64,000 bases of DNA from Metarhizium brunneum (taxonomy: Eukaryota; Ascomycota; Sordariomycetes; Hypocreales; Clavicipitaceae). The stretch is taken from positions 558,001-622,000 of the forward strand of contig NC_089425.1 in the NCBI RefSeq assembly GCF_013426205.1, given 5' to 3'. Of the stretch, positions 1-64,000 are shown piece after piece (position 1 is the first letter of the stretch; every line of letters starts with the position of its first letter). The notes beneath the pieces were generated by a model, which ran no database searches, was not told where the DNA came from, and worked only from the letters and a program-made list of their open reading frames with translations. Both the position numbers and the translations under genes were made by a program.

Positions 1-575
1 CGAGCCGATCGCGGTCCGCAAAAGAAACACTTGAGAAACGAGCCTTCGAACACCCGAGGAGTCGCAGAACCCGTTTTTGTGCATCACTAATTTGGTCAAG
101 CTGTATGGGAATGGAGGGAGGTGTAGATTAGCGGCGTCGACACAGACAGCTAGTTAGAATAGGTAACTGCTATGTAGTCACGGTGCTTGATCCCTTGTAA
201 TCTGTCGAGACTCGTCCAATTTATTATAAAGTTGCTATTTGCTCGTGTAATTGTTCTTAGGATATTCCTGCCCAGTCTTTGTTAACATGACGCGGGCTCT
301 CTTCACCTCTCGTTCGGTCCTCGTCTCCCAAAGCTTAGGTTGTTATCCTTTGCACTCCCATATGTTCACCCCGAACTTTGCACCAAGGACACTGTAACCG
401 AACGCTAATTGTCATCAACTTGAACGTCACGGAAACGGTACATGCACTCAGCATTCAATAATAATCACTTCATAGAAGCCCACCCTTTGCGACCATGTCG
501 TTATTTGTCTAGGCCTTCTTTACACGACTTCTTCACACCAAGATTTCTTTACGGGAAGGCTTCCTCACGAACACC

Positions 576-1048
576 ATGGAAGCAGATCGCAAAGTTGAAA
601 CAGAACGGCCTAGTAAGTATTTCGTCCCAAAGCCAGCTATTGACTAACAGAATACAGATTGCTCTGTCTGCGCCGTTGCTGAATACAACTTTTATTCCGA
701 AGTATTTGGAATCCCTTGTCCTCAATGCGGCGAGTGCTTGACTTTGGCGTTTTACAAGGTGGGAGGCTGACCTACACCTGAATCTTGGAAACCTGCTTTC
801 TCACTTCATGATAGAGTCACTTAATAGTCTGTCACCAGGATGAATTCTTTGTTGCTCATATCTGCAGTGAATGTGAGAACAAAATATGGGAGTGTACACA
901 GTATGCCTCCTTTGGGTCAGAAGCTTGGGGACAGAATGAGAATTATGCCGACTATACCGAATCCACCCTCAAACACCGTGACACTGTAGAGAGTGTCTTG
1001 ACTGAGTCTAACGCCTACGAAGCGATAGCGGATCCTTCTCAGTCATAG
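576..1048 (+). CDS. small zinc-ribbon-like protein (3 exons)
   Basis: Three exons (576-612, 658-758, 839-1048) joined across introns with GTAAGT or GTGGGA donors and TACAG or CCAG acceptors give an unbroken 115-residue protein. It carries four Cys pairs, CSVC, CPQCGEC, CSEC and a later single Cys in WECTQY, which is the spacing of a zinc ribbon. A short basic/acidic leader precedes it and an acidic Ser/Thr-rich tail follows. The first intron has a GACTAAC branch point 13 bases before its acceptor. I do not recognise the family. A metal-binding nuclear or RNA/DNA-binding role is only an inference from the Cys pattern. The first exon also reads open into the intron, so a naive single-exon call would miss the protein. 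Confidence 0.65.
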
Positions 1049-1162
1049 AGGAAAGCCCCAAGGCCAGTCTTCCACACAACAAAGTCCGATGACCTCTTTC
1101 TGCGGCTTCGTGAGGAATTCCAATCGTGGACAACTATCCACAGTTACTTCCCTAGTTGCAAA

Positions 1163-1420
1163 TTGAAGACATTGAGATCCAATTGTTCGAAAGCAAGGTC
1201 GTCTAGATCTTCCTTCAACTCCGACAAGGATAGCATGCTCATTCAACTAAGAGTCCAAGGGATGTCCGGGGACAAGATTGCTGCAAAGATGAAAATGAAC
1301 AGGACTATATTATCAAAACGTCACCGCTACTTATTAGACAAGAAAGATAAGGTCCTGTCGAAACCAGATGCAAAATCTATTTGCCACAAGCGCGAGGACG
1401 GCCAACAAATGGTTCTATGA
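1163..1420 (+). CDS. possible Myb/SANT-like DNA-binding fragment
   Basis: An 85-codon open frame contains a stretch of the form DSMLIQLRVQGMSGDKIAAK followed by a basic segment ending RHRYLL. This resembles the second and third helices of fungal Myb/SANT-like domains (acidic start, LI.L...G.S...IA..., then R.RY). The usual tryptophans are missing, no clear upstream exon was found, and the segment is short. It could be a gene fragment or chance. Confidence 0.25.
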   Translation: MKTLRSNCSKARSSRSSFNSDKDSMLIQLRVQGMSGDKIAAKMKMNRTILSKRHRYLLDKKDKVLSKPDAKSICHKREDGQQMVL

Positions 1421-1590
1421 GACTAGATTTCCGCCATGGCCAGCTCGGGTGTGACTTCACCGAGAAGAAGGCACACATTTGGTTCCTGTATGTTGCAATA
1501 ATTGGTTGACAGGATATTCCTATAGCAGACAAAATAAATCAAAGTATGTTACCTCGAGCATCATTCACGTCGTGGTATTCCTCTACTTTG

Positions 1591-2159
1591 TCAAAAAGGG
1601 GTGCTGGTACTTGCAAAAGCTCTGCGTTCTGCGATGTAGGCAGCCATCTTTGCGAGGCATTCTTCTAGGAGTTTCTGAGAGTTATTCAGCTGCCTAATGA
1701 TTTCTTCTGCACTCCACTCGATATCGGGGCACGTCAGACTGTGTCGTCCCGTCCCTTCCATTTGCGGCGCCTCTGACTTCGTGGGTGGCGATGAGCATCT
1801 TGACGTCGTATGGCTCGTTGAGCATTCGTCGGATGTAAGGTTTGACAAGGCCTCGCTTGGTCTACCCTGAGTGAGCTCCGTGGACAGTCGCGAATATGCT
1901 GTAATATCTCGATAGCCTTGTTTTGTTCTGTTCTCGTGCTTGCAAATTTTCCACTCGACGAATTTCTTGTGGTAAGATCGTGGTCTATCATATTGTATCA
2001 GAATGTGATAGCGCTGAGTTGCCGTTGAATAAAATGGGTTGTTTCTTACACAGCATGGAAGTTGTATCTCTCTTTCATGTATCTGACAGTGTCTAAAAGA
2101 TTATGACGAGCGTAATACTCCAATATGATGTCTTTATGTTCATCCCAGGATTTAGCCAT
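1591..2159 (-). CDS. Clr5-domain protein (2 exons)
   Basis: Exon 1 (2159-2050) begins MAKSWDEHKDIILEYY and continues to YNFHA, the N-terminal half of a Clr5 domain (W..HK..I...Y.....L..V...M...Y.F.A). The intron 1985-2049 has a GTAAGA donor and a GATAG acceptor. Joining across it restores the second half, RSYHKKFVEWKICKHE, matching the Clr5 pattern (R.Y...F..W...K). The tail is Ser/Thr-rich and ends in a short amphipathic segment, giving 167 residues. Clr5 domains occur at the N terminus of many fungal accessory proteins, often fused to ankyrin or TPR repeats. Here it stands alone. The exact function is unknown; binding to nucleic acid or chromatin is assumed for the family. Confidence 0.8.
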
Positions 2160-2947
2160 TTTCTCGGGGGAGGTGACTGGGGCGCTTCGGGAAGTCTCGA
2201 AGGATGTTGAGGACTCGATCGGATGATTGCGGTTCCAGGTTGAGGCACACCGGCCATTGATAACTGACACCAGCCGGTTCTGAACGACTTGACGGAAGGC
2301 AACATGCCGCAAGAAATACAATTTCGAAGCTAGTGGAAGTAGTACGATGTGACTTAGGTTCGCTATCTTAAAATCCTTCAACAGGAAGGGGGATGCCGGA
2401 ATATGATGTTAATACAAGCTGTGGGCTGGAGGGCGGGATGAAGAGCAAGCTATCCACCATATACAATGATTAGTCCCGAACTTGGAAAATGGAAGTCACC
2501 GAGCTGACAGCTGGAGGATCGACAGACCGGCTTTTTGATTAAGCACTGTCTTATAACGACATGGCGGTGTATATAACAACTATATCCCCGGGCATCATGT
2601 AACTGCATGGGGAAGAACTAACACGCGAGGTGTGTTCCGGTCCCATGGGTTGAACCTGTAGCTAGGGAAGATGCGAAGGTGCCTTCTGTTGGTCACACTG
2701 CTTGACATAAATGCATCACAGGTTGCTAGCCTGCTCCATACCTGACAAGCCCAAGGTCTTATACTGAACCTTGCCTTACGCCACACACTCCTCGACTAGT
2801 TCCGTCCGGCTATTAGGGATAAAAGAGACGAAAGCCGTTTCCCTGCCTCTTATATTCTGGCAGGCGTCGATTAAGATAAATAGACTGCACCTGCAACTTA
2901 CATATCTTAATGTCAAGCAACGAATATAGTCACCAGAGACAGAGAGG
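2160..2947. other. intergenic region between divergent Clr5 and HAP3-like genes
   Basis: About 790 bases separate the two divergent start codons. I see no convincing coding region, no obvious repeat and no clear TATA box. It presumably holds both promoters. Confidence 0.4.
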
Positions 2948-3689
2948 ATGAAGAATAATCCACAGTTACAAACGGACAGCCGCGCAGCTAGCAACGATAA
3001 AGAACTACAAGAGCAGGATTTATATTTGCCTTTAGAAAATAGTGAGTATTGGTCGTCCTTAACAGGCGCAATCATAGTCTCTCATGTCTCATGAACACAC
3101 ACTTGCTACAAATAGAGCAAAGCTATTGTGTTAAAACAGACAAACAGAAAGCTTCAGTCGGTGCTAATATTTGTGCTTTTGCTTTAGTCGGTAGAATTAT
3201 GAAGAAGGCCCTACCGGACAATGCGAAACTTTCCAACGAGGCCAAGGTGTGTGTCCAGAGATGCACTAGCGAATTCATTTCATTCATTACTTCTGAGGGT
3301 GAGTCGATTGGGAACCTGCTCGCGAGCTGGTAGTGATTACCATACCAGCTAAATGATACCATTTATTCTTGATGGCAAGCTTACTAAACGACTCTTGGCG
3401 ACCAGCTTGCGAAAAGGCCTCGGCCCAGAAACGAAATACTGTGAAAGGAGAAGATATTCTGTCTGCAATGAAGTCACTCAGTTTCGATCATTACGCGGAG
3501 ACTTTAGAAATCTATCATTCTGGGTACCTAAACAGAACTTCCGGTGGCCATATAATGCCAAGTGAGGCCGGCAACGGAGGCGCGCTTGGGCAAGAGCTTG
3601 CCTGTGGTGAAGGCAGCGTCGAGCCCAAATACCTGTCTAGACAACATGCCGACGATGATTCTATCACTGATTTTTCCCACCCAGAATAA
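2948..3689 (+). CDS. HAP3/NF-YB-like histone-fold protein (CCAAT-binding factor subunit paralogue)
   Basis: Three exons (2948-3041, 3188-3298, 3406-3689) give 162 residues. The intron joins are decided by homology: LPLEN joins [14 protein letters not shown], and FISFITSE joins ACEKA. Both introns have GTGAGT donors, and the second has a TTACTAAAC branch point. The order [17 protein letters not shown]...EAK.C.Q....[22 protein letters not shown] is that of NF-YB/HAP3, which pairs with HAP5 and HAP2 to bind CCAAT in the nucleus. Differences from the usual consensus lie in helix alpha-2/3 (Q.CTS, ASAQKRN). Fungi normally have one conserved HAP3, so a divergent copy in this gene-poor region is likely a paralogue. 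It could compete for HAP5. That is inference. Confidence 0.88.
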
Positions 3690-5440
3690 TCCATGCTACA
3701 ACATAATGGTGGGAAAGATGGACTCAGATCTTGTGAGACTGAGCAATTCATCACCCGCAGGCGTTGCAACTGCTTTCGTTTGCTTCAACATGAACATTTT
3801 GAGATGCAGTCGGTGGATTAATATTCAGAGTCGGACCAAGTTTTAGATGCTATGATAAAGGGACCCATTTTGATTTGAGACTAGGTGGCCCAATCGAAGA
3901 GATAGATGCATTCAATCGCTTCGAAATCTTTGGCAACCTCGAATGTAACACATGATCTTGTGGGAGTTGAATTATGATGCTATCTGATGGTCTCACATCT
4001 TCAAACACTACATCTTCAATCCCTTACTGGCGGGACTGCGATTGTCAGTAATAACCTTATGCGTTACCTGTCAGTCCGGCCACCAGAGTGCCGGTTCCTG
4101 CTAAGAAAGTCATGCACTTCCCAGCTAGCACTTACAGGTGATGTGTGTTCAGGACAAAGCCCAAGTTTCGTTTTCAAGATACGAATTCCCACGGCCAGTT
4201 ACCTGTGATTAAGGTCCTCTTTCTGGAACTAACTACCAAGGACTTTGCGAGATCGGGCAAGGGTATCTAGAAGGTATGGTCCCCCACAGTCACTGGTAAT
4301 ATCCCTTCCGTTTGGCATTAGGAGCGATTGGTGCAGGGATCGTACCCTTCATATCCCAGCTTATCCCAGAACATGAAGATTTGAACAAGGCTGTTTCGTC
4401 TTAGTCCGTGCTAGCTCACTTCTAAATACAGAGACTTGCATAGTTTAGTCTACGGTCTGTCTGTTTAGTGTGACGTCATTGGTAGGTAATTTGAGAGCCC
4501 AGTGTAACAGGCTGAGCCTGATGTGGCTCGGCTTGCACTCTCGCCGGGACCCATCCGTAAGCGAGATTAACCACGTGTCGATCTCAGAAGCTCAAGAGCT
4601 CCTCGAGCTCTCCTTTTCTTGTCCTGTTTTCTCTTTCTCTTTAACGTTTAGATACTCGTAGTAGTTGCCTAGCTAGTTGTCACTATACTCTGTCGGATAA
4701 GGCTGCCTCTGTTAGTTGAACATGCAGACTTGACGTAATTGCTGGATGTCATAAAATCATTGATATCAGTAGTTTGAGTGGCTGGAAAGTCTTCTAAACT
4801 AAAGATAAAAGACATGAAGCCTTCTGAAGGATAGACACAACAACAACAATTTTTATATTCAATAAAATAAGCTTAATTAACAATGAGTCTCATAACGTGA
4901 TATACTCAGCTTGGACCGTTACACCCAGAAGTACTGCACTCTCGTATCGCCCTTTTCTTCCGCAAAGGACATTAATTTTCTACGCGCCCAGTGTCAGGCA
5001 GTGAACGTTGATGCATCTAGCCCCGGCAGACTATTTCCTTTGTTAACTGAAGATCCTTCGGCTGCTGGCTGAAAAATATGCATCTCAATTCGACACATGC
5101 ATACCATGCCTAGGATCTGGGGCTTACATTGTTGGTACGGTGCAATTCTAGAGTAGTTTAGTCAAAATTCAATAGTTCGAGATGGGTCCGGCCCTTTTCC
5201 CATATAGTTCATTCTGGAACAGCGCAATCCAATTATTGACGTGCATTTGATATCAGTTCAGAGAACAAGGCATCAAATGGTGAAATTGCGACTTAAAAAC
5301 CGAAACGCAGCTTCTCAAATAGAACCCGGTCAAAAATGCTTGCATGGACAGAAAGCATGCCTACATGAGCCGTGAATTTCACAGAACAAAATTCTGCATG
5401 TAGATTAACAACTCATTTTTCAGGAGTTGCTTGCCTGACG
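3690..5440. other. gene-poor interval, possible degraded LTR near 4503-4720
   Basis: No frame here has convincing coding character. The stretch from about 4503 starts TGTAACAGGC and ends in a pyrimidine-rich block followed by TTGAACA near 4720. Its layout (TG..CA, CTCGGCTTGC, then a run of TCTTT) resembles the sequence around 61197-61430. Both may be worn solo LTRs, but no target-site duplication is visible. Confidence 0.25.
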
Positions 5441-5441
5441 T

Positions 5442-5449
5442 CTATATAA
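5442..5449 (+). promoter_or_regulatory. TATA box of the 5491 gene
   Basis: The sequence CTATATAAA lies about 45 bases before the ATG at 5491. The spacing suits a short leader and supports that ATG over an upstream TTG that extends the same frame. Confidence 0.5.
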
Positions 5450-5490
5450 AGCTGGACAATTTCCATAACCTTTGGAAACGCAGCGCTTTT

Positions 5491-6543
5491 ATGCCTCCAA
5501 AGCAAATACCAATTTCTCAACAAACTCTCTATTCCACGATGAGCTTTATTAGTACTTTTGATTCGGATCGTACCCTTTCCCAACTCTATCACGATGCAAA
5601 AAGGCTTCCTGAATATGCATCGACAACATTGTTTGGACATTGGCTTCGAGTATATATTTTCACAGAGAAAGATTGGGTCATTTCCACTGAAAGGCCTACA
5701 AGGGAGCATCATGATCGTACGCGTCTGGATATCGTCGTGCAAACCTTGCTTCTTGATCCAACATATGCGACGATCAAATCCAAGTTTCTTCGTAATACCT
5801 GGATATTCTGGCTCACAGCAGAGGGGAAAAAACAAAAATCCGGACGTGAGGATCTGCGGTACGCCGAAGAACAGGCATATACTAAGACTTGGAACTACTT
5901 GCATGAAAACAAGGATGCTGTACGATCCTGCTGGGTGATGACCTACTTTGGCACTCAAGCACGCTTGTGGGCATGTCAGTATAAGGGTTCTGGCGCACTC
6001 GAAGCTTTCCTTCCCTTGGAGGGGGAAAATGGTGAAAAGTCTTCCTACCTCGACATAAAAGAGAACGAACATTATTTTAATATCGGCTGGGCCTACATCA
6101 AGGAAAATCTTGTACCAGAGCCTAATGAGTTCGAGGAGTTTTGGAGGCTTACAACCAGTCCCGCAGGACCTTCTGCTGAAGCTGCCCCTGACCCATCCCC
6201 GACGGATGACAGGCCTAGCGTAATCTATCCCGCGTATTATACCTTCGTTGTAGTCGTCAAGCTAATCAAGACGGCGGAGACGGCGGAGGGGCTTCGTACG
6301 CAAGTCAGGCATTCCGACAAGAGGGAACAGCATTTTCCGCGACAGTTATGGCGAAGTGTCAAAGTTATGTGTGACAACAACGTTCATGCAGATGGTTTTG
6401 TTGCGGATGACCTAGGTTATTGGACGTGGACCCTTGAGCCTGAGCTGGAGGATGAGGACCCAGAGCATATAGGTACAGACAAGACCAAGGGGAAGGGGAA
6501 AGGGAAGGCCAAGGAGAAGCATCATCATAAGGCTCGGAAGTGA
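5491..6543 (+). CDS. hypothetical protein with lysine-rich C-terminal tail
   Basis: A single exon of 350 codons with even codon use and no interruption. The ATG at 5491 (MPPKQIP) is chosen because a TATA box lies just upstream; a second in-frame ATG at 5539 (MSFIST) is possible. The body is rich in aromatic residues and has no motif I recognise. The middle (about residues 225-245) is Pro/Ser/Asp-rich and probably disordered. The last 25 residues are a run of Lys/Gly repeats (KGKGKGKAKEKHHHK), which may act as a nuclear signal or nucleic-acid contact. The neighbour on the other strand converges on it with a gap of 26 bases. Confidence 0.7.
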   Translation: MPPKQIPISQQTLYSTMSFISTFDSDRTLSQLYHDAKRLPEYASTTLFGHWLRVYIFTEKDWVISTERPTREHHDRTRLDIVVQTLLLDPTYATIKSKFLRNTWIFWLTAEGKKQKSGREDLRYAEEQAYTKTWNYLHENKDAVRSCWVMTYFGTQARLWACQYKGSGALEAFLPLEGENGEKSSYLDIKENEHYFNIGWAYIKENLVPEPNEFEEFWRLTTSPAGPSAEAAPDPSPTDDRPSVIYPAYYTFVVVVKLIKTAETAEGLRTQVRHSDKREQHFPRQLWRSVKVMCDNNVHADGFVADDLGYWTWTLEPELEDEDPEHIGTDKTKGKGKGKAKEKHHHKARK

Positions 6544-6569
6544 TTTCATCGTCCATACAAGATTTATTC

Positions 6570-8515
6570 TTATAGAACGTCGCCGCGGCTTGTTTTCGTA
6601 TATCTCATCCTCATTTCATCCTGATTAAACCAACAATATAGAACGCCAGTCATCTCACAACACGTCCAATCTGCTAGCCCGTCAATGTGATCGTGGTCTT
6701 TAAGGCATTCTACTTTGACGCCTTCTAACTTCCCGACGCCACTTTGGTCAAAGATGGTGTTAGCAAAACAGAGACGTACTGGCCATTCGTATTCTGTGAA
6801 TGGATCAACGCCTAGTCTACATTGTCCGAGCGCTAGCTTCCCGCCACCCCTGTACTGTATAGTAATACCTCTGCAAAAGTTCGTCCTAGGAATGCAATAG
6901 ACTCGAATTTGAGAGACATTTGAGAGGGGTGCTGACGAGATGTATGGATCCTCTATTGGCGGTAGGCTAGGATCAAAACGCTTCGGGGCGGCTGCAGTGT
7001 CGCAAATTGTGTATTTTTCGGAAAAGGCGCTGACGAAGCATATCGGAAGAGTATCTTTCTTTCTATATATAAGCGTTTGAGGCCACTTGAGCGACATAAA
7101 CTGTCGAGACTTTAGTGTATACGGTCCGATGAGAACGTCTCCTACAGACTCAAAACGAAACTGCATTTTATTAGATATTATAATAACTCATATAATTGTG
7201 TCTTTTATCTTACCAATAAATGTTGTGGTTGAGAAACTCTTCCAAGCCGATTTGGAAGCACACTAAAGCTAATTTCTGTGATCTGTCCTTCGATAGGCAT
7301 ATAAATCCAAGTTACCGTCTCCCGCCTTTCAGGCGTAAGATTCTTAAAAGTCCTGTCGGCATATAACTGGGTCTTTGTATGAGTATGGACAGCATATGTG
7401 GAGCCGTGTGCAACAAAAAATGTAATTCCGGTACAGAGAGACAACTCTACGGTGCCCAAATGGCAAGCCAGAGAGCGGTTGGTTTGGTCCGGTTGTCCAA
7501 CAATGCCTCGACCCAGAGGCGGCGGGAAAGGAGTGTCCCAAATATGAAAAGGCCTAGTCACTCCCCGTAGTCTGGCCATACCAAACTAAGAGCTGTTAGT
7601 GATGTGTCCTGGAGCTTTGGGCGTAGACAAACCTACTTGGAAGTCCACGGACACACCATTGAACCGTTCAGCCGCTTCAACAATGTAGCCCATGCAGTCG
7701 GACCGAGAGGATATCTTTCGATCCAACTGTGTTAGTCTCTCAATGCACAGGAGACCTCGCGAGTCAATTGCCAAACGAACAATTGAGCCACTTGCACTGC
7801 CTTCGAGTTGCGGTGCATTGCCACGAACCCAAGTCTTGACGTTAAGGAGCGGAATTATTCGGTCCTGGAGTTGGTTGTTCTCCTGCATCGCTGTCACATG
7901 ACGAGCTAGATCCAAAACGCTGCAGTACCAAGTATCATTGCAAAAGTCCCAGATCATCTTCAAGATCTCCGGAGGCAGCCTCGTTAGCCCTCCGAGCAGC
8001 CAGTCGACGCTGAAACTACCCAATTCTCCGACAATGCACCGGACATCAGAGTAATGGATGTCGAAGTAGGGCTGAACGTTCAGAGACGACGCACCTTGCC
8101 AAAGACTCCTTCGTGTTGCTGCCACCCACAGTAGGCAGTGCTTAGTTTTAATGTTAGCGTCAGTGTCACAGTCGTCAAGCCCGGTGACACTGACTCGACA
8201 CAAGAACAACTCCATGCAGTGCGTATGTATTGTGCAAGTCTCAACAGACCGACAGCACTGACTACAATCGGGCATGCGGCATAGCCTCTCGTCAGCACAA
8301 TAGCGAGATCTCGGAAAGACAGACTCCCCATGAATAGTGATGCTAACTTGCCAGTCATCACCTTGGCTGGCAACTAAAAATCGAAAACATCAGCAATTCA
8401 TTTGTCGGTATCGGGAACTCCGGCGCATACATGTGTAAAATCGGTCCCCAGCACAAAATAAGAAGCCGCAAGCGCCACAGCGAGAGTGTACGCGAAGGTG
8501 CGTGATTTCGGCCAT
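6570..8515 (-). CDS. F-box-like multi-domain protein (4 exons)
   Basis: Four exons (8515-8431, 8373-7637, 7585-7214, 7160-6570) with introns of 57, 51 and 53 bases give 594 residues in one frame. The N terminus has a Cys cluster typical of large fungal F-box-like proteins (CGACGFLFC, then CRMPDCSQCC). An F-box-like helix follows: RLPPEILKMIWDFC. The joins are supported by coherent text across them, for example VDFQ to FGMARLRG and HLL to FRFESVGD. The C-terminal half has alternating beta-like segments (ITFFVAHGS, ISFSVLPN) as in a family of fungal proteins of unknown function. A role as substrate adaptor for SCF ubiquitin ligase is inferred from the F-box only. Confidence 0.72.
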
Positions 8516-9275
8516 TTCACGTCGACCGTTGCTGCATTTTAAGTAACTCCGTTCCCAGTCTTATCCAGTCTTAGGTGACGGGAAGCACTGGCGATAAATA
8601 CGCTGCGTCCCGCCCAACCACCTTCACCGCCTTGCCTCTTTTCGCCCAGGTAGAATTTTACCCTGGCGATCACAGTAATTTAGCCTCTCACAGCAGTGTC
8701 AATTTCTGAGTTGGTCGCAGGTCATCATGTCATCAATCTAGTCACATGGACATTTCTAGAGTTACTGGCACTGCATTAGAGCATACTTCTTAACTGCATT
8801 TTATTTGACAACTATACAGTCCTCGACGTCTTCCTATCCATCAAGCGAATATGATTCCTTCTGCTCTGCCATGTCTTTCTCTATGCTTCTCCAAACGTGT
8901 TTTACACTCCTCATTTTCCGTGCTGCATGATCGTCACGTATTTCCGCAGCCTTCTTGAAAGCGATGACGGACTTTCAGAACAGCCTTATCGCGTCGGGCC
9001 GGCTTGTGGAGAGCCAGCGACTTGCCCCAGAATGAAGACGAGCTGGGATAACGGGGGGTTTTGGGTTATTTATGGTGCACGGAAGAATCTCGCATTTGAC
9101 GCCATCTTTTGGCGGGAGCTAGATTCACGATTCTTTGAGCAGTCTGGGGTGTCCCAGGAAGATGCATGGATGAAGTGGTTGGATATGGTGGGTGAACCAG
9201 AGATGGCGGGGATGAAGGCATGGAGACGAGGGTCTTGCCGTGGGTTGTAGATGAGTAGTTGTAATCATGTCGGAG
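8516..9275. other. upstream region with one weak open frame (8897-9250, +)
   Basis: The only longer frame is 117 codons at 8897-9250 on the plus strand. It has a plausible C-terminal half (aromatic and acidic, FWRELDSRFFEQSG) but no recognised domain and no clear promoter. I leave it as a doubtful gene. Confidence 0.2.
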
Positions 9276-10250
9276 CTAGCAAAGTGCTTTTATGCAGTCT
9301 GTAGGATGTCGCACAACATGGTCAGTTGGACGGCATCTGCTAGGTCGTATTGTATGACAGGGATGCCCATGGCGAATTTGACGAGGAGATTCTTGCAGAG
9401 ATGGTAGGCTTTGTACAGACAAATAGAAAAGTGCTGGAGGCTTACAAAAAGGCGTGTAACTACCGTTTTTCCCAAGCCAGCGATTGAATAAACTTCTGTT
9501 TGGCCGTCGTTCATCGTCAGTCTGCGCACGACACAACCAAATTACGTATGCTACGGGTCCCCGCTAGGTCTGGCGCCTGTTCTTCAGGAGGTATGAACTG
9601 GAGAGCCTGCTCTAAACCTCATCCTGTACCGGCAGCCCTCATGTCCGTATTTAGCAGCAGTGCCTGGATTGAAAGTAACCCTAGTTCATGATTCTGCCAA
9701 CCAACTTTTTCAAGCTGTGGTCTGTAAGGCAATACTCCCCAAACGGGAGCTTATGAGACGTGTCGAAAATGCTCCGAACCCCCATTTATTAGAAAGGGAC
9801 ATCTGAGCCAATAATTTCTTGAAGAGAGATGTGTGCAGGTGGATGTACGTACTGGATACGGAAGAGAGGGGTGGGAGATTGCATTCCAAGTGTCAAAGCG
9901 TCAAATTATACCTGTCGCTGGAGGAGCATCGGCTATGCAGGAGCTTCAATATTTTGGCTTGTGCGTCCTCCTTCCAGACTTTGGCAAACTCTGCCCCATC
10001 TACAGGCTTAAACTCGGAGTCTCGGTTTTCGGGATCTAAGATGACCTGTTTTTGTGTGTATGAATGTGTGTGTTCATACATGCGGCTCCCCACCAACCAG
10101 TAATCACATTTAAACGCCCTGGCAATTGTGATCCATCAACAATGACTCCTCGATTGGCTGGCGCCGTTCCGGTCGAGAAATCACAACCAACAGCCCCATA
10201 CATCGTGCAGTCGTGGTCGCGTTTCATCTGTACAATCATACAGCCCACCC
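9276..10250 (-). pseudogene. degraded gene remnant with P-loop-like motif
   Basis: Several short minus-strand pieces read as protein but cannot be joined cleanly. From 10248 down: a segment with GTAPANRGVIVDGSQLPGRL; a segment 10042-9893 with VILDPENRDSEFKPVDGAEF and EDAQAKILKLLH; then around 9690-9480 text of the form IPPEEQAPDL and SIRNLVVSC; then VYSIAGLGKTVVTRLF at about 9495-9440. The last is a Walker-A-like GLGKT whose first Gly is replaced. Stops and frame changes separate the pieces. It looks like a decayed P-loop NTPase gene. The family is not identified. Confidence 0.35.
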
Positions 10251-10538
10251 AAAGCTTATGGTATGATGGGAACCACTACGCAAGCGCCTATTCCCTTGTA
10301 CGAATATGAGACGCGAATCCTGTTGCCTTTTCCAATGAACCTAAAAAAAGCCAAAATCTGATATAAATATAGCCCAGTTGAGGGATTATAGAACGACGCC
10401 GGTAGGAGTGGCTTTTTCCAAGCTTAGTTACACTACTCCAACACGTTCACCTCATTTGAAGTGCGTCTTTAACTGCCTCGGCGCTGTGTCACGGTATGTC
10501 CAACTCCAATCCCACTATCACACCACAATCACTGGTCT

Positions 10539-11162
10539 ATGTCATTATGGCTGGTCGCGGTTCGGCTTCTTGTTCGCCTCGACGCAAAGATCCAGCCTTA
10601 TGATGCTTGGGCGGTGTATGAAGCCTGCCTTTTGGGGTGTGACATGCTTCGAGGATTGTCGTCTAACCCTGGAATCGACCTCAATCCAGCCATTCCAGGC
10701 CAATTGGGGGATACAATTCTGCATTTTGTCCTTCGATCGCCACCGTCTCGATTTGTAAATGATAAGGCGGATATAGTGGCAATGCTACTGCTTCGAGGCG
10801 CCGACGCTTAGCGGCGCGATCGGCTGTGTAATAATGCCTTGCATATTGTAGCAAACTCCTTGCAACAAAGCGACGAATATGGGTATAGGATAATGCAGCT
10901 CTTCTATAGCGGATCTAGGCATGTCTTGCCAATGCACGTTCGTAGTCGATTCATCGCAGAAATTGACGCTGTGAATGAAGATGGAAACACTGCATTACAT
11001 CTGGCCGTCCTGAAAAACAATGTGGGATGTGTGGAGCTTCTACTGAGCCATGGAGCAAACCCACGTATTAAAGGGCAACATGGCAAGCCGCCTTTATTTT
11101 TCGCGTTATCTCGCAATGTTCTGCAAGTGTCTCGCATGTTGGAAGCGCATGGCGCTGCCTAG
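10539..11162 (+). pseudogene. ankyrin-repeat gene with an in-frame stop
   Basis: One reading frame carries ankyrin repeats on both sides of a TAG at 10809-10811. Before it: GDTILHF and DIVAMLLLRGADA. After it: NNALHIV, EDGNTALHLAVLKNN, CVELLLSHGANPRIKG and PPLFFALS. The repeats continue in register through the stop, so the stop is a point change (for example CAG or CGA to TAG) and not an exon edge. No clear N-terminal domain was found; an intron ending near 10590 is possible. Ankyrin proteins bind other proteins. Either a pseudogene or a sequence error at one base. Confidence 0.65.
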
Positions 11163-11325
11163 ACTAGATGGATGAGCAGGAAACCTGCCGTTTTGATAGC
11201 GGCAAAGTTAATTGTCGCAATTTAATATCTCCCAATGTTGTTTTGTTTATAATCACTGGGAATTACCTCATAATCACTCTGTTTGTGGGATGCTTAAGTG
11301 AGGCATGTAATGAATTTTTAATATG

Positions 11326-13639
11326 CTATCTACCTCTACGTGGATTGGTCTGATATGGCGAACGTTCAGGACTACTGATTTCTTCTTCCTCGCCTCCAAC
11401 CTCTGAAAAAGGGTTAAAAATGATACGTTGTAGACCGCGCGGCGTCCTAATCCTCTTCCAATTATCATAACTGCAACTTATAGCGCCTGCATAGACAGTG
11501 TCTACCGATCCTCTGCACATCGGACAGTTTCCCCTCCTACCTGGTTGGTCCCAATTGCCACGTTCTTGGAAAACGAATGATCTAGAAAGGCAAGTCGTAT
11601 GGAACATATGCTTGCAGTTGGTGATCACAGCGGCGTAGCTATTCATATTTTCAAGCTCTATCACGTCCTGGCAGATGCCGCACTCTCTATCCTCAGTGGG
11701 TGCAGATGGGTACAAGTGGTCGTTAGTGAAGTTCCACGTGGACACCTCCCAGGGAAACTGGTTGCCTGGGAAATTAGAGTTAGCAACTCTCACGTTCGGA
11801 TATGACTCGCTGTGCCACAGATACACTATTGGAGCAAAATAATCGTTACTCCTGCCAGAATCACGGCAAAATCTGCAACAGTAATTGGACATGGTCAAAA
11901 AAGGAACAGTTGTGCCAAAGTCCCGCAATAAGCCCTGATCAAAACAACCGCGATGAAATGCACATCCACATTGCAGGCTGATTTCAGGTTGAGATGTCTC
12001 TGTGCAGACTCTACATGAGGTCGGTGGCAGACGTCGGTCTTCGTTGTAAATTTTCAACCACTACTAAAACTTCGTATTAGTACACTCCAACTAGAAAGTA
12101 TCAGACTCGTACCTCTTCAGGAAATGTGCCTGATTGTTGGCTAGTGCTTGGACGTCGGCGCGTGTTTGGCTGTTGACGAGCTTCCTCACGACCCTGGTTG
12201 GTAGATCGTTGGCGGTTTGGCGACGGACTGCGAGGAGACGATGGCTGCTGGCTCGACCCGTTGCCTCGCTGTGCATTGGTGGAGGGTTCTTGGCTTGCTC
12301 TACTGTCCCGTGCTGTGCGTCTTGGGGTGCGTCGAACTACGGGTGGTGTGTTTTGCCTGGATGAGCCGGCTGGTGGTGATGGTGGCCGCTCTGGTTGTGC
12401 CGCACGCGGTGGATTACGCCGCAGTTGCTGACCCTCTGCCTGCAGTAGCCGCCGTTCCGCTGCAGGGAGTGGCTGAGGCGGAGGATTTTGACCAGTGGCG
12501 GTGTAGTGCCTGTTAATGAAAGCTTGGCCCTCTTTGTAGCCACCCACGAAAGTGCTTCTTGCTATCCACTTTGTGTCGTCTCCCGACTGTAGCTTGATCC
12601 ACGTCATAGGATGTTGCTGGAGAGGCTCAGGCACAGGCAACAGAGATGCCACGAGAAGGATGCCAAGACGTCCGTCTCTTCGAAATTCGAAAAACTCAGC
12701 CTTTTTCATCGGCTGGATTTCATCAATGGCCACACCTGATAGGCCTACATCCGCCATCCTTCGAGCATAAGCAGGACGAGAACCGTAACCTTCTAGGGGG
12801 CGAGTGGAGAAAATAACAATATTTTTGCTAGGGGCCTTTCCTTCAATTCTTGCCGTTTCCCTGTAGCCGGTGTCTGGATGAATAATTTTAAAGTACTGAC
12901 GCCCGTTTCGTTCCTGCAATTGGCCGTCCAAAGCCAGAGTCCCGTATGTCGGCTCGCCATCGTCGCTTTCTCCATTGTCGCTTTCAAATTCTCCTTCTGA
13001 AGCAAATGTCGGGACACCATCGCCATCATCATAATGTTCGGTGTCTGTCCCACTGTGGAGACCCTGTGGGTTTGGATCGCTGGCAGCATTTCCCCTGCGA
13101 CGACTTCGGTTGTCATCCGCGGCGGGTTGCCTGTCACGCTGGCGGCGGTGATCGCGTGGGATCGATTCACTGGGTCGGGCGGGCCGCCCGCCTGAACCGG
13201 ATGGTCCCGGACGAGAGTCTGGCTGAGGACTTGGTTCTGATTGTGTATCAGAGGAAGCTTCTGTTGTTGGTCGATCCATATCGACATCACTTGTCTGTAA
13301 GCCAATCGGGATCTCCTGCTCGTTGGCATCCCCAGACTCTGCGCTATTTCCATTGGTATTTTGCCTTCGCGGGGGTTGCCGCTGTGGATCTTGCCTTGGA
13401 GTGGCTTCTCTTTGTGAAGCTTGTCTTGAGGGGGCTCTCCGGGAATCTTGGTTTGGCAGGACCTGCGTTTGAGAGGCCCGCCTCCGACCTCGTGTTTGAG
13501 GTGGTGGGGGAGGTTCGTTGCCAGCGGTAAATTCTTCCGCTACATCCTCTAGATTGGATCGCGTCCGCCCGGACCGGGTCCGCGCAAGGCGGGGGCTTTG
13601 CTGTCCCTCTCTGACGATGTCTTGATCAGCTCTACTCAT
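11326..13639 (-). CDS. tandem RING-finger protein with long disordered N-terminal region (2 exons)
   Basis: Exon 1 (13639-12113) and exon 2 (12060-11326) join across a 52-base intron with a GTACGAG donor and an ACTAATAC branch point, giving 753 residues. Residues 1-240 are Gln/Arg/Pro/Ser-rich and disordered. About 240-390 is a folded segment with alternating charged and hydrophobic stretches, then more disorder. The C terminus has two zinc-binding modules: CRVC...CGCAFHRGC...CRFC and a RING-H2 module, CGIC...NCKHMFHTTC...CPMC. RING-H2 domains recruit E2 enzymes, so a ubiquitin ligase is likely. The start is the first ATG after an upstream hydrophobic leader; a TATA box lies 78 bases upstream. 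It is divergent from the FRE-like gene. Confidence 0.8.
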
Positions 13640-13716
13640 TGTAATGATAATGTAGATGCAGGTAAGGTAGATGAGAAAGAAAGAAGTAATAACGTCCTGA
13701 AAGGACAAGCTGAGGA

Positions 13717-13723
13717 TTTTATA
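13717..13723 (-). promoter_or_regulatory. TATA box of the tandem-RING gene
   Basis: TATAAAA on the minus strand, 78 bases before the ATG at 13639. It lies inside the roughly 275-base region shared with the divergent ferric-reductase-like gene. Confidence 0.45.
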
Positions 13724-13914
13724 CCTGAATCTCGGCCATTATCTAACTTTCAAAGTTCAGAAGACGAGAAACAAGCCCTTAGACTCGGGGTTCGAAAACA
13801 ATGCCTTACCGCTCAATACTTGGAGCCAAGTTCCAAGCTTCACGAACCGAAATCTCGCGGTTTATCATTCAACCTCACTTTCTGGCAGTGTAAAATGTAT
13901 TCCCTTAGTCGTGC

Positions 13915-15597
13915 ATGTTCAGATTTTCCTTCCACAATTCATCCCGCCCCAAAAAAAAAATGTTTGGCATTATCAACGCATTTCAAATTTCTGCACTGGT
14001 CTTTGTCGCTCTTTACAGCTCGTTGCGACGATGGGATGCGTGGATTATACGTCACTTACAACTCATCGCCCTGAAGTACAGCAATTGTACAGGAAGATGG
14101 CAGATATCTACAAAGGATGTAGTAATCTTGCTGCTCTTTGTGGGCGTTAACATTGGTTTGATGCTGCGCCAAATCAGCCACCTCCCAATCCACCAGTCTT
14201 CTGGCCAGCTCGCGGTTTTGAACATGACCCTGTTATTCCTCGGCGGCAGGACTAACCCACTCGTGGATGTTCTTCAAATATCGGCTGCTACCTTTCAATT
14301 TTATTTTTACTGCGTAGCAGCACTAAGTATCGCACAGGCTCTCATTCACGCGTTCAACACCGCCCAAGGAACGACACAGTTCACAACCGGCGTGATAGCA
14401 CTAGGCTGTGTGCTAGGGTTGATCCTGAGGTACGCAATATCCCACACCGCAGAAAAATGCGGTAAAAGGACTTGCTCAATTTGGATTCGCAAGGTAATGA
14501 GTGTGGGTTGTTGGCCTCTGCCCCCTCTCATTACCATAGCCACGGTTTGGCATTTGAACCAGGTTTCTCTTGAGGAGCAATGGGTTTCTTTGGTAGTAAG
14601 TTTGATTGGTGGACTGCTATGGCTCACATCTGAATTAATTTGGATGTATAACTACTTTCATCACGGTCGTGCAATCGCCACAATGGAGGGACAAGACGGT
14701 CGTGTCTTGAATATTCAGCTGAAGAAGCCCATCAAAGCCAGACCCGGGTATTTCTACATAAGGGCACCCGAGCTGTCGCCTGCGATGCAGAGTCAGCCCA
14801 TCCATATGCTATGGTGGCAGCCAAATGCACCTTCGATACAGCATTTTGCAGTGTTGACCAACCAGGTGAAACGGGCTCCTTCTCTCGGGCGCTTTCCCAT
14901 TCGATTGGATGGACCTTACCAGGAAGACCTGCATTTAGGCAAATATGAGGCCGTGATGTTTGTCGCTCAAGGGCCTGCTCTTTCTCGAGTTCTACCGCAT
15001 CTCCTTTATCTGACCACCAGAATAACGCGAGACAAATTTGCCAAGGTGCAAAGCAATCGGTGGTACCTGGATGGCTTATTCAGTGACAAAACGCGGAAGG
15101 TCGATTTATATTGGAAAATGGATCAAAACGATGACATCTCCTCTGTTAGCGCATATTTCGACGAACTAAGCGACTGCGGAGCTGACAGCAAGGTGCAAGC
15201 TTGGATATTCTACCCTGAAGGTCTTCCAAGACAGACAAGACTTCCAAGGCCAAAAGGCAGGCAACACTGGTTTCCATTTGACGGGGATTTTCTACGACAA
15301 GTGTCTTCAGCGATTGAAACGCAGTCAAAGAGAACACCAGGGCGAGCGAAAGTAGTCAGTAAGTTCATCGCTATCTGGAAACGATGCAAATGCTCCTTCG
15401 CTAACTGTCTAGTTTGTGGTTCCGAAGTGTTCAACTCGACTGTTCGAAGAGACATTAGAAATTACATCCAGGCCGATAACCTGATTAGTCTCAGCGAGCT
15501 GGTCACTATGTCTTGGGCGACAAACGAGAAGGGCAACAAGCAACAGCAAAAGCTCAGGAAGACAGATGTCGGACATGCAGGCCATAGCGAAAAATAG
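13915..15597 (+). CDS. ferric-reductase-like (FRE/NOX family) membrane protein, heme and cofactor motifs altered
   Basis: A single 560-codon frame; starts at 13915 or 13960 (MFGIINA). The layout is that of fungal metalloreductases: five to seven membrane segments (about residues 17-245), a FAD-binding part (about 255-335, ending RLDGPYQEDLHLG), and a NAD(P)-binding part starting VMFVAQGPALSRVLPHLLYL and ending CGSEVFNSTVRRDI. The usual GGRxN segment is present (LGGRTNP). Aligning by eye, the first His of each heme-ligand pair is replaced (Phe131, Cys199), while the second is kept (His145, His213). The HPF(S/T) FAD motif reads QPIH, and the GG.G nucleotide loop reads GPAL. FRE-type genes are common Starship cargo. 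Activity is doubtful. Confidence 0.82.
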   Translation: MFRFSFHNSSRPKKKMFGIINAFQISALVFVALYSSLRRWDAWIIRHLQLIALKYSNCTGRWQISTKDVVILLLFVGVNIGLMLRQISHLPIHQSSGQLAVLNMTLLFLGGRTNPLVDVLQISAATFQFYFYCVAALSIAQALIHAFNTAQGTTQFTTGVIALGCVLGLILRYAISHTAEKCGKRTCSIWIRKVMSVGCWPLPPLITIATVWHLNQVSLEEQWVSLVVSLIGGLLWLTSELIWMYNYFHHGRAIATMEGQDGRVLNIQLKKPIKARPGYFYIRAPELSPAMQSQPIHMLWWQPNAPSIQHFAVLTNQVKRAPSLGRFPIRLDGPYQEDLHLGKYEAVMFVAQGPALSRVLPHLLYLTTRITRDKFAKVQSNRWYLDGLFSDKTRKVDLYWKMDQNDDISSVSAYFDELSDCGADSKVQAWIFYPEGLPRQTRLPRPKGRQHWFPFDGDFLRQVSSAIETQSKRTPGRAKVVSKFIAIWKRCKCSFANCLVCGSEVFNSTVRRDIRNYIQADNLISLSELVTMSWATNEKGNKQQQKLRKTDVGHAGHSEK

Positions 15598-15894
15598 ATC
15601 TAAGATCCATAGATCTATTACTTCTGGGCTACGCTTCAAGCTCTCTAAGTAAAAATTCATTTTCTTAAATATAGAAAACTTAGTTCTTCTGCTGTATTTG
15701 CCACATACCAAGAGCCTCAAGGCCCGCCAGCGTAGACGGGAGGAAGCGCCGCTTTAACTCGGAAAGGACGTGGATCTGAGAGCAGATCTGTCAGACAGAT
15801 TCCAAAATCTGCCAAACTGGAAACGAGAAACTTTTTTAAACCAAAATAAAGTGCTTCTTCATCTAATTAAAGCTGGCTTTCTTTATCCTCTGCA

Positions 15895-16161
15895 TCAAGC
15901 GTCACTCAATGTCATCGGAGTCGGTGTAGTTGGTCGGAAAATGAAACGGCTACGGCGAGGCTGCCTTGTCGGCAAACATCTACAGTTGGCTTTCGCCGGC
16001 GGAAAGGCATAGATCTTCATCTCCAGCTCTTTCACATACTGTTCTAAATCATCCACCCTTTGAATCAATCCGGCACAATTCAAAGCACAGCATTGTTGCA
16101 CGTCAGGGTGGCGCTTAATATCCGAGTGGCCAACAGCAGCCCCGTCAGTTGCCCGCCTCAT
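15895..16161 (-). CDS. small coiled-coil protein candidate
   Basis: An 88-residue frame starting at an ATG (MRRATDG). Residues about 20-55 hold a Cys pair (QQCCALNC) and a heptad-like helix, LIQRVDDLEQYVKELEMKI; the tail is basic (QPRRSRF) then Pro/Thr-rich. No domain is recognised. It sits among other small helical proteins of the same kind, which raises its odds. An upstream exon is possible. Confidence 0.4.
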   Translation of the reverse strand: MRRATDGAAVGHSDIKRHPDVQQCCALNCAGLIQRVDDLEQYVKELEMKIYAFPPAKANCRCLPTRQPRRSRFIFRPTTPTPMTLSDA

Positions 16162-16587
16162 TGTTTCAACAATAGTATCGTCTGCGTCACCCGCTTCAGG
16201 TATGCTTACGAGAAATCGACACAGAGAATGCTACACCTAGTAGCTCAACAGAAATAACGACACCATCTCTTGTATTTATACTTTTTTTGCCCAGGTCCTA
16301 CTGTACCAGTACTACGCACTGCGAACACGTCAGTGACTCTTAACGGTCTATTTTTGGACGATTTTTGATAACAATGCATGGTGTGATTTGTTTCTATTTT
16401 TTGCAGCGGAGCAAAGTTCTTGAAGCGGCGCTTGCAGGATTGCTAGTAGATGTGATTAGGACCAGTCACTAACAGGGGAGCCGACGAATCATAGGTGCCC
16501 GCTGCAGCGCTAGGTATCACCTGTGCCTTCTAATATGGGCCGCCTGACACCTGACGGAAGTGCTAGGACATGGCAAGAGCCTGCGTG

Positions 16588-16595
16588 TATAAATA
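16588..16595 (+). promoter_or_regulatory. TATA box of the 16660 gene
   Basis: TATAAATA 65 bases before the ATG at 16660. Confidence 0.5.
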
Positions 16596-16659
16596 TCGCT
16601 TCATTTCCCTCCACGTCATGGAAACATAAGTCGTAGTAACGCAACTACCGTAGAGTAGG

Positions 16660-17035
16660 ATGGCCGAAAGCAAAGATGCTTATATTCTTCTCGAAGAAGA
16701 GAGAGCGAAGCATGAAGCGACCAAGGCCGAGCTAGAGCAATATCGCAATTGTTGTGAAGGTTGGGAGTCTGCTTACAATGCTTCCTCGGCCATAGTCACT
16801 CAGCTCAGTGCAAAGGTATCCTACCTTGAAAGGATGTTGTGTGCCGCACAAACTCGCCATCTACAGCTCATGACCGAAAACGGCAGACTCAATCTGACGA
16901 TCCGGCATTTAGTATGAAGCATCCCCTCAACAATCTACCATATGAACTAATGTTTCTTAGGCTCCATGGAGTTGGATTAGCATCCCACCAGCGAGCTCTT
17001 GCCCAGCTCTGGAGTCTGAGGATAACGACTACTAA
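16660..17035 (+). CDS. small coiled-coil protein, WESAY family (2 exons)
   Basis: Exon 1 (16660-16911) and exon 2 (16961-17035) flank a 49-base intron (GTATGA donor, ACTAAT branch, TTTCTTAG acceptor) and give 108 residues. Residues 5-84 form an almost unbroken charged helix with heptad spacing, so a coiled coil is likely. The core CCEGWESAYNASSAIVTQLS and AKVSYLE is repeated with close spacing in the protein encoded at 39423-39644 (CCQSWESAYYAAQAQIVQLH, AKVAYLE). These two are paralogues 23 kb apart on opposite strands. A TATA box precedes the gene. The family and function are unknown; oligomerisation is the only role the sequence suggests. Confidence 0.7.
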
Positions 17036-17166
17036 GAGGTGAAAGAAGACGACACAAAGGGGGAAGGTGATCAAAGTGATTGTTAGTAGCCACTTGGTGG
17101 TGGCCAAGGCAAAAATGTGAACAGTAACCGTAATTGTTATTGTAGACCCCATGGTTTCAACTATTC

Positions 17167-17397
17167 TCAGGGATCCTTGGCTTTTGTTGAAGCCACTGCG
17201 GCCTCAATACCTGCGAGCCTGCTTCTCAATGCTTGCACTTCCTTCGAAATTTCGAGGACGTGGGTTAGAACTACCCTGCGCCAGAATCTCGCAGATGCAC
17301 GATTCTGCTCAGAAACGTCCTGTAAATCTTCAGGCATAGATGCATCATTCTCCACCAATGTTAAATGTGCAATCTGACAATCACAACGCTCTCCCAT
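17167..17397 (-). CDS. small helical protein candidate
   Basis: A 76-residue frame starting at ATG 17397 (MGERCDCQIAHL). A longer reading with a GTG start is unlikely in a fungus. The second half is strongly helical with heptads (EISKEVQALRSRLAGIEAAV). A TATA-like TTATATATA lies about 100 bases upstream on the same strand near 17500. No known domain. It fits the cluster of small coiled-coil genes around it. Confidence 0.45.
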   Translation of the reverse strand: MGERCDCQIAHLTLVENDASMPEDLQDVSEQNRASARFWRRVVLTHVLEISKEVQALRSRLAGIEAAVASTKAKDP

Positions 17398-17684
17398 TGT
17401 GACAATAAATTTACCAACTTGCCTTCTGAATATTGATACTAGACTCGGTACGATATGAAGCAAGGCATGAACACCCACGGTCGTTTGTCAACCGCTATAT
17501 ATAATTATTGTCCCAAAGCACATGATCACACAATGCAGTTACTTCACACGGCACTCGGCAACATGCAACAAGTTGTATATTATCTATAGAAACACACCTC
17601 ACTACAAGACATTGAACGGGACACCCAATCGCAACACGATGTCAGACCTGTTGGTGATGACATTTTGTGAGTATCAACCAACAC

Positions 17685-18702
17685 TCACGCCTGAGACTTA
17701 TCTGCACGGCACGCCCCCGTCATAGTTTGTATCACTGTGATGGTTGTAGCGGCAATGGTTGGGCCCAGGGCTGATTTGGTGTTGCCTGCTGTGGAAGAGG
17801 CTGTCTGTGCTGATGGAGTTGTTGTAGTGGGGGCAGCGGTCGTGGGAACAGGCGTGCTAGTGGCTGTACTACTCATGGTGGGATCTGGCAGGGGAACCAG
17901 GGCCAAACAACTTGCAGGATTGCATGTTCCAGGTGTGGTTGGATTAGGTTGCGTTGGCGCTGATGTTCGTGGACCTAGCGTATGCGCCGTGGGGTTGACA
18001 GCGGTTGCAGGCTTAGTATGGTCGGTATTGCTGCCCGGCCAGGTTGGCGCCTTTGACGATCCGTCAGAAGCAGTCTGGTCAAGAAAGAACCTTGTTGTGA
18101 GGCTGGCTACGGCCGTTGTCATGGTAGTCGTGATGGCTATGGTCCCACTAGTCGTCGTCAAAGTATTTGTGACAACGGCCGCGACAGGCTCAACGCACCC
18201 CAAGCGACCCTCCAGGTATCTATTTATGGCTTTTGCGTCACCGCTACCCCGGCTGTTTGCAATCACAGCGCTGTTGCACATCGGCGATGGTTGCCCAACA
18301 CACAACCTTTTACCGTTAGCTGGCATCGAACGGGTGGGATGTTTGACACAAATACCAATGAATGGAGGCAGCGCCGGCCGGGGCTTCGGAGGGAAGGTTG
18401 AATTCGGCAATTTGGCGCCCTGAACAAGCCATTTGCCCAAACTGAACAGTTATTGGCAGAAATTCGTCGTTCTCAAATTGCAGGATTGCTTCGCAAGGGC
18501 CTACACTGTTAGACGCGCTGTCGACGCTGCTCCAAGTTCAGTACGGAAGGCCAAATTTAGAAAGACCGGGAGTATGCACGCACTAAGCAGACACCAATTC
18601 ACCAGCCTTCAGGGGCAGCGGCGGATCAGACTGGCAAATTGTTGGTAAAGTCGCCATGCCAGCGGCAACATTGCATGCTCCAATGATAGTAAAGAACCGC
18701 AT
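17685..18702 (-). CDS. secreted Thr/Ser-rich protein (several exons)
   Basis: The ATG at 18702 starts a signal-peptide-like leader (MRFFTIIGACNVAAGMATLP). A middle exon (about 18520-18380) reads EAILQFENDEFLPITVQFG and APAGAASIHW. An intron with a GTATTT donor and GCTAAC branch joins it to LCVGQPSPMCNSAVIANS. This core resembles small fungal secreted proteins of the form PxGxAxIxWxCxGxxPxCxxAxI, with two Cys after the Trp. The remaining 170 residues are Thr/Ser/Pro-rich, suited to heavy O-glycosylation and possibly a cell-wall or membrane anchor. The first intron, near 18600, could not be placed exactly, so the N-terminal joins are uncertain. Confidence 0.6.
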
Positions 18703-18949
18703 ATTGTGGAGTGTTGAGTGAAGAAGCTCAAAATAGAAGTAGTTTGCAAGCCAGACAGTAGGGCCTCGGGAGAAATTTATAAGTCATTTACGGCCACTGG
18801 TTCTGAGACTTTGATTCTTAAAATTGGGCACTTCAGATCTTTGCAACAGTTCTTCTAGATGCAGGATGCCAGCTCTCTTCCCTAGGCTTTCACTCTAACT
18901 CACTCTCGTTCTGGCTATAAGAGACACCCTGTGCGTGCCCCTGATGACA

Positions 18950-19385
18950 ATGGACAAACTTAACTCACTCAAAATGTACTCCGAATCAGACTTCACACTT
19001 CCTTTTGAGCAGATTTTAGACTGCGGCCTAGCATCCATGGCCCCTGAAGCACCAATGACCGATTCACTTGGGGCTCCGTTGACTTCCGAGAAGCAGTAAG
19101 TGCCACATCCCTAGTAGGTCCGAGAAGCATCCTGATTGGGCAAGTATCCTTCAATGTATACTTCAGAAACTAGAGCACCTCGAGAAGGATGTTGGTCAGA
19201 GTACACGTCTGGAGAAGAGGTTTGATACAGTCGATAGAGAGCTATCAAATAACTCCAGACTTGAGGGGATTGAGAAAGACATTGGAAAGCTGCGAGATTC
19301 CATCAATAGCCTAGCAAATGACTTGAGGAGTTTCTCCGTAGAGGTGAACATGAGGCTCAAGGAAGCGAACTATCCTGCGGAATGA
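18950..19385 (+). CDS. small coiled-coil protein candidate (2 exons)
   Basis: Exon 1 starts MDKLNSLKMYSESDFTLPFE and runs to a good GTAAGT donor at about 19096. Exon 2 (from about 19166) is a clear coiled coil (LEHLEKDVGQSTRLEKRF, then IEKDIGKLRDSINSLANDL), ending at TGA 19383-19385. The obvious acceptor TTCAG leaves the two exons one base out of phase. Either a less obvious acceptor is used or the gene carries a small indel. No known domain. Confidence 0.4.
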
Positions 19386-19502
19386 TGAGATGGTGCGGAA
19401 TCTAGAAATGAAACCTAGGAAACTAGACACTCCTGTAAAGTATATATGTAGGACTATTTCCCTTCGACAGGGCTCGTAGCTGCAAATCCCATAAGGAGCA
19501 CC

Positions 19503-19998
19503 ATGGACCGCCATAAAACGCTGCCTCCAGTACCTACTCGCCAGCAGGACCCTGAGAAACTTGGCTCGTTCTCACCAGAGACATACATCCAATTGCTGGA
19601 AGACGAAAACGAGCAGCTGCGGCTTCGCAACCAAGAATTAATTAAGCAGATGCGTGCATTGGAAGCCAAATTGGCTGCAGAAATACAGATTAAGGCGAGT
19701 TTGTCTGAAAATTTGAAGGAGACGAAGGGTGAAATCAGGCGTCGCGATGAGACCATCGCCAACATTGCAGGAAGAATCGTCCAGGAGTTTCAGCGCTATG
19801 CCGACTCCGTACAAGGTCAGTCTGTGGAAGAAGGATACATTCCGATTGGCTATAGCTATTTCGATTCAAGTTCTTGAAATTAGTTTGAACAAATTTCAGA
19901 TTCTACGAAATAGATCTTAAAATGAACCATTCTCCCCTCCAGGTTCTCAAAACCAAGATGAAAGTCGTAATTATCAGGCAGCATCCAGGGGACAGTGA
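19503..19998 (+). CDS. small coiled-coil protein (probably 2 exons)
   Basis: The frame from 19503 begins MDRHKTLPPVPTRQQDPEKL and continues as a long helix with heptads from about residue 28 to 95 (LLEDENEQLRLRNQELIKQM, AKLAAEIQIKASLSE). An intron 19816-19942 (GTCAGT donor, CTCCAG acceptor) would give 122 residues ending SRNYQAASRGQ. Without it the frame stops at 19877. Function unknown. It lies directly upstream of the MADS-like gene on the same strand. Confidence 0.6.
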
Positions 19999-20121
19999 GT
20001 GACTGGTTGAAACACGCGGACTCATGGCGGCAGGCTACCATATTTTTAGCAACTTCGGGCCGGATCTCAGGGCCGGCGGCTAATTCTTTCGGCGCGACTG
20101 TTTGGACGCGTCCTGTACTAC

Positions 20122-20129
20122 TATATAAA
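20122..20129 (+). promoter_or_regulatory. TATA box of the MADS-like gene
   Basis: TATATAAA 76 bases before the ATG at 20205; it supports that ATG over longer upstream readings of the same frame. Confidence 0.5.
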
Positions 20130-20204
20130 CTCCCTTATGTGCGGTTCCGGTTCTTCAATTCAGCAAACAATTTCCTAGATTCTCAAACAGCTAGAAGGAT
20201 CACA

Positions 20205-20618
20205 ATGAAGACCCCAGTTGACAAACAATGGAAGCAGAGGACATCTGGCATCATGAAGAAGGCACATGGCATGCACTGGACTTTCGGAGTCAAAGTGGCC
20301 CTCTACCTGGAGCGAGACGGTGAGCTATTCGTATACCGCTCTCATGAAGACTTTGCCTGGGAAGCAGCTACCTTCCTGGCAAAGCAAATCCTAACTCCCA
20401 ACGACTTCATAACCCTTGCACAAGACATGAGTTCCAGGCGGGCTCAGCAGTCCACCCCGCTTCCATCATCAGAGCAGGGTCCGCCGCAGACACCAGTTTC
20501 CTCGTCAATTCCCACGCCAGTTTCCACGCCAGGTTCCTCAGAATGTTCAGTCACTGGTTCTAGAGCACCTCGTCGAACAAGGTCACATGCGACAACGCTC
20601 TTTAACATAGCAAACTAG
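20205..20618 (+). CDS. MADS-box-like small protein
   Basis: A 137-residue protein. Residues 8-45 read KQWKQRTSGIMKKAHGM then FGVKVALYLERDGELFVY. This matches the second half of a MADS box: (K)RR.G(L/I).KKA.EL....G..VAL......G.L..Y. The N-terminal KIEIK strand of a normal MADS box is missing. After the domain comes a short helix and a Pro/Ser/Thr-rich tail ending in a basic patch (RAPRRTRS). A DNA-binding role is possible but the truncated domain may only dimerise. It overlaps the 3' end of the convergent patatin-like gene by four bases. A second MADS-like protein is encoded at 43555-43869. Confidence 0.6.
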   Translation: MKTPVDKQWKQRTSGIMKKAHGMHWTFGVKVALYLERDGELFVYRSHEDFAWEAATFLAKQILTPNDFITLAQDMSSRRAQQSTPLPSSEQGPPQTPVSSSIPTPVSTPGSSECSVTGSRAPRRTRSHATTLFNIAN

Positions 20619-22921
20619 ACCAGCCGTGCTACAGTCTCTTGTAAATTATCTATCTGTTCCTTCAATGAAGATTTTGGGTGATCATTCGCGTCTAAACATG
20701 GGAGAAGATCTGTAGGGCAGCTACACAGCTCTCTAGTGCCCGTAGCAAGTGTCCCATTAAGCTTCACAGTGATTATAGATCTTGGAGAATGTAGCAAGAC
20801 TTCCAGGCGTCGCAAAAGCGGTCTTCCGTTCTTCAACCCCTCTAATATCTGATCAGTACACAGGAGGAAATATCTAACTTGACCGCTCTCGTGAAACTGA
20901 ATGTGAACCCTCCTCCTTCGCATCCTCATGGCGATGTCGAGTAAATGTCGTCCCGCGGGCAGTCTACACTTGACCCAAAGTACAAAGCGAGCGGGGAAGA
21001 GATCGTAGAAAGTCGGAATTCCCTCCCTTTGAACATAAAACAGAGCCGATATGAGCTCATTTGCCATGCTCAGCGTCTCCGGGTAATTACTGTTGTGACA
21101 TTGTGTAATTACGTCGATACGGCCATCCGGCCATATGCGATTAGCCTCAATGAAAGCTCGAGCGGCGATGTTGTCGACACCTTGGAACAGAATTGAGAAT
21201 TTTTGCAGCCATTTCGATGATTTTGTAATGTAGTTTTGGCAAATTGCTAGACGGCTGTCTGTATTGTACAAAACCAGCTTTATCTTGGCATCAAGAAGGT
21301 CGCTTCTCGGGAATCTCAACCCTTTGCCAAAAAACAGGCTCTTGTCATCAATCCTAACGCACTTCAGCTTCGGTAGGTGATAAATGCAGTCCTCGACGGT
21401 AGCTTGGTTGCAAAAGATCATTACCATGAAAAAAGCGCCTATGCCGCTCCCCAAGACGAGATCAAAATAATCCTCAAGGCGGCCCGACAGCGACGATCGA
21501 AGATCCTTCAGGAACATTGCGATCGGCAGTGCATCGTCAACGTTTCCATGAAGGTTGAGAACACGAATACCGGCCGAAGGCGGCTTCAGAGCCGTTTGCA
21601 CTGAATTAACAGCTCCGCATAGAACGCAGAAGTGCATCTGGTATATGTCGATGCCCTCTTCGCTTTTCTTGCCGTTGGTCTCCGTGCAATTATCGCATAC
21701 CCTGTGGCCGCATGATAGGGTAGTCGCTGGAAAGCGACAGAGACACACGAGACATAAATCTGTGGGCAACGTAATTTTGCTACTGCATGAAAGTGTACGC
21801 ATCGAGCTTGCTAGAAGTGTTTGTCTTTCCGAGGGTTCGGCCTTCATAAACTGTATAAACAGTGTTCTGACATCTGCTTTAAGAGTTACCGGTTCTATGC
21901 TGCTTAACATGGGCGAATAAAATTCGTCGAACCAGTCGGTGGAAGACAATTCCATTAATTTAGGGTTCAACATACGACCAACTCGCCGTCTATGCTGATA
22001 CGTTTCTAACAAAAGTGAATTGGCTATGGCGCTGCAGGCCGATTCGTAGAGAGTAGCGTCGTGCATTGTCAGGCGGACTAGTTTCTCTGCACCCCATGAT
22101 AGTTGACCTGGCAAGGGGTTTGTGCGCCATGCTTGTTGAAAACTGAAAGTCTTCCGGTGGTCTTCAGCGAACTGTGAACAGGTCGAGCGCAAGAGGTGTT
22201 TCACGTCGCAATTTCGGAATGTTAGGGCTGTGTCATTGTTTCGAGTTGCCTGTGTCCACTCCAAAACATGATCAGCCGACGTTCGCGACCTGCAGCCACG
22301 CATCAGCCGAATTCCTGCAAAGCAACTACGCCATCTCTTCTCTGCCTGACTAAATGAGAGCCCCTCGAGGGGACTGTAGTGTGACATAAGTTCTGCTGCT
22401 AAATCTCGTTCAACGTCTCTCAGAGCAATCTTTGGCTCGTCTTCCGAAACAATTAGCACCTGTGGTCTGCAGCGAATAGAGGAAGCAAATGACAGGTCCA
22501 CCCAACGAGCCAAGACTCCCACAATGGTGAGAATATCCCAGTAATCGTTCTGAATGAAGACCACGGCTTCGCAGAGCGGAGACAGAGCCCTGGCATAAAA
22601 CTCGTGGGCAAGGTCCTCGGGGCAGCCGTACGATTCTACCTGTCTTCTGGTCAAATTTGGCGGACAAGGGCCTGCCTTCATCGCAGGGTATGACTTCTGA
22701 TGATGAAGGTGGCAATCCAGCAGAATCGTCTTGGCAAATCGGCACATGCGAACTTGTCTGGGTGCTTCTGCCCCGCTACATCCCCCCGTGCAAAACAACA
22801 AAAGCAGTTTGGCCTGCCCATCGGGCCGATTGTCAAAGCTCTGATAGGGCTGATGGAATTCCTGAAGCACAGGCGTCCTGAAGTCATTGCCGCCTCGCAC
22901 AATGTCAATCCAGGCCGACAT
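20615..22921 (-). CDS. patatin-like (PLP) protein with zinc finger, catalytic residues lost
   Basis: A single 768-residue frame. The N-terminal 380 residues have no recognised motif. A zinc-finger-like segment follows at about 389-435 (CLVCLCRFPATTLSCGHRVC, DNC, CVLC), then the patatin part starting GIRVLNLHG at about 451. In active patatins this is followed by G-rich DGGG.RG, the nucleophile GxSxG and a DG(G/A) dyad Asp. Here the glycine loop reads LHGNVDD, the nucleophile site reads GSGIG (residues 491-495, no Ser at the middle position) and the DG site before EANRIWPDGRIDV is absent. The frame is long and intact, so the protein may be kept for a non-enzymatic role. PLP genes are recurrent Starship cargo. 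Confidence 0.8.
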   Translation of the reverse strand: MSAWIDIVRGGNDFRTPVLQEFHQPYQSFDNRPDGQAKLLLLFCTGGCSGAEAPRQVRMCRFAKTILLDCHLHHQKSYPAMKAGPCPPNLTRRQVESYGCPEDLAHEFYARALSPLCEAVVFIQNDYWDILTIVGVLARWVDLSFASSIRCRPQVLIVSEDEPKIALRDVERDLAAELMSHYSPLEGLSFSQAEKRWRSCFAGIRLMRGCRSRTSADHVLEWTQATRNNDTALTFRNCDVKHLLRSTCSQFAEDHRKTFSFQQAWRTNPLPGQLSWGAEKLVRLTMHDATLYESACSAIANSLLLETYQHRRRVGRMLNPKLMELSSTDWFDEFYSPMLSSIEPVTLKADVRTLFIQFMKAEPSERQTLLASSMRTLSCSSKITLPTDLCLVCLCRFPATTLSCGHRVCDNCTETNGKKSEEGIDIYQMHFCVLCGAVNSVQTALKPPSAGIRVLNLHGNVDDALPIAMFLKDLRSSLSGRLEDYFDLVLGSGIGAFFMVMIFCNQATVEDCIYHLPKLKCVRIDDKSLFFGKGLRFPRSDLLDAKIKLVLYNTDSRLAICQNYITKSSKWLQKFSILFQGVDNIAARAFIEANRIWPDGRIDVITQCHNSNYPETLSMANELISALFYVQREGIPTFYDLFPARFVLWVKCRLPAGRHLLDIAMRMRRRRVHIQFHESGQVRYFLLCTDQILEGLKNGRPLLRRLEVLLHSPRSIITVKLNGTLATGTRELCSCPTDLLPCLDANDHPKSSLKEQIDNLQETVARLV

Positions 22922-23344
22922 GATGGAAGAGTTGCTGGCCGCTGTCGAGGCTCCGCCGGCGGATCGCTGGCTGAAATATCTGCTTGCGCGTCTGTTATCT
23001 GATATCTATGTTCTCGGATACTCGTGCTTCGCAAGTTGCAAAGCTAGAATACGTAATCTTGGAACCACGATTCACCGCTGCCATCTGGCTGTCCAATTGC
23101 AAATTCATACAGCTGACTACCTGCGATGTCCGGTATGGGAACCCCTCATTGTATTTACCTAACAAGTCCCATTTCTTCCCCTTAAATGTAGCCTGTGCAT
23201 CATTTCCATCATATCCCTGTCGTTTGGGGGTTCATCTGAGGGTCGAGTTGCCCAACTTCCCCGGCCTCTGGGATCCGGCACAGGGCAACATGCTTTGAAA
23301 CCATGTTTTCTGATCCGTTTTCTCATGGCACTTTCACTATGGGC

Positions 23345-23527
23345 TTAGTTCTGGCATCCGAGCCATTGCTTTGTTCTTCCATGGGGCTGCATATGTGGAG
23401 GTTTTGCCGAGAGTTGATCAATGGATATGGAGTCGGTGATCGCCATATTTCTGGGCGGTTGTGGGGCAACTCCAGACGGGCTGAAGCGGTGCGCGTTCAA
23501 GTATCCGGTAGAACTAGAACAATTCAT
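23345..23527 (-). CDS. small protein, diverged duplicate of the 23626-23997 gene
   Basis: From ATG 23527 the frame reads MNCSSSTGYLNAHRFSPS and gives 60 residues. The start matches the neighbour upstream (MNCFLCTGYRSTQRSKAK) in residues and in nucleotides, including a CACCGG or TACCGGATAC block. It is a tandem duplicate about 470 bases away. No known domain. It may be a broken copy. Confidence 0.35.
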   Translation of the reverse strand: MNCSSSTGYLNAHRFSPSGVAPQPPRNMAITDSISIDQLSAKPPHMQPHGRTKQWLGCQN

Positions 23528-23625
23528 AGAAGGTGCATTCATTTGTACAGAACTGTTAGTTATAGGTTTGCCAGTTATTAGTACTAGCAATAATACAGAT
23601 GACATCCAATTCAAATCATTTCTAG

Positions 23626-23997
23626 TTAGATAGTCCTAATCCCCCTTATATCTAGCTGTTCCATCATGTCGGTAACATCTTTGCCCGCTGCGTCTATGTG
23701 ATAGCCAAGCTCACTATCCCCGGTCTCTGGGATCTCGAGTATGGGAGCATTGTTAATATTAACACTTTCGGGGCTCTTCCATAGCCCATTCATGTTGAGC
23801 TTATTTTTGTCGTTGGAGTCATTGTTTTGTTCTCTGGTGGGATTGCATACGCGTCGGTCTTGTTTAGAGCAGTGAAACGGGTACGGCGTCGGTGGTCGGG
23901 TCACCTCCAGGGAATGGTGGGGTAACTGCAGAGGAGTAGGTTTCTTGGCTTTGGACCGCTGGGTGCTCCTGTATCCGGTGCACAAAAAACAGTTCAT
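23626..23997 (-). CDS. small unknown protein
   Basis: A 123-residue frame from ATG 23997, with a minus-strand TATATAAG at 24059-24066, 62 bases upstream. It is hydrophilic, has Cys near the start (MNCFLCTGY), a Pro-rich middle and an acidic end (DMMEQLDI). No domain is recognised. A related shorter frame lies at 23345-23527. Confidence 0.5.
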   Translation of the reverse strand: MNCFLCTGYRSTQRSKAKKPTPLQLPHHSLEVTRPPTPYPFHCSKQDRRVCNPTREQNNDSNDKNKLNMNGLWKSPESVNINNAPILEIPETGDSELGYHIDAAGKDVTDMMEQLDIRGIRTI

Positions 23998-24058
23998 AGT
24001 GGTTGTGTGTTATGGTATACTCCCTTCCTTGGGCTTGCCTTAACCCACCCTCTTGCTG

Positions 24059-24066
24059 CTTATATA
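24059..24066 (-). promoter_or_regulatory. TATA box of the 23626-23997 gene
   Basis: TATATAAG on the minus strand 62 bases before the ATG at 23997. Confidence 0.4.
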
Positions 24067-24868
24067 TTCTTGCTAAGAATTAAAAGACCTTGGCGCTCAT
24101 TATCAAGATCTAAGAACTCAGCCAGTAGTATTCCAGAATCAAAACTCGTAATCTTGTTTATCAGTTTCTGTTTTTTAAGCGCCATTGCAGTCAAACTAGA
24201 CTAAAAACATCTGCTAGAGGAGGGCGCACATTTAGGCGGACCGGGCTGATTAATAGTGGCTCTCGTCTGAAACTCAAATTTACGTAACTACTGGAACCAC
24301 AGAATCTAGTACTGAGAACTGGACTGTAGTTTCTTGGTTTTGTATGTGTTCAGCTACTGCCACGCTATCCATCGAGTCCATTGAAAGCCCCAGACAGGGA
24401 CTCGCAGGGAGCACCACTAACGATCCACATTATCTAGCCACGTCAGATCTCAAAATTTAATAACTAGGTTCGAAGAACTTGTTAAACAGATTCAAGTATT
24501 AAGATCTCTGTTATAGCGTCCAAGTAGCCACGACATGAGTCTTCTGGAAGCCGCAGGAAAGACAATGTCCCGCCTGGAAGCGAGGCCACATCACCCACTG
24601 CGAGCTTAAGTCGCGAGCCCGTAACGGTGCGTTTATGAGCGTGCCATAAGGGCCTGATAAGCTATATGCTGACATTCGATATGGGCTCATGCTACGACAC
24701 AACACAGGGGCTCAGATATCGCCAAACTTAGAGAATGTAACTGCCAAGACTGCCTAAGATAGTCGGACACAAAACCGCTTCTCACCTAGGCCGAGACGGG
24801 AGGATAGGATTATGGCAGACATTTGCAAAGAGATTCATTCTTGATTCAACCTATAACAACGACCAATA

Positions 24869-26887
24869 TTACATGTTTCCAACCTTATCAATTCTCATGT
24901 ACTCCATTATGTCCCCCGGTGAGATCATCGTACGACCTGTTGTTGCTGAATCTTGCGTCAATTGGCTGCCGATAGAGGTAGTTACAGTTCTTCTGGGAGG
25001 TGTACCGAAGCTGGGAGTAGATCCGTCCTCATTAAGTGGACAATCAGTCAAGTCAAGCGACGAACAATTGCTCGGAGACGATGCTTGTTGAACATCCAGG
25101 ACGAGGATGGACGGCGGGCTTTCGGATTGTGGCTGCCGCATACGCCTTCGATTCAGAGCAGACTGTGCGGCAGAAATCACGGCAGAATCTGAGCCCAATT
25201 GGCTGTATGAGACATCTAATCCTTCAAGGTCCGTAATCGCAGATTGCTGTTGTATTTCGACGGACGCTGCTGGAGTGCTCGTGGAGCTCAAATGTAGGTC
25301 ATGTGCTCTGAGTATCGTGTCTTGGTCTATGACGCTGTTCTCCTTAGGAAACCCGGCAAAAAAGGAACGCATGAAATCGCATTGCACAAACATAGTGCTA
25401 GGGTACAAGCAAATCTCGTTCTCCCTGAGCATTCTTGGCAGAAATAAATTGTTTGCTATATAGCGATACGAGCATGTCAAGGGTCGACCACATCGCCTTT
25501 TTACAACACTCTCTTGAGATTTGCAGGGAAAGCTTTGGTTGGGAACAGGTAGCAGAGTAGTAGTCGAAATAGAACGCAACTTAGACTCAATTGTACTAGA
25601 ATTAAATCCTTGAGCTTGCGCGTGTAGTAAAAACCTCTTTAGTGTTGACTCGTCAGTGCCTGCATGGATTGGCTGGATCCCATGCTGCACAATTGGTCTT
25701 TCGGCAGACAGATGCGGAAAGTTTCTCAAAGCCGATATAAAAAGTGCCTGAAAAGCCAAAGAGAAGCTTGGGGAACAAGTTATTGGATAGAATTGATGTT
25801 CCGCGTGTTCTATCAAAGTCTCCCTTGGTTGCCATATTTCTTGCATTGCTTGAGCCACAGTTTCATGTTTGCTCAGTGGGCGACCATCCAGAAGATGGTC
25901 CCGGAGTATGCGCATACCAACTCTCAAATACTTCATGTTGCCGTGAAAGGTCTCAATGCTTGGAATAACTACGCCTATCCCGAGCAGCTGCTGCTCAATT
26001 TGTCCGCGTAGATGAGAATCTGAAATGCTGCCGAAAAGCTTTCCAGATCGCATGAGAAGCCGTACCTTATCGTTGTCGGCATAGCTTGCGGACGGGCATA
26101 GGAGTGTAAGCTCTTTGACGGTTTCATTATCAGTTGCCATACGTACATCCGAATTATTCAGGGTAATTTTTCTCCAGGTCTCTTTGATGTGGCGCAGATA
26201 ATTGTATATTTCTTCAGGGCACCTGTCAGCAAAGTGCTTATCTATGTTGCCAAGTTGCCAGCCATTGCGAAGACCAGGGTAATCCGTTAACTCGTACAAC
26301 AGTTCAGACATTACTTCATCTTCCAGTATCCTCTTGAGAGCCCCTTTCTTGTCTTTAGACAAGTGCAGGTGCCAGTAATTCTCGTTTTCACGCTGGCGCA
26401 TTCGTCGGCATGCAAAGACATGGCGAAATACGTCGCCATCAGAAAGCTTCATCTGATGAGAGCTATGATCAATGTGACGTAAGAGCAAAATCTCCGGATC
26501 GCTTCCCTCCGGTATACGAAATATTCGCACACTCCACCACTTTTCAGGTCCGAAATTCCGCATGGCTGCTTCATAACGTTGTCTACCATGTAAACAACGC
26601 ACATTTCCAGTCGGCTTTAGCCGCGGAAAAGGAGGCTGACCATGAGCCAAAGTCTCCAACTCGATCCCTGGTGTTTGCGTGAGTATAAGAGCAAGCTCAC
26701 TTGGTGACACAAAGACAGGAATTTGGTTTTCCATGGCATCCGGATCACACCTTTCCTTGAAGATGGCTGCTAGGCAATCAACAGCGGCCAGTTCTTTGTC
26801 ACGAGCGAAGGGAAAGGTGAGATTTCGCAGTTGGATTTGAGCGTATCCAAGTTCATAGCTCTCCTTGAAAGGCGTGGTGGATTCCAT
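24869..26887 (-). CDS. DUF3723 protein with ParB-like N-terminal segment (copy A)
   Basis: A single exon of 672 codons. Residues about 15-125 resemble a ParB/sulfiredoxin-like fold: LRNLTFPFARDK, NQIPVFVSPSE, then CLHGRQRYEAA followed by WWSVRIF, where G.HR..A is the nucleotide-contacting motif of ParB. The middle holds the DUF3723 signature: DYPGLR, a segment RSGKLF.SISD..LR..IE.QLL, and IPSIETFHGNMKYL. The last 150 residues are Ser/Thr-rich and disordered after RRCGRP. DUF3723 proteins have unknown function and are enriched in fungal accessory DNA and Starships. The copy at 27847-29742 is its paralogue, same strand, similar throughout. The two probably arose by tandem duplication. Confidence 0.88.
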   Translation of the reverse strand: MESTTPFKESYELGYAQIQLRNLTFPFARDKELAAVDCLAAIFKERCDPDAMENQIPVFVSPSELALILTQTPGIELETLAHGQPPFPRLKPTGNVRCLHGRQRYEAAMRNFGPEKWWSVRIFRIPEGSDPEILLLRHIDHSSHQMKLSDGDVFRHVFACRRMRQRENENYWHLHLSKDKKGALKRILEDEVMSELLYELTDYPGLRNGWQLGNIDKHFADRCPEEIYNYLRHIKETWRKITLNNSDVRMATDNETVKELTLLCPSASYADNDKVRLLMRSGKLFGSISDSHLRGQIEQQLLGIGVVIPSIETFHGNMKYLRVGMRILRDHLLDGRPLSKHETVAQAMQEIWQPRETLIEHAEHQFYPITCSPSFSLAFQALFISALRNFPHLSAERPIVQHGIQPIHAGTDESTLKRFLLHAQAQGFNSSTIESKLRSISTTTLLPVPNQSFPCKSQESVVKRRCGRPLTCSYRYIANNLFLPRMLRENEICLYPSTMFVQCDFMRSFFAGFPKENSVIDQDTILRAHDLHLSSTSTPAASVEIQQQSAITDLEGLDVSYSQLGSDSAVISAAQSALNRRRMRQPQSESPPSILVLDVQQASSPSNCSSLDLTDCPLNEDGSTPSFGTPPRRTVTTSIGSQLTQDSATTGRTMISPGDIMEYMRIDKVGNM

Positions 26888-27154
26888 GTTTGGTGTTGCA
26901 GGTTGTATTGTAATTGAAGAAAATTCTCTCGGTCGATTAAAGAACAGCCCAACGGAAGCAAAGAGGTCAATTATGTCACATCTTACATAGCAATTTGAAC
27001 GCAGCCAGAAAAAATATCACCGAGTTCTGCGATTCAAGAATTAAGATCCAGGCTGTTGGGAACAAAGATCCAATAGTTTAGATACCGAAGAGTAGGATTC
27101 AAGAGCAAAGAACCCAAAACTGATTCAACACCACAGTACCACTATGAGCGCTGC

Positions 27155-27700
27155 TATCCCCCGTGGATGGCAGACTCCCGCTGCTGTCCTCAGTGGATGG
27201 CAAGCTTATTCTGCGCTGTCCCCAGTGGATGGCAAGCCTTCTCTGCTATCCCCCGTGGATGGCAGACCCCCACTGCTGTCCTCAGTGGATGACAAGCTTA
27301 TTCTGCGCTGTCCCCAGTGGATGGCAAGCCTTCTCTGTTATCCCCCGTGGATGGCAGACCCCCACTGCTGTCCTCAGTGGATGACAAGCTTATTCTGCGC
27401 TGTCCCTAGTGGATGGCAAGCTTATTCCGCGCTGTCCCCAGTGGATGGCAAGCTTATTCTGCGCTGTCCCCAGTGGATGGCAAGCCTTCTCTGCTATCCC
27501 CCGTGGATGGCAGACTCCCCCTGCTGTCCCCAGTGGATGGCAGACCCCCGCTGCTGTCCTCAGTGGATGACAAGCTTATTCTGCGCTGTCCCTAGTGGAT
27601 GGCAAGCCTTTTCTGCTATCCCCCGTGGATGGCAGACTCCCCCTGCTGTCCCCAGTGGATGGCAATCCCCCACTGCTTTCCCCCCTTGTGGATAGCAGTC
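27155..27700. repeat. minisatellite, about 18 copies of a 29-32 base unit
   Basis: The block consists of units starting with GTGGATGGCA or GTGGATGACA, repeated at 29-32 base steps. I count 18 starts between 27162 and 27686. Units differ at the end (CTGCTGTCC, CTGCGCTGTCCC or CTGCTATCCCC), giving higher-order groups. The unit length keeps several frames open on both strands, so apparent proteins here are repeat artefacts. It lies between the two DUF3723 genes, about 260 bases upstream of copy A's start. Confidence 0.9.
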
Positions 27701-27846
27701 TGCTGTTGTTCCAGGAAGACCAGCTTGCCAATTGGACGACCAAATACATCTTTGCACAGTACGATGGAACTACAGGCCAACCTTTTTATGATTTTCGTTG
27801 AGTTTGGAGCAGAACAGTCAATTATCCTATTTAGTGGTTGTAACTA

Positions 27847-29742
27847 TTATCCACAAATCCTCCTTACTTCTTCAGGTGAGTAGATTGTGCGACCGGTTGT
27901 CGTCGAACCTTGTGAATATCGGCTTCTGGAATACATTTCTGTGGCTCTGGGTGAGGAGTGCAAGGGCGGACGGTCACTATGCGCCTGTCCTGCTGGGTGT
28001 GCTGGTGAAAGCAGGGACCGCTCGCTCTGGCACTCTTGGTAGAATATGGTGTCGGCAGAGCGGATGGTGTTGTCTGGACGTAGTTCGTCGTTTGGACTCC
28101 GCGACCCCGTTATTTCGCGGTCAGTTTGAAGCTGTTGGAGCTCAGGCCTGGTTGGAGTGTCTGGGAGGATGGCCGTTGCCATTGGCAGGCTCGTTTCTGC
28201 AGCCACTATACCCATGACTCTGCCGCTGTCGTCGTGGGCAAATTCGTGGAAAAAAGAGCGCATGAAATCGCTCTGGATGAAATTGATGGTCGGGTATGCG
28301 CCAATTTCACTTTCCACAAGCATCTGGGGCAGAAAAAGAGAGCGGGATATGAAGTTATAAGAGCTAGTTCTCGGGCGGCCACATCTCCGCTTAGGTATGC
28401 TTTCTTGTAAGCCCTCGTACCCTTGACCACCGCTTGGAGGCGCGTTGCTGGGAGGAACTTCGCGCAACTTTGACTTGATCTTCTCGGAATTAAATCCTTG
28501 GGCTTGCGCATGCCTCAAGAATCGCTGTAGACAAGACTCATCAACACCCGCATTAATAGGCGGCAATCCACTCTCATGAATTGGCCCTTCGTCAGATAAC
28601 TTCGGGAAGTTTCTGATAGCCGATATAAAAAGTACGTGATACGATATAGAGAAGCTTGGGGAACAGGTTAATTGATAAAATTGATTTTCTGCATGTTCGA
28701 TCAAGGTTTGATGCGGTTGCCATGATTTTCGCATAGCCTCAGCAACACTTTTTTCTGCGGGCAAAGCATCCAGCAGATGATTTCGAAATATCCGCATACC
28801 AAGGACTAGATACCTCATATTTTCGTGAAAGGTCTTGATGCTGGGTATAATTACACCTATATTTAGCAGCTGCAGCTCAATTTCGGCACGGAGATTGGCA
28901 TCAGAAACATCGCTCCAAAGTTTGCCTGAGCGCATCATGTTCCGAATTTCTCCCCGCTCAACATGGCTACCAGAAGGGGCAAGACGTTGGAGCGCTTGAA
29001 CCGTTACAGTATCAGTCGCCTGTTGGATTCGTGGATTGCATAGTGTAATTTTCCCCCAGGTGTTATAGATATGGGTAAGGTAGTTGCAGATTTCTTCGGG
29101 ACAACGCTCACACAAATGCTTCTTCATATTTGAAAGCTGCAAGCCGCTGCGGAGACCAGGATAGTCAGTCAGCTTGTACATTGCTTCGGCCACAAGATTC
29201 TTCTTCATGAGTCTCCTGAGGCCAGTTTTCTTATCTTCGCTTAGGTGTAGATTCACATGATCAATATGGCCCATTTGACCCGCTCGCCAATGAGCATACG
29301 TTCGGCGAAAGACCTCGCCATCCGAAGGTGGCGTCTCAAATGAGTGATCGTTTATCACTCGTTGAAGCAGATTCTCCGGATGGTGTCCCTCAGGAACAAG
29401 AAATACTCGAACGTTCCACCATGCTTGTGGTCCTAAGGTCCGTATTGCGGCTTCACATCGTTGCCTACCCTGTAAGCATCGCACATTTGTGACGGACTGG
29501 AGCCGCGGATAGGGATGCTGGTCTCGCATCAAATCAACAAGGCTAATATTACATTGCGCATATACCTGCTCGAGCTCACTTGGCCAGAAATAAATTGGAA
29601 TCTGGTTTTGTTTGGCGACTGGATCACAATGTTCGTTGAACACCCTTACCAGACGGTCAATTGCAGCCGGTATTTTATCACGAGAGTGCGGGAAGGTGAG
29701 GTTTCGCAATTGGACTTGAGCTCCGCCGAGACATTGATCCAT
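27847..29742 (-). CDS. DUF3723 protein with ParB-like N-terminal segment (copy B)
   Basis: A single exon of 631 codons, collinear with copy A (24869-26887). Shared blocks include LRNLTFP, NQIPI, CLQGRQRCEAAI, WWNVRVFLVPEG, DYPGLRSG, RSGKLW.DVSDANLR, IPSIKTFHENMRYL, HAQAQGFNS and RRCGRP. The tail is shorter and Ser/Pro-rich. The ParB-like motif is kept except that His becomes Gln before GRQR. The conservation is strong across all domains while the nucleotide sequence has drifted, so both copies appear to have been under selection. Function unknown; DNA binding is inferred from the ParB-like part. Confidence 0.88.
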   Translation of the reverse strand: MDQCLGGAQVQLRNLTFPHSRDKIPAAIDRLVRVFNEHCDPVAKQNQIPIYFWPSELEQVYAQCNISLVDLMRDQHPYPRLQSVTNVRCLQGRQRCEAAIRTLGPQAWWNVRVFLVPEGHHPENLLQRVINDHSFETPPSDGEVFRRTYAHWRAGQMGHIDHVNLHLSEDKKTGLRRLMKKNLVAEAMYKLTDYPGLRSGLQLSNMKKHLCERCPEEICNYLTHIYNTWGKITLCNPRIQQATDTVTVQALQRLAPSGSHVERGEIRNMMRSGKLWSDVSDANLRAEIELQLLNIGVIIPSIKTFHENMRYLVLGMRIFRNHLLDALPAEKSVAEAMRKSWQPHQTLIEHAENQFYQLTCSPSFSISYHVLFISAIRNFPKLSDEGPIHESGLPPINAGVDESCLQRFLRHAQAQGFNSEKIKSKLREVPPSNAPPSGGQGYEGLQESIPKRRCGRPRTSSYNFISRSLFLPQMLVESEIGAYPTINFIQSDFMRSFFHEFAHDDSGRVMGIVAAETSLPMATAILPDTPTRPELQQLQTDREITGSRSPNDELRPDNTIRSADTIFYQECQSERSLLSPAHPAGQAHSDRPPLHSSPRATEMYSRSRYSQGSTTTGRTIYSPEEVRRICG

Positions 29743-30270
29743 AATGGAGATAATTTATAAAGTTTGAGTTGTGAAAACCATGCATGGCTTTTTCTTACGT
29801 GTCGTACGGAATACTTTATACTTTACGGCGGGCTCTGTGACAGGCTGTCTCAGCCTCTTTTGGGAGCAAGCATCATGTTCCTGTCAGATCTTTGGAAATG
29901 TAAGTCCAGATTCAGGAACTTGGTTGTTCGAGAAGAGACGTGGGCCAGTCGTGACATCGTTATCGAGATTAGTCGGAGACCGCAAAAACAGGTCGCAGTG
30001 GCGATATAAGATGCCAGATTATGGATCCAAAATTCCAAATCTTGACACTCAGATTTGAGATCTTGCAGCTAATCTGTGATGGTCAGCTCCGGCAAGGCTC
30101 GCACCCTAGGCGATGGACACCCACCCATACCATTCTACAGTGGCATGGCCAAGTTTACTGGGTATTAGCGCGTGCTTCGGGGTCGGAAAGCTTTGCTATG
30201 CTTCATAAGTATGTTTGCAGCACAACCACTGAAACTCGCATGAAAGCAAAAGATGAGCGAGCACTGGGCT

Positions 30271-30858
30271 TCATATTGGGCACGGAGCGCCTAACTTCGC
30301 TAGCATCCTGCGAAGTGTGTTCTCAGTATCTACGTGAGCGGTCTCTAGCCTCTGCATTCTTGCTATTATGTCGGCTGCTCTTTCTGAAAGTCCGAGAAGG
30401 GCATTCTTCTTCTCAGTATCTGTCTGGCCGGCTTTTAGCTTCTCCATTATTGCCTCTATGCATGCCACTTTTTCGGAAAACGTGATGAGGCCGTTCTCCC
30501 TCTCAATGTCTACTTCGACGGCCTCTAGTTTCTCCATCATTGCTTTTAAGTCTGTTTTGCTCCCTGAAAGCTCCAGGGCATTCTCTTGTTGAGCTAGTTG
30601 ACCTAATAATAGGCGCACGGTCTGGACTATAGCTTGATTGCCAACCAAGTCTTCAAACTTACTTTGCCGCAAGACTCGGTTTCGTGCATTTCTGGCTGCG
30701 AGGTTATACTCAAGGTTCAGTTTCTCCACGCTGAGTCTGTTTTCAGTAGCATTGGTAGTAAAGCAAGACGTTCGACGACCATCTCTCGTCACTCGTATTA
30801 CATCTGCGGAGACTTGAATGCAGGGCGTGCTTGTAGATGATTGAGGTTGCAAGTTCAT
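30271..30858 (-). CDS. coiled-coil protein, duplicated family (intact copy)
   Basis: A single exon of 195 residues from ATG 30858, preceded by a strong TATAAAAG 80 bases upstream. The N terminus (QSSTSTPCIQVSADVIRVTR, DGRR) is followed by a basic helix (LEYNLAARNARNR) and then 120 residues of coiled coil in three related blocks ending METL, with repeated core MEKL.A...D.E..N.L..(S)E. The block repeats of about 35 residues look like internal duplication. The basic region before a coiled coil recalls bZIP layout but lacks the N..R signature. A broken paralogue lies at 32527-33028. Confidence 0.65.
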   Translation of the reverse strand: MNLQPQSSTSTPCIQVSADVIRVTRDGRRTSCFTTNATENRLSVEKLNLEYNLAARNARNRVLRQSKFEDLVGNQAIVQTVRLLLGQLAQQENALELSGSKTDLKAMMEKLEAVEVDIERENGLITFSEKVACIEAIMEKLKAGQTDTEKKNALLGLSERAADIIARMQRLETAHVDTENTLRRMLAKLGAPCPI

Positions 30859-30937
30859 GACGAAGACTACTCAAATTTTGGCCTGAACTGGAGTAGAAAC
30901 TTTACCGTTACACACCACGGCCAAGGGGAATCAGTTC

Positions 30938-30945
30938 CTTTTATA
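30938..30945 (-). promoter_or_regulatory. TATA box of the 30271-30858 gene
   Basis: TATAAAAG on the minus strand 80 bases before the ATG. The matching site in the duplicated copy near 33130 reads TATGAACA, so the box is lost there. Confidence 0.5.
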
Positions 30946-32264
30946 GCTTGGAAGAGTTCAAGGAGGCACTGGCACGGTATAAGTGTTTCTGTTAGGGCGG
31001 GGGAAAACTCTTCGGTAGTACTGAGGGTGAAAAACGAGTGGAGGGGGTGATTATGAGGGTGCTTTGAGATATTGTTAGTACAAAGGCTGTATGGTCCATG
31101 TCGTGGCCGGAGTGTATTTACATGTCCCCACAACTTTCACCCTCAGCGCTAGTACAAAGCGAAAATAATGTTGAGGCCTACATAGACTGTTACGAGGTTG
31201 CCTAGAAGAAGTCTGGGAATTGCGGTGCTGTCGAAGTACAATGCACCACCAGCGTGGACTTCGAAATTATCCGGGGAGGGCGTCGCGATATGACTATTCT
31301 TCACATGGAACAGCCATTGACATTTAGTGAAAAGGGTATCGGAAAACTGATGGGACCTAGGGCGTTGACCCTGGTTTTTTTAACTTGTCCCATTCTTGTC
31401 AAATTTATGCGACATATCACATCAGCTGCTTGATGAAGCGCGCGCCAAAATCATGCGACCAGTTTGTCGGCCGAATTATTCAGGCCTTTTTGACAAACAG
31501 GGATGCTCGGCTTTGTGATCTTCCGATTGCTCAAGTCTTGTTACCTGGCTGCCTGATGTGGAGAGAAGAAGTTCAAGGCGTAGATGCAACAGTTCATTGA
31601 TCAATCTCTTAGGGTGCCCGATGCGCGACCCCTAAAAAGCCCCGGACTTGGACCTTCCTGCCTGACAATCTCACTGGCCGATTGTTCTGAAGTCGTTCAT
31701 GCAACGTACTCCGTGCAGCAGGCATGCAATATTGGGCGGCTGTCACCCCTTTGCTTCGTAGCATGCATTTATGTTCTGCAAACACGCATATTTCGTGGCC
31801 TTTTTGGTTGACAAAGGTGAATACACCGCAGTCCAGCACTTCAAGCCTCTCTCTCTAAACGTAGAGGGACAGCGCCCCTCACCCTTGCGCAAAGCGTTGT
31901 ACGCAATTGGTCATGAGCCATTGGCCAGGGATTCAAACCCGTCTCGTTCGGTGAGATTGTGTCCGTAACGGGTATGCTCTTATCGGCCCCCGAGCTGGAG
32001 CATGCACGAAGGCGTTAACTTGAACTAAAATTGGGAGCAGGTTTAAACACGAAGTTAGTCTGGGGAAAAGCGAAGATGGTAGAGACGCGTGAATATGGAT
32101 GACCCGCTACAAACAGTTCATCGCAGAAAACTCAGTGGTGGCGGAAACGATGACGGTGACAGTGGCGGCGACGATGATGGTGGTGGGAGAAAGCGATGAC
32201 GGTGAAAACAGCCGAACTAATGGTGTAAGGCCATGAACCCAGTACAGAAGGATCAGTGCGACAG

Positions 32265-32350
32265 CTCAGTGTAGACAGCCAAGTGCAGACGGCTTGGTGG
32301 AGGCGGCTCAGTGCAGACGGCGCAGTACAGCCGGCCCAGTGTAGTGCAGT
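32265..32350. repeat. short imperfect repeats (about 16-17 base unit)
   Basis: Several units of the form GCTCAGTGYAGACRGC follow one another from about 32265 to 32350. A trinucleotide-like run rich in GGYGRYGAYG precedes them (32130-32210). No gene is seen here. Confidence 0.5.
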
Positions 32351-32526
32351 GGCTGACTGAACGAGGTAGACACCATGAGAGGCTTAGTTGAGGCACATGG
32401 TCCAATGAGCAAGGTTCGTTATGTAGGCTCAGTAAGCACACCTCAGTGAACACTGACAAGAAGTAAGATGGGATACGCGAAGACCCCAGTATATACCCGC
32501 GGCTCAACTCTTTCCACTAGGAATGG

Positions 32527-33028
32527 TCAGCACAGATCCGGGCTTTCTTGCATGTCCATGGGCGACGACGAGCAAGGACTACAGTAGCTACAAAAATTGC
32601 AGATGCCAGGTCCGTTTCCATACCCCAGGTCTTCTCTACCTCTCCGAGTCGGGGAGCGTATTCGCTTTTCAGCTGTCTTACCCCAGACGTCCAGTCTCTC
32701 CTTTATTTCTGCTTCCTTGTCTCTGTGTTTTGCTGAGAGTTCGAGAATCGCATTGCGTTCTTGAGCTAACTTTTGTAAAGCCGAGGTCGAGGCATCGGCT
32801 GCAGGTTTCATCCTTTTTTAGCAAGCCTGCACGCCCACGCCTCTTTTGCTCTCGGTTTCGTGCTACTCGGGTGGCGAGCTTGTACTCACTGTCCAATTTC
32901 TCCAAACTTGGCCTTTCCTCATTACTACTAGTAGTACAGTAAGGCATTCGACGACCGTCTCTTGTCGCCCTCATTACGTCTACGAGGACCTGGATGCAAG
33001 GTGTGTTCGTGGATGATTGAGGTTTCAT
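32527..33028 (-). pseudogene. frameshifted copy of the 30271-30858 coiled-coil gene
   Basis: From ATG 33028 the frame reads QSSTNTPCIQVLVDVMRATR, DGRR and EYKLATRVARNR, clearly paralogous to the gene at 30858. It then leaves the coding frame at a run of six A (complement of TTTTTT near 32815). Shortening the run by one base moves reading into the frame MKPAADASTSALQKLAQERN, which continues as coiled coil. The TATA box is also degraded. Either a real mutation or a homopolymer error, but loss of the TATA favours decay. Confidence 0.6.
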
Positions 33029-34172
33029 TTGCGGGAAGAAGATCAATCATCATCAAGAAATGACCTGAACTGGGGCTGGATAACTTGTCCTTACGCACTG
33101 GTGACCATAGGGGGACCAGTTTCTGTTCATAGCCTCTCGACGGTTTCACTGAGAATCCCGACGCAGCGTCGACGTTCTCTTTAGATCCAAGAGGGAAACT
33201 TGGCGGCAATGCTGCAGGTGACGGCAAAAAAGAGTGCAAGGCTGATTACGAGGCTGCTTTGAGACGTTTGTTGGTCCTACATTTGGCCCGTCCAGTCCAG
33301 GGTGGGAGTGCCCCATATCATTGAGAACGTCTATTCACATCCCTGCGATTCTCGCGTAAGTATAATGTGAAGTTAGCACGAATCTCTGTAGGTGCTGCCT
33401 CCCCGGCTGCCTACAAGAATTCTGATACTTCGGCCTGCTTCTGAAGTACAGTGTACCTGGATGGACTCGGGCATCATCCGGGTTGCAGCGAATGGACGAT
33501 TCCTCACAAATAAGCGCCGGACATGGAACACCCGTTGACATTTACTGACAGGGGGCTCGGGGTGGGGAATGGGTCAATAATGAGACCTTGAGTAAACGAG
33601 TCTAGATTTTGTGATATATCACTTCGTGTGATTGTCCTCATGATATTGCTGGTTTGCTTGGTCGGGGTGACGGGCTGGGAGGTACGTGTGGGAGAATGGA
33701 CAACGCCGAGTAGTGGGCGATGGCCAGTGGCTCAGCGTTGAGGATCCTGTCTCCTTGGGTTGGATAGCCTCCGATTGGTCAATAAAGCACCAGGGGGGCA
33801 GGCGTCATCACCCGCTGTTAACTGACGAACTACCCGAGACGGATGTTAAATGCATGGCAACAGTTAGCCCAATTTGTTTTGGCTTCTTGCCTGAGCGTTG
33901 CGCCCTTCGCCGTTTCAATGACGGGCTCCCGCGTCTGTCGTTTGATTGGCCGCAATTGCATCCATGGCATTAACTGTTGTTGGTTTGACAATCAACAGCA
34001 GTGTTGCACGGACAGACACCCTCTGTCAATAATGATGGAATTGTTGGCCTGTAGTTATTTCATTCCTGCGAATCTCTGTTGCATGACTTCCTCCCATATT
34101 CCTCCTGTCCTCTTCTGATTCATTTCAAAATTTTGCCAGTTGACATTGCAGGCTTGGTTTTCTCCCTCAAAG

Positions 34173-34625
34173 ATGGGTTCCAAATTTGAAGCGATTGCCG
34201 CCAGCCTCCAGGACGAATGCACCACATGCATGGAGGCATTAGACTCAGCCATGGGCAGGCTCCAACGACTTCTTGAGCACAATACACAGGGGAAGCTTGA
34301 CATCCCCGGACATATCCACCGCGTGTCGCGAGCCATCAGTGAGCTCGATAAATTCCGACACGCTCAGGCTCAGTCTATAAACCAGGACGGTATCTACATA
34401 CATTGGCCACAGCTACAAGAAGTGTTGCGGGTGTGTTTCAGTGCTTACATGCATTTGCCACAACTACAAGAAGTGCAGCAGGCGTGTTTCGGTGTTCTAT
34501 ACATAACTAAGCTTTGTGTGCATTCTTTTGAACTTACGGTACAGCACCGCGCCGTCACTGGGGCTTCACAGATGGATGAGGCTATAAGTTGGGCATGGGA
34601 CCGAAAAATCTCCTCTAAACTATAA
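34173..34625 (+). CDS. small helical protein candidate
   Basis: From ATG 34173 (MGSKFEAIAASLQDECTTCM) the frame gives 150 residues with a helical N-terminal third (ALDSAMGRLQRLLEHN, HIHRVSRAISELDKFRHAQ). The middle has an internal duplication, WPQLQEVLRVCFSAYMH then LPQLQEVQQACF, from a roughly 54-base repeat at about 34402-34505. The later part may be intron or non-coding. No domain recognised. Confidence 0.4.
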   Translation: MGSKFEAIAASLQDECTTCMEALDSAMGRLQRLLEHNTQGKLDIPGHIHRVSRAISELDKFRHAQAQSINQDGIYIHWPQLQEVLRVCFSAYMHLPQLQEVQQACFGVLYITKLCVHSFELTVQHRAVTGASQMDEAISWAWDRKISSKL

Positions 34626-35210
34626 ACCGCAACAGAACGACAATGCGCGAATAGTGATTTGCATCTAGGCTTACAAGAAACTACGAGCAGGCGATCGGGT
34701 TGAACAAATTGGAAATAGGGTAGACTGACAATTTAAACTTCCAATTGGCAAATATGCGCGCTTGACGAGTTACTTGCATTTTGACTGCCCTGTGATTAGC
34801 CTAGGTGCGAGACGCAGCTCCTGGGCGGAACTTTTATTCTCTCGACATTTCCTGTCCACGGTGTTGGATGTCCCTGTACGCCAACGACATCTGTTCAGGA
34901 GGTGTGTTGGGTCGCGGTCTTCTGTCGCATAATGACAGACCCCCACCCGCACCCAGAGGAGCCATGTTGCTCTGCGCCCTCACATGCAGTATTCTGCAAT
35001 CATACAAACCTAATGAGTCCGTCCTTGGGGGACATATATTCCTCTTTTCCTTCGACTCACGGAGCCACGTCTCGATGGCTATAGATCCTGGCGCTTCTGG
35101 TTCGCTGACCACGCTGCACAGCGGGCAGATGGAAAAGCCATTTATCCCCAGGGCTGAGAACTTGCGTCCAAAAGTGAAATGGAAGTCCGTCGCGCAACGC
35201 AAAGGAATGG

Positions 35211-35729
35211 ATGATAAGCACCAAGAAAGTCGACAGAGCAGCTCCCGCGGCGCAAGGCAAAGTCCCTCGTTCTCCGAAAGCCCTTCTTCATTGTTCGTCC
35301 AGGCTAACGTATATTTTGCACAGATCTCAACAGCGTAAAGAGACTCCGTTGGTATGCCTCTACCCAAACTGCGTTGCTGGGCTATTCGGGACGCACGTGA
35401 AACTCGTTCAACATTATCGCCGTGTGCACCTTGGTCTCCCCGACCGGCGGGATGGCACATTCCTCTGCGATTACGAACGTTGTAAGCGAAGTTCAGTCCC
35501 TTTCCGTCGCTTAGATGCGTTACGTGAACATCTAAGAAAGACGCACAAGGAAGCCATCCAGCAAAACCATCGTGCGCATAGCGGCTCATCGATTGCTGTC
35601 CAAGTCGAACATATGGATTGGTGGCGTTGTACTAAGTGTCTTCAAAAGATTGAACGCAATCAAGAAAAGGACTATTGTCCGAACCACAAGCCGCTGGTAG
35701 GGATAGAAATGGCTATGACACCAATGTAA
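35211..35729 (+). CDS. C2H2 zinc-finger protein
   Basis: A frame of 172 residues. Two C2H2 fingers are visible: VCLYPNCVAGLFGTH..QHYRRVH and LCDYERCKRSS..LREHLRKTH. A further Cys/His set follows (WRCTKC...YCPNH). The C4C spacing inside each finger is typical of fungal C2H2 proteins. The real start is uncertain: an intron ending at TTTTGCACAG 35323 with a GGCTAAC branch is likely, with an upstream exon in another frame. Probable nuclear DNA- or RNA-binding protein; target unknown. Confidence 0.55.
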   Translation: MISTKKVDRAAPAAQGKVPRSPKALLHCSSRLTYILHRSQQRKETPLVCLYPNCVAGLFGTHVKLVQHYRRVHLGLPDRRDGTFLCDYERCKRSSVPFRRLDALREHLRKTHKEAIQQNHRAHSGSSIAVQVEHMDWWRCTKCLQKIERNQEKDYCPNHKPLVGIEMAMTPM

Positions 35730-36115
35730 GCTGACTGGATGAGCAGAAACATGGCCTCTGCAAACGCTGTGCTCCGGCATCAGCTCCAACAAAGGCAACT
35801 AATATTACGAAGAGCTAAACATTAATCTCGAGTTGCGTACAGGAACCAAGCTGGCGAAGTTCCTGAGGCAAGTTGTTAAGGAAACTATCCATGACAAGGA
35901 GTCTTGTACAACCCTTATTCAAGGACTCGGCCCTCTCTCTCTCTCCCCCTCATCCTGTCCAACTACTAGGGCATCCAGCGCCTGCCATGATCATGCAGCG
36001 ACGGCAATCTCTTCGTCCAACTTATCGACCTCTTTGCCATCCTCCCTATCCTATACCGCTCCGCCACAATGTTAGGTACAGCTACACCGGTGAGCAAAGT
36101 TGTCACTGTAATACG

Positions 36116-36445
36116 CTATTCCCCCCCATCTATCAGCCTGTGCCGCTGTACAAGTCTCAGGATGTGTTCCTGTAAGGTGCGTATTTCCATCTCGGTTTTC
36201 TCAACCGTGGCAGGATAAAGCCGTTGTTTTCGCCATCTGTCGATGTCTGCAGCCTTTTTTTGCAGCTTTCGAGATTTCGTAGCCATGCTGTTGCAGAGCT
36301 TACATGGCGATTTTCTCTTCTCGACCTCGTGTACAAGCTTTAGCCCGCAAGTTTCACCTATTCGATACTCCTTGTTGCATTGTTCGCGAAAGCTCCCCCA
36401 TCTCCAATAGCCGCAAGTCCAAACGATTTGCTCAAAGAAGCACAT
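36116..36445 (-). CDS. small Cys-rich/helical fungal protein
   Basis: From ATG 36445 the frame gives 109 residues starting MCFFEQIVWTCGYWRWG. The pattern Y/F-E-Q...W.CG..WG...EQC....RIGETCG.KLV.E......CK.C, followed by a charged helix with K.R..(K/Q)K.A.DI.RW.....ATVEK.E..I..L...I, is one I have seen in small fungal hypotheticals. Six Cys in the first half suggest a metal site; the rest is coiled coil. Function unknown. The start is chosen at the ATG just before CFFEQ. Confidence 0.6.
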   Translation of the reverse strand: MCFFEQIVWTCGYWRWGSFREQCNKEYRIGETCGLKLVHEVEKRKSPCKLCNSMATKSRKLQKKAADIDRWRKQRLYPATVEKTEMEIRTLQEHILRLVQRHRLIDGGE

Positions 36446-36540
36446 CCTCAAAATGCTTCACGAATGGTCTATGTGTGAATTGCAAGAGATGCGCTTGGAA
36501 GAAAGATGTTGCGGATCGATTCCTAAGCGAACTGCAATAG

Positions 36541-39420
36541 ACTGGTTGCGTATAGGGTAAATCAAGGCTGGTCGATTGCCCGGAAAACCCCAGGTTGCTT
36601 ATAAGTCGGTCTTTTTCTGCATTAATAAAGATATGATGAGTTCTCGGCCCCGTTATAGTTACCAGCTTTGTTCATTTACTGCTGCTTGTCACACACCTCC
36701 GGCTGGATGACTCGGCTTTTCCTCACACGGCGAGATGCGCCGGCTCCTGTAAAATGGAGGCCTTAATTTACAGAACAGCCTCGCCACTTTCAATCGGCCT
36801 CCATGGCACGAGGCTCCACGTATCATTGAACTTGCCTCGCATGGGAGTGAATTGATCATATAGGTACAGGCTAGGCTTCGTCGTTGGTTATCTGCCCGCT
36901 CCACCTCGTCCCACCGGTTTCTGCTGCATGCTTTCTGGAGGATTCGTTGCGTCGCTCTATTTGCTTCACTATTTCCTGCACTCTACGCTCTCTCTCCCCC
37001 CCCAAAAATCTACGGACATGAAGTATCAATTACAGAAAAATAACCACTCATACGAGTGAATTAGTCACCGAATCTTATTTGCAGGGCCGCCGGAAATAAC
37101 TGCTCTACAAAGGCAAATCCAGAATGTGGGAGCAGACGTAGTGGATCAGCGGCAAGGATGCCTCCCCTCTGAGCATCTGTAAAAAGGCGTTTAAAGGACG
37201 AGAGGAAAGTACAGGGGACCACCAGAAGGGCCGCGACAAATGAAATATGGCCCCACTCCATGTCTTCGGAAGTTGAACCGCTTCTCACGAACGGGTGCCC
37301 GGCGCTAAAAATTGACGTGTTGCGTGGCGTGCTAGGTTTAGCCTAGCGTACTGAACTCAGCAGTGCTTACGACACCAGCCTCGGCGGGCCGTTAGTTCGT
37401 TACTTCCCTGCCAGTTCGACGGGAGCATACCCTTGCTAAGTCAGCTGGCCGGACGTAAAACACGAGGGCTGCTAGTTTATGCTACAAGCCAAGATTCTCC
37501 ATGTTTGACGTTTCTTCCATACTATTGGTCGTTGAACAAGGCGTTTGGCGGTTGGCGGCTGTACATTGCGATCTCACCAGGACCACTTTTCCGAATGGAG
37601 AGTGCCATTACGTCAAGCCAAAACAAGCCGCCAACAGATCACATTTTTTCCAGCTCCATCCATCTTGCATGTACCTTTGAGGTAATTGTTGGTCCTACGT
37701 CGTTGCCATTCAGGCCCAGGGCTTTCTTTCGGGCATATACCCCATATCGTGGACATGGCCACTTCAGTACATCCTTGCGATTCTTGCGCTCGCGTAAGTC
37801 CAACGCGAAGCCAAAAATGCGACCTTGCCGGTGTAGCCACGCTGCTGCCTGAAGTAGTCTATAATCCCATAGCCGCCGCTAAGATGCATGGTACCTGATG
37901 ATGGACTGACTGGGATGCCATCCGGGGTGTGGGACGATAGCAGCGGGTCTTGCGGAAGACGATTTCTCACATAGAACGCCCACGGAGCAACCCCTTGATG
38001 TTAATCATGTACTCGTGCCATGCCTTGAACTCACGAGTTCCAAAATAAAGTGGGACATGGCACGAGTAGAGACAAGGGCTGGTGGGAAGTAGGTTAACAA
38101 CGAGACTCGTCTCCAAACGCGGCCCAGCCTTTGTGACGAAACGCAATTTGTGCCTTAGCGAAGTCGTGCCATCTGGGATTGATTCGTCTCTGGTCTCCCA
38201 TCGGTCGCCCCAGGCTGTATGGCAACACTCTGCCCTATTTCAATAGGCCTGGATGTTACCCACTTGCCCATTTCGGCTCCCTACAGTAGCTGGCTCCCGT
38301 ATCTGGCAATTCGACTGGCCCCCCGGTGATGAGTCCTGCGTCGTTCACGCCTCGATATGCACAGTTGTGTGTCATGAAGTTCCCACTGCCCGCATGTCTG
38401 GCAGCCGTCGCTGTTGGTCGGCTATTGAGCATTCCAAGTCGTCAGCCAGATCGTTCGCCACATTTTCTGCTGGCATTGCTTTACTGGCTTTTTTTCCCTC
38501 CTTCGGTGTTTGAGAAACCCTAAATGCTGTGCTTAGAATAGAGGCGATTCGTGTTAACCATTTCCAGCGCCGAAGGGCAAATTTGTTGGCTGCCATAAGG
38601 ACAAGCTGAGACGGCATACGCCGCGGCAGAGGAGTTAGCCACATTCAACTTGGCCCCCACAGCCCTATGGGCATGCTGCAGTCGACTTGATTCCTTGTAC
38701 TCCAGGTCTGCGTGATGAGAATGCAGCGTTAGGGGTGTGTTGCAGGGGTCGGTTTTGTCATCGAAAGAGATAGACGCTGTCCACGATCTTCATGCCGGGC
38801 GGCAAATTCATCCTGGCTCGACGAGAAGGACTTGCCTTGATCGTTCGTTGCATACACCTCAACGCTGCCGGGGCCATTCCGATTCGGCAAAGATTGTCAT
38901 AGCGGTAGCACCAAACGACCAGAGCGTTCTAACACTTGTCCAACAAGTGAACTTAGGCAAGGTCTGCACGGTGGCATAAAAAAATTTCGGTCACAGACGG
39001 AGGAGTGTTACATTGGACATCCCTGTTTCTTTTCCGTCTACTCCAGAGGGAAACTACGAGTGACGGTTCCGTGATGGCTCGTTGGCCAATTGGAAGAAGG
39101 CCGCCGACTTGTTAGCGCGCCCCATCTACAGCGTGAAATCCGCCTTGTACTCGCATGGCAGTGCAATGCCATTCGGACGATCATGCTCAGCTACAGTACA
39201 GCCCTATCATTCTGCCACACCACCCCGCCCGGGCAGTGTGGGGGAAAGAGACAACTTGAGTGGTTGTACGGGCCGTCCCGACAGTCTGGTTCAGCGAATC
39301 AGCTTGGAGATGCCCGTTGCAACTGTCAAACAAAACTCTACCAGTGTGCACTCATTGGACGACGCAAACACGACGATGCAAACAGGGCCAGTACAACAGG
39401 CAGCCATAATGCTACGCACT
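36541..39420. other. gene-poor interval with a copy of a repeated segment
   Basis: No reliable gene. Short open frames at 37433-37852, 38372-38644 and 39082-39426 have no convincing features; the minus frame 38644-38372 has a helical end (NVANDLADDLECSIADQQRR) and might be part of a small gene. The block 37685-38090 is homologous to 33265-33560. Confidence 0.35.
37685..38090. repeat. third copy of a duplicated flank (with 31070-31400 and 33265-33560)
   Basis: Blocks such as GTTGGTCCTAC, CCTTGCGATTCTTGCG and CGCGTAAGT at 37689-37800 match 33271-33360. A later block containing CTCACATAGAACGCCC near 37965 matches 33500-33540 and 31290-31320. In the two earlier copies this flank lies upstream of the coiled-coil gene; here the gene itself is missing. 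Confidence 0.5.
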
Positions 39421-39422
39421 AA

Positions 39423-39644
39423 CTAAGGTCGGGGAGCTCCGGGTCGGGCTTCAGTTGGGTCGGCGATAACCAATTCTAGGTAGGCAACTTTTGCATGGAG
39501 TTGGACAATTTGTGCCTGTGCAGCGTAATACGCACTCTCCCACGATTGGCAGCAGATTTGAGCCCATGTCAACTCGGCTCTTGTAAAACTCAGAATGCTC
39601 TCCTCCCCTTCTTTCGGTGTTAGTGGGAGTTCGCCTGGCTCCAT
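39423..39644 (-). CDS. small coiled-coil protein, WESAY family
   Basis: From ATG 39644 (MEPGELPLTPKEGEE) the frame gives 73 residues. Its core CCQSWESAYYAAQAQIVQLH and AKVAYLE aligns without gaps to CCEGWESAYNASSAIVTQLS and AKVSYLE in the 16660 protein. The tail is short (DPTEARPGAPRP). A single helix with heptads. Function unknown. Two copies on opposite strands 23 kb apart imply an old duplication and a shared constraint on the WESAY core. Confidence 0.6.
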   Translation of the reverse strand: MEPGELPLTPKEGEESILSFTRAELTWAQICCQSWESAYYAAQAQIVQLHAKVAYLELVIADPTEARPGAPRP

Positions 39645-40040
39645 GGTCAGTCTCGTATGACGTTCTTCGGCTGGAGTGATTTCGTGCTTGGGTGTGCGCG
39701 TGTGTGTGCCCGGCAAAGAGCGAAGGGAGCACTGAACCAACAGAATTCTGGTGATTTATACATTTTAGTGGGACGCCCAAGTCACAGCCAGTCCAAGTTC
39801 CTGATTTGCGGACTTTGGTTCGTCTCTACAAGATTATACCTTGGATTGAGTCGAGCTATGAAGGAAACAGAAACCTGGAAACACGAAACTGAATTCTGGG
39901 AGTTCGGTACTTCAGAAGACCTTAGGCTACGGTAACATAAAAGGCCAAAGAGCCAAGTCGAAGATTCAAGAACACTTTTCGTTCCCTTCTGCTTCTTACT
40001 TAGCCCAACCCACTCACCCACTTGCTGTTGTCCGTCCAAC

Positions 40041-40676
40041 ATGACGATCTCTTGCCAGGTGAACACGCTTTATGACGAGCCCCTTGAAGGCATCTTTGTC
40101 CAGCTCCAATGCGTCGAGCACCCCGAATACTGTTACATGGGATGTTCTAACCATTCGGGCGCGATAGATGAATGGTTTAGCCTTCATGATCATAAAGTGC
40201 GACCTGTGCGGTCTAGTCCGAACATCGAAGGCTTGCATTGGCAAATGTGTTTTGTTGTCCAGCCTTTTTTCCACGACACATGCTTCCCAGAAATCTGGAA
40301 TACCGTCTGGGTGCCCAAGAATACAGATTCTCACACTGTCGTTACTGTTGACAAAGACATGTACGCAGTCTTCAAGGATGATGCTTCAAGTGCCGCCCTC
40401 GAAGGAGGTACGCTCCCGTCTCACACGGTTTCAGTTCATCCGTCGCATGGCCCCAAGGTCATCCACAATACAGCAGACTCGGACGATGTGGAAATCCGCG
40501 TCGTCACCCCCTTGCCTTACGATAGAATTTCAGGATTCAATGAGCCCGTCTGTCTAAGCGCCGGGCCAGAAGGACCTGCTACATTTCCTTGGCAGGAAAG
40601 AAAACCTAAAAAAGGACACAGGGGCACAGCACATCCACAGCAACTGAGGCGCTCAGCTAGGCTCTCAAAGTCGTAA
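40041..40676 (+). CDS. transthyretin/HIUase-like small protein
   Basis: A 211-residue single exon. Residues 1-115 follow the transthyretin/5-hydroxyisourate hydrolase layout: MTISCQVNTLYDEPLEGIFV (like IT.HVLD...G.P..G..V), a GxIDEW turn, then CFPEIWNTVWV and a final HTVV segment. The catalytic His of HVLD is Gln, and the C-terminal YRGS is absent, so hydrolase activity is unlikely. The rest is disordered and ends RRSARLSKS, a basic RRSxR motif seen in chromatin-associated proteins. A decayed paralogue is at 47688-48275. Assignment to the fold is by pattern only. Confidence 0.6.
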   Translation: MTISCQVNTLYDEPLEGIFVQLQCVEHPEYCYMGCSNHSGAIDEWFSLHDHKVRPVRSSPNIEGLHWQMCFVVQPFFHDTCFPEIWNTVWVPKNTDSHTVVTVDKDMYAVFKDDASSAALEGGTLPSHTVSVHPSHGPKVIHNTADSDDVEIRVVTPLPYDRISGFNEPVCLSAGPEGPATFPWQERKPKKGHRGTAHPQQLRRSARLSKS

Positions 40677-40916
40677 TTGATGCGTATCATTGTGTAGTTG
40701 ATCAGGAATTTGATAAATATAGTTCTACCTTGTTGGCCATAAGATTTTGGAAAGCGCTCCATCAAATGAGACTGGTCACAATTGCTAATTTTACCACCGC
40801 TCGCTTGTAAATAAATTTGCATTCACTAGGATCCCGCAAGGGGTTCATGAGAAGATAAATAGCACGGAAAATCCCCCCCTTTCCACTTCCCGTACGTGTT
40901 AACTTCGAGCATAACC

Positions 40917-41297
40917 ATGGCATCGACCAAAATAAACGAGACGGAGTTCCGATTCCAACTGAATAGGTGTAGGCTGCACTTGGAAGCAGCTCACGCATCC
41001 TTGCAGGCTGTGCACGGCGACTTGAGGTACTTACAAGTAGCATTAGATGAGGTTGCCTCAGAGGTGAAGCGATTGGCACGTGATAATGATCTACTGCTGT
41101 CATGCTTGAACCATCTTGTTGACTGGGAGGGGGGTGACAGTCCGAAGACTCCAAAGCCACCAACAACACCCACCACCCCCTGTACTCCATGGGACCCCCC
41201 CAAGGAGGAGCTCACCCATGATTCAGACTCGAGTGGCAATAGCAGGATGGTTGCTGCAGGGGCTGCCGGAGATAAACCTCGGTCGAAATCGATGTGA
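40917..41297 (+). CDS. small coiled-coil protein
   Basis: From ATG 40917 the frame gives 126 residues: a helix with heptads over residues 5-65 (FRFQLNRCRLHLEAAHASLQ, LDEVASEVKRLARDN), then a Pro/Thr-rich tail (PKPPTTPTTPCTPW) and an acidic-basic end. An AT-rich TATA-like AAGATAAATA lies about 65 bases upstream. A long minus-strand frame overlaps (40991-41530) but looks like a shadow. Function unknown. Confidence 0.55.
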   Translation: MASTKINETEFRFQLNRCRLHLEAAHASLQAVHGDLRYLQVALDEVASEVKRLARDNDLLLSCLNHLVDWEGGDSPKTPKPPTTPTTPCTPWDPPKEELTHDSDSSGNSRMVAAGAAGDKPRSKSM

Positions 41298-41887
41298 AAG
41301 TCGGCCGCAGTGGTTCTCCTGTGCACCACGGCAGTCACTTCTGAGATGTGTGGTGTTGATTCCATAATTAGTAGCAACTCACTTGCAAACAAGGAATCTG
41401 GCATCGTAATAGATGTAGTGATGGGTGTCTTACGTGGCAAAGTTTGAAGGGCGCCTAGGCCCCCTTGAACCAACTTCAAAGAAGGGACCGTTTCAAAATG
41501 TGTGAGTCTTTGAGAAATCATGGCATTCAATTGGAAGAGGCCATCAGAGACGGCTGTCGACTGTCTGAGGGCGGCTAGGTCTGTTGCCTAGTTGGTTAGC
41601 TTGAGTCGTCCTGCTTTGTCACGTCGTCCAACAGTGCCTTGAACGGAGGCTTCTCGGCCCGAAAGCCTTATATATATGAAGTCATCCAGTACACACATAT
41701 TAATATTGGAACTTATTTACTCTATAACAGTAGTGATTTTGTTACTCGACTTTGCACACATTTCTCAGTCTTCGAGGTGCCACGCCGTTTCTACCTATCA
41801 TATCATGGAAGCTGAAAAGCGTAAATGTGTCTCTTCTTCATTAGAAATGCATGGTACTAATCATATTAATGAACAGCTTACCAGCCT

Positions 41888-42805
41888 TTGTGGACAAGTG
41901 CCCATAAGGTAGGGGTCCTCGTACAAGTTGTCACATTGATCACCTGGATCTCGTCCGCAGTTATCTCCGTCTACTTCCACGACAGAATATGGGAACTGAA
42001 CTACCTCCACCCGTCACTCTTCACTTTGGACCACATTCTTGGGGATATGTTTTGGTTTGTCTACACCCTTCATAATTTAAGGCTCCATCACCTTACATTT
42101 TTAAACAGGGTCGGCCTCTTCGTTTTCCAGTCAGCCCACATCGTCTACGACCTGTACAAAACCTCGCCTGCAGGTCTTGGAGTGATGCAGGGCCAGTTCA
42201 TCCTTAACAACGTCTTTCATTTCGCATTTATCCTATTATTCGTCAATTCCTTCTTCATTGCAGCTGAGCTTCTCCTAGTACTAAATGTTCTCAATCTATG
42301 TATATTGTATTTCCGCCACTCACTCTGCTGGATGTTGGTCCGCACAGCAACCATGTCTGGCCCTTTGGCATGGACGATTGTTGCGGTCTATTGGAATGGC
42401 TCAATGATGGTTCCAGACCCAACATCTATTGCATGCCGTGTAGTCGGCCAAATTTCAACCTGGGGAATATTCGCTTGTGGCGTTTTGTTTGCATTGGCGT
42501 ATCAGGTTTGGTGACCACAGTCCGTGTGGCAAATCGTATGGACTAACCGTAGGTAGGACTGCACTATCACATATTCTCTCAGTTTTCTGTCTGGAGCACT
42601 TGGCGTTGCGCAACTGAGAAGCCAGCTCGTACCCTTTCAATGGGTTTCTTCTTTTACTATGACCGCTACTCTATATGTCATAACTGTCGTTTTGATTATT
42701 CGGAAGTGGAAACTCCGAATGTTGGAGCTGAGAAGCTCTTTCGATAAGGAATCCGACAAATGCCCGGAGGCTAACAAAGCAGATACGGATTGCTATGAAT
42801 CGTGA
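41888..42805 (+). CDS. DUF1774-like multi-pass membrane protein (at least 2 exons)
   Basis: Exon 41888-42505 and exon 42557-42805 join across a 51-base intron (GACTAAC branch, GGTAG acceptor) to give about 288 residues. The join is decided by continuity: ALAYQ to DCTITYSLSFLSGALGVAQL. There are six to seven hydrophobic helices (VGVLVQVVTLITW, VISVYF, HLTFLNRVGLFVF, FHFAFILLFV, and a last WVSSFTMTATLYVITVVLII) and a charged C-terminal tail. This matches fungal DUF1774 membrane proteins in length and layout. The true start is in an upstream exon; the frame is open back to a TTG at 41888, and ATG 41805 may belong to it. Function unknown. Confidence 0.62.
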
Positions 42806-43554
42806 GACGCCGTAAACCACCAGTAAGTTAGCCAAGCCCCTAGAATCTTACTCTGGTTTGATATTGTATCACATATGTATCAGATACTGGTGAATGCTGT
42901 TGTGGCACTGTAGCTTTGTGGTAGGCCCTTATATGCCAGATGGCTCTTAGGTTATGTACTGTTTGTTTGTCTTTGTCACGCAATGTGGAAATATTTTTTT
43001 TGAAACAAATTGTCGTTGAGGTTGCTTTAGGATAAGAAGTTCATGAAATTTTATTCAAGAGGATTAAGTGCCAAGTCCTTGGCGTTCATCCTACAGTTCA
43101 TGCTTGTCGCATGGTTGTCAGAATAGAGTAGAAGTGTCTTTTGGACCTAGTATTGATTTTTGTTTTCGCAATGTATGTTTAACTGATATGTTCGTTACAT
43201 CGCTCTGTCTGATAGAAAATATGAATCCACTTGCTTGAGGCTCCTGAACGCAGCAGATCGAGAAACGTTGCCGTTGCATATTTAAGACCCTTGGCAACCA
43301 TGTTAGGGGCGGGAGTCGTATACCAGTATTTCTACCTATTTTTAGAAAACCGAGATTTCACAACATTTTGTCTGGTGACTGTGAAATCCAAAACTTCCAA
43401 TTTGAGAACATAGATCTTGTTTTCAAGATCCCCAACAAAACAACGCCATCGCCCATCGCTGCCCATGTATATAAGCCTGCAAGAACCTACTACAATGCTT
43501 CAATAGGTCAGCAGTCTGCGAAAACCTTAGTCACTAGCTTAAGGCCAGAACACA

Positions 43555-43869
43555 ATGGCGGAAGAAAATAAGCCCCTACAAAAGAGAGACAGGACAAATG
43601 ATAACTTCAGAAGAGTCATGAACAATTACATGAAAAAGGGTAACTTGATATGCCAACGCTACGGTGCAGATATCCACATTGTGGTACGGCGAAAACATCG
43701 TTTCTACACCTACAGCTCAACTCAAGATTCGACGTTCCCGCCATCTCATCAACAAGTTGTACGTTGTCCGCCCTCTTCATCTGGCCCAAGTCTCTAACAA
43801 TTTTAGGAGCAATCTTACCCCTTACCCATACAGAAAACACCTCTAAACTATCCCATTCAAAAAGCATAA
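43555..43869 (+). CDS. MADS-like microprotein (2 exons)
   Basis: Exon 43555-43758 and exon 43807-43869 join across a 48-base intron (GTACGT donor, TCTAAC branch, TTTTAG acceptor) to give 88 residues. It starts MAEENKPLQKRDRTNDNFRR, then NNYMKKGNLICQRYGADIHI and VVRRKHRFYTYSS. This resembles the recognition helix and first strands of a MADS box, followed by an end of the form FPPSHQQ.EQSYPLPI(Q/R)KTP, which I associate with a class of short fungal proteins. Likely nuclear. It is the second MADS-like gene of the window, not an obvious copy of the first. Confidence 0.58.
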
Positions 43870-44040
43870 ATGATGATTTATCTCAAGGAAGCAGTGCAGT
43901 AATCATAGTTTGACTTTTTTTTTATTATTTAATGAATATCGAGACAAAACCTTTGCATCTTCTTGGTGCGACGGAGCGTAAACAAGTTGTATATAGAGCT
44001 TCCTAGCGATTGTGCTTGGTGTGTCTAGTCATCAGCGCTT

Positions 44041-44598
44041 CTACGGATTTCGGATATAAGCACAGAGTTCGAGGGCTATATCCACACTACTCCGGCATCC
44101 TTTAGTAGCATGGTTATCATTGGGGTCATTATAGACGTTGGGACAAACGTCGTCACAGCTAGAAGGGCACAATACCCCAGGACAGTCGCTGGCGGAGGTA
44201 TGCAGGGCAACACCATAGGCGCAAAACTGCCTCGGGAATTCATCGTTAATGTCTGATAGATCATAGTACAGATCCGTAGGGTGCTGCGAAGGCACGTAAG
44301 AATACTCCAGCTGTGTCTTGGAGCTAGATGCAAAGGCGTTTGCACGGCCTACATCGGTCAAGGTTTTGCCAACGCAGATGTCGCTCGTAATTTTAATGGA
44401 TACACCGGTTCCGTTTTCGACAGGGCGGTATGTCTCAACGTAAGTGTCTCCCGGAGGCAATTCTAGTACAAATGGAGATGTCGCTTGGACCGAAGCAAGA
44501 AACACAGAGAAGGGGCAGCGATTGATTACAATCGCGTGTCCTAAAGCATGGGCATGCCACGAACAACAGAGAAGTGCAATAATAACCGGGAGCCCTGA
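44041..44598 (-). CDS. secreted BYS1/thaumatin-like protein
   Basis: From ATG 44598 a signal peptide (MSGLPVIIALLCCSWHAHA) is followed by GHAIVINRCPFSVFLASVQ and LELPPGDTYVETYRP. This is the start of the BYS1 family (yeast-phase-specific, thaumatin-like secreted proteins): AxVxNxCxxPVYLxSV... then LPPGxSYSExYR. Later YSYV and LYYDLSDIND match the family, and the Cys-rich end (QFC, DCPGVLCPSSCDDVCPN, GCRSS) gives pairs for disulfides. An upstream in-frame ATG at 44634 is possible. Likely extracellular; function of the family is not settled. Confidence 0.75.
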   Translation of the reverse strand, partial: SGLPVIIALLCCSWHAHALGHAIVINRCPFSVFLASVQATSPFVLELPPGDTYVETYRPVENGTGVSIKITSDICVGKTLTDVGRANAFASSSKTQLEYSYVPSQHPTDLYYDLSDINDEFPRQFCAYGVALHTSASDCPGVLCPSSCDDVCPNVYNDPNDNHATKGCRSSVDIALELCAYIRNP

Positions 44599-45041
44599 CA
44601 TCGCGCAGGTAGCAAAGAGAATACAATGGTGCAAATATGTCTAATAAACAGTGTTGAACTTATTGGTAAAGCTGCGCTAATCGTTGATGACCGAATCTTT
44701 CTGGGCACTGCCTTTTTCTAGATTTTAACGGTGCGTTGTGCAAGAAAAAGGACATTGTGGATTGAAACGTGACCAAAGGCGCACGACGTGGGATCCTGGG
44801 TCTTGAACCTCGGATGTGAAATCCGAGTTCCTAAGTCCAAAGCTGTAGATCCATGACCTCAAATCCCGCCGATTGCTAAATTGTATAGACTCGTGGAGAG
44901 TCTATCGACAACCTTCCGTGAGGATTCTCACATACGAAACCCGTCAAAAATTGTCAATGCTGTGACTTCTGGTGCTTTGCATCTTTGTATTGACGATATT
45001 ATCTTCGGGCTGTAGCGTCAACGCACCACACGCGAATAATC

Positions 45042-45780
45042 ATGCTCTGGAAGGAATTGCCAGTCGAGGTGCACATCATAATCACCGATTACTTAGATCC
45101 TAGGTCTGCTGCAATAGTTCGGTTGCACCTGCATTGGCAACTATCCAAATGGAACCAGCAGCGCATGCGCCAACCGAGAGTATGGGGCAGTATCTTCAAG
45201 CCCGGAGTCAATTTAGAAAGCATAATATCGGAACTACGTCGCTGTTCTATTGAACCAATCAGCCAGTGACCTCCTGTTGCTTGGCATGGATCTAGATCAT
45301 CTGTTCTTTGCCAAACCAAAACTCCAATCGGATCCTCTGATTGTAGTACTGCTGGTATTTGTTGGCGGTCGATTTATACCATGCCCCCCCGGTATTTACA
45401 GGCACTTACGCAATCAAGAGCATCTTGATGGCTCGTTAACTGATGTTGGGGCAGTTCACATTCGTCCTACTAGTCATAACATGCAGGCGGCGCAAGATGA
45501 ACTTCTACTGCAACTCTCCCCTACAATGCACGCGAAGAGGCTTGGCTGGATCGGAGGACTCGAAACTCGGGCATTATCCTTGTGGGACAACGAGCTACAC
45601 ACTGTAAAACTTACTTCTGAGTCTGACCCTATTCTGTCATATTCTAATTCAGGACTCAGATGGACAATGGGATATCAATCTCGTATTGAGATAGGAAAGA
45701 CCTGGATTACATTAGAAGGGGTCACTCTAGAGAGCCCAAGCATGGCCGAGGGTCAACAGCCTATAGCAGATATAGAATAA
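45042..45780 (+). pseudogene. F-box-like gene with a frame change
   Basis: The frame from 45042 starts MLWKELPVEVHIIITDYLDP, an F-box-like helix, and stops at 45269 after RRCSIEPISQ. The next frame, from 45250, continues coherently (DLDHLFFAKPKLQSDPLIVV, then 120 more residues to 45780) and has the composition of an F-box C-terminal part. The two overlap by about 20 bases, so a single small indel near 45255 would join them. No good splice pair explains the change. It is a decayed gene or a sequence error. Confidence 0.5.
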
Positions 45781-46664
45781 GATAGGCTGTTGATTGCGAG
45801 GACCAGTGACTGTCGGCTGAGTGAATTCGGCTTGCCGCTCTTCGCCGAGGACAGCGTCTATTGTTGGAACGTGTGCGCGGAGAGGCTGCATATGGAGCGG
45901 GGAGGATGATGGAAGCGAGGCAATGGGGACAGCTTGACAGGAGGAGGGGGATAAGACTCGAGTGGTGAAAGATGATCGGCGGCAATACAGGCGTAATGAT
46001 AGGCTAGCTATTGGCCGGCAAACCGCCTTGAACCAGTGCCAAGTAGGACGGTGCTTGGGCCGCGATTTTGATACAGCGCTAAACGACGAATATGAGTGGT
46101 GTCGAGTGCGCCGGTTGCGGGACTAAGGAGACGGGATTTAGGAAACAAGATTCAGGAGACAAGATTTAAGATTCAGCAAAGGTCCTGTGTTCGAAGCATG
46201 CTTCCTGTCATGCCACTTACAATCGCGGCTTGCTCGGTGGTCCACAAACTCAATGGCTCGACGTTATAGGCAGAAAGATGAGGCCCTGGACGAAGAATTA
46301 CGTAGAATTTGCCTCATCTAAGCCTCATCTAAGACTAGATTCTTAAGACGGGATTTACAGGTTTGAGCGGCAAGCTATGCCAAGCTTGACATTCCTAGAT
46401 GGGTTGTTTCTCTGGAAACGCATTTGTGACTTGGACACAATCTCCAGGCCGGCTTGACGAAGTAGATCCGCATGGCCATTTTTCTTTTTCGAGGTTATCT
46501 ATAACTATGGTACAATTGACTTAAGGGCGGCATAAAAATATTGGCATTATTACACTCTTGTTACCTGTGATGAAGAAAACCATTGTGATTTGGGTGCATG
46601 AGAGGGTCATCTCTTGTCTTTGCTATCTCACAAAGCTCGGCTTGTCTTATTCTTCGAAAGGAGT

Positions 46665-47229
46665 CTAAGGTTTCTGTTTGAGCCTTCGCAACAACACATA
46701 CTTGAATATGAGAAAAAGTGTCACAGAGCAAAGGAACAGTGACCCGGTGACAGTTGCTGTTGTAATCGCGGAAACTGACCACTGCCCACTTGCCGTACCA
46801 TACACATTAATAAATGTTGACACGAAGCCCATTGCCGTATGCGTTATGATAGGGCTGCGCCGGATTAGATTTGCCAAAAGCTTTACAGAGAGTGTGTACT
46901 TACATAACAATTTGGTTGTTCACCCAAATGTAGTTACGCCGCAATTTCCACCACAAGCAGACGAGCCCAATTGCAGACACCGCACAGAGAAAAATAGCGA
47001 TACAAAGCAGTGGGATACTCAATATAGAGCCCATCACAACCTTGGAGATGTCACCGGTTTGATCTAGTACATGAAAACGTATAGAGGAATAGGTGCTAGG
47101 CGAAATTAGAAAGCCGGCAAGCAAAAGCCATGACAAAAATCCTGCAACAACGGAGTAACGCAAGCCGATACTCTCTTGCATCTCAAGCAGCATTTGATCA
47201 TACTTCGTCAAAGAAGTTTTGCGACCCAT
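46665..47229 (-). CDS. four-helix membrane protein (2 exons)
   Basis: Exon 1 (47229-46904) and exon 2 (46854-46665) join across a 49-base intron (GTAAGT donor, GCGCAG acceptor) to give 171 residues. Four hydrophobic segments are visible: VVAGFLSWLLLAGFLI, VVMGSILSIPLLCIAIFLC, MGFVSTFINVYG and TGSLFLCSVTLFLIFKYVLL. The loop YGTASGQWSVSAI between the last two resembles a conserved loop of small fungal membrane proteins that I cannot name. The tail is basic (RRLKQKP). Function unknown. Confidence 0.68.
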
Positions 47230-47687
47230 GTTATACGATTTCTTGCTGTATCGCTAAGCTCTCAAAATACCCCCCAAAAAAGGAGTTGTGCACTTGGTTT
47301 GAACGGTAAAAGGGATATAAGCCTTAACAAACAGGACCAACAGCTAACATCCTAACCCAAATTTTAGAACAGATATCTGAATTCTAGCATCGCGAATTGC
47401 AGTTGTTCGTTTATTCGTTTATTGGCACTAGATGGATCCATTTGTCACTGACGGCGAGACAATGAGGCTGCACTTGCAGTGTTAATGCTTAGTAGCTACT
47501 TCAGATACGCATTCTTAGATCCAGCATTGAAGATTCGGGGCCTGACAGAGCTCTGGGTTCAAATCACAAGTTCTCACCATGGACACCCAATAGGTCCATT
47601 CTAAATACTTAAATACCCAAAGGAACGTAATGAACTCATCCAGCAATTAGATACACCCACTCAAGACCTATTCAAGACGTGTTCAAG

Positions 47688-48275
47688 ATGACCATTTCTT
47701 GCCAGCTAATAACCCATGAAGGCCAGCCCATTGACGGCGTTTTTGTGGAGCTCAATTGTATGGACTTCCCAGAACAACACTTTAGTGGACTTTCTGACAA
47801 CTTGGGCATGATAGACGAATGGATTAGCGTTCGTGATCAAAAAGTCCAATGTGTTCAGTGCACCCCGAACATGGACGGTTCGCATTTGCAAATGCGCTTT
47901 CTGCCAACCCGTTTTTGGCGAAACGTTCCCAGAAGCTTGGAACACAATTTGGGTACCGCAGCAAGAGAATTCTCACTTTGTCTTCCACGTTAACGGAGAC
48001 ATGTATGCGATTATCAAGAACGGTGCTTCGCATGTTGAGACACCACGAACTGGCTCGCGTAGTCTGACGTTCAGCTTCGGCCCCTGTGGACTGAAGGACA
48101 ACAATTCACTAGGCCTGCACCCACCCGGGTTCAACTTTGGCACCTCAGGACCTTTCGAGAGAAGACGTGGGTTTAAGAGAAAAGTGACCAGAAGTGAAGC
48201 CACTGATGAAACCCCTCAGCAAGAGGGTAGTAACCACAGCATCTGAGGCGCTCAGCTAGGCTTGCTACGCCGTAA
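47688..48275 (+). pseudogene. decayed paralogue of the transthyretin-like gene
   Basis: The copy starts MTISCQLITHEGQPIDGVFV and matches the 40041 protein (MTISCQVNTLYDEPLEGIFV) through GMIDEWI and LQMRF. It then loses five bases relative to the other copy between 47902 and 47926, moving into another frame that reads FPEAWNTIWVPQ and FHVNGDMYAI. The end that matches RRSARL in the other gene (QHLRRSARLATP, stop at 48273) lies back in the first frame, so a second, compensating shift occurred near 48235. Two shifts indicate decay, not a splice. Confidence 0.7.
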
Positions 48276-48794
48276 ATACCCTCCATTTTGCAGAACTAGT
48301 GTAGCACAGTGTATGTACCTTGTGAAGTCGTAGTCAACCAGCCGATATGTAGAGGTATGATCCATAATCTTAACAAAATAAAATACAAAATACAAAAAGC
48401 GCGAAATGGAAACATACTAGCTCAATAGGTCTCCAATCACGGACATGTATGTAACAGCATGAGACACGATGACTTGTGTCGCGACCTTAGAACTTTGATC
48501 TAGTAAACCAGAGTGGCGATCTTAGTCGTCTGCGGGTCATCGATGTCTTCTTCTGATGTAAAATATACTTGCTCCCCATGAACATTGAACAAACATACTC
48601 ATCAACCAAGCAGTACATACGAAAGCCTTGGTGCTTGGCTTTGTCATGGGTGGGATCAGCAGGTCTCAGATCTCAGAACTCGGATGTTAATAGCCTCCCA
48701 GTCTCCCCATCTATGTGGCCGTCTTGCAGCTGGGGACCCATTGACACTAGACTCGTATCGCGGATGCACTCAACCTAGCATCGCGGGCACCTCC

Positions 48795-49175
48795 ATGGAG
48801 ATCGACGCGCTCGTAAAGATTTTTGCTGCCCTCAGTCTGAGTGACAACGAGGATGAGGTTGCCCGGAGGCGTCTGCGCTGCATCCTTTGTGGAAAGGGGT
48901 TTCAAAAGAGTAATGACCTCACCCGCCATATGGAAGGGCCACATCGGAGGGCTGGAAACTCCATCTACTGCTGCAGGGATGGTCACTATCGGACAGCAAG
49001 GAAAGGAAGTTACGAAAGACATCTTCGTAAATGCAAGGTAAAGAAAATTTCTAGTGGATTGTTCCGTTGCCACTGCGGAGAAGCGGACGTCGATGAGGCA
49101 AACCATGTTAGTCACATTCGCAAATGCAGGCGTGGGAAAAACGCTTCCAGCTCATGCAAGGAGAAAACTGAATGA
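48795..49175 (+). CDS. C2H2-type zinc-finger protein
   Basis: From ATG 48795 (MEIDALVKIFAAL) the frame gives 126 residues. A classic C2H2 finger, CILCGKGFQKSNDLTRHMEG followed by PH, is followed by two finger-like units: CCRDGHYRTARKGSYERHLR(KC) and FRCHCGEADVDEANHVSHIR(KC). The order resembles fungal C2H2 proteins with one good and two divergent fingers. The tail is Ser/Lys-rich. A degenerate copy lies at about 53905-54170. Likely nuclear; target unknown. The frame is open upstream to 48585, so an earlier start cannot be ruled out. Confidence 0.7.
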   Translation: MEIDALVKIFAALSLSDNEDEVARRRLRCILCGKGFQKSNDLTRHMEGPHRRAGNSIYCCRDGHYRTARKGSYERHLRKCKVKKISSGLFRCHCGEADVDEANHVSHIRKCRRGKNASSSCKEKTE

Positions 49176-49403
49176 CACGAATACCGAGAGGCCCCGCATC
49201 ACGTAATCGGCATGCCACCCAGCCACCACTTCATGGGATAAAGGTTTGCATACGAGCTTAATTAAGGATAATAAAGGATAATAGGATAATTTACTGGTCC
49301 TGTTGTGGGAGGTTTGAAGTTTAATGATACAAAATTTCTCTCGCACTGAACATGCGTGCGGCTATTAGCGACACTTATAGAGTAAAGCTTTGTGGATAGA
49401 GAC

Positions 49404-49480
49404 GCTGTGGACAGTGTGACGCCGTGGGACAGTGTGACGCCGTGGGACAGCGTGACGCCGGGGACAGTGTGACGTTGTGA
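49404..49480. repeat. about four tandem copies of a 19-20 base unit
   Basis: Units of the form GGACAGTGTGACGCCGTG repeat about four times, with the later ones worn (GACGTTGTGAGG). Confidence 0.75.
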
Positions 49481-49554
49481 GGGAACCAGCGAGATAGCGG
49501 GTGCTCCTAGTGCACCCCCGCATCAGCCACTCCATCTCTGGAAAGATTATAAGA

Positions 49555-49860
49555 ACGCTACCTGTGAAAAGACCGTCTCTGTAAACGTTATCGCTGAAAA
49601 ATTAATCTCCGATAAGTCCATCTTTGAAAACACCGTCTATGAAACACCATTTCTGAAGGCGGGTAAGGTAATCTCTGCAAAGGTCGTCCGTGAAAAGGCC
49701 CCCTCCGTAAACGCTATCGCTGAAGAGGCAATCTCTGAGAAGCCCATCTTCGAAAACACCAGCCGTGAAAACACCATTTTTGGAGGCGGATAGGGTCATC
49801 TCCACAAAGGCCACCTCATCAAGAAGGCAACCTCCAAAAATGCACCCCCAAGAACCCATC
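49555..49860 (-). repeat. nested 15-base repeats inside a roughly 130-base tandem duplication; pentapeptide-like reading
   Basis: Two blocks (about 49561-49690 and 49691-49810) are near copies of one another. Each is made of roughly 15-base units of the form TCTSTGAAAACRCC. On the minus strand an 85-codon frame reads as five-residue steps (GVFEDGLLRD, GGGLFTDDLCRD, GVFKDGLIGD), similar in look to pentapeptide repeats. No promoter or start context is clear. It may be a simple repeat that happens to stay open because the unit is a multiple of three. Confidence 0.5.
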
Positions 49861-50283
49861 TTTAAGGACTCGTATGCAAATTCTCAGTTCTTAAAACTCG
49901 GCTCCTAGAATGAGGCCGTTGCAATGATGGCCTTGGGTGGAGCAGGCGCATTTACATATTCAATAGTAGTAAGGTCAATTTTCGAAGCAAGGCTTTCTTT
50001 TAAACAAAAACAAATGGAAGCTGGCTCAAAAGAAGCAACAGGCGACTAGAGAAGCCAACCTACGCTACCGAGATCTACTTGTTCCTTGGGATGTTGATAT
50101 ACATGTCCATCCATGTCGAACCACGCTTGGAGCACTATTGGAGGGCTGCTCCAACTAATCCAGTGCACACAATTAACAGAGCCCACAGAAAATGCTCTCG
50201 CTTGCAGTGGTATTATTTACCAACGGCTTGTAACTGAAGCCTTAGGTATATACATGTACATATTAACTGCGGAGACGTCGAAA

Positions 50284-53098
50284 CTAATCTCGAACCCGTC
50301 GCAGCTTCCCAGTCAATTTCTTGAGCGTCCTTCGTTTCTTGGTCGTCGAAGGATTAGGTGGCTCTGTGCTGAGCGCGGATTGAACAAGACGTAGACTTTC
50401 CGCCGCCCGACACGTACGGGGATGCTCCTCCCAAGAATTCGCTTTCTCTTCTCAAGCACCTCCCTCAGCATTAGTGCTGTTTCATCTAGTTTGCCTTGGT
50501 CACCTAGCATAATTGCAAGGTTATTCATCGCCGAGATTGTATCCGGATGCTCATCGCCAAGAATCCGCTGTCCTTTCTCAAGCACCTCATTTTGTGACAA
50601 TGCAGCTTCGTTCCAGCGTCCAATCTCTGCGAAAAAAATATCAAAGCTTTCCACAGCCTCCAGCAAACCAACTTGGTCCCTGTCAAATACTGTTGAGGCC
50701 CTCCTAAAGCTTTGGACGTTGTCTACTAGAGTGACACAACTCGCAGCTTTGAGGCAGGCCCAGCCTTACGATCACCAATAACCTTCAGGTAATTATTGAG
50801 CAACTGTGAGGCAGCGTACCAAAAGCGCTGCACTCGTTCGTCGCTTTGTAGTCGATCGTAGCCCCAGGCATGTACAAGGCGGTGAATTGAGTATGAGGTT
50901 TGTCTCATCTTATGCTGGCAGAGCGAGTATTTCTCCAGAAGCTGAAAACATTCCTCCAAGTGAGGGAGGTCCACCCCATTTTGGCACCCTAAAATTAATG
51001 TCCATGGTGCGACCGTTGTTGAACATGAATCAATGCCTAAGCAGAAAAGCTCAAGGAAGATGTCTTCATAGTGAATAAAATACAACAACGTGAGAAGGCG
51101 GGATGCTTCCGGGAGGTGCCTGGACACCGCCGAGTAAGACGTCTCCCACACTGTCATAACGCTATGGTCATACCTTGCAACGAGTTCATCTGGCGTTTCC
51201 GAGAGCAGCTTCGGTCGATGGCGATGGAATTCATCAAGATATACGGATAAATTAGATGACAGCCGCGGGGTCTGTGACACATATTTTCCAGCCATGCTGA
51301 TTGCCAGTGCAAGGCACCCTAGCTCATGCACAATGAGTTTGGCTTCAGCTACCACATCATTACGTGATGGTTGTATCTCTGCGCAATTTAGGAACAGTTC
51401 GACACTTTGTGACTCTTCAAGTCCCCCAACAGAAACCCCTTCGAACGTCGACATAGATCTTGCGATAGATGCTCGACTAGTAATGATAATATGTATATTA
51501 GGGGATCCTGGAATGTATTCAGACAGCGCCACAAAACTTTTGTCTTTTTGGTGCAGATAATCGGCACCGTCGAAGACGATAAGAAACTTTCCAGAAGCTC
51601 TAGTAAACCAGCTGAGTACTTCTCTCTTCACATCATCAGGACTCGGATTGCATAGTAGTGTAGTAGGATCTGCTAGTAGTCGGTATATAGCCAGGAAATC
51701 TCGGTCGATAGATGCCGGTTGTTCCGCTTGAATCCAGAAGGTGGCACCATACTCCGTTCGAAAACGCTGCAGGTAGCTCAGAGCTAGCTGTGACTTTCCC
51801 GCTCCTCCCATACCCCATACACCTACCTTCTTTACCTCCCCTTGTCTATTGGGGCCGAGGGGTCTTACGAGCTGATTTCGGATGCTATCACGAAGAGTTG
51901 TTCGCTGAACAAACGTCTTCACTGGTGTAATTGAGCTCAATGGATAGCTCGGTATGTGACTACGTTCTACAGGAGAGGACGCTAGTCAGTATTCAGTATT
52001 CGCGACTAGAACATGACAGAGCAAGTGATTGTAGCTGAGAAGAACAAAGACTAACTTGTCTAATCTATCTTCAAAGCGCGCTCGACCTCTTCCTTGATTG
52101 TGCTCAAAACTAACTCGCACGCGAGGCTTTTTGCGGACTCGAATTTGCAAATGGTACTGTGATCAGCGTGCATGAGTATCTGTTTCTCACGCGTACCTTG
52201 TAGATTCTATGTAGCAGATTTCTTGTCAACGATCTATCGGGAGTCAGCACGATTGCTTTTGTAGGTTCATTCGCTTGACCTACAATGCCCATCTTGCCAT
52301 ATTCATATCCTTCAAAGAAGTTAACGACAAGACATTTCTCATATACATGGCGAGATTGCTCGGATCGTTTGGTCGCTTCGTTCGAGGTTTTCTTTAGGGC
52401 TTCAAGGAGGTCATTGCTTGGCTTTACCATGCTTTTTCTTACTATTTTGGCCACAATATCACCAACAGTAGCATAATTCCCGCCTTGCTGAGGGGTGGCA
52501 AAGAAAACGAGAAGACGCGTCGCCTCGACGATAGGTCTGTATGATACGTCTAATGTGGCTGAGACGAGTGCCTATAGGGCATTAGCATTGGTTATTGGGC
52601 ATAAAAGCCAGCACTCACCTCTTTGACGACCAATCCACCCAGACTATGGCAAATGAACACGAGAGGTTTCTGTGGATCAGTCTGCGTTGGTCAGGACAGA
52701 GCCCGAATTCAAATATGGCTAGTCGCTTGGGGGAATACCTTCCGCCTCAGATTAAGCCATTGTAGCGAATTTTTCGCGTGGTCATCGAGTTTGATAGCCG
52801 CTGCACCAACGGCAGGGCTCGAGTTATATTCGAACATCATCTCCCTGATGGGTCTGGAAAGGGCACCAGGGAGGAAATCATTAAGCCAGAGCTTATCGCC
52901 CATCGTCCATGTTTTTCGAGCGTGCTCATCGGTGTTCTTAAAGCTGAGGCCGTGGACTGCGACAACGCTAGTGGAATGATCTGGTTAACATTGCACGGCT
53001 ACAGGTGTGTGACGTAGAACATACTCTAGCTTGGCCACTCGGTGGGGGTGGTCATCGTAGACGCTGTCGAAGATGACTTTCAGACCAGGTTGAATCAT
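50284..53098 (-). pseudogene. NOD-like receptor: alpha/beta-hydrolase + NB-ARC + TPR, decayed
   Basis: From ATG 53098 the joined exons show an alpha/beta-hydrolase (VVAVHGLS, LWLNDFLPGAL, LVFICHSLGGLVVKE, LLVFFATPQQGG), an NB-ARC domain (51940-50726: Walker A GMGGAGKS, kinase-2 FLIVFDGAD, IIITSRA) and a TPR region (ILGDEHPDTISAMNNLAIML). This is the layout of fungal NLRs, which act in non-self recognition. Breaks: a TAG at 52207-52209 within the hydrolase end, a shift before RFEDRLDK near 52075, a one-base loss at about 50730 after KLRVVS, and another at about 50428 before EEHP. NLRs are a recurrent Starship cargo family. As it stands only the hydrolase and the NB-ARC frame could be made. Confidence 0.8.
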
Positions 53099-53904
53099 CG
53101 TCGGCGATCGGTAAAGGATTTGAATTGCTCATCAGGCTAGCATAAGGGCAGGTGGTGAGAAGCGCTTAAAAAGCAGGAGAGCTCAGGTCGACACAGGCTT
53201 GGCTGAACCATCGCAAGTTTAATGGACATTGATCTGAACGTTTAGCTGTCGCACCCACTGGTATCAACATTGAAAAGCCACTCTACACTAACTGGCAGCG
53301 GGGCGTTCGTGGCGTTAGGACGCTGAGAACACATGAAGAACGTGGCTGCATCGGGGCTGGCTGCGCAACTTACATATGGGACGGAACTCTGCATCCACGA
53401 GGCGGAATACTATTCATTGAGAGTGATATGGCAAGAAACTTTGTGGTTCAACTGGTGAGGTGTTGATTGAATGTATTTGACTGGATGATGCCACAAAGGT
53501 TGCACGTATCAAAACTTCCCTTTCATAGAGCGCGCCCTCATCCTAATGCAAAGGCAAACGCCGTCAACCATAGCTGAGGCGCGAGTCGCTGGGACTAGAG
53601 CAGCTTCTGGCGTCCCATCCTAATCAATTCAAACACTGTACGGCCCAGTAAGAGATAGCTTCCTTGTGAGCGCACATCAAGCTGTGCGATGTGCGAATGG
53701 CACAGAATCGTTCTTCCTCCTCGGAGGGAAAGAACCGCTAAGGAATAGCACCCATCAACCACTTAAGCGGCCGTGCATAAACCAAAGGATGCAGTATCGA
53801 CGCAGGGACAACGCGATTAAAGCTATAGTTGCATATTGCAACGTAGAGGAAGGGCCAACTGCAAGCCGGACTGATATGCCGCCAACAATGACGGTCTCCC
53901 CGAG

Positions 53905-54170
53905 AGCCTCCATGAGCCATCGGAACAACCCATTGTACAGCAGCGTTGCAGGTCCGGAGTGAGGCGATGACGGCGTCTGGGCCAGGTCCAGGTGATACAC
54001 CAATGACAGATTCGTAAGTGCAAGATTAAAGTGTACTTCTAATGGATTACTACGATGCCGTTGCGGAGCAGCGCATATCAATGAAGTAACCCAGGTTGGC
54101 CACACTCGCAAATACAGGCGCGAGCACCAGTCCATTCCGGGGCTCACAATGCAGGAAGACTGCTGAACGA
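53905..54170 (+). pseudogene. degenerate copy of the 48795 zinc-finger gene
   Basis: The block around 54012-54135 aligns base by base to 49022-49140: ATTCGTAAGTGCAAG against CTTCGTAAATGCAAG, TGCCGTTGCGGAG against TGCCACTGCGGAG, and CACTCGCAAATACAGGCG against CATTCGCAAATGCAGGCG. Stops (for example TAA in the finger) break the frame. Matching fades upstream of about 53905. Confidence 0.7.
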
Positions 54171-54939
54171 GCGCAAAACTCACCGAGACGTTGAGACACA
54201 GTCACTTTCACGGCAAGAAGAATCCACCAAGGAAGGTAGCTACCCTACCTCATAGTAGCAAGGGGCCGAATAGGGAGTCCAAATCAAAACTTAAGCAGCC
54301 GAAAAATCGTCACCGCTGTGCCATCGCTGGCTTCCTAGATTACGGGTTTCGCAGACCAAGGTTTAGTGGAGGTGGTCTATATATATTTACATGGTTTAGA
54401 TAGTTATAGAACTGAACATTTCCTGTCTAGTAATTCAGAATTCTCAAGCCAGCGGTGCTAGTTTTGCGAAGTGGCTTACTTTCATTGATAAAACTCCATG
54501 CCAAATTCGGTAACTAGCAGGGCTTGTATTCCAAATGCTCCGTGGAACACGCCAGTAAAGTCTTGTTGTAGAGTCTGTCCCGGAGCTGGGGCGCTGTGTG
54601 AATGCCACTGGATTCAAGTCCCCCGCAAGGGATATCATAGCTAAACAACCCGGTAGACGGATCGCTCATCTTCACTGTCGTCGAAGGGATAAACAGGTAG
54701 TAGCCGTCTAGTCTACGTCATGAGTATCTTGTGCTGGACACATAGGGACAACTTCAACAGTGCTTGGCACTCCGCAAGCTACGGTCAGAATAAAATATCA
54801 ATGATCTATCTAGTTTACAGAACTACACCTGGACAGGCCTCATTAAACATTTCAACGGGCTATTATTCCCAATCCATGGGACCCCACTCCAGCGTGCCAT
54901 CCTCCTGTCTAATCTCACGCTGCTTTCCCATTAAAATCT

Positions 54940-56165
54940 TAATCTCCTTTAGAGCAATAATATATATAACCTTTAACCCCCCTATTATTTCTATTATAAT
55001 TTATTATATATTATATATCCCTAATAATACCTCCTTTAACTCTCTTAAGGCCTTTTATTTATTTCTTAATTTTTTTACCTACTATAACGCCTAATTTATA
55101 CTTTTTATTCTTAAAGTTATATATAATAAATTATTTTTATTTAATACTTTTCATATATTATAATAATAAGAGTAATATAGCTATTTATTTAACTTTTTAA
55201 AAGGTAATTTATTATTTCTTAGTTTACTTATTTCCCTTTATATAAAAACCTTAAAAATATATAATAAATTTATAATAACCTATTTAATTAAGGCATTAAA
55301 TCCTTTAAAATCTAGTTTAAAATTACCCTTTATATCTTTTAAAGTAAACTTATATACTAATAATATTAAAGTATAATAATATAAATTACTAAAGCTAATA
55401 AGCTTCTAGTAAAAATAATACTAGGTTTATTAAAAGCAGTAAAAGGCCTAAAAATAAGCAGGGGTTCCCGCTTTAAAAAACACTATACTTACTTCTTTTA
55501 TTATTATTATTATTAAAGTAATAAAAGGCACTTATAAAAACATAAATCTTACTTTATAGTAGTATATATTAAATATTTAATATAAAAAGGCTAAATAAGG
55601 TCCTTTTTTAGGCATTATAAGGTAGTAACTTAACTACATAATTAAATAAATTTCTGTAATATTATTAAATTAATATAATATATAATTTAGGACTTATTTA
55701 AATAGTTATTTATAGACGGTATAAATGCATAATTTTAGATTAAGATTCCTGGATTATAAACCTTAGTAATAAATTCTAAAAACTAAGGTAAAACCTAGCT
55801 TATTTATAAAGGGATTATATATATTTAAATATAATAAAATTAAGAGCCTTAAAAGTATATTTTAAGAAAACTATCTTTTAAGCCACGGGTTTCTTAAGTT
55901 TACTTGTATATAATAAAAGTAATTTAAGTAATAATAATATTAAAGAATCTAAAGGTATTTAATTATATTTAAAAGATAATATTAGATTTATAATTACTTA
56001 ATTAGAACTGGTCATGATTTCTAAATATTATTAGTATATATTAACTAATTACTCTTATATAATTATATAAAGCAAATTCCATTTAGATACTTTAGGCTAT
56101 AGTAGAAATTTAAGTGTTTAATAACTAAAATAATATATTATATTTCCCTTTAAAGATCATCTATA
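54940..56165. other. extremely AT-rich tract with RIP signature
   Basis: About 1.2 kb with sharp edges. Lines 55021, 55081, 55201 and 55321 (60 bases each) contain no CA and no TG dinucleotide, although AC, CT, CC and GG remain. The few surviving CA are mostly in GCA. This is the pattern expected when C in CpA has been turned to T on both strands, that is repeat-induced point mutation of a former repeat. No gene is readable. Confidence 0.85.
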
Positions 56166-56397
56166 TATAGTACGATGGGGTTGCCTCCTCAGCGTTTCAT
56201 ATACGACCAAGAATGATATAAGTGTAACGGGTCAAGCCGCTTGAACGGCGGCCGTGCCGCCTATCTCCAACTCCCCCAGCGGGTTTCATTCTAGAAGCTT
56301 CTGTGGAGGCATATTGGAAAGATATAAGGCGCTGTTATTATGTAGACTTCGCTTTTCTTTCTTCATCTTGATAGTAAACAGCATAGGGACTAGTTAG

Positions 56398-57453
56398 TTG
56401 AATCAACTCACTAGAGGCCTTTCACACCCACAGGGGCTCTGTCAGAAACTCTCAAGATCGAACTTGTGTTCTTTGCAGGCTGTCTTCAAACATTGCAAAT
56501 ACCTCATTATTGATGAGAAGTCTATGATTGGCATTAAGTTGCTAGGCCTTCTGGATCAACGTCTCAGAGAAATCTTCCCAGCCCGTCAGGATGAGATGTA
56601 TGCCGGCATCAACATCTTTGTCTGTGGCGATTTCCACCAACTTCCTCCTATTGGAGCTACTGTGATGTATTCAAATCTTCTCAACGCGCGAAACGCTGAC
56701 TTTTTGGCCGGCCAGCAAGCATACCGAGCTCTGGATACAACAGTCCGACTAACACAGTTGATGCGGCAAGATGGCGACGACGAGGAGACGCTTCAGTTCC
56801 GCCGCGCGCTCGAAGAGTTGAGGGTTTATCAAGTATCCCAGCAGAGTTGGCAGCTTTTGAATACGCGAGTACAGAATGAACTAACTCATAATGAGGTAGA
56901 GTCCTTTAAGGATGCACTGCGTCTTTACTTTCGTCGAGAGGAGGCTCATGTGCACAACCACCAGCGCCTCCGCGACTGCAAACAGCCTATCCTTAGAATC
57001 AAGTCTACGCATACGGGCCAAGGCGCGGAGGGGGCAAACGATAACGAGGCAGATGGGTTGGATCCTCACCTTTGCATCTGTCTAGGGGCGAGGGTTATGT
57101 TAACAGAAAATATCTGGGTTGAGAACGGCTTGGTGAATGGGTCTATGGGGACGGTGAGGGATATCGTCTGGAGAGAGGGCCAAGATGCTACCAAAGATAT
57201 GCCGACTGCAATTATGGTAGAAGTCGATGATTACGAGGGTCCCAAGTTCCCCGGCACTGACTACATCCCCATCTTCCCCGTCACCAGGCGATTCGAATAC
57301 AAAAAACGTGACTGTTCGCGCACTAACTTCCCCCTTCGCCCTGCGTACGCTATCACGGTGCATAAAGCGCAAGGATTGACGCTGAAACAAGTGGTCTTAA
57401 ACCTAGAACGGAAGGACCATGCGCCAGGATTATCATATATTGCTATATCTTAA
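56398..57453 (+). pseudogene. Pif1-like helicase fragment (Helitron- or accessory-type)
   Basis: A 351-codon frame holds the Pif1 core without its start: YLIIDEKSMIGIKLL (Walker B region), FVCGDFHQLPPIG, RLTQLMRQ, ARVMLTENIWVENGLVNGSM (with GTV), and ITVHKAQGLTLKQVVLNLE. The Walker A (GxGKS) and N terminus are missing upstream, where the RIP tract ends. The end breaks off at LSYIAIS just before the usual SR of YVA(L/I)SR. AT-rich sequence follows. It is therefore truncated on both sides and non-functional. Such helicases are carried by Helitrons. Confidence 0.82.
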
Positions 57454-57856
57454 GTTAAGAAACTCTCTTTTATTATGTTTAAGATGCTGTTTAATTTAAG
57501 TTAATTTATAATTAAAGTGAGCTCGAACATGAAGGATAGGGAAAGGGATTGGGACCTGCGCACACTCCAGTGCTTGTAAATTAATAGATTTGTTTATCAC
57601 GTCAAATATAGTAAAATATGAAGACGAAGATGCAAAGGAAGGATTTTCATGATGATAAGCTTGCGCTGGCATCCTAGTTGCGGGGGGCACGGGGGGCCGC
57701 AGGTCCCTCGTTTTCTTGCCAATTTATAGCCAGACATATAAAGTAAGAGCTATCTTCTAACCTTTTATTGTAGCCTTTGCAATATAATACCAGTTTTCGC
57801 TACCACGCTTTTATTAACATATAAATACTATTATTACTTATTATTTGCTAAAAATC

Positions 57857-58132
57857 ATGAAGCCTTCCACACTCGCATTTGCTCTTGCTATGGCTACTCA
57901 AGCAGCATGTCGTCAGGTGACCGAGGACGAGACGCAGGTGATAGCTGGGTGCTTTCCACTCTTTAAAACGATCTGGCAACGACCTTCAAGCGAGCAAACA
58001 TTTCTTATTCAATCTTTACAATTTTGCAAGATCTCTGTTAGAGACGATCAGGGTCTGGATCGCCGTTTTGTTCAAATCCAGTGCCCAGAGGTAAGTTGGC
58101 ATTACCCTTTTATTGCCGGCCGGGAAAGCTAA
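57857..58132 (+). CDS. possible small secreted protein (first exon)
   Basis: From ATG 57857 a signal-peptide-like start (MKPSTLAFALAMATQAACR) is followed by about 60 hydrophilic residues with three Cys (AGCFPLF, QFCKIS, IQCPE). A perfect GTAAGT donor follows IQCPE at about 58090, so the rest is likely in a later exon that I could not place. The frame otherwise ends at 58132. Could be a truncated effector-like gene. Confidence 0.4.
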   Translation: MKPSTLAFALAMATQAACRQVTEDETQVIAGCFPLFKTIWQRPSSEQTFLIQSLQFCKISVRDDQGLDRRFVQIQCPEVSWHYPFIAGRES

Positions 58133-59493
58133 AAAACTAGTAGATGTCTCCGTGAGGATAAGGACTATTGTTAGCTGCGTGTAGGCTGCAGATTGGGCCT
58201 ACTACTTGTTCGATTCTTAGCTGTTATAACCTAGTCAGGAGAAACTGCCACGTGACTAAAGCGATACATTGACGGTTATAGCAGCTAGCGAGATAGATTC
58301 AACATCATCTCTAATAAAATATAGTTTACATTTTGCTCTTTATATTTTATATAAGTACCGTCAAATCATGGTTTTAAATATTCGCATAACATGAATTCTC
58401 CACTAAGGCTTGATATAGCTCGACGCTTTGCTGTTACGGCTAAGGTTCCCAAGGGATAAACTAGTCGTAGTTTATGTTGGCAGAGCCACTAGGGCAGTCA
58501 ATCTGAGCAGCTGGGTGTTACGTTGGTAATAGGTCGTAGACCGTAACCAAGTGATCAGAGTCAAAGAGTAGTAAGCGAAGCTTAGGTCAATGTAATGATC
58601 TGTGTTGAAAGCTAATGAGCTAGAGCCTATCTACGGAGTGGATTTGGGGGTCCTTATATACAGGATGGTCGCTGTTTTCTGGGGGCGAGTATTGACTTGT
58701 GTGAGTCGTCCTGATCGCAACGCGATCATATCGACTTACACGGTCATCGCTCTGGTCGCAAGACGATTCCTGCGATCACCTTTCGCGCACGCTCCAACTA
58801 TTCTTGCGACATAGGCCTTTGTCCCTCCGCGGGGTGGCTCATGCGGTTGGCCCATTCTGCGTGTCACAGCACCATCACGACTTGTCTAAGACACTCACGT
58901 GAGCACAGACCATTAGCGCACCATACAGCTGTAGTCTAGATAGCTTCCTCTTCCCTCCTCCTTAAGGCACAACTACGTTACTACTAGCACCTAAGATTCG
59001 CCCCGTGATGGTGCAGATGAGTCAATGTGTTGCTGGAGTCTGGACAGGAGACATTGTCTTCCGTTTATTGCTGCGGGTAAGTGAGCAAGAATTAGCTCTG
59101 GGCAGGGCCAGCCTTTTAGAACGAGCGCCGTCGTACTTACAACGGCCACTTTCTCTCCCGGCGCCATGAAAACGAGACTGCAAAGCAGATTGCATAAATA
59201 TAGCTACTTTTCAAAATAATTCATAATATTTTCAAAGTTCACAAAGTAGCTAATGACGTGTTACAATTCTAGATATGCTACATACAGGACACGCTACTAT
59301 AGCTGTCTAGCCTTGTTAACCTCGTGGCGAATGTCTTTATTCCTTTCCAGCTCCTTCCAGATCTTCTGCTCTCTCTTTTAGACGCTGTAGTTTACAAAAG
59401 AATTTGGCGCCCTCCCGAGTGTCGGTAAACTTTTTCTATCCACGATTCCTCTTGCTGCTCTTGTCATCCTTGGCACGGTTGAAGTCCTCTAGC
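58133..59493. other. no gene recognised
   Basis: About 1.36 kb without convincing coding sequence on either strand. The longest open frame (58602-58814) has no features. Confidence 0.4.
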
Positions 59494-60298
59494 TTAGGAT
59501 TCCTGAGGCTTGCGGTCTGCACGACATTCTTCCGTGCTTGAATACTGCTTGGGTTCCTCTTCTCTATTCCATACTGCAAGCTCGCAATACTTCTTTGTTC
59601 CCATACAATTCTCGAATTGCCCAGGTAAGCAGATATCAGGGAGATTATCTTCTCCAATAAACGGTAATAGGCGCGACTTTGTCGAGGTCAGTCCTCCATC
59701 CCATGTTTAAAGGGGGCCAGGGGATTACCTATTTACTTACAGTCTTTTGCGGTTGCTGCTCAAGCGACTTTGTAGATTCCTGTGTGCCAGACGTTGTGGT
59801 TGATTGCTCTTGGCTCGGGTCCTGGGGTTTCTCTCTGATACACCTGGCAATTGACGCGATTAAAGAGTCCTCAGTGAATCCTTGTTCGGGGTTTAGTTTA
59901 TGCTCGTTCTCCTGTCGACATTCTTGACGATACTTTTGACAGGATTCTTTGGAAAGCTTTAGATCGTAGCATAAACCTTCGTTAGCCGCAGGATCTCTCA
60001 GCTTGATACAAGCCTTGACGTCCTTTTCAAATTTGTCGAGGCCGGCTTTAGAGAGTTGCTTGCTTTGAGCGTTGCTGTTGGCATCGATATATAGGTAGAT
60101 ACATTCAGGCCACACATAGTTGACGCAGTAAGGGGTTGACATGGAACCGCAACCACCAACCCAGGCTCCATAGACATCTGTTTCATCCGGAAGCTTTGCA
60201 CCATCGTCAGCTTCAGCACGCTTATCCTGAAGATGGGATGGGATAGCGAGTGCCTGGCCCGAGAGCACTGCAGCGACGATGAATGCGAAACCCTTCAT
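59494..60298 (-). CDS. secreted cysteine-rich protein (2 exons)
   Basis: Exon 1 (60298-59741) and exon 2 (59676-59494) join across a 64-base intron (GTAAGT donor, ACAAAG acceptor) to give 246 residues. A signal peptide is clear (MKGFAFIVAAVLSGQALA). Mature protein: GGCGSMSTPYCVNYVWPEC, a helical charged stretch with four more Cys (KACIKLR, LCYDLK, ESCQKYRQECRQE), a Ser/Thr/Gln-rich linker, and in exon 2 a second Cys module, FENCMGTKKYCELAV then EECRADR. The exon 2 module proves the splice, since it keeps the Cys-rich character. No family recognised. Features fit an extracellular effector-like protein. Confidence 0.72.
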
Positions 60299-60978
60299 AT
60301 CGAAATGATGAAAAGGCTTAGACAATAAAAATTTAAAAATAGGAAAAAAAAGACGACTGAATTTCTGGCCGAGGGCAAGGCAATTGACCGACTAAAGAGG
60401 ATGGTACAAAAGTCTCTAGAGATGTAGATGACGACGAGAATCTGGCAGCTTTTATGTTTTCTTTGCCCAGTGGTGATGGAAGCTCTAGGTACTATTATTT
60501 ACGATGGAGTTTGTACAAATATTATTACGTCATTTAATTGCGGTTATTCCGTACATCAATGCAGATCCCAGTTTATATCGCTTGACGTAAAGACTAGCAA
60601 TTCGTTGGGCGTGTACCCTTTGCGCTAGAATAAGCTTCCTTTTTACATTTCGGCCATGGTAAGGAGTCAAATCCATCTAATATTTATGCCAAATCTTGTA
60701 GTCGAGTCGTATGTTTATTCGGGACTCGTGCTCTAATGTTATTTATTCATGCAACAAACGTTGTCTAGTCAGTAAGAGTCTGTTTAGAGCTCGTATTTGT
60801 ATACTCCAGTCGGCATATCCCAGTCGGCATAGAGTGACGAATTTAATAAGCTGCTCAAGGCCGAAGTGGACTATCGATAATGTAACCAAGGGCTAAGGGG
60901 GCAGCCCTTGGGTTTGCTAGTATGTCTAATGACTACATAAAGTAAGATGGACGTTGGCAATAACCGTAGTTGGTTATA

Positions 60979-61970
60979 CTCAGGGTTCAAAGCCACTACA
61001 CGAAAATCCACATATGGACTCACATATGGTTCCATATCAATTGCACTCCATGCCACTAGAGCCTGCTGTGGATTCTCTTCACTCCACGGAACCCCGGCCA
61101 CATATGGCAATGGTGGAAATTGTGGTATTTTCTCCCGAGGTTTAACAAGTAGAACTATCTACATAGTAAATAGGACAGGTTCAAAGTATCTGTTAACTAG
61201 TATCCGTAACGGGCTAAGTGGGGTATCTCGGCTTGCGTTCCCGTCTCTGGTCCGGGTAGCGGGGCCGGACCTCCGACAAGGTAGTTTAGCTGCCCTGAGC
61301 TCAGGAGCTTAAGGTCTCTCTTTGTTTTGTTATTTTTTCTCTTTCTTCTATAACTTTGGTATTCGCATGCATTGCCTTGCCATTTGTTAATATACTCACT
61401 TAACCTGTTACAATATCCCGTGGTCAAGATATCATATTCAGGTCACCACCGTCACCTAAGGTCTTAGGTGGTGCGCATGAATGACCACCTGACTGGCAGA
61501 AAGTAGCTGCATCATCTGTGCATATGTTCATGGATCTGTTCCTCATATATTCTCATTAACCCTGTTATGGTGCTTATGTCAGCAGTGTGCAAAAGGTTAT
61601 TTGAACTTATTTCTGGTAGCGGGATAGTGTGATGACACTGACGAGCCGTAGCAATCGACTAGATGTTTTAACCATCGGCTTATACTAGACGTTACGCAGC
61701 TGTGTACGGGCAAGATTGGCGGACTTGTTGGGTCAAATACTGATAGAGCCATCGAGAGAATATTGGCGATACGGCAAGAGTCAGATGGAACACGGACTCT
61801 TGGTACCTGACTTGTAATCATCACTGTAATGTGGAAATCCTTGCCACATGTGGACTCACATCCATTATGGATACATATCCATCCATACCACGGCCGTGAT
61901 CTTAGTCATCATCCATATCCATTCCATATCCCCGAATGTGTAGTGGTGTGTAGTGGCTTTGAACCCTGAG
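60979..61970. mobile_element. element bounded by perfect 23-base inverted repeats
   Basis: The sequence starting CTCAGGGTTCAAAGCC at 60979-61001 is found as an exact reverse complement at 61948-61970, 23 of 23 bases. The 992-base unit has no long gene. It contains further near-copies of CACATATGG or CACATGTGG near both ends. CAGGGTTCAAA-type ends recall hAT elements, but the eight bases on either side do not match, so no target-site duplication is visible. Probably a non-autonomous DNA transposon or a remnant. The right end lies seven bases from the stop of the Pif1 remnant. Confidence 0.55.
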
Positions 61971-61976
61971 CGAAGG

Positions 61977-62642
61977 TCATTGAGAATATGGTCTATGGAG
62001 TTGTTTTGCCTTAGCTTCCAGTCTTTCGTACTCAGCTATTGCTTCTGGGTCTGCCTTAATGGCTTCAAGATCACAGTGAGTCCAAGTACACTTGTTCGAG
62101 ATCGTTGCCCCTACTCAACGCCACATATGCTTGTCCGTCAGAGACGATGTTAGAATTTAAGCCGACGGTAACAGCTGGCAGTGATAGGCCATGAACCTTG
62201 TGGATTGTCAACGTAAATGCGTTGTGATTGGAAGCTGCGCACGCTTATACTCCACCCCATTCGTCTGAAAATACGACGAAGTTTTATGCAAGTGCATGCA
62301 TGACCTGAAATGCATTAGCTGCTTTGCGGATCTCTCAGCTTCGACGGTAGGGCCAAAGGAAAAAGAACTTACTTGGATACTGTCTAAAGAAAAATCGAGG
62401 TGCGGCCCTTGAGCCTGCAGTCTCCAATTCATTGGGTGTATGGACACAGCAGTCCAACAATTATCACACATAGGGGATGAGGACGCGAGTAATGCATGAC
62501 CTTGATTAATGCTTGATGGCCTGAGGGACCCGCACAGCCGGGCAACCTTGCGTCGACACATGATGAGTTTGACAGAACCTGACACGTATAGAGTAAACTC
62601 CATGTGCCGTGGAATGCCGCGTTTAACGCCACATGAATTCAC
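61977..62642 (-). pseudogene. second Pif1-like helicase remnant
   Basis: Reading on the minus strand, the block 62225-62060 gives AFTLTIHKVHGLSLPAVTVG and SDGQAYVALSRGNDLEQVYL, the C-terminal motifs of Pif1/Helitron helicases. The preceding frame (62642-62208) ends YKRAQLPIT, which joins this with one base lost. After VYLDSL one extra base shifts to EAIKADPEAIAEYERLEAK, which ends at TGA 61977-61979. At least two frame changes make it a pseudogene. It is a different copy from 56398-57453 and keeps the part that the other lacks. Confidence 0.7.
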
Positions 62643-62699
62643 AATACGCGGAGTGGCGGACTATGTACAACAGCGAGGAACATGTGTTCATTGAGTCAT

Positions 62700-63694
62700 T
62701 CATGGAGTATGCCAAGAGATAAATTAATAGTATCTAATGTCAACAGAGCTTGTCTTGCTTAGTCAAGCCGTGTACCGCGTAACAGTCTTGACTATTAACC
62801 TGAGACGACATGGAGTCACAAAGAGAATGTGAAGAGCGCCCCTGCAGTGGCTTCACCTTAATGTACTCGGCGCCACAATAACTTGAGGAATTAGAAGAGT
62901 TTACGCGTCCAGCCCACCATAGTCTACCTGTACCAAGCCCTACTAGTACTAGTTGGTAATTTAGCCATTACTACTAGTAACTACCTAAGTTGACATAGTT
63001 ACTTTAAGCTTCGTATAATAGCTAGCCCTAAAGTTGAGAATATAAAAGTCCAAGTCTTTCATCTTCTCAAAGAGGATATTTTCTATGCTGGCAACGCTGC
63101 GATAGAACGAGACGTGTTATGTATGGCATGATTGTTTGTCAAAGGTGGGCGTAATGTGGATAACAGCATTGACGAAGTCTTCGGTTCCTATGCCGCGTCA
63201 CCTCGGCAATAAGCTAGTGCGAGTCAAACAAGAGATGAAGCCTTTTTTTACGCATTCGAGCATCTGAATAGGGACTTTGCAGGGGAAGGAGGAATGTGGC
63301 ATGCGTGATTCCTCCCTGCCGCTTGCGCAGAGTGAATTATACGCGCTGAACCCAGAGGCAGGGGATATACCATTGCTCATTCGATAACACCACGTCCTCT
63401 AAGCCCTCATTCCCTATGACCCGTTTTTCGGAGATGCTCTTTTCAAGTCGTAGTATATACATACTATAGATCCACCAAGTCATGCCATCAGCCAAGGCTA
63501 GGCCAAACTCGCCCGGTCAACCAATACAGTCGAGTGCCAAGTCGCCCCCGGGCACGCCGAATAGCTACGCCGTAGCGAAGTAGCCAAAGGTGGTACTATA
63601 AAGATGCCCGCACATTCCTCCATGTCTTAACTGGACCGGCCAGCAAGATACTCTTCACCTCCAACCCCCAGACCTGCTCCCCCCCCCCCCCATC
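62700..63694. other. intergenic, promoter of the last gene at its end
   Basis: No gene seen. A TATAAAG at 63597-63603 and a run of twelve C at 63680-63691 precede the start at 63695. Confidence 0.4.
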
Positions 63695-64000
63695 ATGTAC
63701 CTCTCAACCGCAACCGTGTGCGTGCTGGGCGCCCTGCAGCCAGTCCTCGGCTCGCCCGCCCCCCAACGCGTTCCTAAAGACGGAAGCCAGAATGTCATTA
63801 TATCCGACTGGCTCACAGCCACCAAGACCGTCATCAACTACTATGCCCCGGACCCCAAGTGCGGCGGCCACCGCCCATGGGTCGGCATGTGGCCGGCTGA
63901 CGCCTGCAATCCCTATGCTGCCGACTTCAAAGCCTGGGCCTACGTGAAGAAGACTCAAGGCTATGATGACATCGCCACGGTCGAGTTTGACAATGCGCAA
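63695..64000 (+). CDS. secreted protein, 5' part only
   Basis: From ATG 63695 the frame is open to the window edge (102 codons). A signal peptide (MYLSTATVCVLGALQPVLG) is followed by a mature part with WLTATKTVINYYAPDP, CGGHRPWVGMWPADAC and AYVKKTQGYDDIATVEFD. The Cys, Trp and Pro pattern suggests an extracellular folded domain. I do not recognise the family. The codon choice is GC-rich and unlike most genes in the window, so it may belong to the conserved part of the genome. A TATA box lies about 95 bases upstream. Confidence 0.6.
   Translation, partial: MYLSTATVCVLGALQPVLGSPAPQRVPKDGSQNVIISDWLTATKTVINYYAPDPKCGGHRPWVGMWPADACNPYAADFKAWAYVKKTQGYDDIATVEFDNAQ

What the first reader, a model, noticed from the sequence alone, without database searches (positions are those of the whole stretch)
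13915..53098. FRE, PLP, two DUF3723 and an NLR together: a Starship-like cargo set without a visible captain
The sequence shows a ferric-reductase-like gene (13915), a patatin-like gene (20615), two DUF3723 paralogues (24869, 27847) and a fungal NLR (50284). These four families are the accessory genes repeatedly reported in giant Starship transposons of Pezizomycotina. Finding all four within 40 kb is hard to explain by chance. I saw no DUF3435 tyrosine-recombinase frame, so the captain and ends are presumably outside the window, or this is a captain-less derivative.
Basis: partly seen in the sequence, partly recalled or inferred. Interest (0 to 1): 0.88.

Follow-up and report, generated by a model that had tools for sequence, protein, structure and literature searches.

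The report
Giant fungal transposon, possibly swapped captain
The window lies inside a 138,000-base "Starship" jumping element of an insect-killing fungus, whose driver gene and both ends lie just outside the window; a second element on the same chromosome carries much of the same cargo under a clearly different driver gene, which suggests that such elements trade drivers and cargo.

Summary
The window (G000:C4:558001-622000; by size Metarhizium brunneum ARSEF 4556) lies wholly inside a Starship, element A, C4:517089-655303, 138,215 bp. [quoted passage not shown] The ends carry an imperfect inverted repeat (AAAAA-GACGGC) and a 6-bp direct repeat TTAAAG. The flanks are two halves of one AT-rich dispersed repeat; three of four copies fetched show the uninterrupted site. 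The window holds two DUF3723 genes, an NB-ARC/TPR NLR, a divergent ferric-reductase-fold gene and a patatin-named gene without patatin HMM match. A second, inverted element B (C4:792470-917608, 125 kb) has identical terminal motifs. A and B share about 25 kb of cargo at 96-97% and the 3' terminus at 99%, but captains and one further 5' stretch are only 78-79% identical (captain dS 0.88); the captains fall into two supported clades (A with M. anisopliae/M. humberi, B with M. acridum). One divergence time cannot explain both, so modules were probably exchanged between elements: a case with defined ends for the published question whether Starships swap captains. Strain polymorphism and activity were not testable.

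The parts
1..64000 (-). Interior of Starship element A (C4:517089-655303); captain-to-3' direction runs right to left
   Evidence: ends at C4:517089 and 655303; window is C4:558001-622000
13960..15597 (+). Ferric-reductase/NOX-like membrane protein, divergent
   Evidence: no Pfam match at E<=0.01
20615..22915 (-). Patatin-like (PLP) protein by name of its Pochonia relative; no patatin HMM match; nucleophile Ser reads Gly
24869..27016 (-). DUF3723 gene 1
   Evidence: PF12520 E 7.8e-83
27847..29754 (-). DUF3723 gene 2
   Evidence: PF12520 E 8.5e-79
50313..52960 (-). NLR: TPR, NB-ARC, and upstream N-terminal frames with FICHSLGG motif (outer limit approximate)
13404..20000 (.). 97% identical to element B (C4:849700-856327, inverted)
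33858..44537 (.). 96% identical to element B (C4:823520-834132)
48068..51913 (.). 97% identical to element B (C4:819643-823522); the match ends inside the NLR gene between N-terminal frames and NB-ARC
44538..48067 (.). 3.5 kb present in A, absent at the corresponding place of B
   Evidence: B matches meet at C4:823520-823522
53792..53925 (+). captain-derived fragment, inverted relative to the captain, 85%
54900..56180 (.). AT-rich patch (GC 0.178 in 55001-56000) inside the element
56398..57453 (+). C-terminal part of a PIF1-like helicase; the N-terminal part lies at C4:649593-651125
   Evidence: DNA matches of 92% and 89% between the two places

Best explanation
The window is the interior of a 138-kb Starship (element A), a captain-driven giant DNA transposon. 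Shown by sequence: a DUF3435 gene first at the 5' end, defined termini, a 6-bp direct repeat, a paralogous empty site, the accessory genes, and a second element B with the same termini. Inferred: the captain, a tyrosine recombinase, cuts the element out at its ends and inserts it at CTTTA(A) in AT-rich repeats. Also inferred, less surely: A and B exchanged parts. Two old, selectively constrained captain lineages now head elements with nearly the same cargo, so a 5' module (captain plus at least 10 kb) and 3' cargo were joined by recombination between elements, most likely before A inserted where it is, because A's two flanks still read as one site.
For: Captain: PF11917 over the genome, 733-aa five-exon model without stops. 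Ends and direct repeat. Empty site: 3 of 4 repeat copies fetched match the left flank (89-94%) and go on into the right flank; joined flanks align with 471/502, 469/503 and 441/498 matches. Element B with identical end patterns. DUF3723 loci 5 of 5 downstream of DUF3435 genes. Mosaic: captain 79% and A 644525-645701 78% against 96-97% cargo and 2 mismatches in 162 aligned bases at the 3' end; captain dS 0.88, dN/dS 0.09; two captain clades, A's 100/99, B with M. acridum 100/100.
Against: The empty site is a paralogous repeat, not another strain. One of the three copies (L038) does not keep TTAAAG exactly, the joined flanks need a 4-base gap near the junction, and the fourth copy (L040) resembles the others only near it. 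B's direct repeat matches in 5 of 6 bases (CTTTAA, CTTTAT). FRE and PLP matches are weak. Most of B was not read: identities come from capped searches, and window 20001-33857 gave no B match although B has the DUF3723 pair. Other stretches are 89-93%, and at C4:554926-558000 A is nearer to C1 (98%) than to B (93%), so the history has more than one step. The close match ends at an AT-rich palindromic sequence in B, which may be a later insertion or deletion and not the exchange point. The reversed control patterns also gave 2 and 3 hits.
Confidence: 0.85

Rival explanations
1. Element A is composite: one Starship inserted into or fused with another, so that its outer 5' end and its cargo come from different elements without homologous recombination.
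For: Captain-derived fragments inside A at C4:611792-611925 (85%) and 639347-639501 (92%); an AT-rich patch at window 54.9-56.2 kb close to where the close match to B ends; nested Starships are reported (PMC12289983, passages).
Against: A and B also share a non-captain 5' stretch at 78% in the same element orientation, so the 5' modules look homologous and diverged; the two end patterns found no third end inside A.
Confidence: 0.25
2. Intrachromosomal crossing-over between the inverted elements A and B flipped the 137 kb between them and so swapped captains after insertion.
For: A and B are inverted on one chromosome with 5' ends facing each other.
Against: A's two flanks read as one site with matching TTAAAG repeats; a flip would have mixed the flanks. 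Flanks are repeat sequence, so this is not proof.
Confidence: 0.08
3. Gene conversion or repeated duplication made the cargo of A and B alike after both were in place, the captains simply being older.
For: Graded identities of 89, 93, 96-97 and 99% along the elements.
Against: Needs long tracts; it is itself an exchange between elements, only of cargo and not of captain. Cannot be told apart with the data in hand.
Confidence: 0.3
4. Chance clustering of common fungal families beside a solo DUF3435 gene; no element.
For: Solo DUF3435 genes are common (PMC12134995, passages); FRE and PLP matches are weak.
Against: Two elements with the same end motifs, direct repeats and shared cargo and the paralogous empty site.
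Confidence: 0.02

Closest known systems
Starship superfamily, e.g. Sanctuary of Bipolaris sorokiniana (PMC12506042, passages seen)
   Same: DUF3435 captain first at the 5' edge; NLR, PLP, FRE and DUF3723 accessory genes; a 6-bp sequence at the ends present in empty sites; 100-200 kb size
   Different: Different host class and cargo; here the empty site is paralogous, and a second element on the same chromosome shares cargo but not the captain lineage
Cargo exchange between Starships of different families (ssf cluster; PMC11623301, passages seen)
   Same: Near-identical cargo under distant captains, read as inter-Starship recombination
   Different: There captains are about 16% identical in amino acids and in different families; here both captains are 86% identical, with the same end motifs, in one genome
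Captain-swap question of Hill and colleagues (PMC12134995, passages seen)
   Same: Alike elements with different captains; asks whether Starships swap the captain
   Different: Their examples had no predicted flanking repeats; A and B have ends defined by motifs and direct repeats

Membership tests
[quoted passage not shown]
   ATG 442 bp inside the 5' end
Starship | direct repeat (target site duplication) at both ends | tested here: met
   TTAAAG at C4:517083-517088 and 655304-655309; element B 5 of 6 bases
Starship | terminal inverted repeats (present in some Starships) | tested here: met
   imperfect, GAAAAAGACGGC and TATTAAAAACGACGGC
Starship | size and cargo genes | tested here: met
   138,215 bp; cargo
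Starship | accessory families DUF3723, NLR, FRE, PLP | tested here: met
   DUF3723 and NLR by Pfam, FRE by distant homology and fold; PLP by name only
Starship | empty site / presence-absence between strains | not testable with these tools
   only a paralogous empty site in the same genome
Starship | transposition by the captain | not testable with these tools
   intact model and dN/dS 0.09 between captains A and B are indirect
Patatin-like phospholipase (PLP) | patatin domain match with Ser of GxSxG | tested here: not met
   no PF01734 at E<=10; GSGIG in the alignment. Filed as patatin-like by relative's name only
Ferric reductase (FRE) | PF01794 match and heme-binding His pairs | tested here: inconclusive
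   no PF01794 match itself; relatives with PF01794; NOX-like fold of a weak model; H130 and H198 kept in 6 of 6 rows, another His of relatives replaced, by my reading

The most novel reading that the evidence does not exclude
Captain exchange is a real process by which Starships keep cargo and 3' terminus while taking a new recombinase module: on one chromosome, elements A and B carry nearly one cargo under two captain lineages, one otherwise found in M. anisopliae and M. humberi and one in M. acridum. Captain and ship would be separately inherited modules.
Probability: 0.5. Interest if true: 0.75.

Novelty: new member of a known kind. Interest (0 to 1): 0.6.

Why it matters
It turns a guess from gene content into a Starship with defined ends in a biocontrol fungus for which my library searches turned up no Starship report (limits given in the report). 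The pair A/B gives a case with known ends for a question put in print in 2025, whether Starships can swap captains, and says where to look in other strains. It also shows that copies of the target repeat in the same genome can stand in for a strain with an empty site when ends are sought.

Tried and rejected
First guess for the 3' end at C4:549206, where three matches to other loci stop together: rejected, because B, C1 and C7 go on matching each other past that point. The end was found from the AT-rich repeat instead.

Window 20001-33857 gave no B match in the DNA search although B has the DUF3723 pair; left open. An apparent identity break at window 13404-13427 proved to be an 87-base indel in the stretch read from B.

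Structure prediction of the PLP-like protein failed (pLDDT 30) and was not searched. Profiles of the PLP-like and FRE-like alignments found nothing convincing among solved structures by sequence. NCBIfam gave no match for the FRE-, PLP- and DUF3723-like frames. Paper searches gave nothing on this locus beyond the Starship papers cited. Two Starship papers were not held, so I cite them for nothing.
Full report
Observation. The window has the genes described. Two frames are strong DUF3723 members and the minus-strand gene near 50-53 kb is an NB-ARC/TPR NLR, with a FICHSLGG region upstream (lipase-like by recall). The 'FRE' has no Pfam match at E<=0.01; 2 of its 5 database relatives carry PF01794, and its weak model resembles NADPH oxidases. 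The 'PLP' rests on a 60%-identical Pochonia protein called patatin-like; no patatin model matches and the nucleophile position reads Gly (my reading). No DUF3435 gene lies in the window.

Where it is. The window is G000:C4:558001-622000. If C4 is chromosome 4, it was assembled telomere to telomere without further resolving (PMC7842015, one section read).

Captain and ends. DUF3435 gives 17 matches, which I group into 11 loci. One lies 30 kb right of the window on the minus strand, C4:652442-654861; its model has five exons, 733 aa and no stop. BLAST homology with the second C4 captain ends at 655330, where AT-rich sequence begins. That flank belongs to a dispersed repeat. I fetched four repeat copies across the junction. 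Three of four match A's far left flank up to C4:517087-517089, at 93.9, 93.9 and 89.0% over 444 to 453 bases, and go on into the right flank; the fourth (L040) resembles them only near the junction. So element A sits in this repeat: TTAAAG, 138,215 bp, TTAAAG. The joined flanks align to the three copies with 471/502, 469/503 and 441/498 matches and 8, 5 and 4 gap columns; a 4-base gap lies near the junction, and TTAAAG itself is intact in two of the three. Reading inward the ends are GAAAAAGACGGC and TATTAAAAACGACGGC.

Second element. The 3' end pattern (up to 3 mismatches) has 4 hits, 2 without mismatch and 2 with three; the 5' end pattern (up to 2) has 6 hits, 2 without mismatch, 2 with one and 2 with two; the reversed controls gave 2 and 3 hits. 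The exact hits are A and element B, C4:792470-917608, inverted, with CTTTAA and CTTTAT at its ends. The one-mismatch hits are a 5' end at C6:4150199, 5 kb from the contig end and beside a captain, where 2.1 kb after B's captain match at 94%, and an orphan 5' end at C2:7464950.

DUF3723 and captains. The genome has 7 DUF3723 genes at 5 loci. All 5 lie downstream of a DUF3435 gene, at 13.7, 21.8, 24.4, 46.2 and 66.5 kb; a random locus does so within 70 kb with p 0.0167. The limit was set after the fact and only about three loci are independent.

Mosaic. From the captain end on, A and B match at 79.4% over the captain stretch and 78% at A 644525-645701; at 97% over window 51913-48068, 96% over 44537-33858 and 97% over 20000-13404; at 89% over window 13427-11363 and 4502-2605; at 93% and 89% over C4:558000-554926 and 554922-549206; and with 2 mismatches in the 162 bases aligned without gap at the 3' end. 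At C4:554926-558000 A is nearer to C1 (98%) than to B. In C4:538001-548000 only short matches or matches under 70% fall in B; 517-538 kb was not searched. Searches scored only part of their candidates, so absence of a match is weak evidence. Captain proteins are 86.3% identical (629/729), dS 0.88, dN 0.08, ratio 0.09. In a tree of 41 proteins (A, B and 39 of 158 hits, picked mainly from the top of the list) A falls with M. anisopliae and M. humberi (100/99) and B with M. acridum (100/100); the clade of B with the Pochonia captains has 95/94. B's captain is 98.1% identical to that of M. acridum, a distant congener by recall, which hints at horizontal transfer; not tested. One age for A and B does not fit 3% and 21% divergence, so exchange between elements is the simplest reading. 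The place of exchange is not shown: the close match ends inside the NLR gene, where B has AT-rich palindromic sequence in place of A's N-terminal frames.

Other cargo of A. Near the captain are an HMG-CoA reductase (C4:642826-644019; 96% copy at C3:4641411) and a terpene synthase (C4:647889-649037). Further: a reverse-transcriptase/integrase frame of Gypsy type, an integrase-core frame, an ankyrin protein with an SsdA_C-like end, a fungal protein kinase, an APH-like frame and transcription-factor pieces. Of 40 frames scanned had no Pfam match at E<=0.01. These 40 are a choice from the longer frames, not a gene annotation.

Literature. The library holds open-licence PubMed Central papers only. 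'Metarhizium' with 'Starship' gives 5 papers, of which I looked into one (PMC12289983); of its 2 mentions of Metarhizium the passages showed one, in its reference list. The other four I saw as listings. The M. brunneum comparison PMC11457142 has no occurrence of Starship or DUF3435 in its main text. Searches (11 of 11 listed; 10 of 26 listed) added none by title. So I found no report of this element, within these limits. Accessory genes and a 6-bp repeat agree with Sanctuary (PMC12506042, passages). Cargo exchange is published (PMC11623301, passages) and captain swap is posed as a question (PMC12134995, passages).

Verdict. A new Starship with defined ends, a new member of a known kind. That part is near certain in my view; the exchange of captain and cargo is the interesting part and remains an inference. 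The stated confidence covers the two together and leans on the first.

Noticed in passing
C1:8996-9059 kb and C7:2473-2538 kb (L036, L037): A second related pair: both carry a stretch like A's C4:549-558 kb, a DUF3723 gene and a weaker DUF3435 match; 99% identical to each other over 987 bases read. [quoted passage not shown]
   Followed up: partly
C4:642826-644019 and 647889-649037 (L011): HMG-CoA reductase and terpene synthase 4 kb apart near the captain of A, perhaps a terpene pathway as cargo; the reductase has a 96% copy at C3:4641411-4643958.
   Followed up: partly
C4:623536-624495 (L009): Ankyrin-repeat frame with a match to SsdA_C (deaminase toxin C-terminal, E 1.2e-8) inside the element.
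   Followed up: no
window 39936-40676 and 47634-48246: Two related frames beginning MTISCQ, the second inside the 3.5 kb that A has and B lacks; they share a 42-base repeat at 86%.
   Followed up: no
window 27151-27665: Tandem repeat of 92 bases, 5.6 copies, between the two DUF3723 genes.
   Followed up: no
C4:655.4-667 kb, 512-517 kb, 789-792 kb: Blocks with GC as low as 7-15%, into which A and B are inserted; likely repeat-induced mutation, not tested.
   Followed up: partly
C4:548081-548221, with copies at C4:545064, 667299, 880936 and C7:2439685, 2479262: A 140-base dispersed repeat in and near these elements, 87-95% identical.
   Followed up: no
C2:7464950: Orphan 5' element end without a DUF3435 match nearby, 13 kb from the contig end.
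   Followed up: partly
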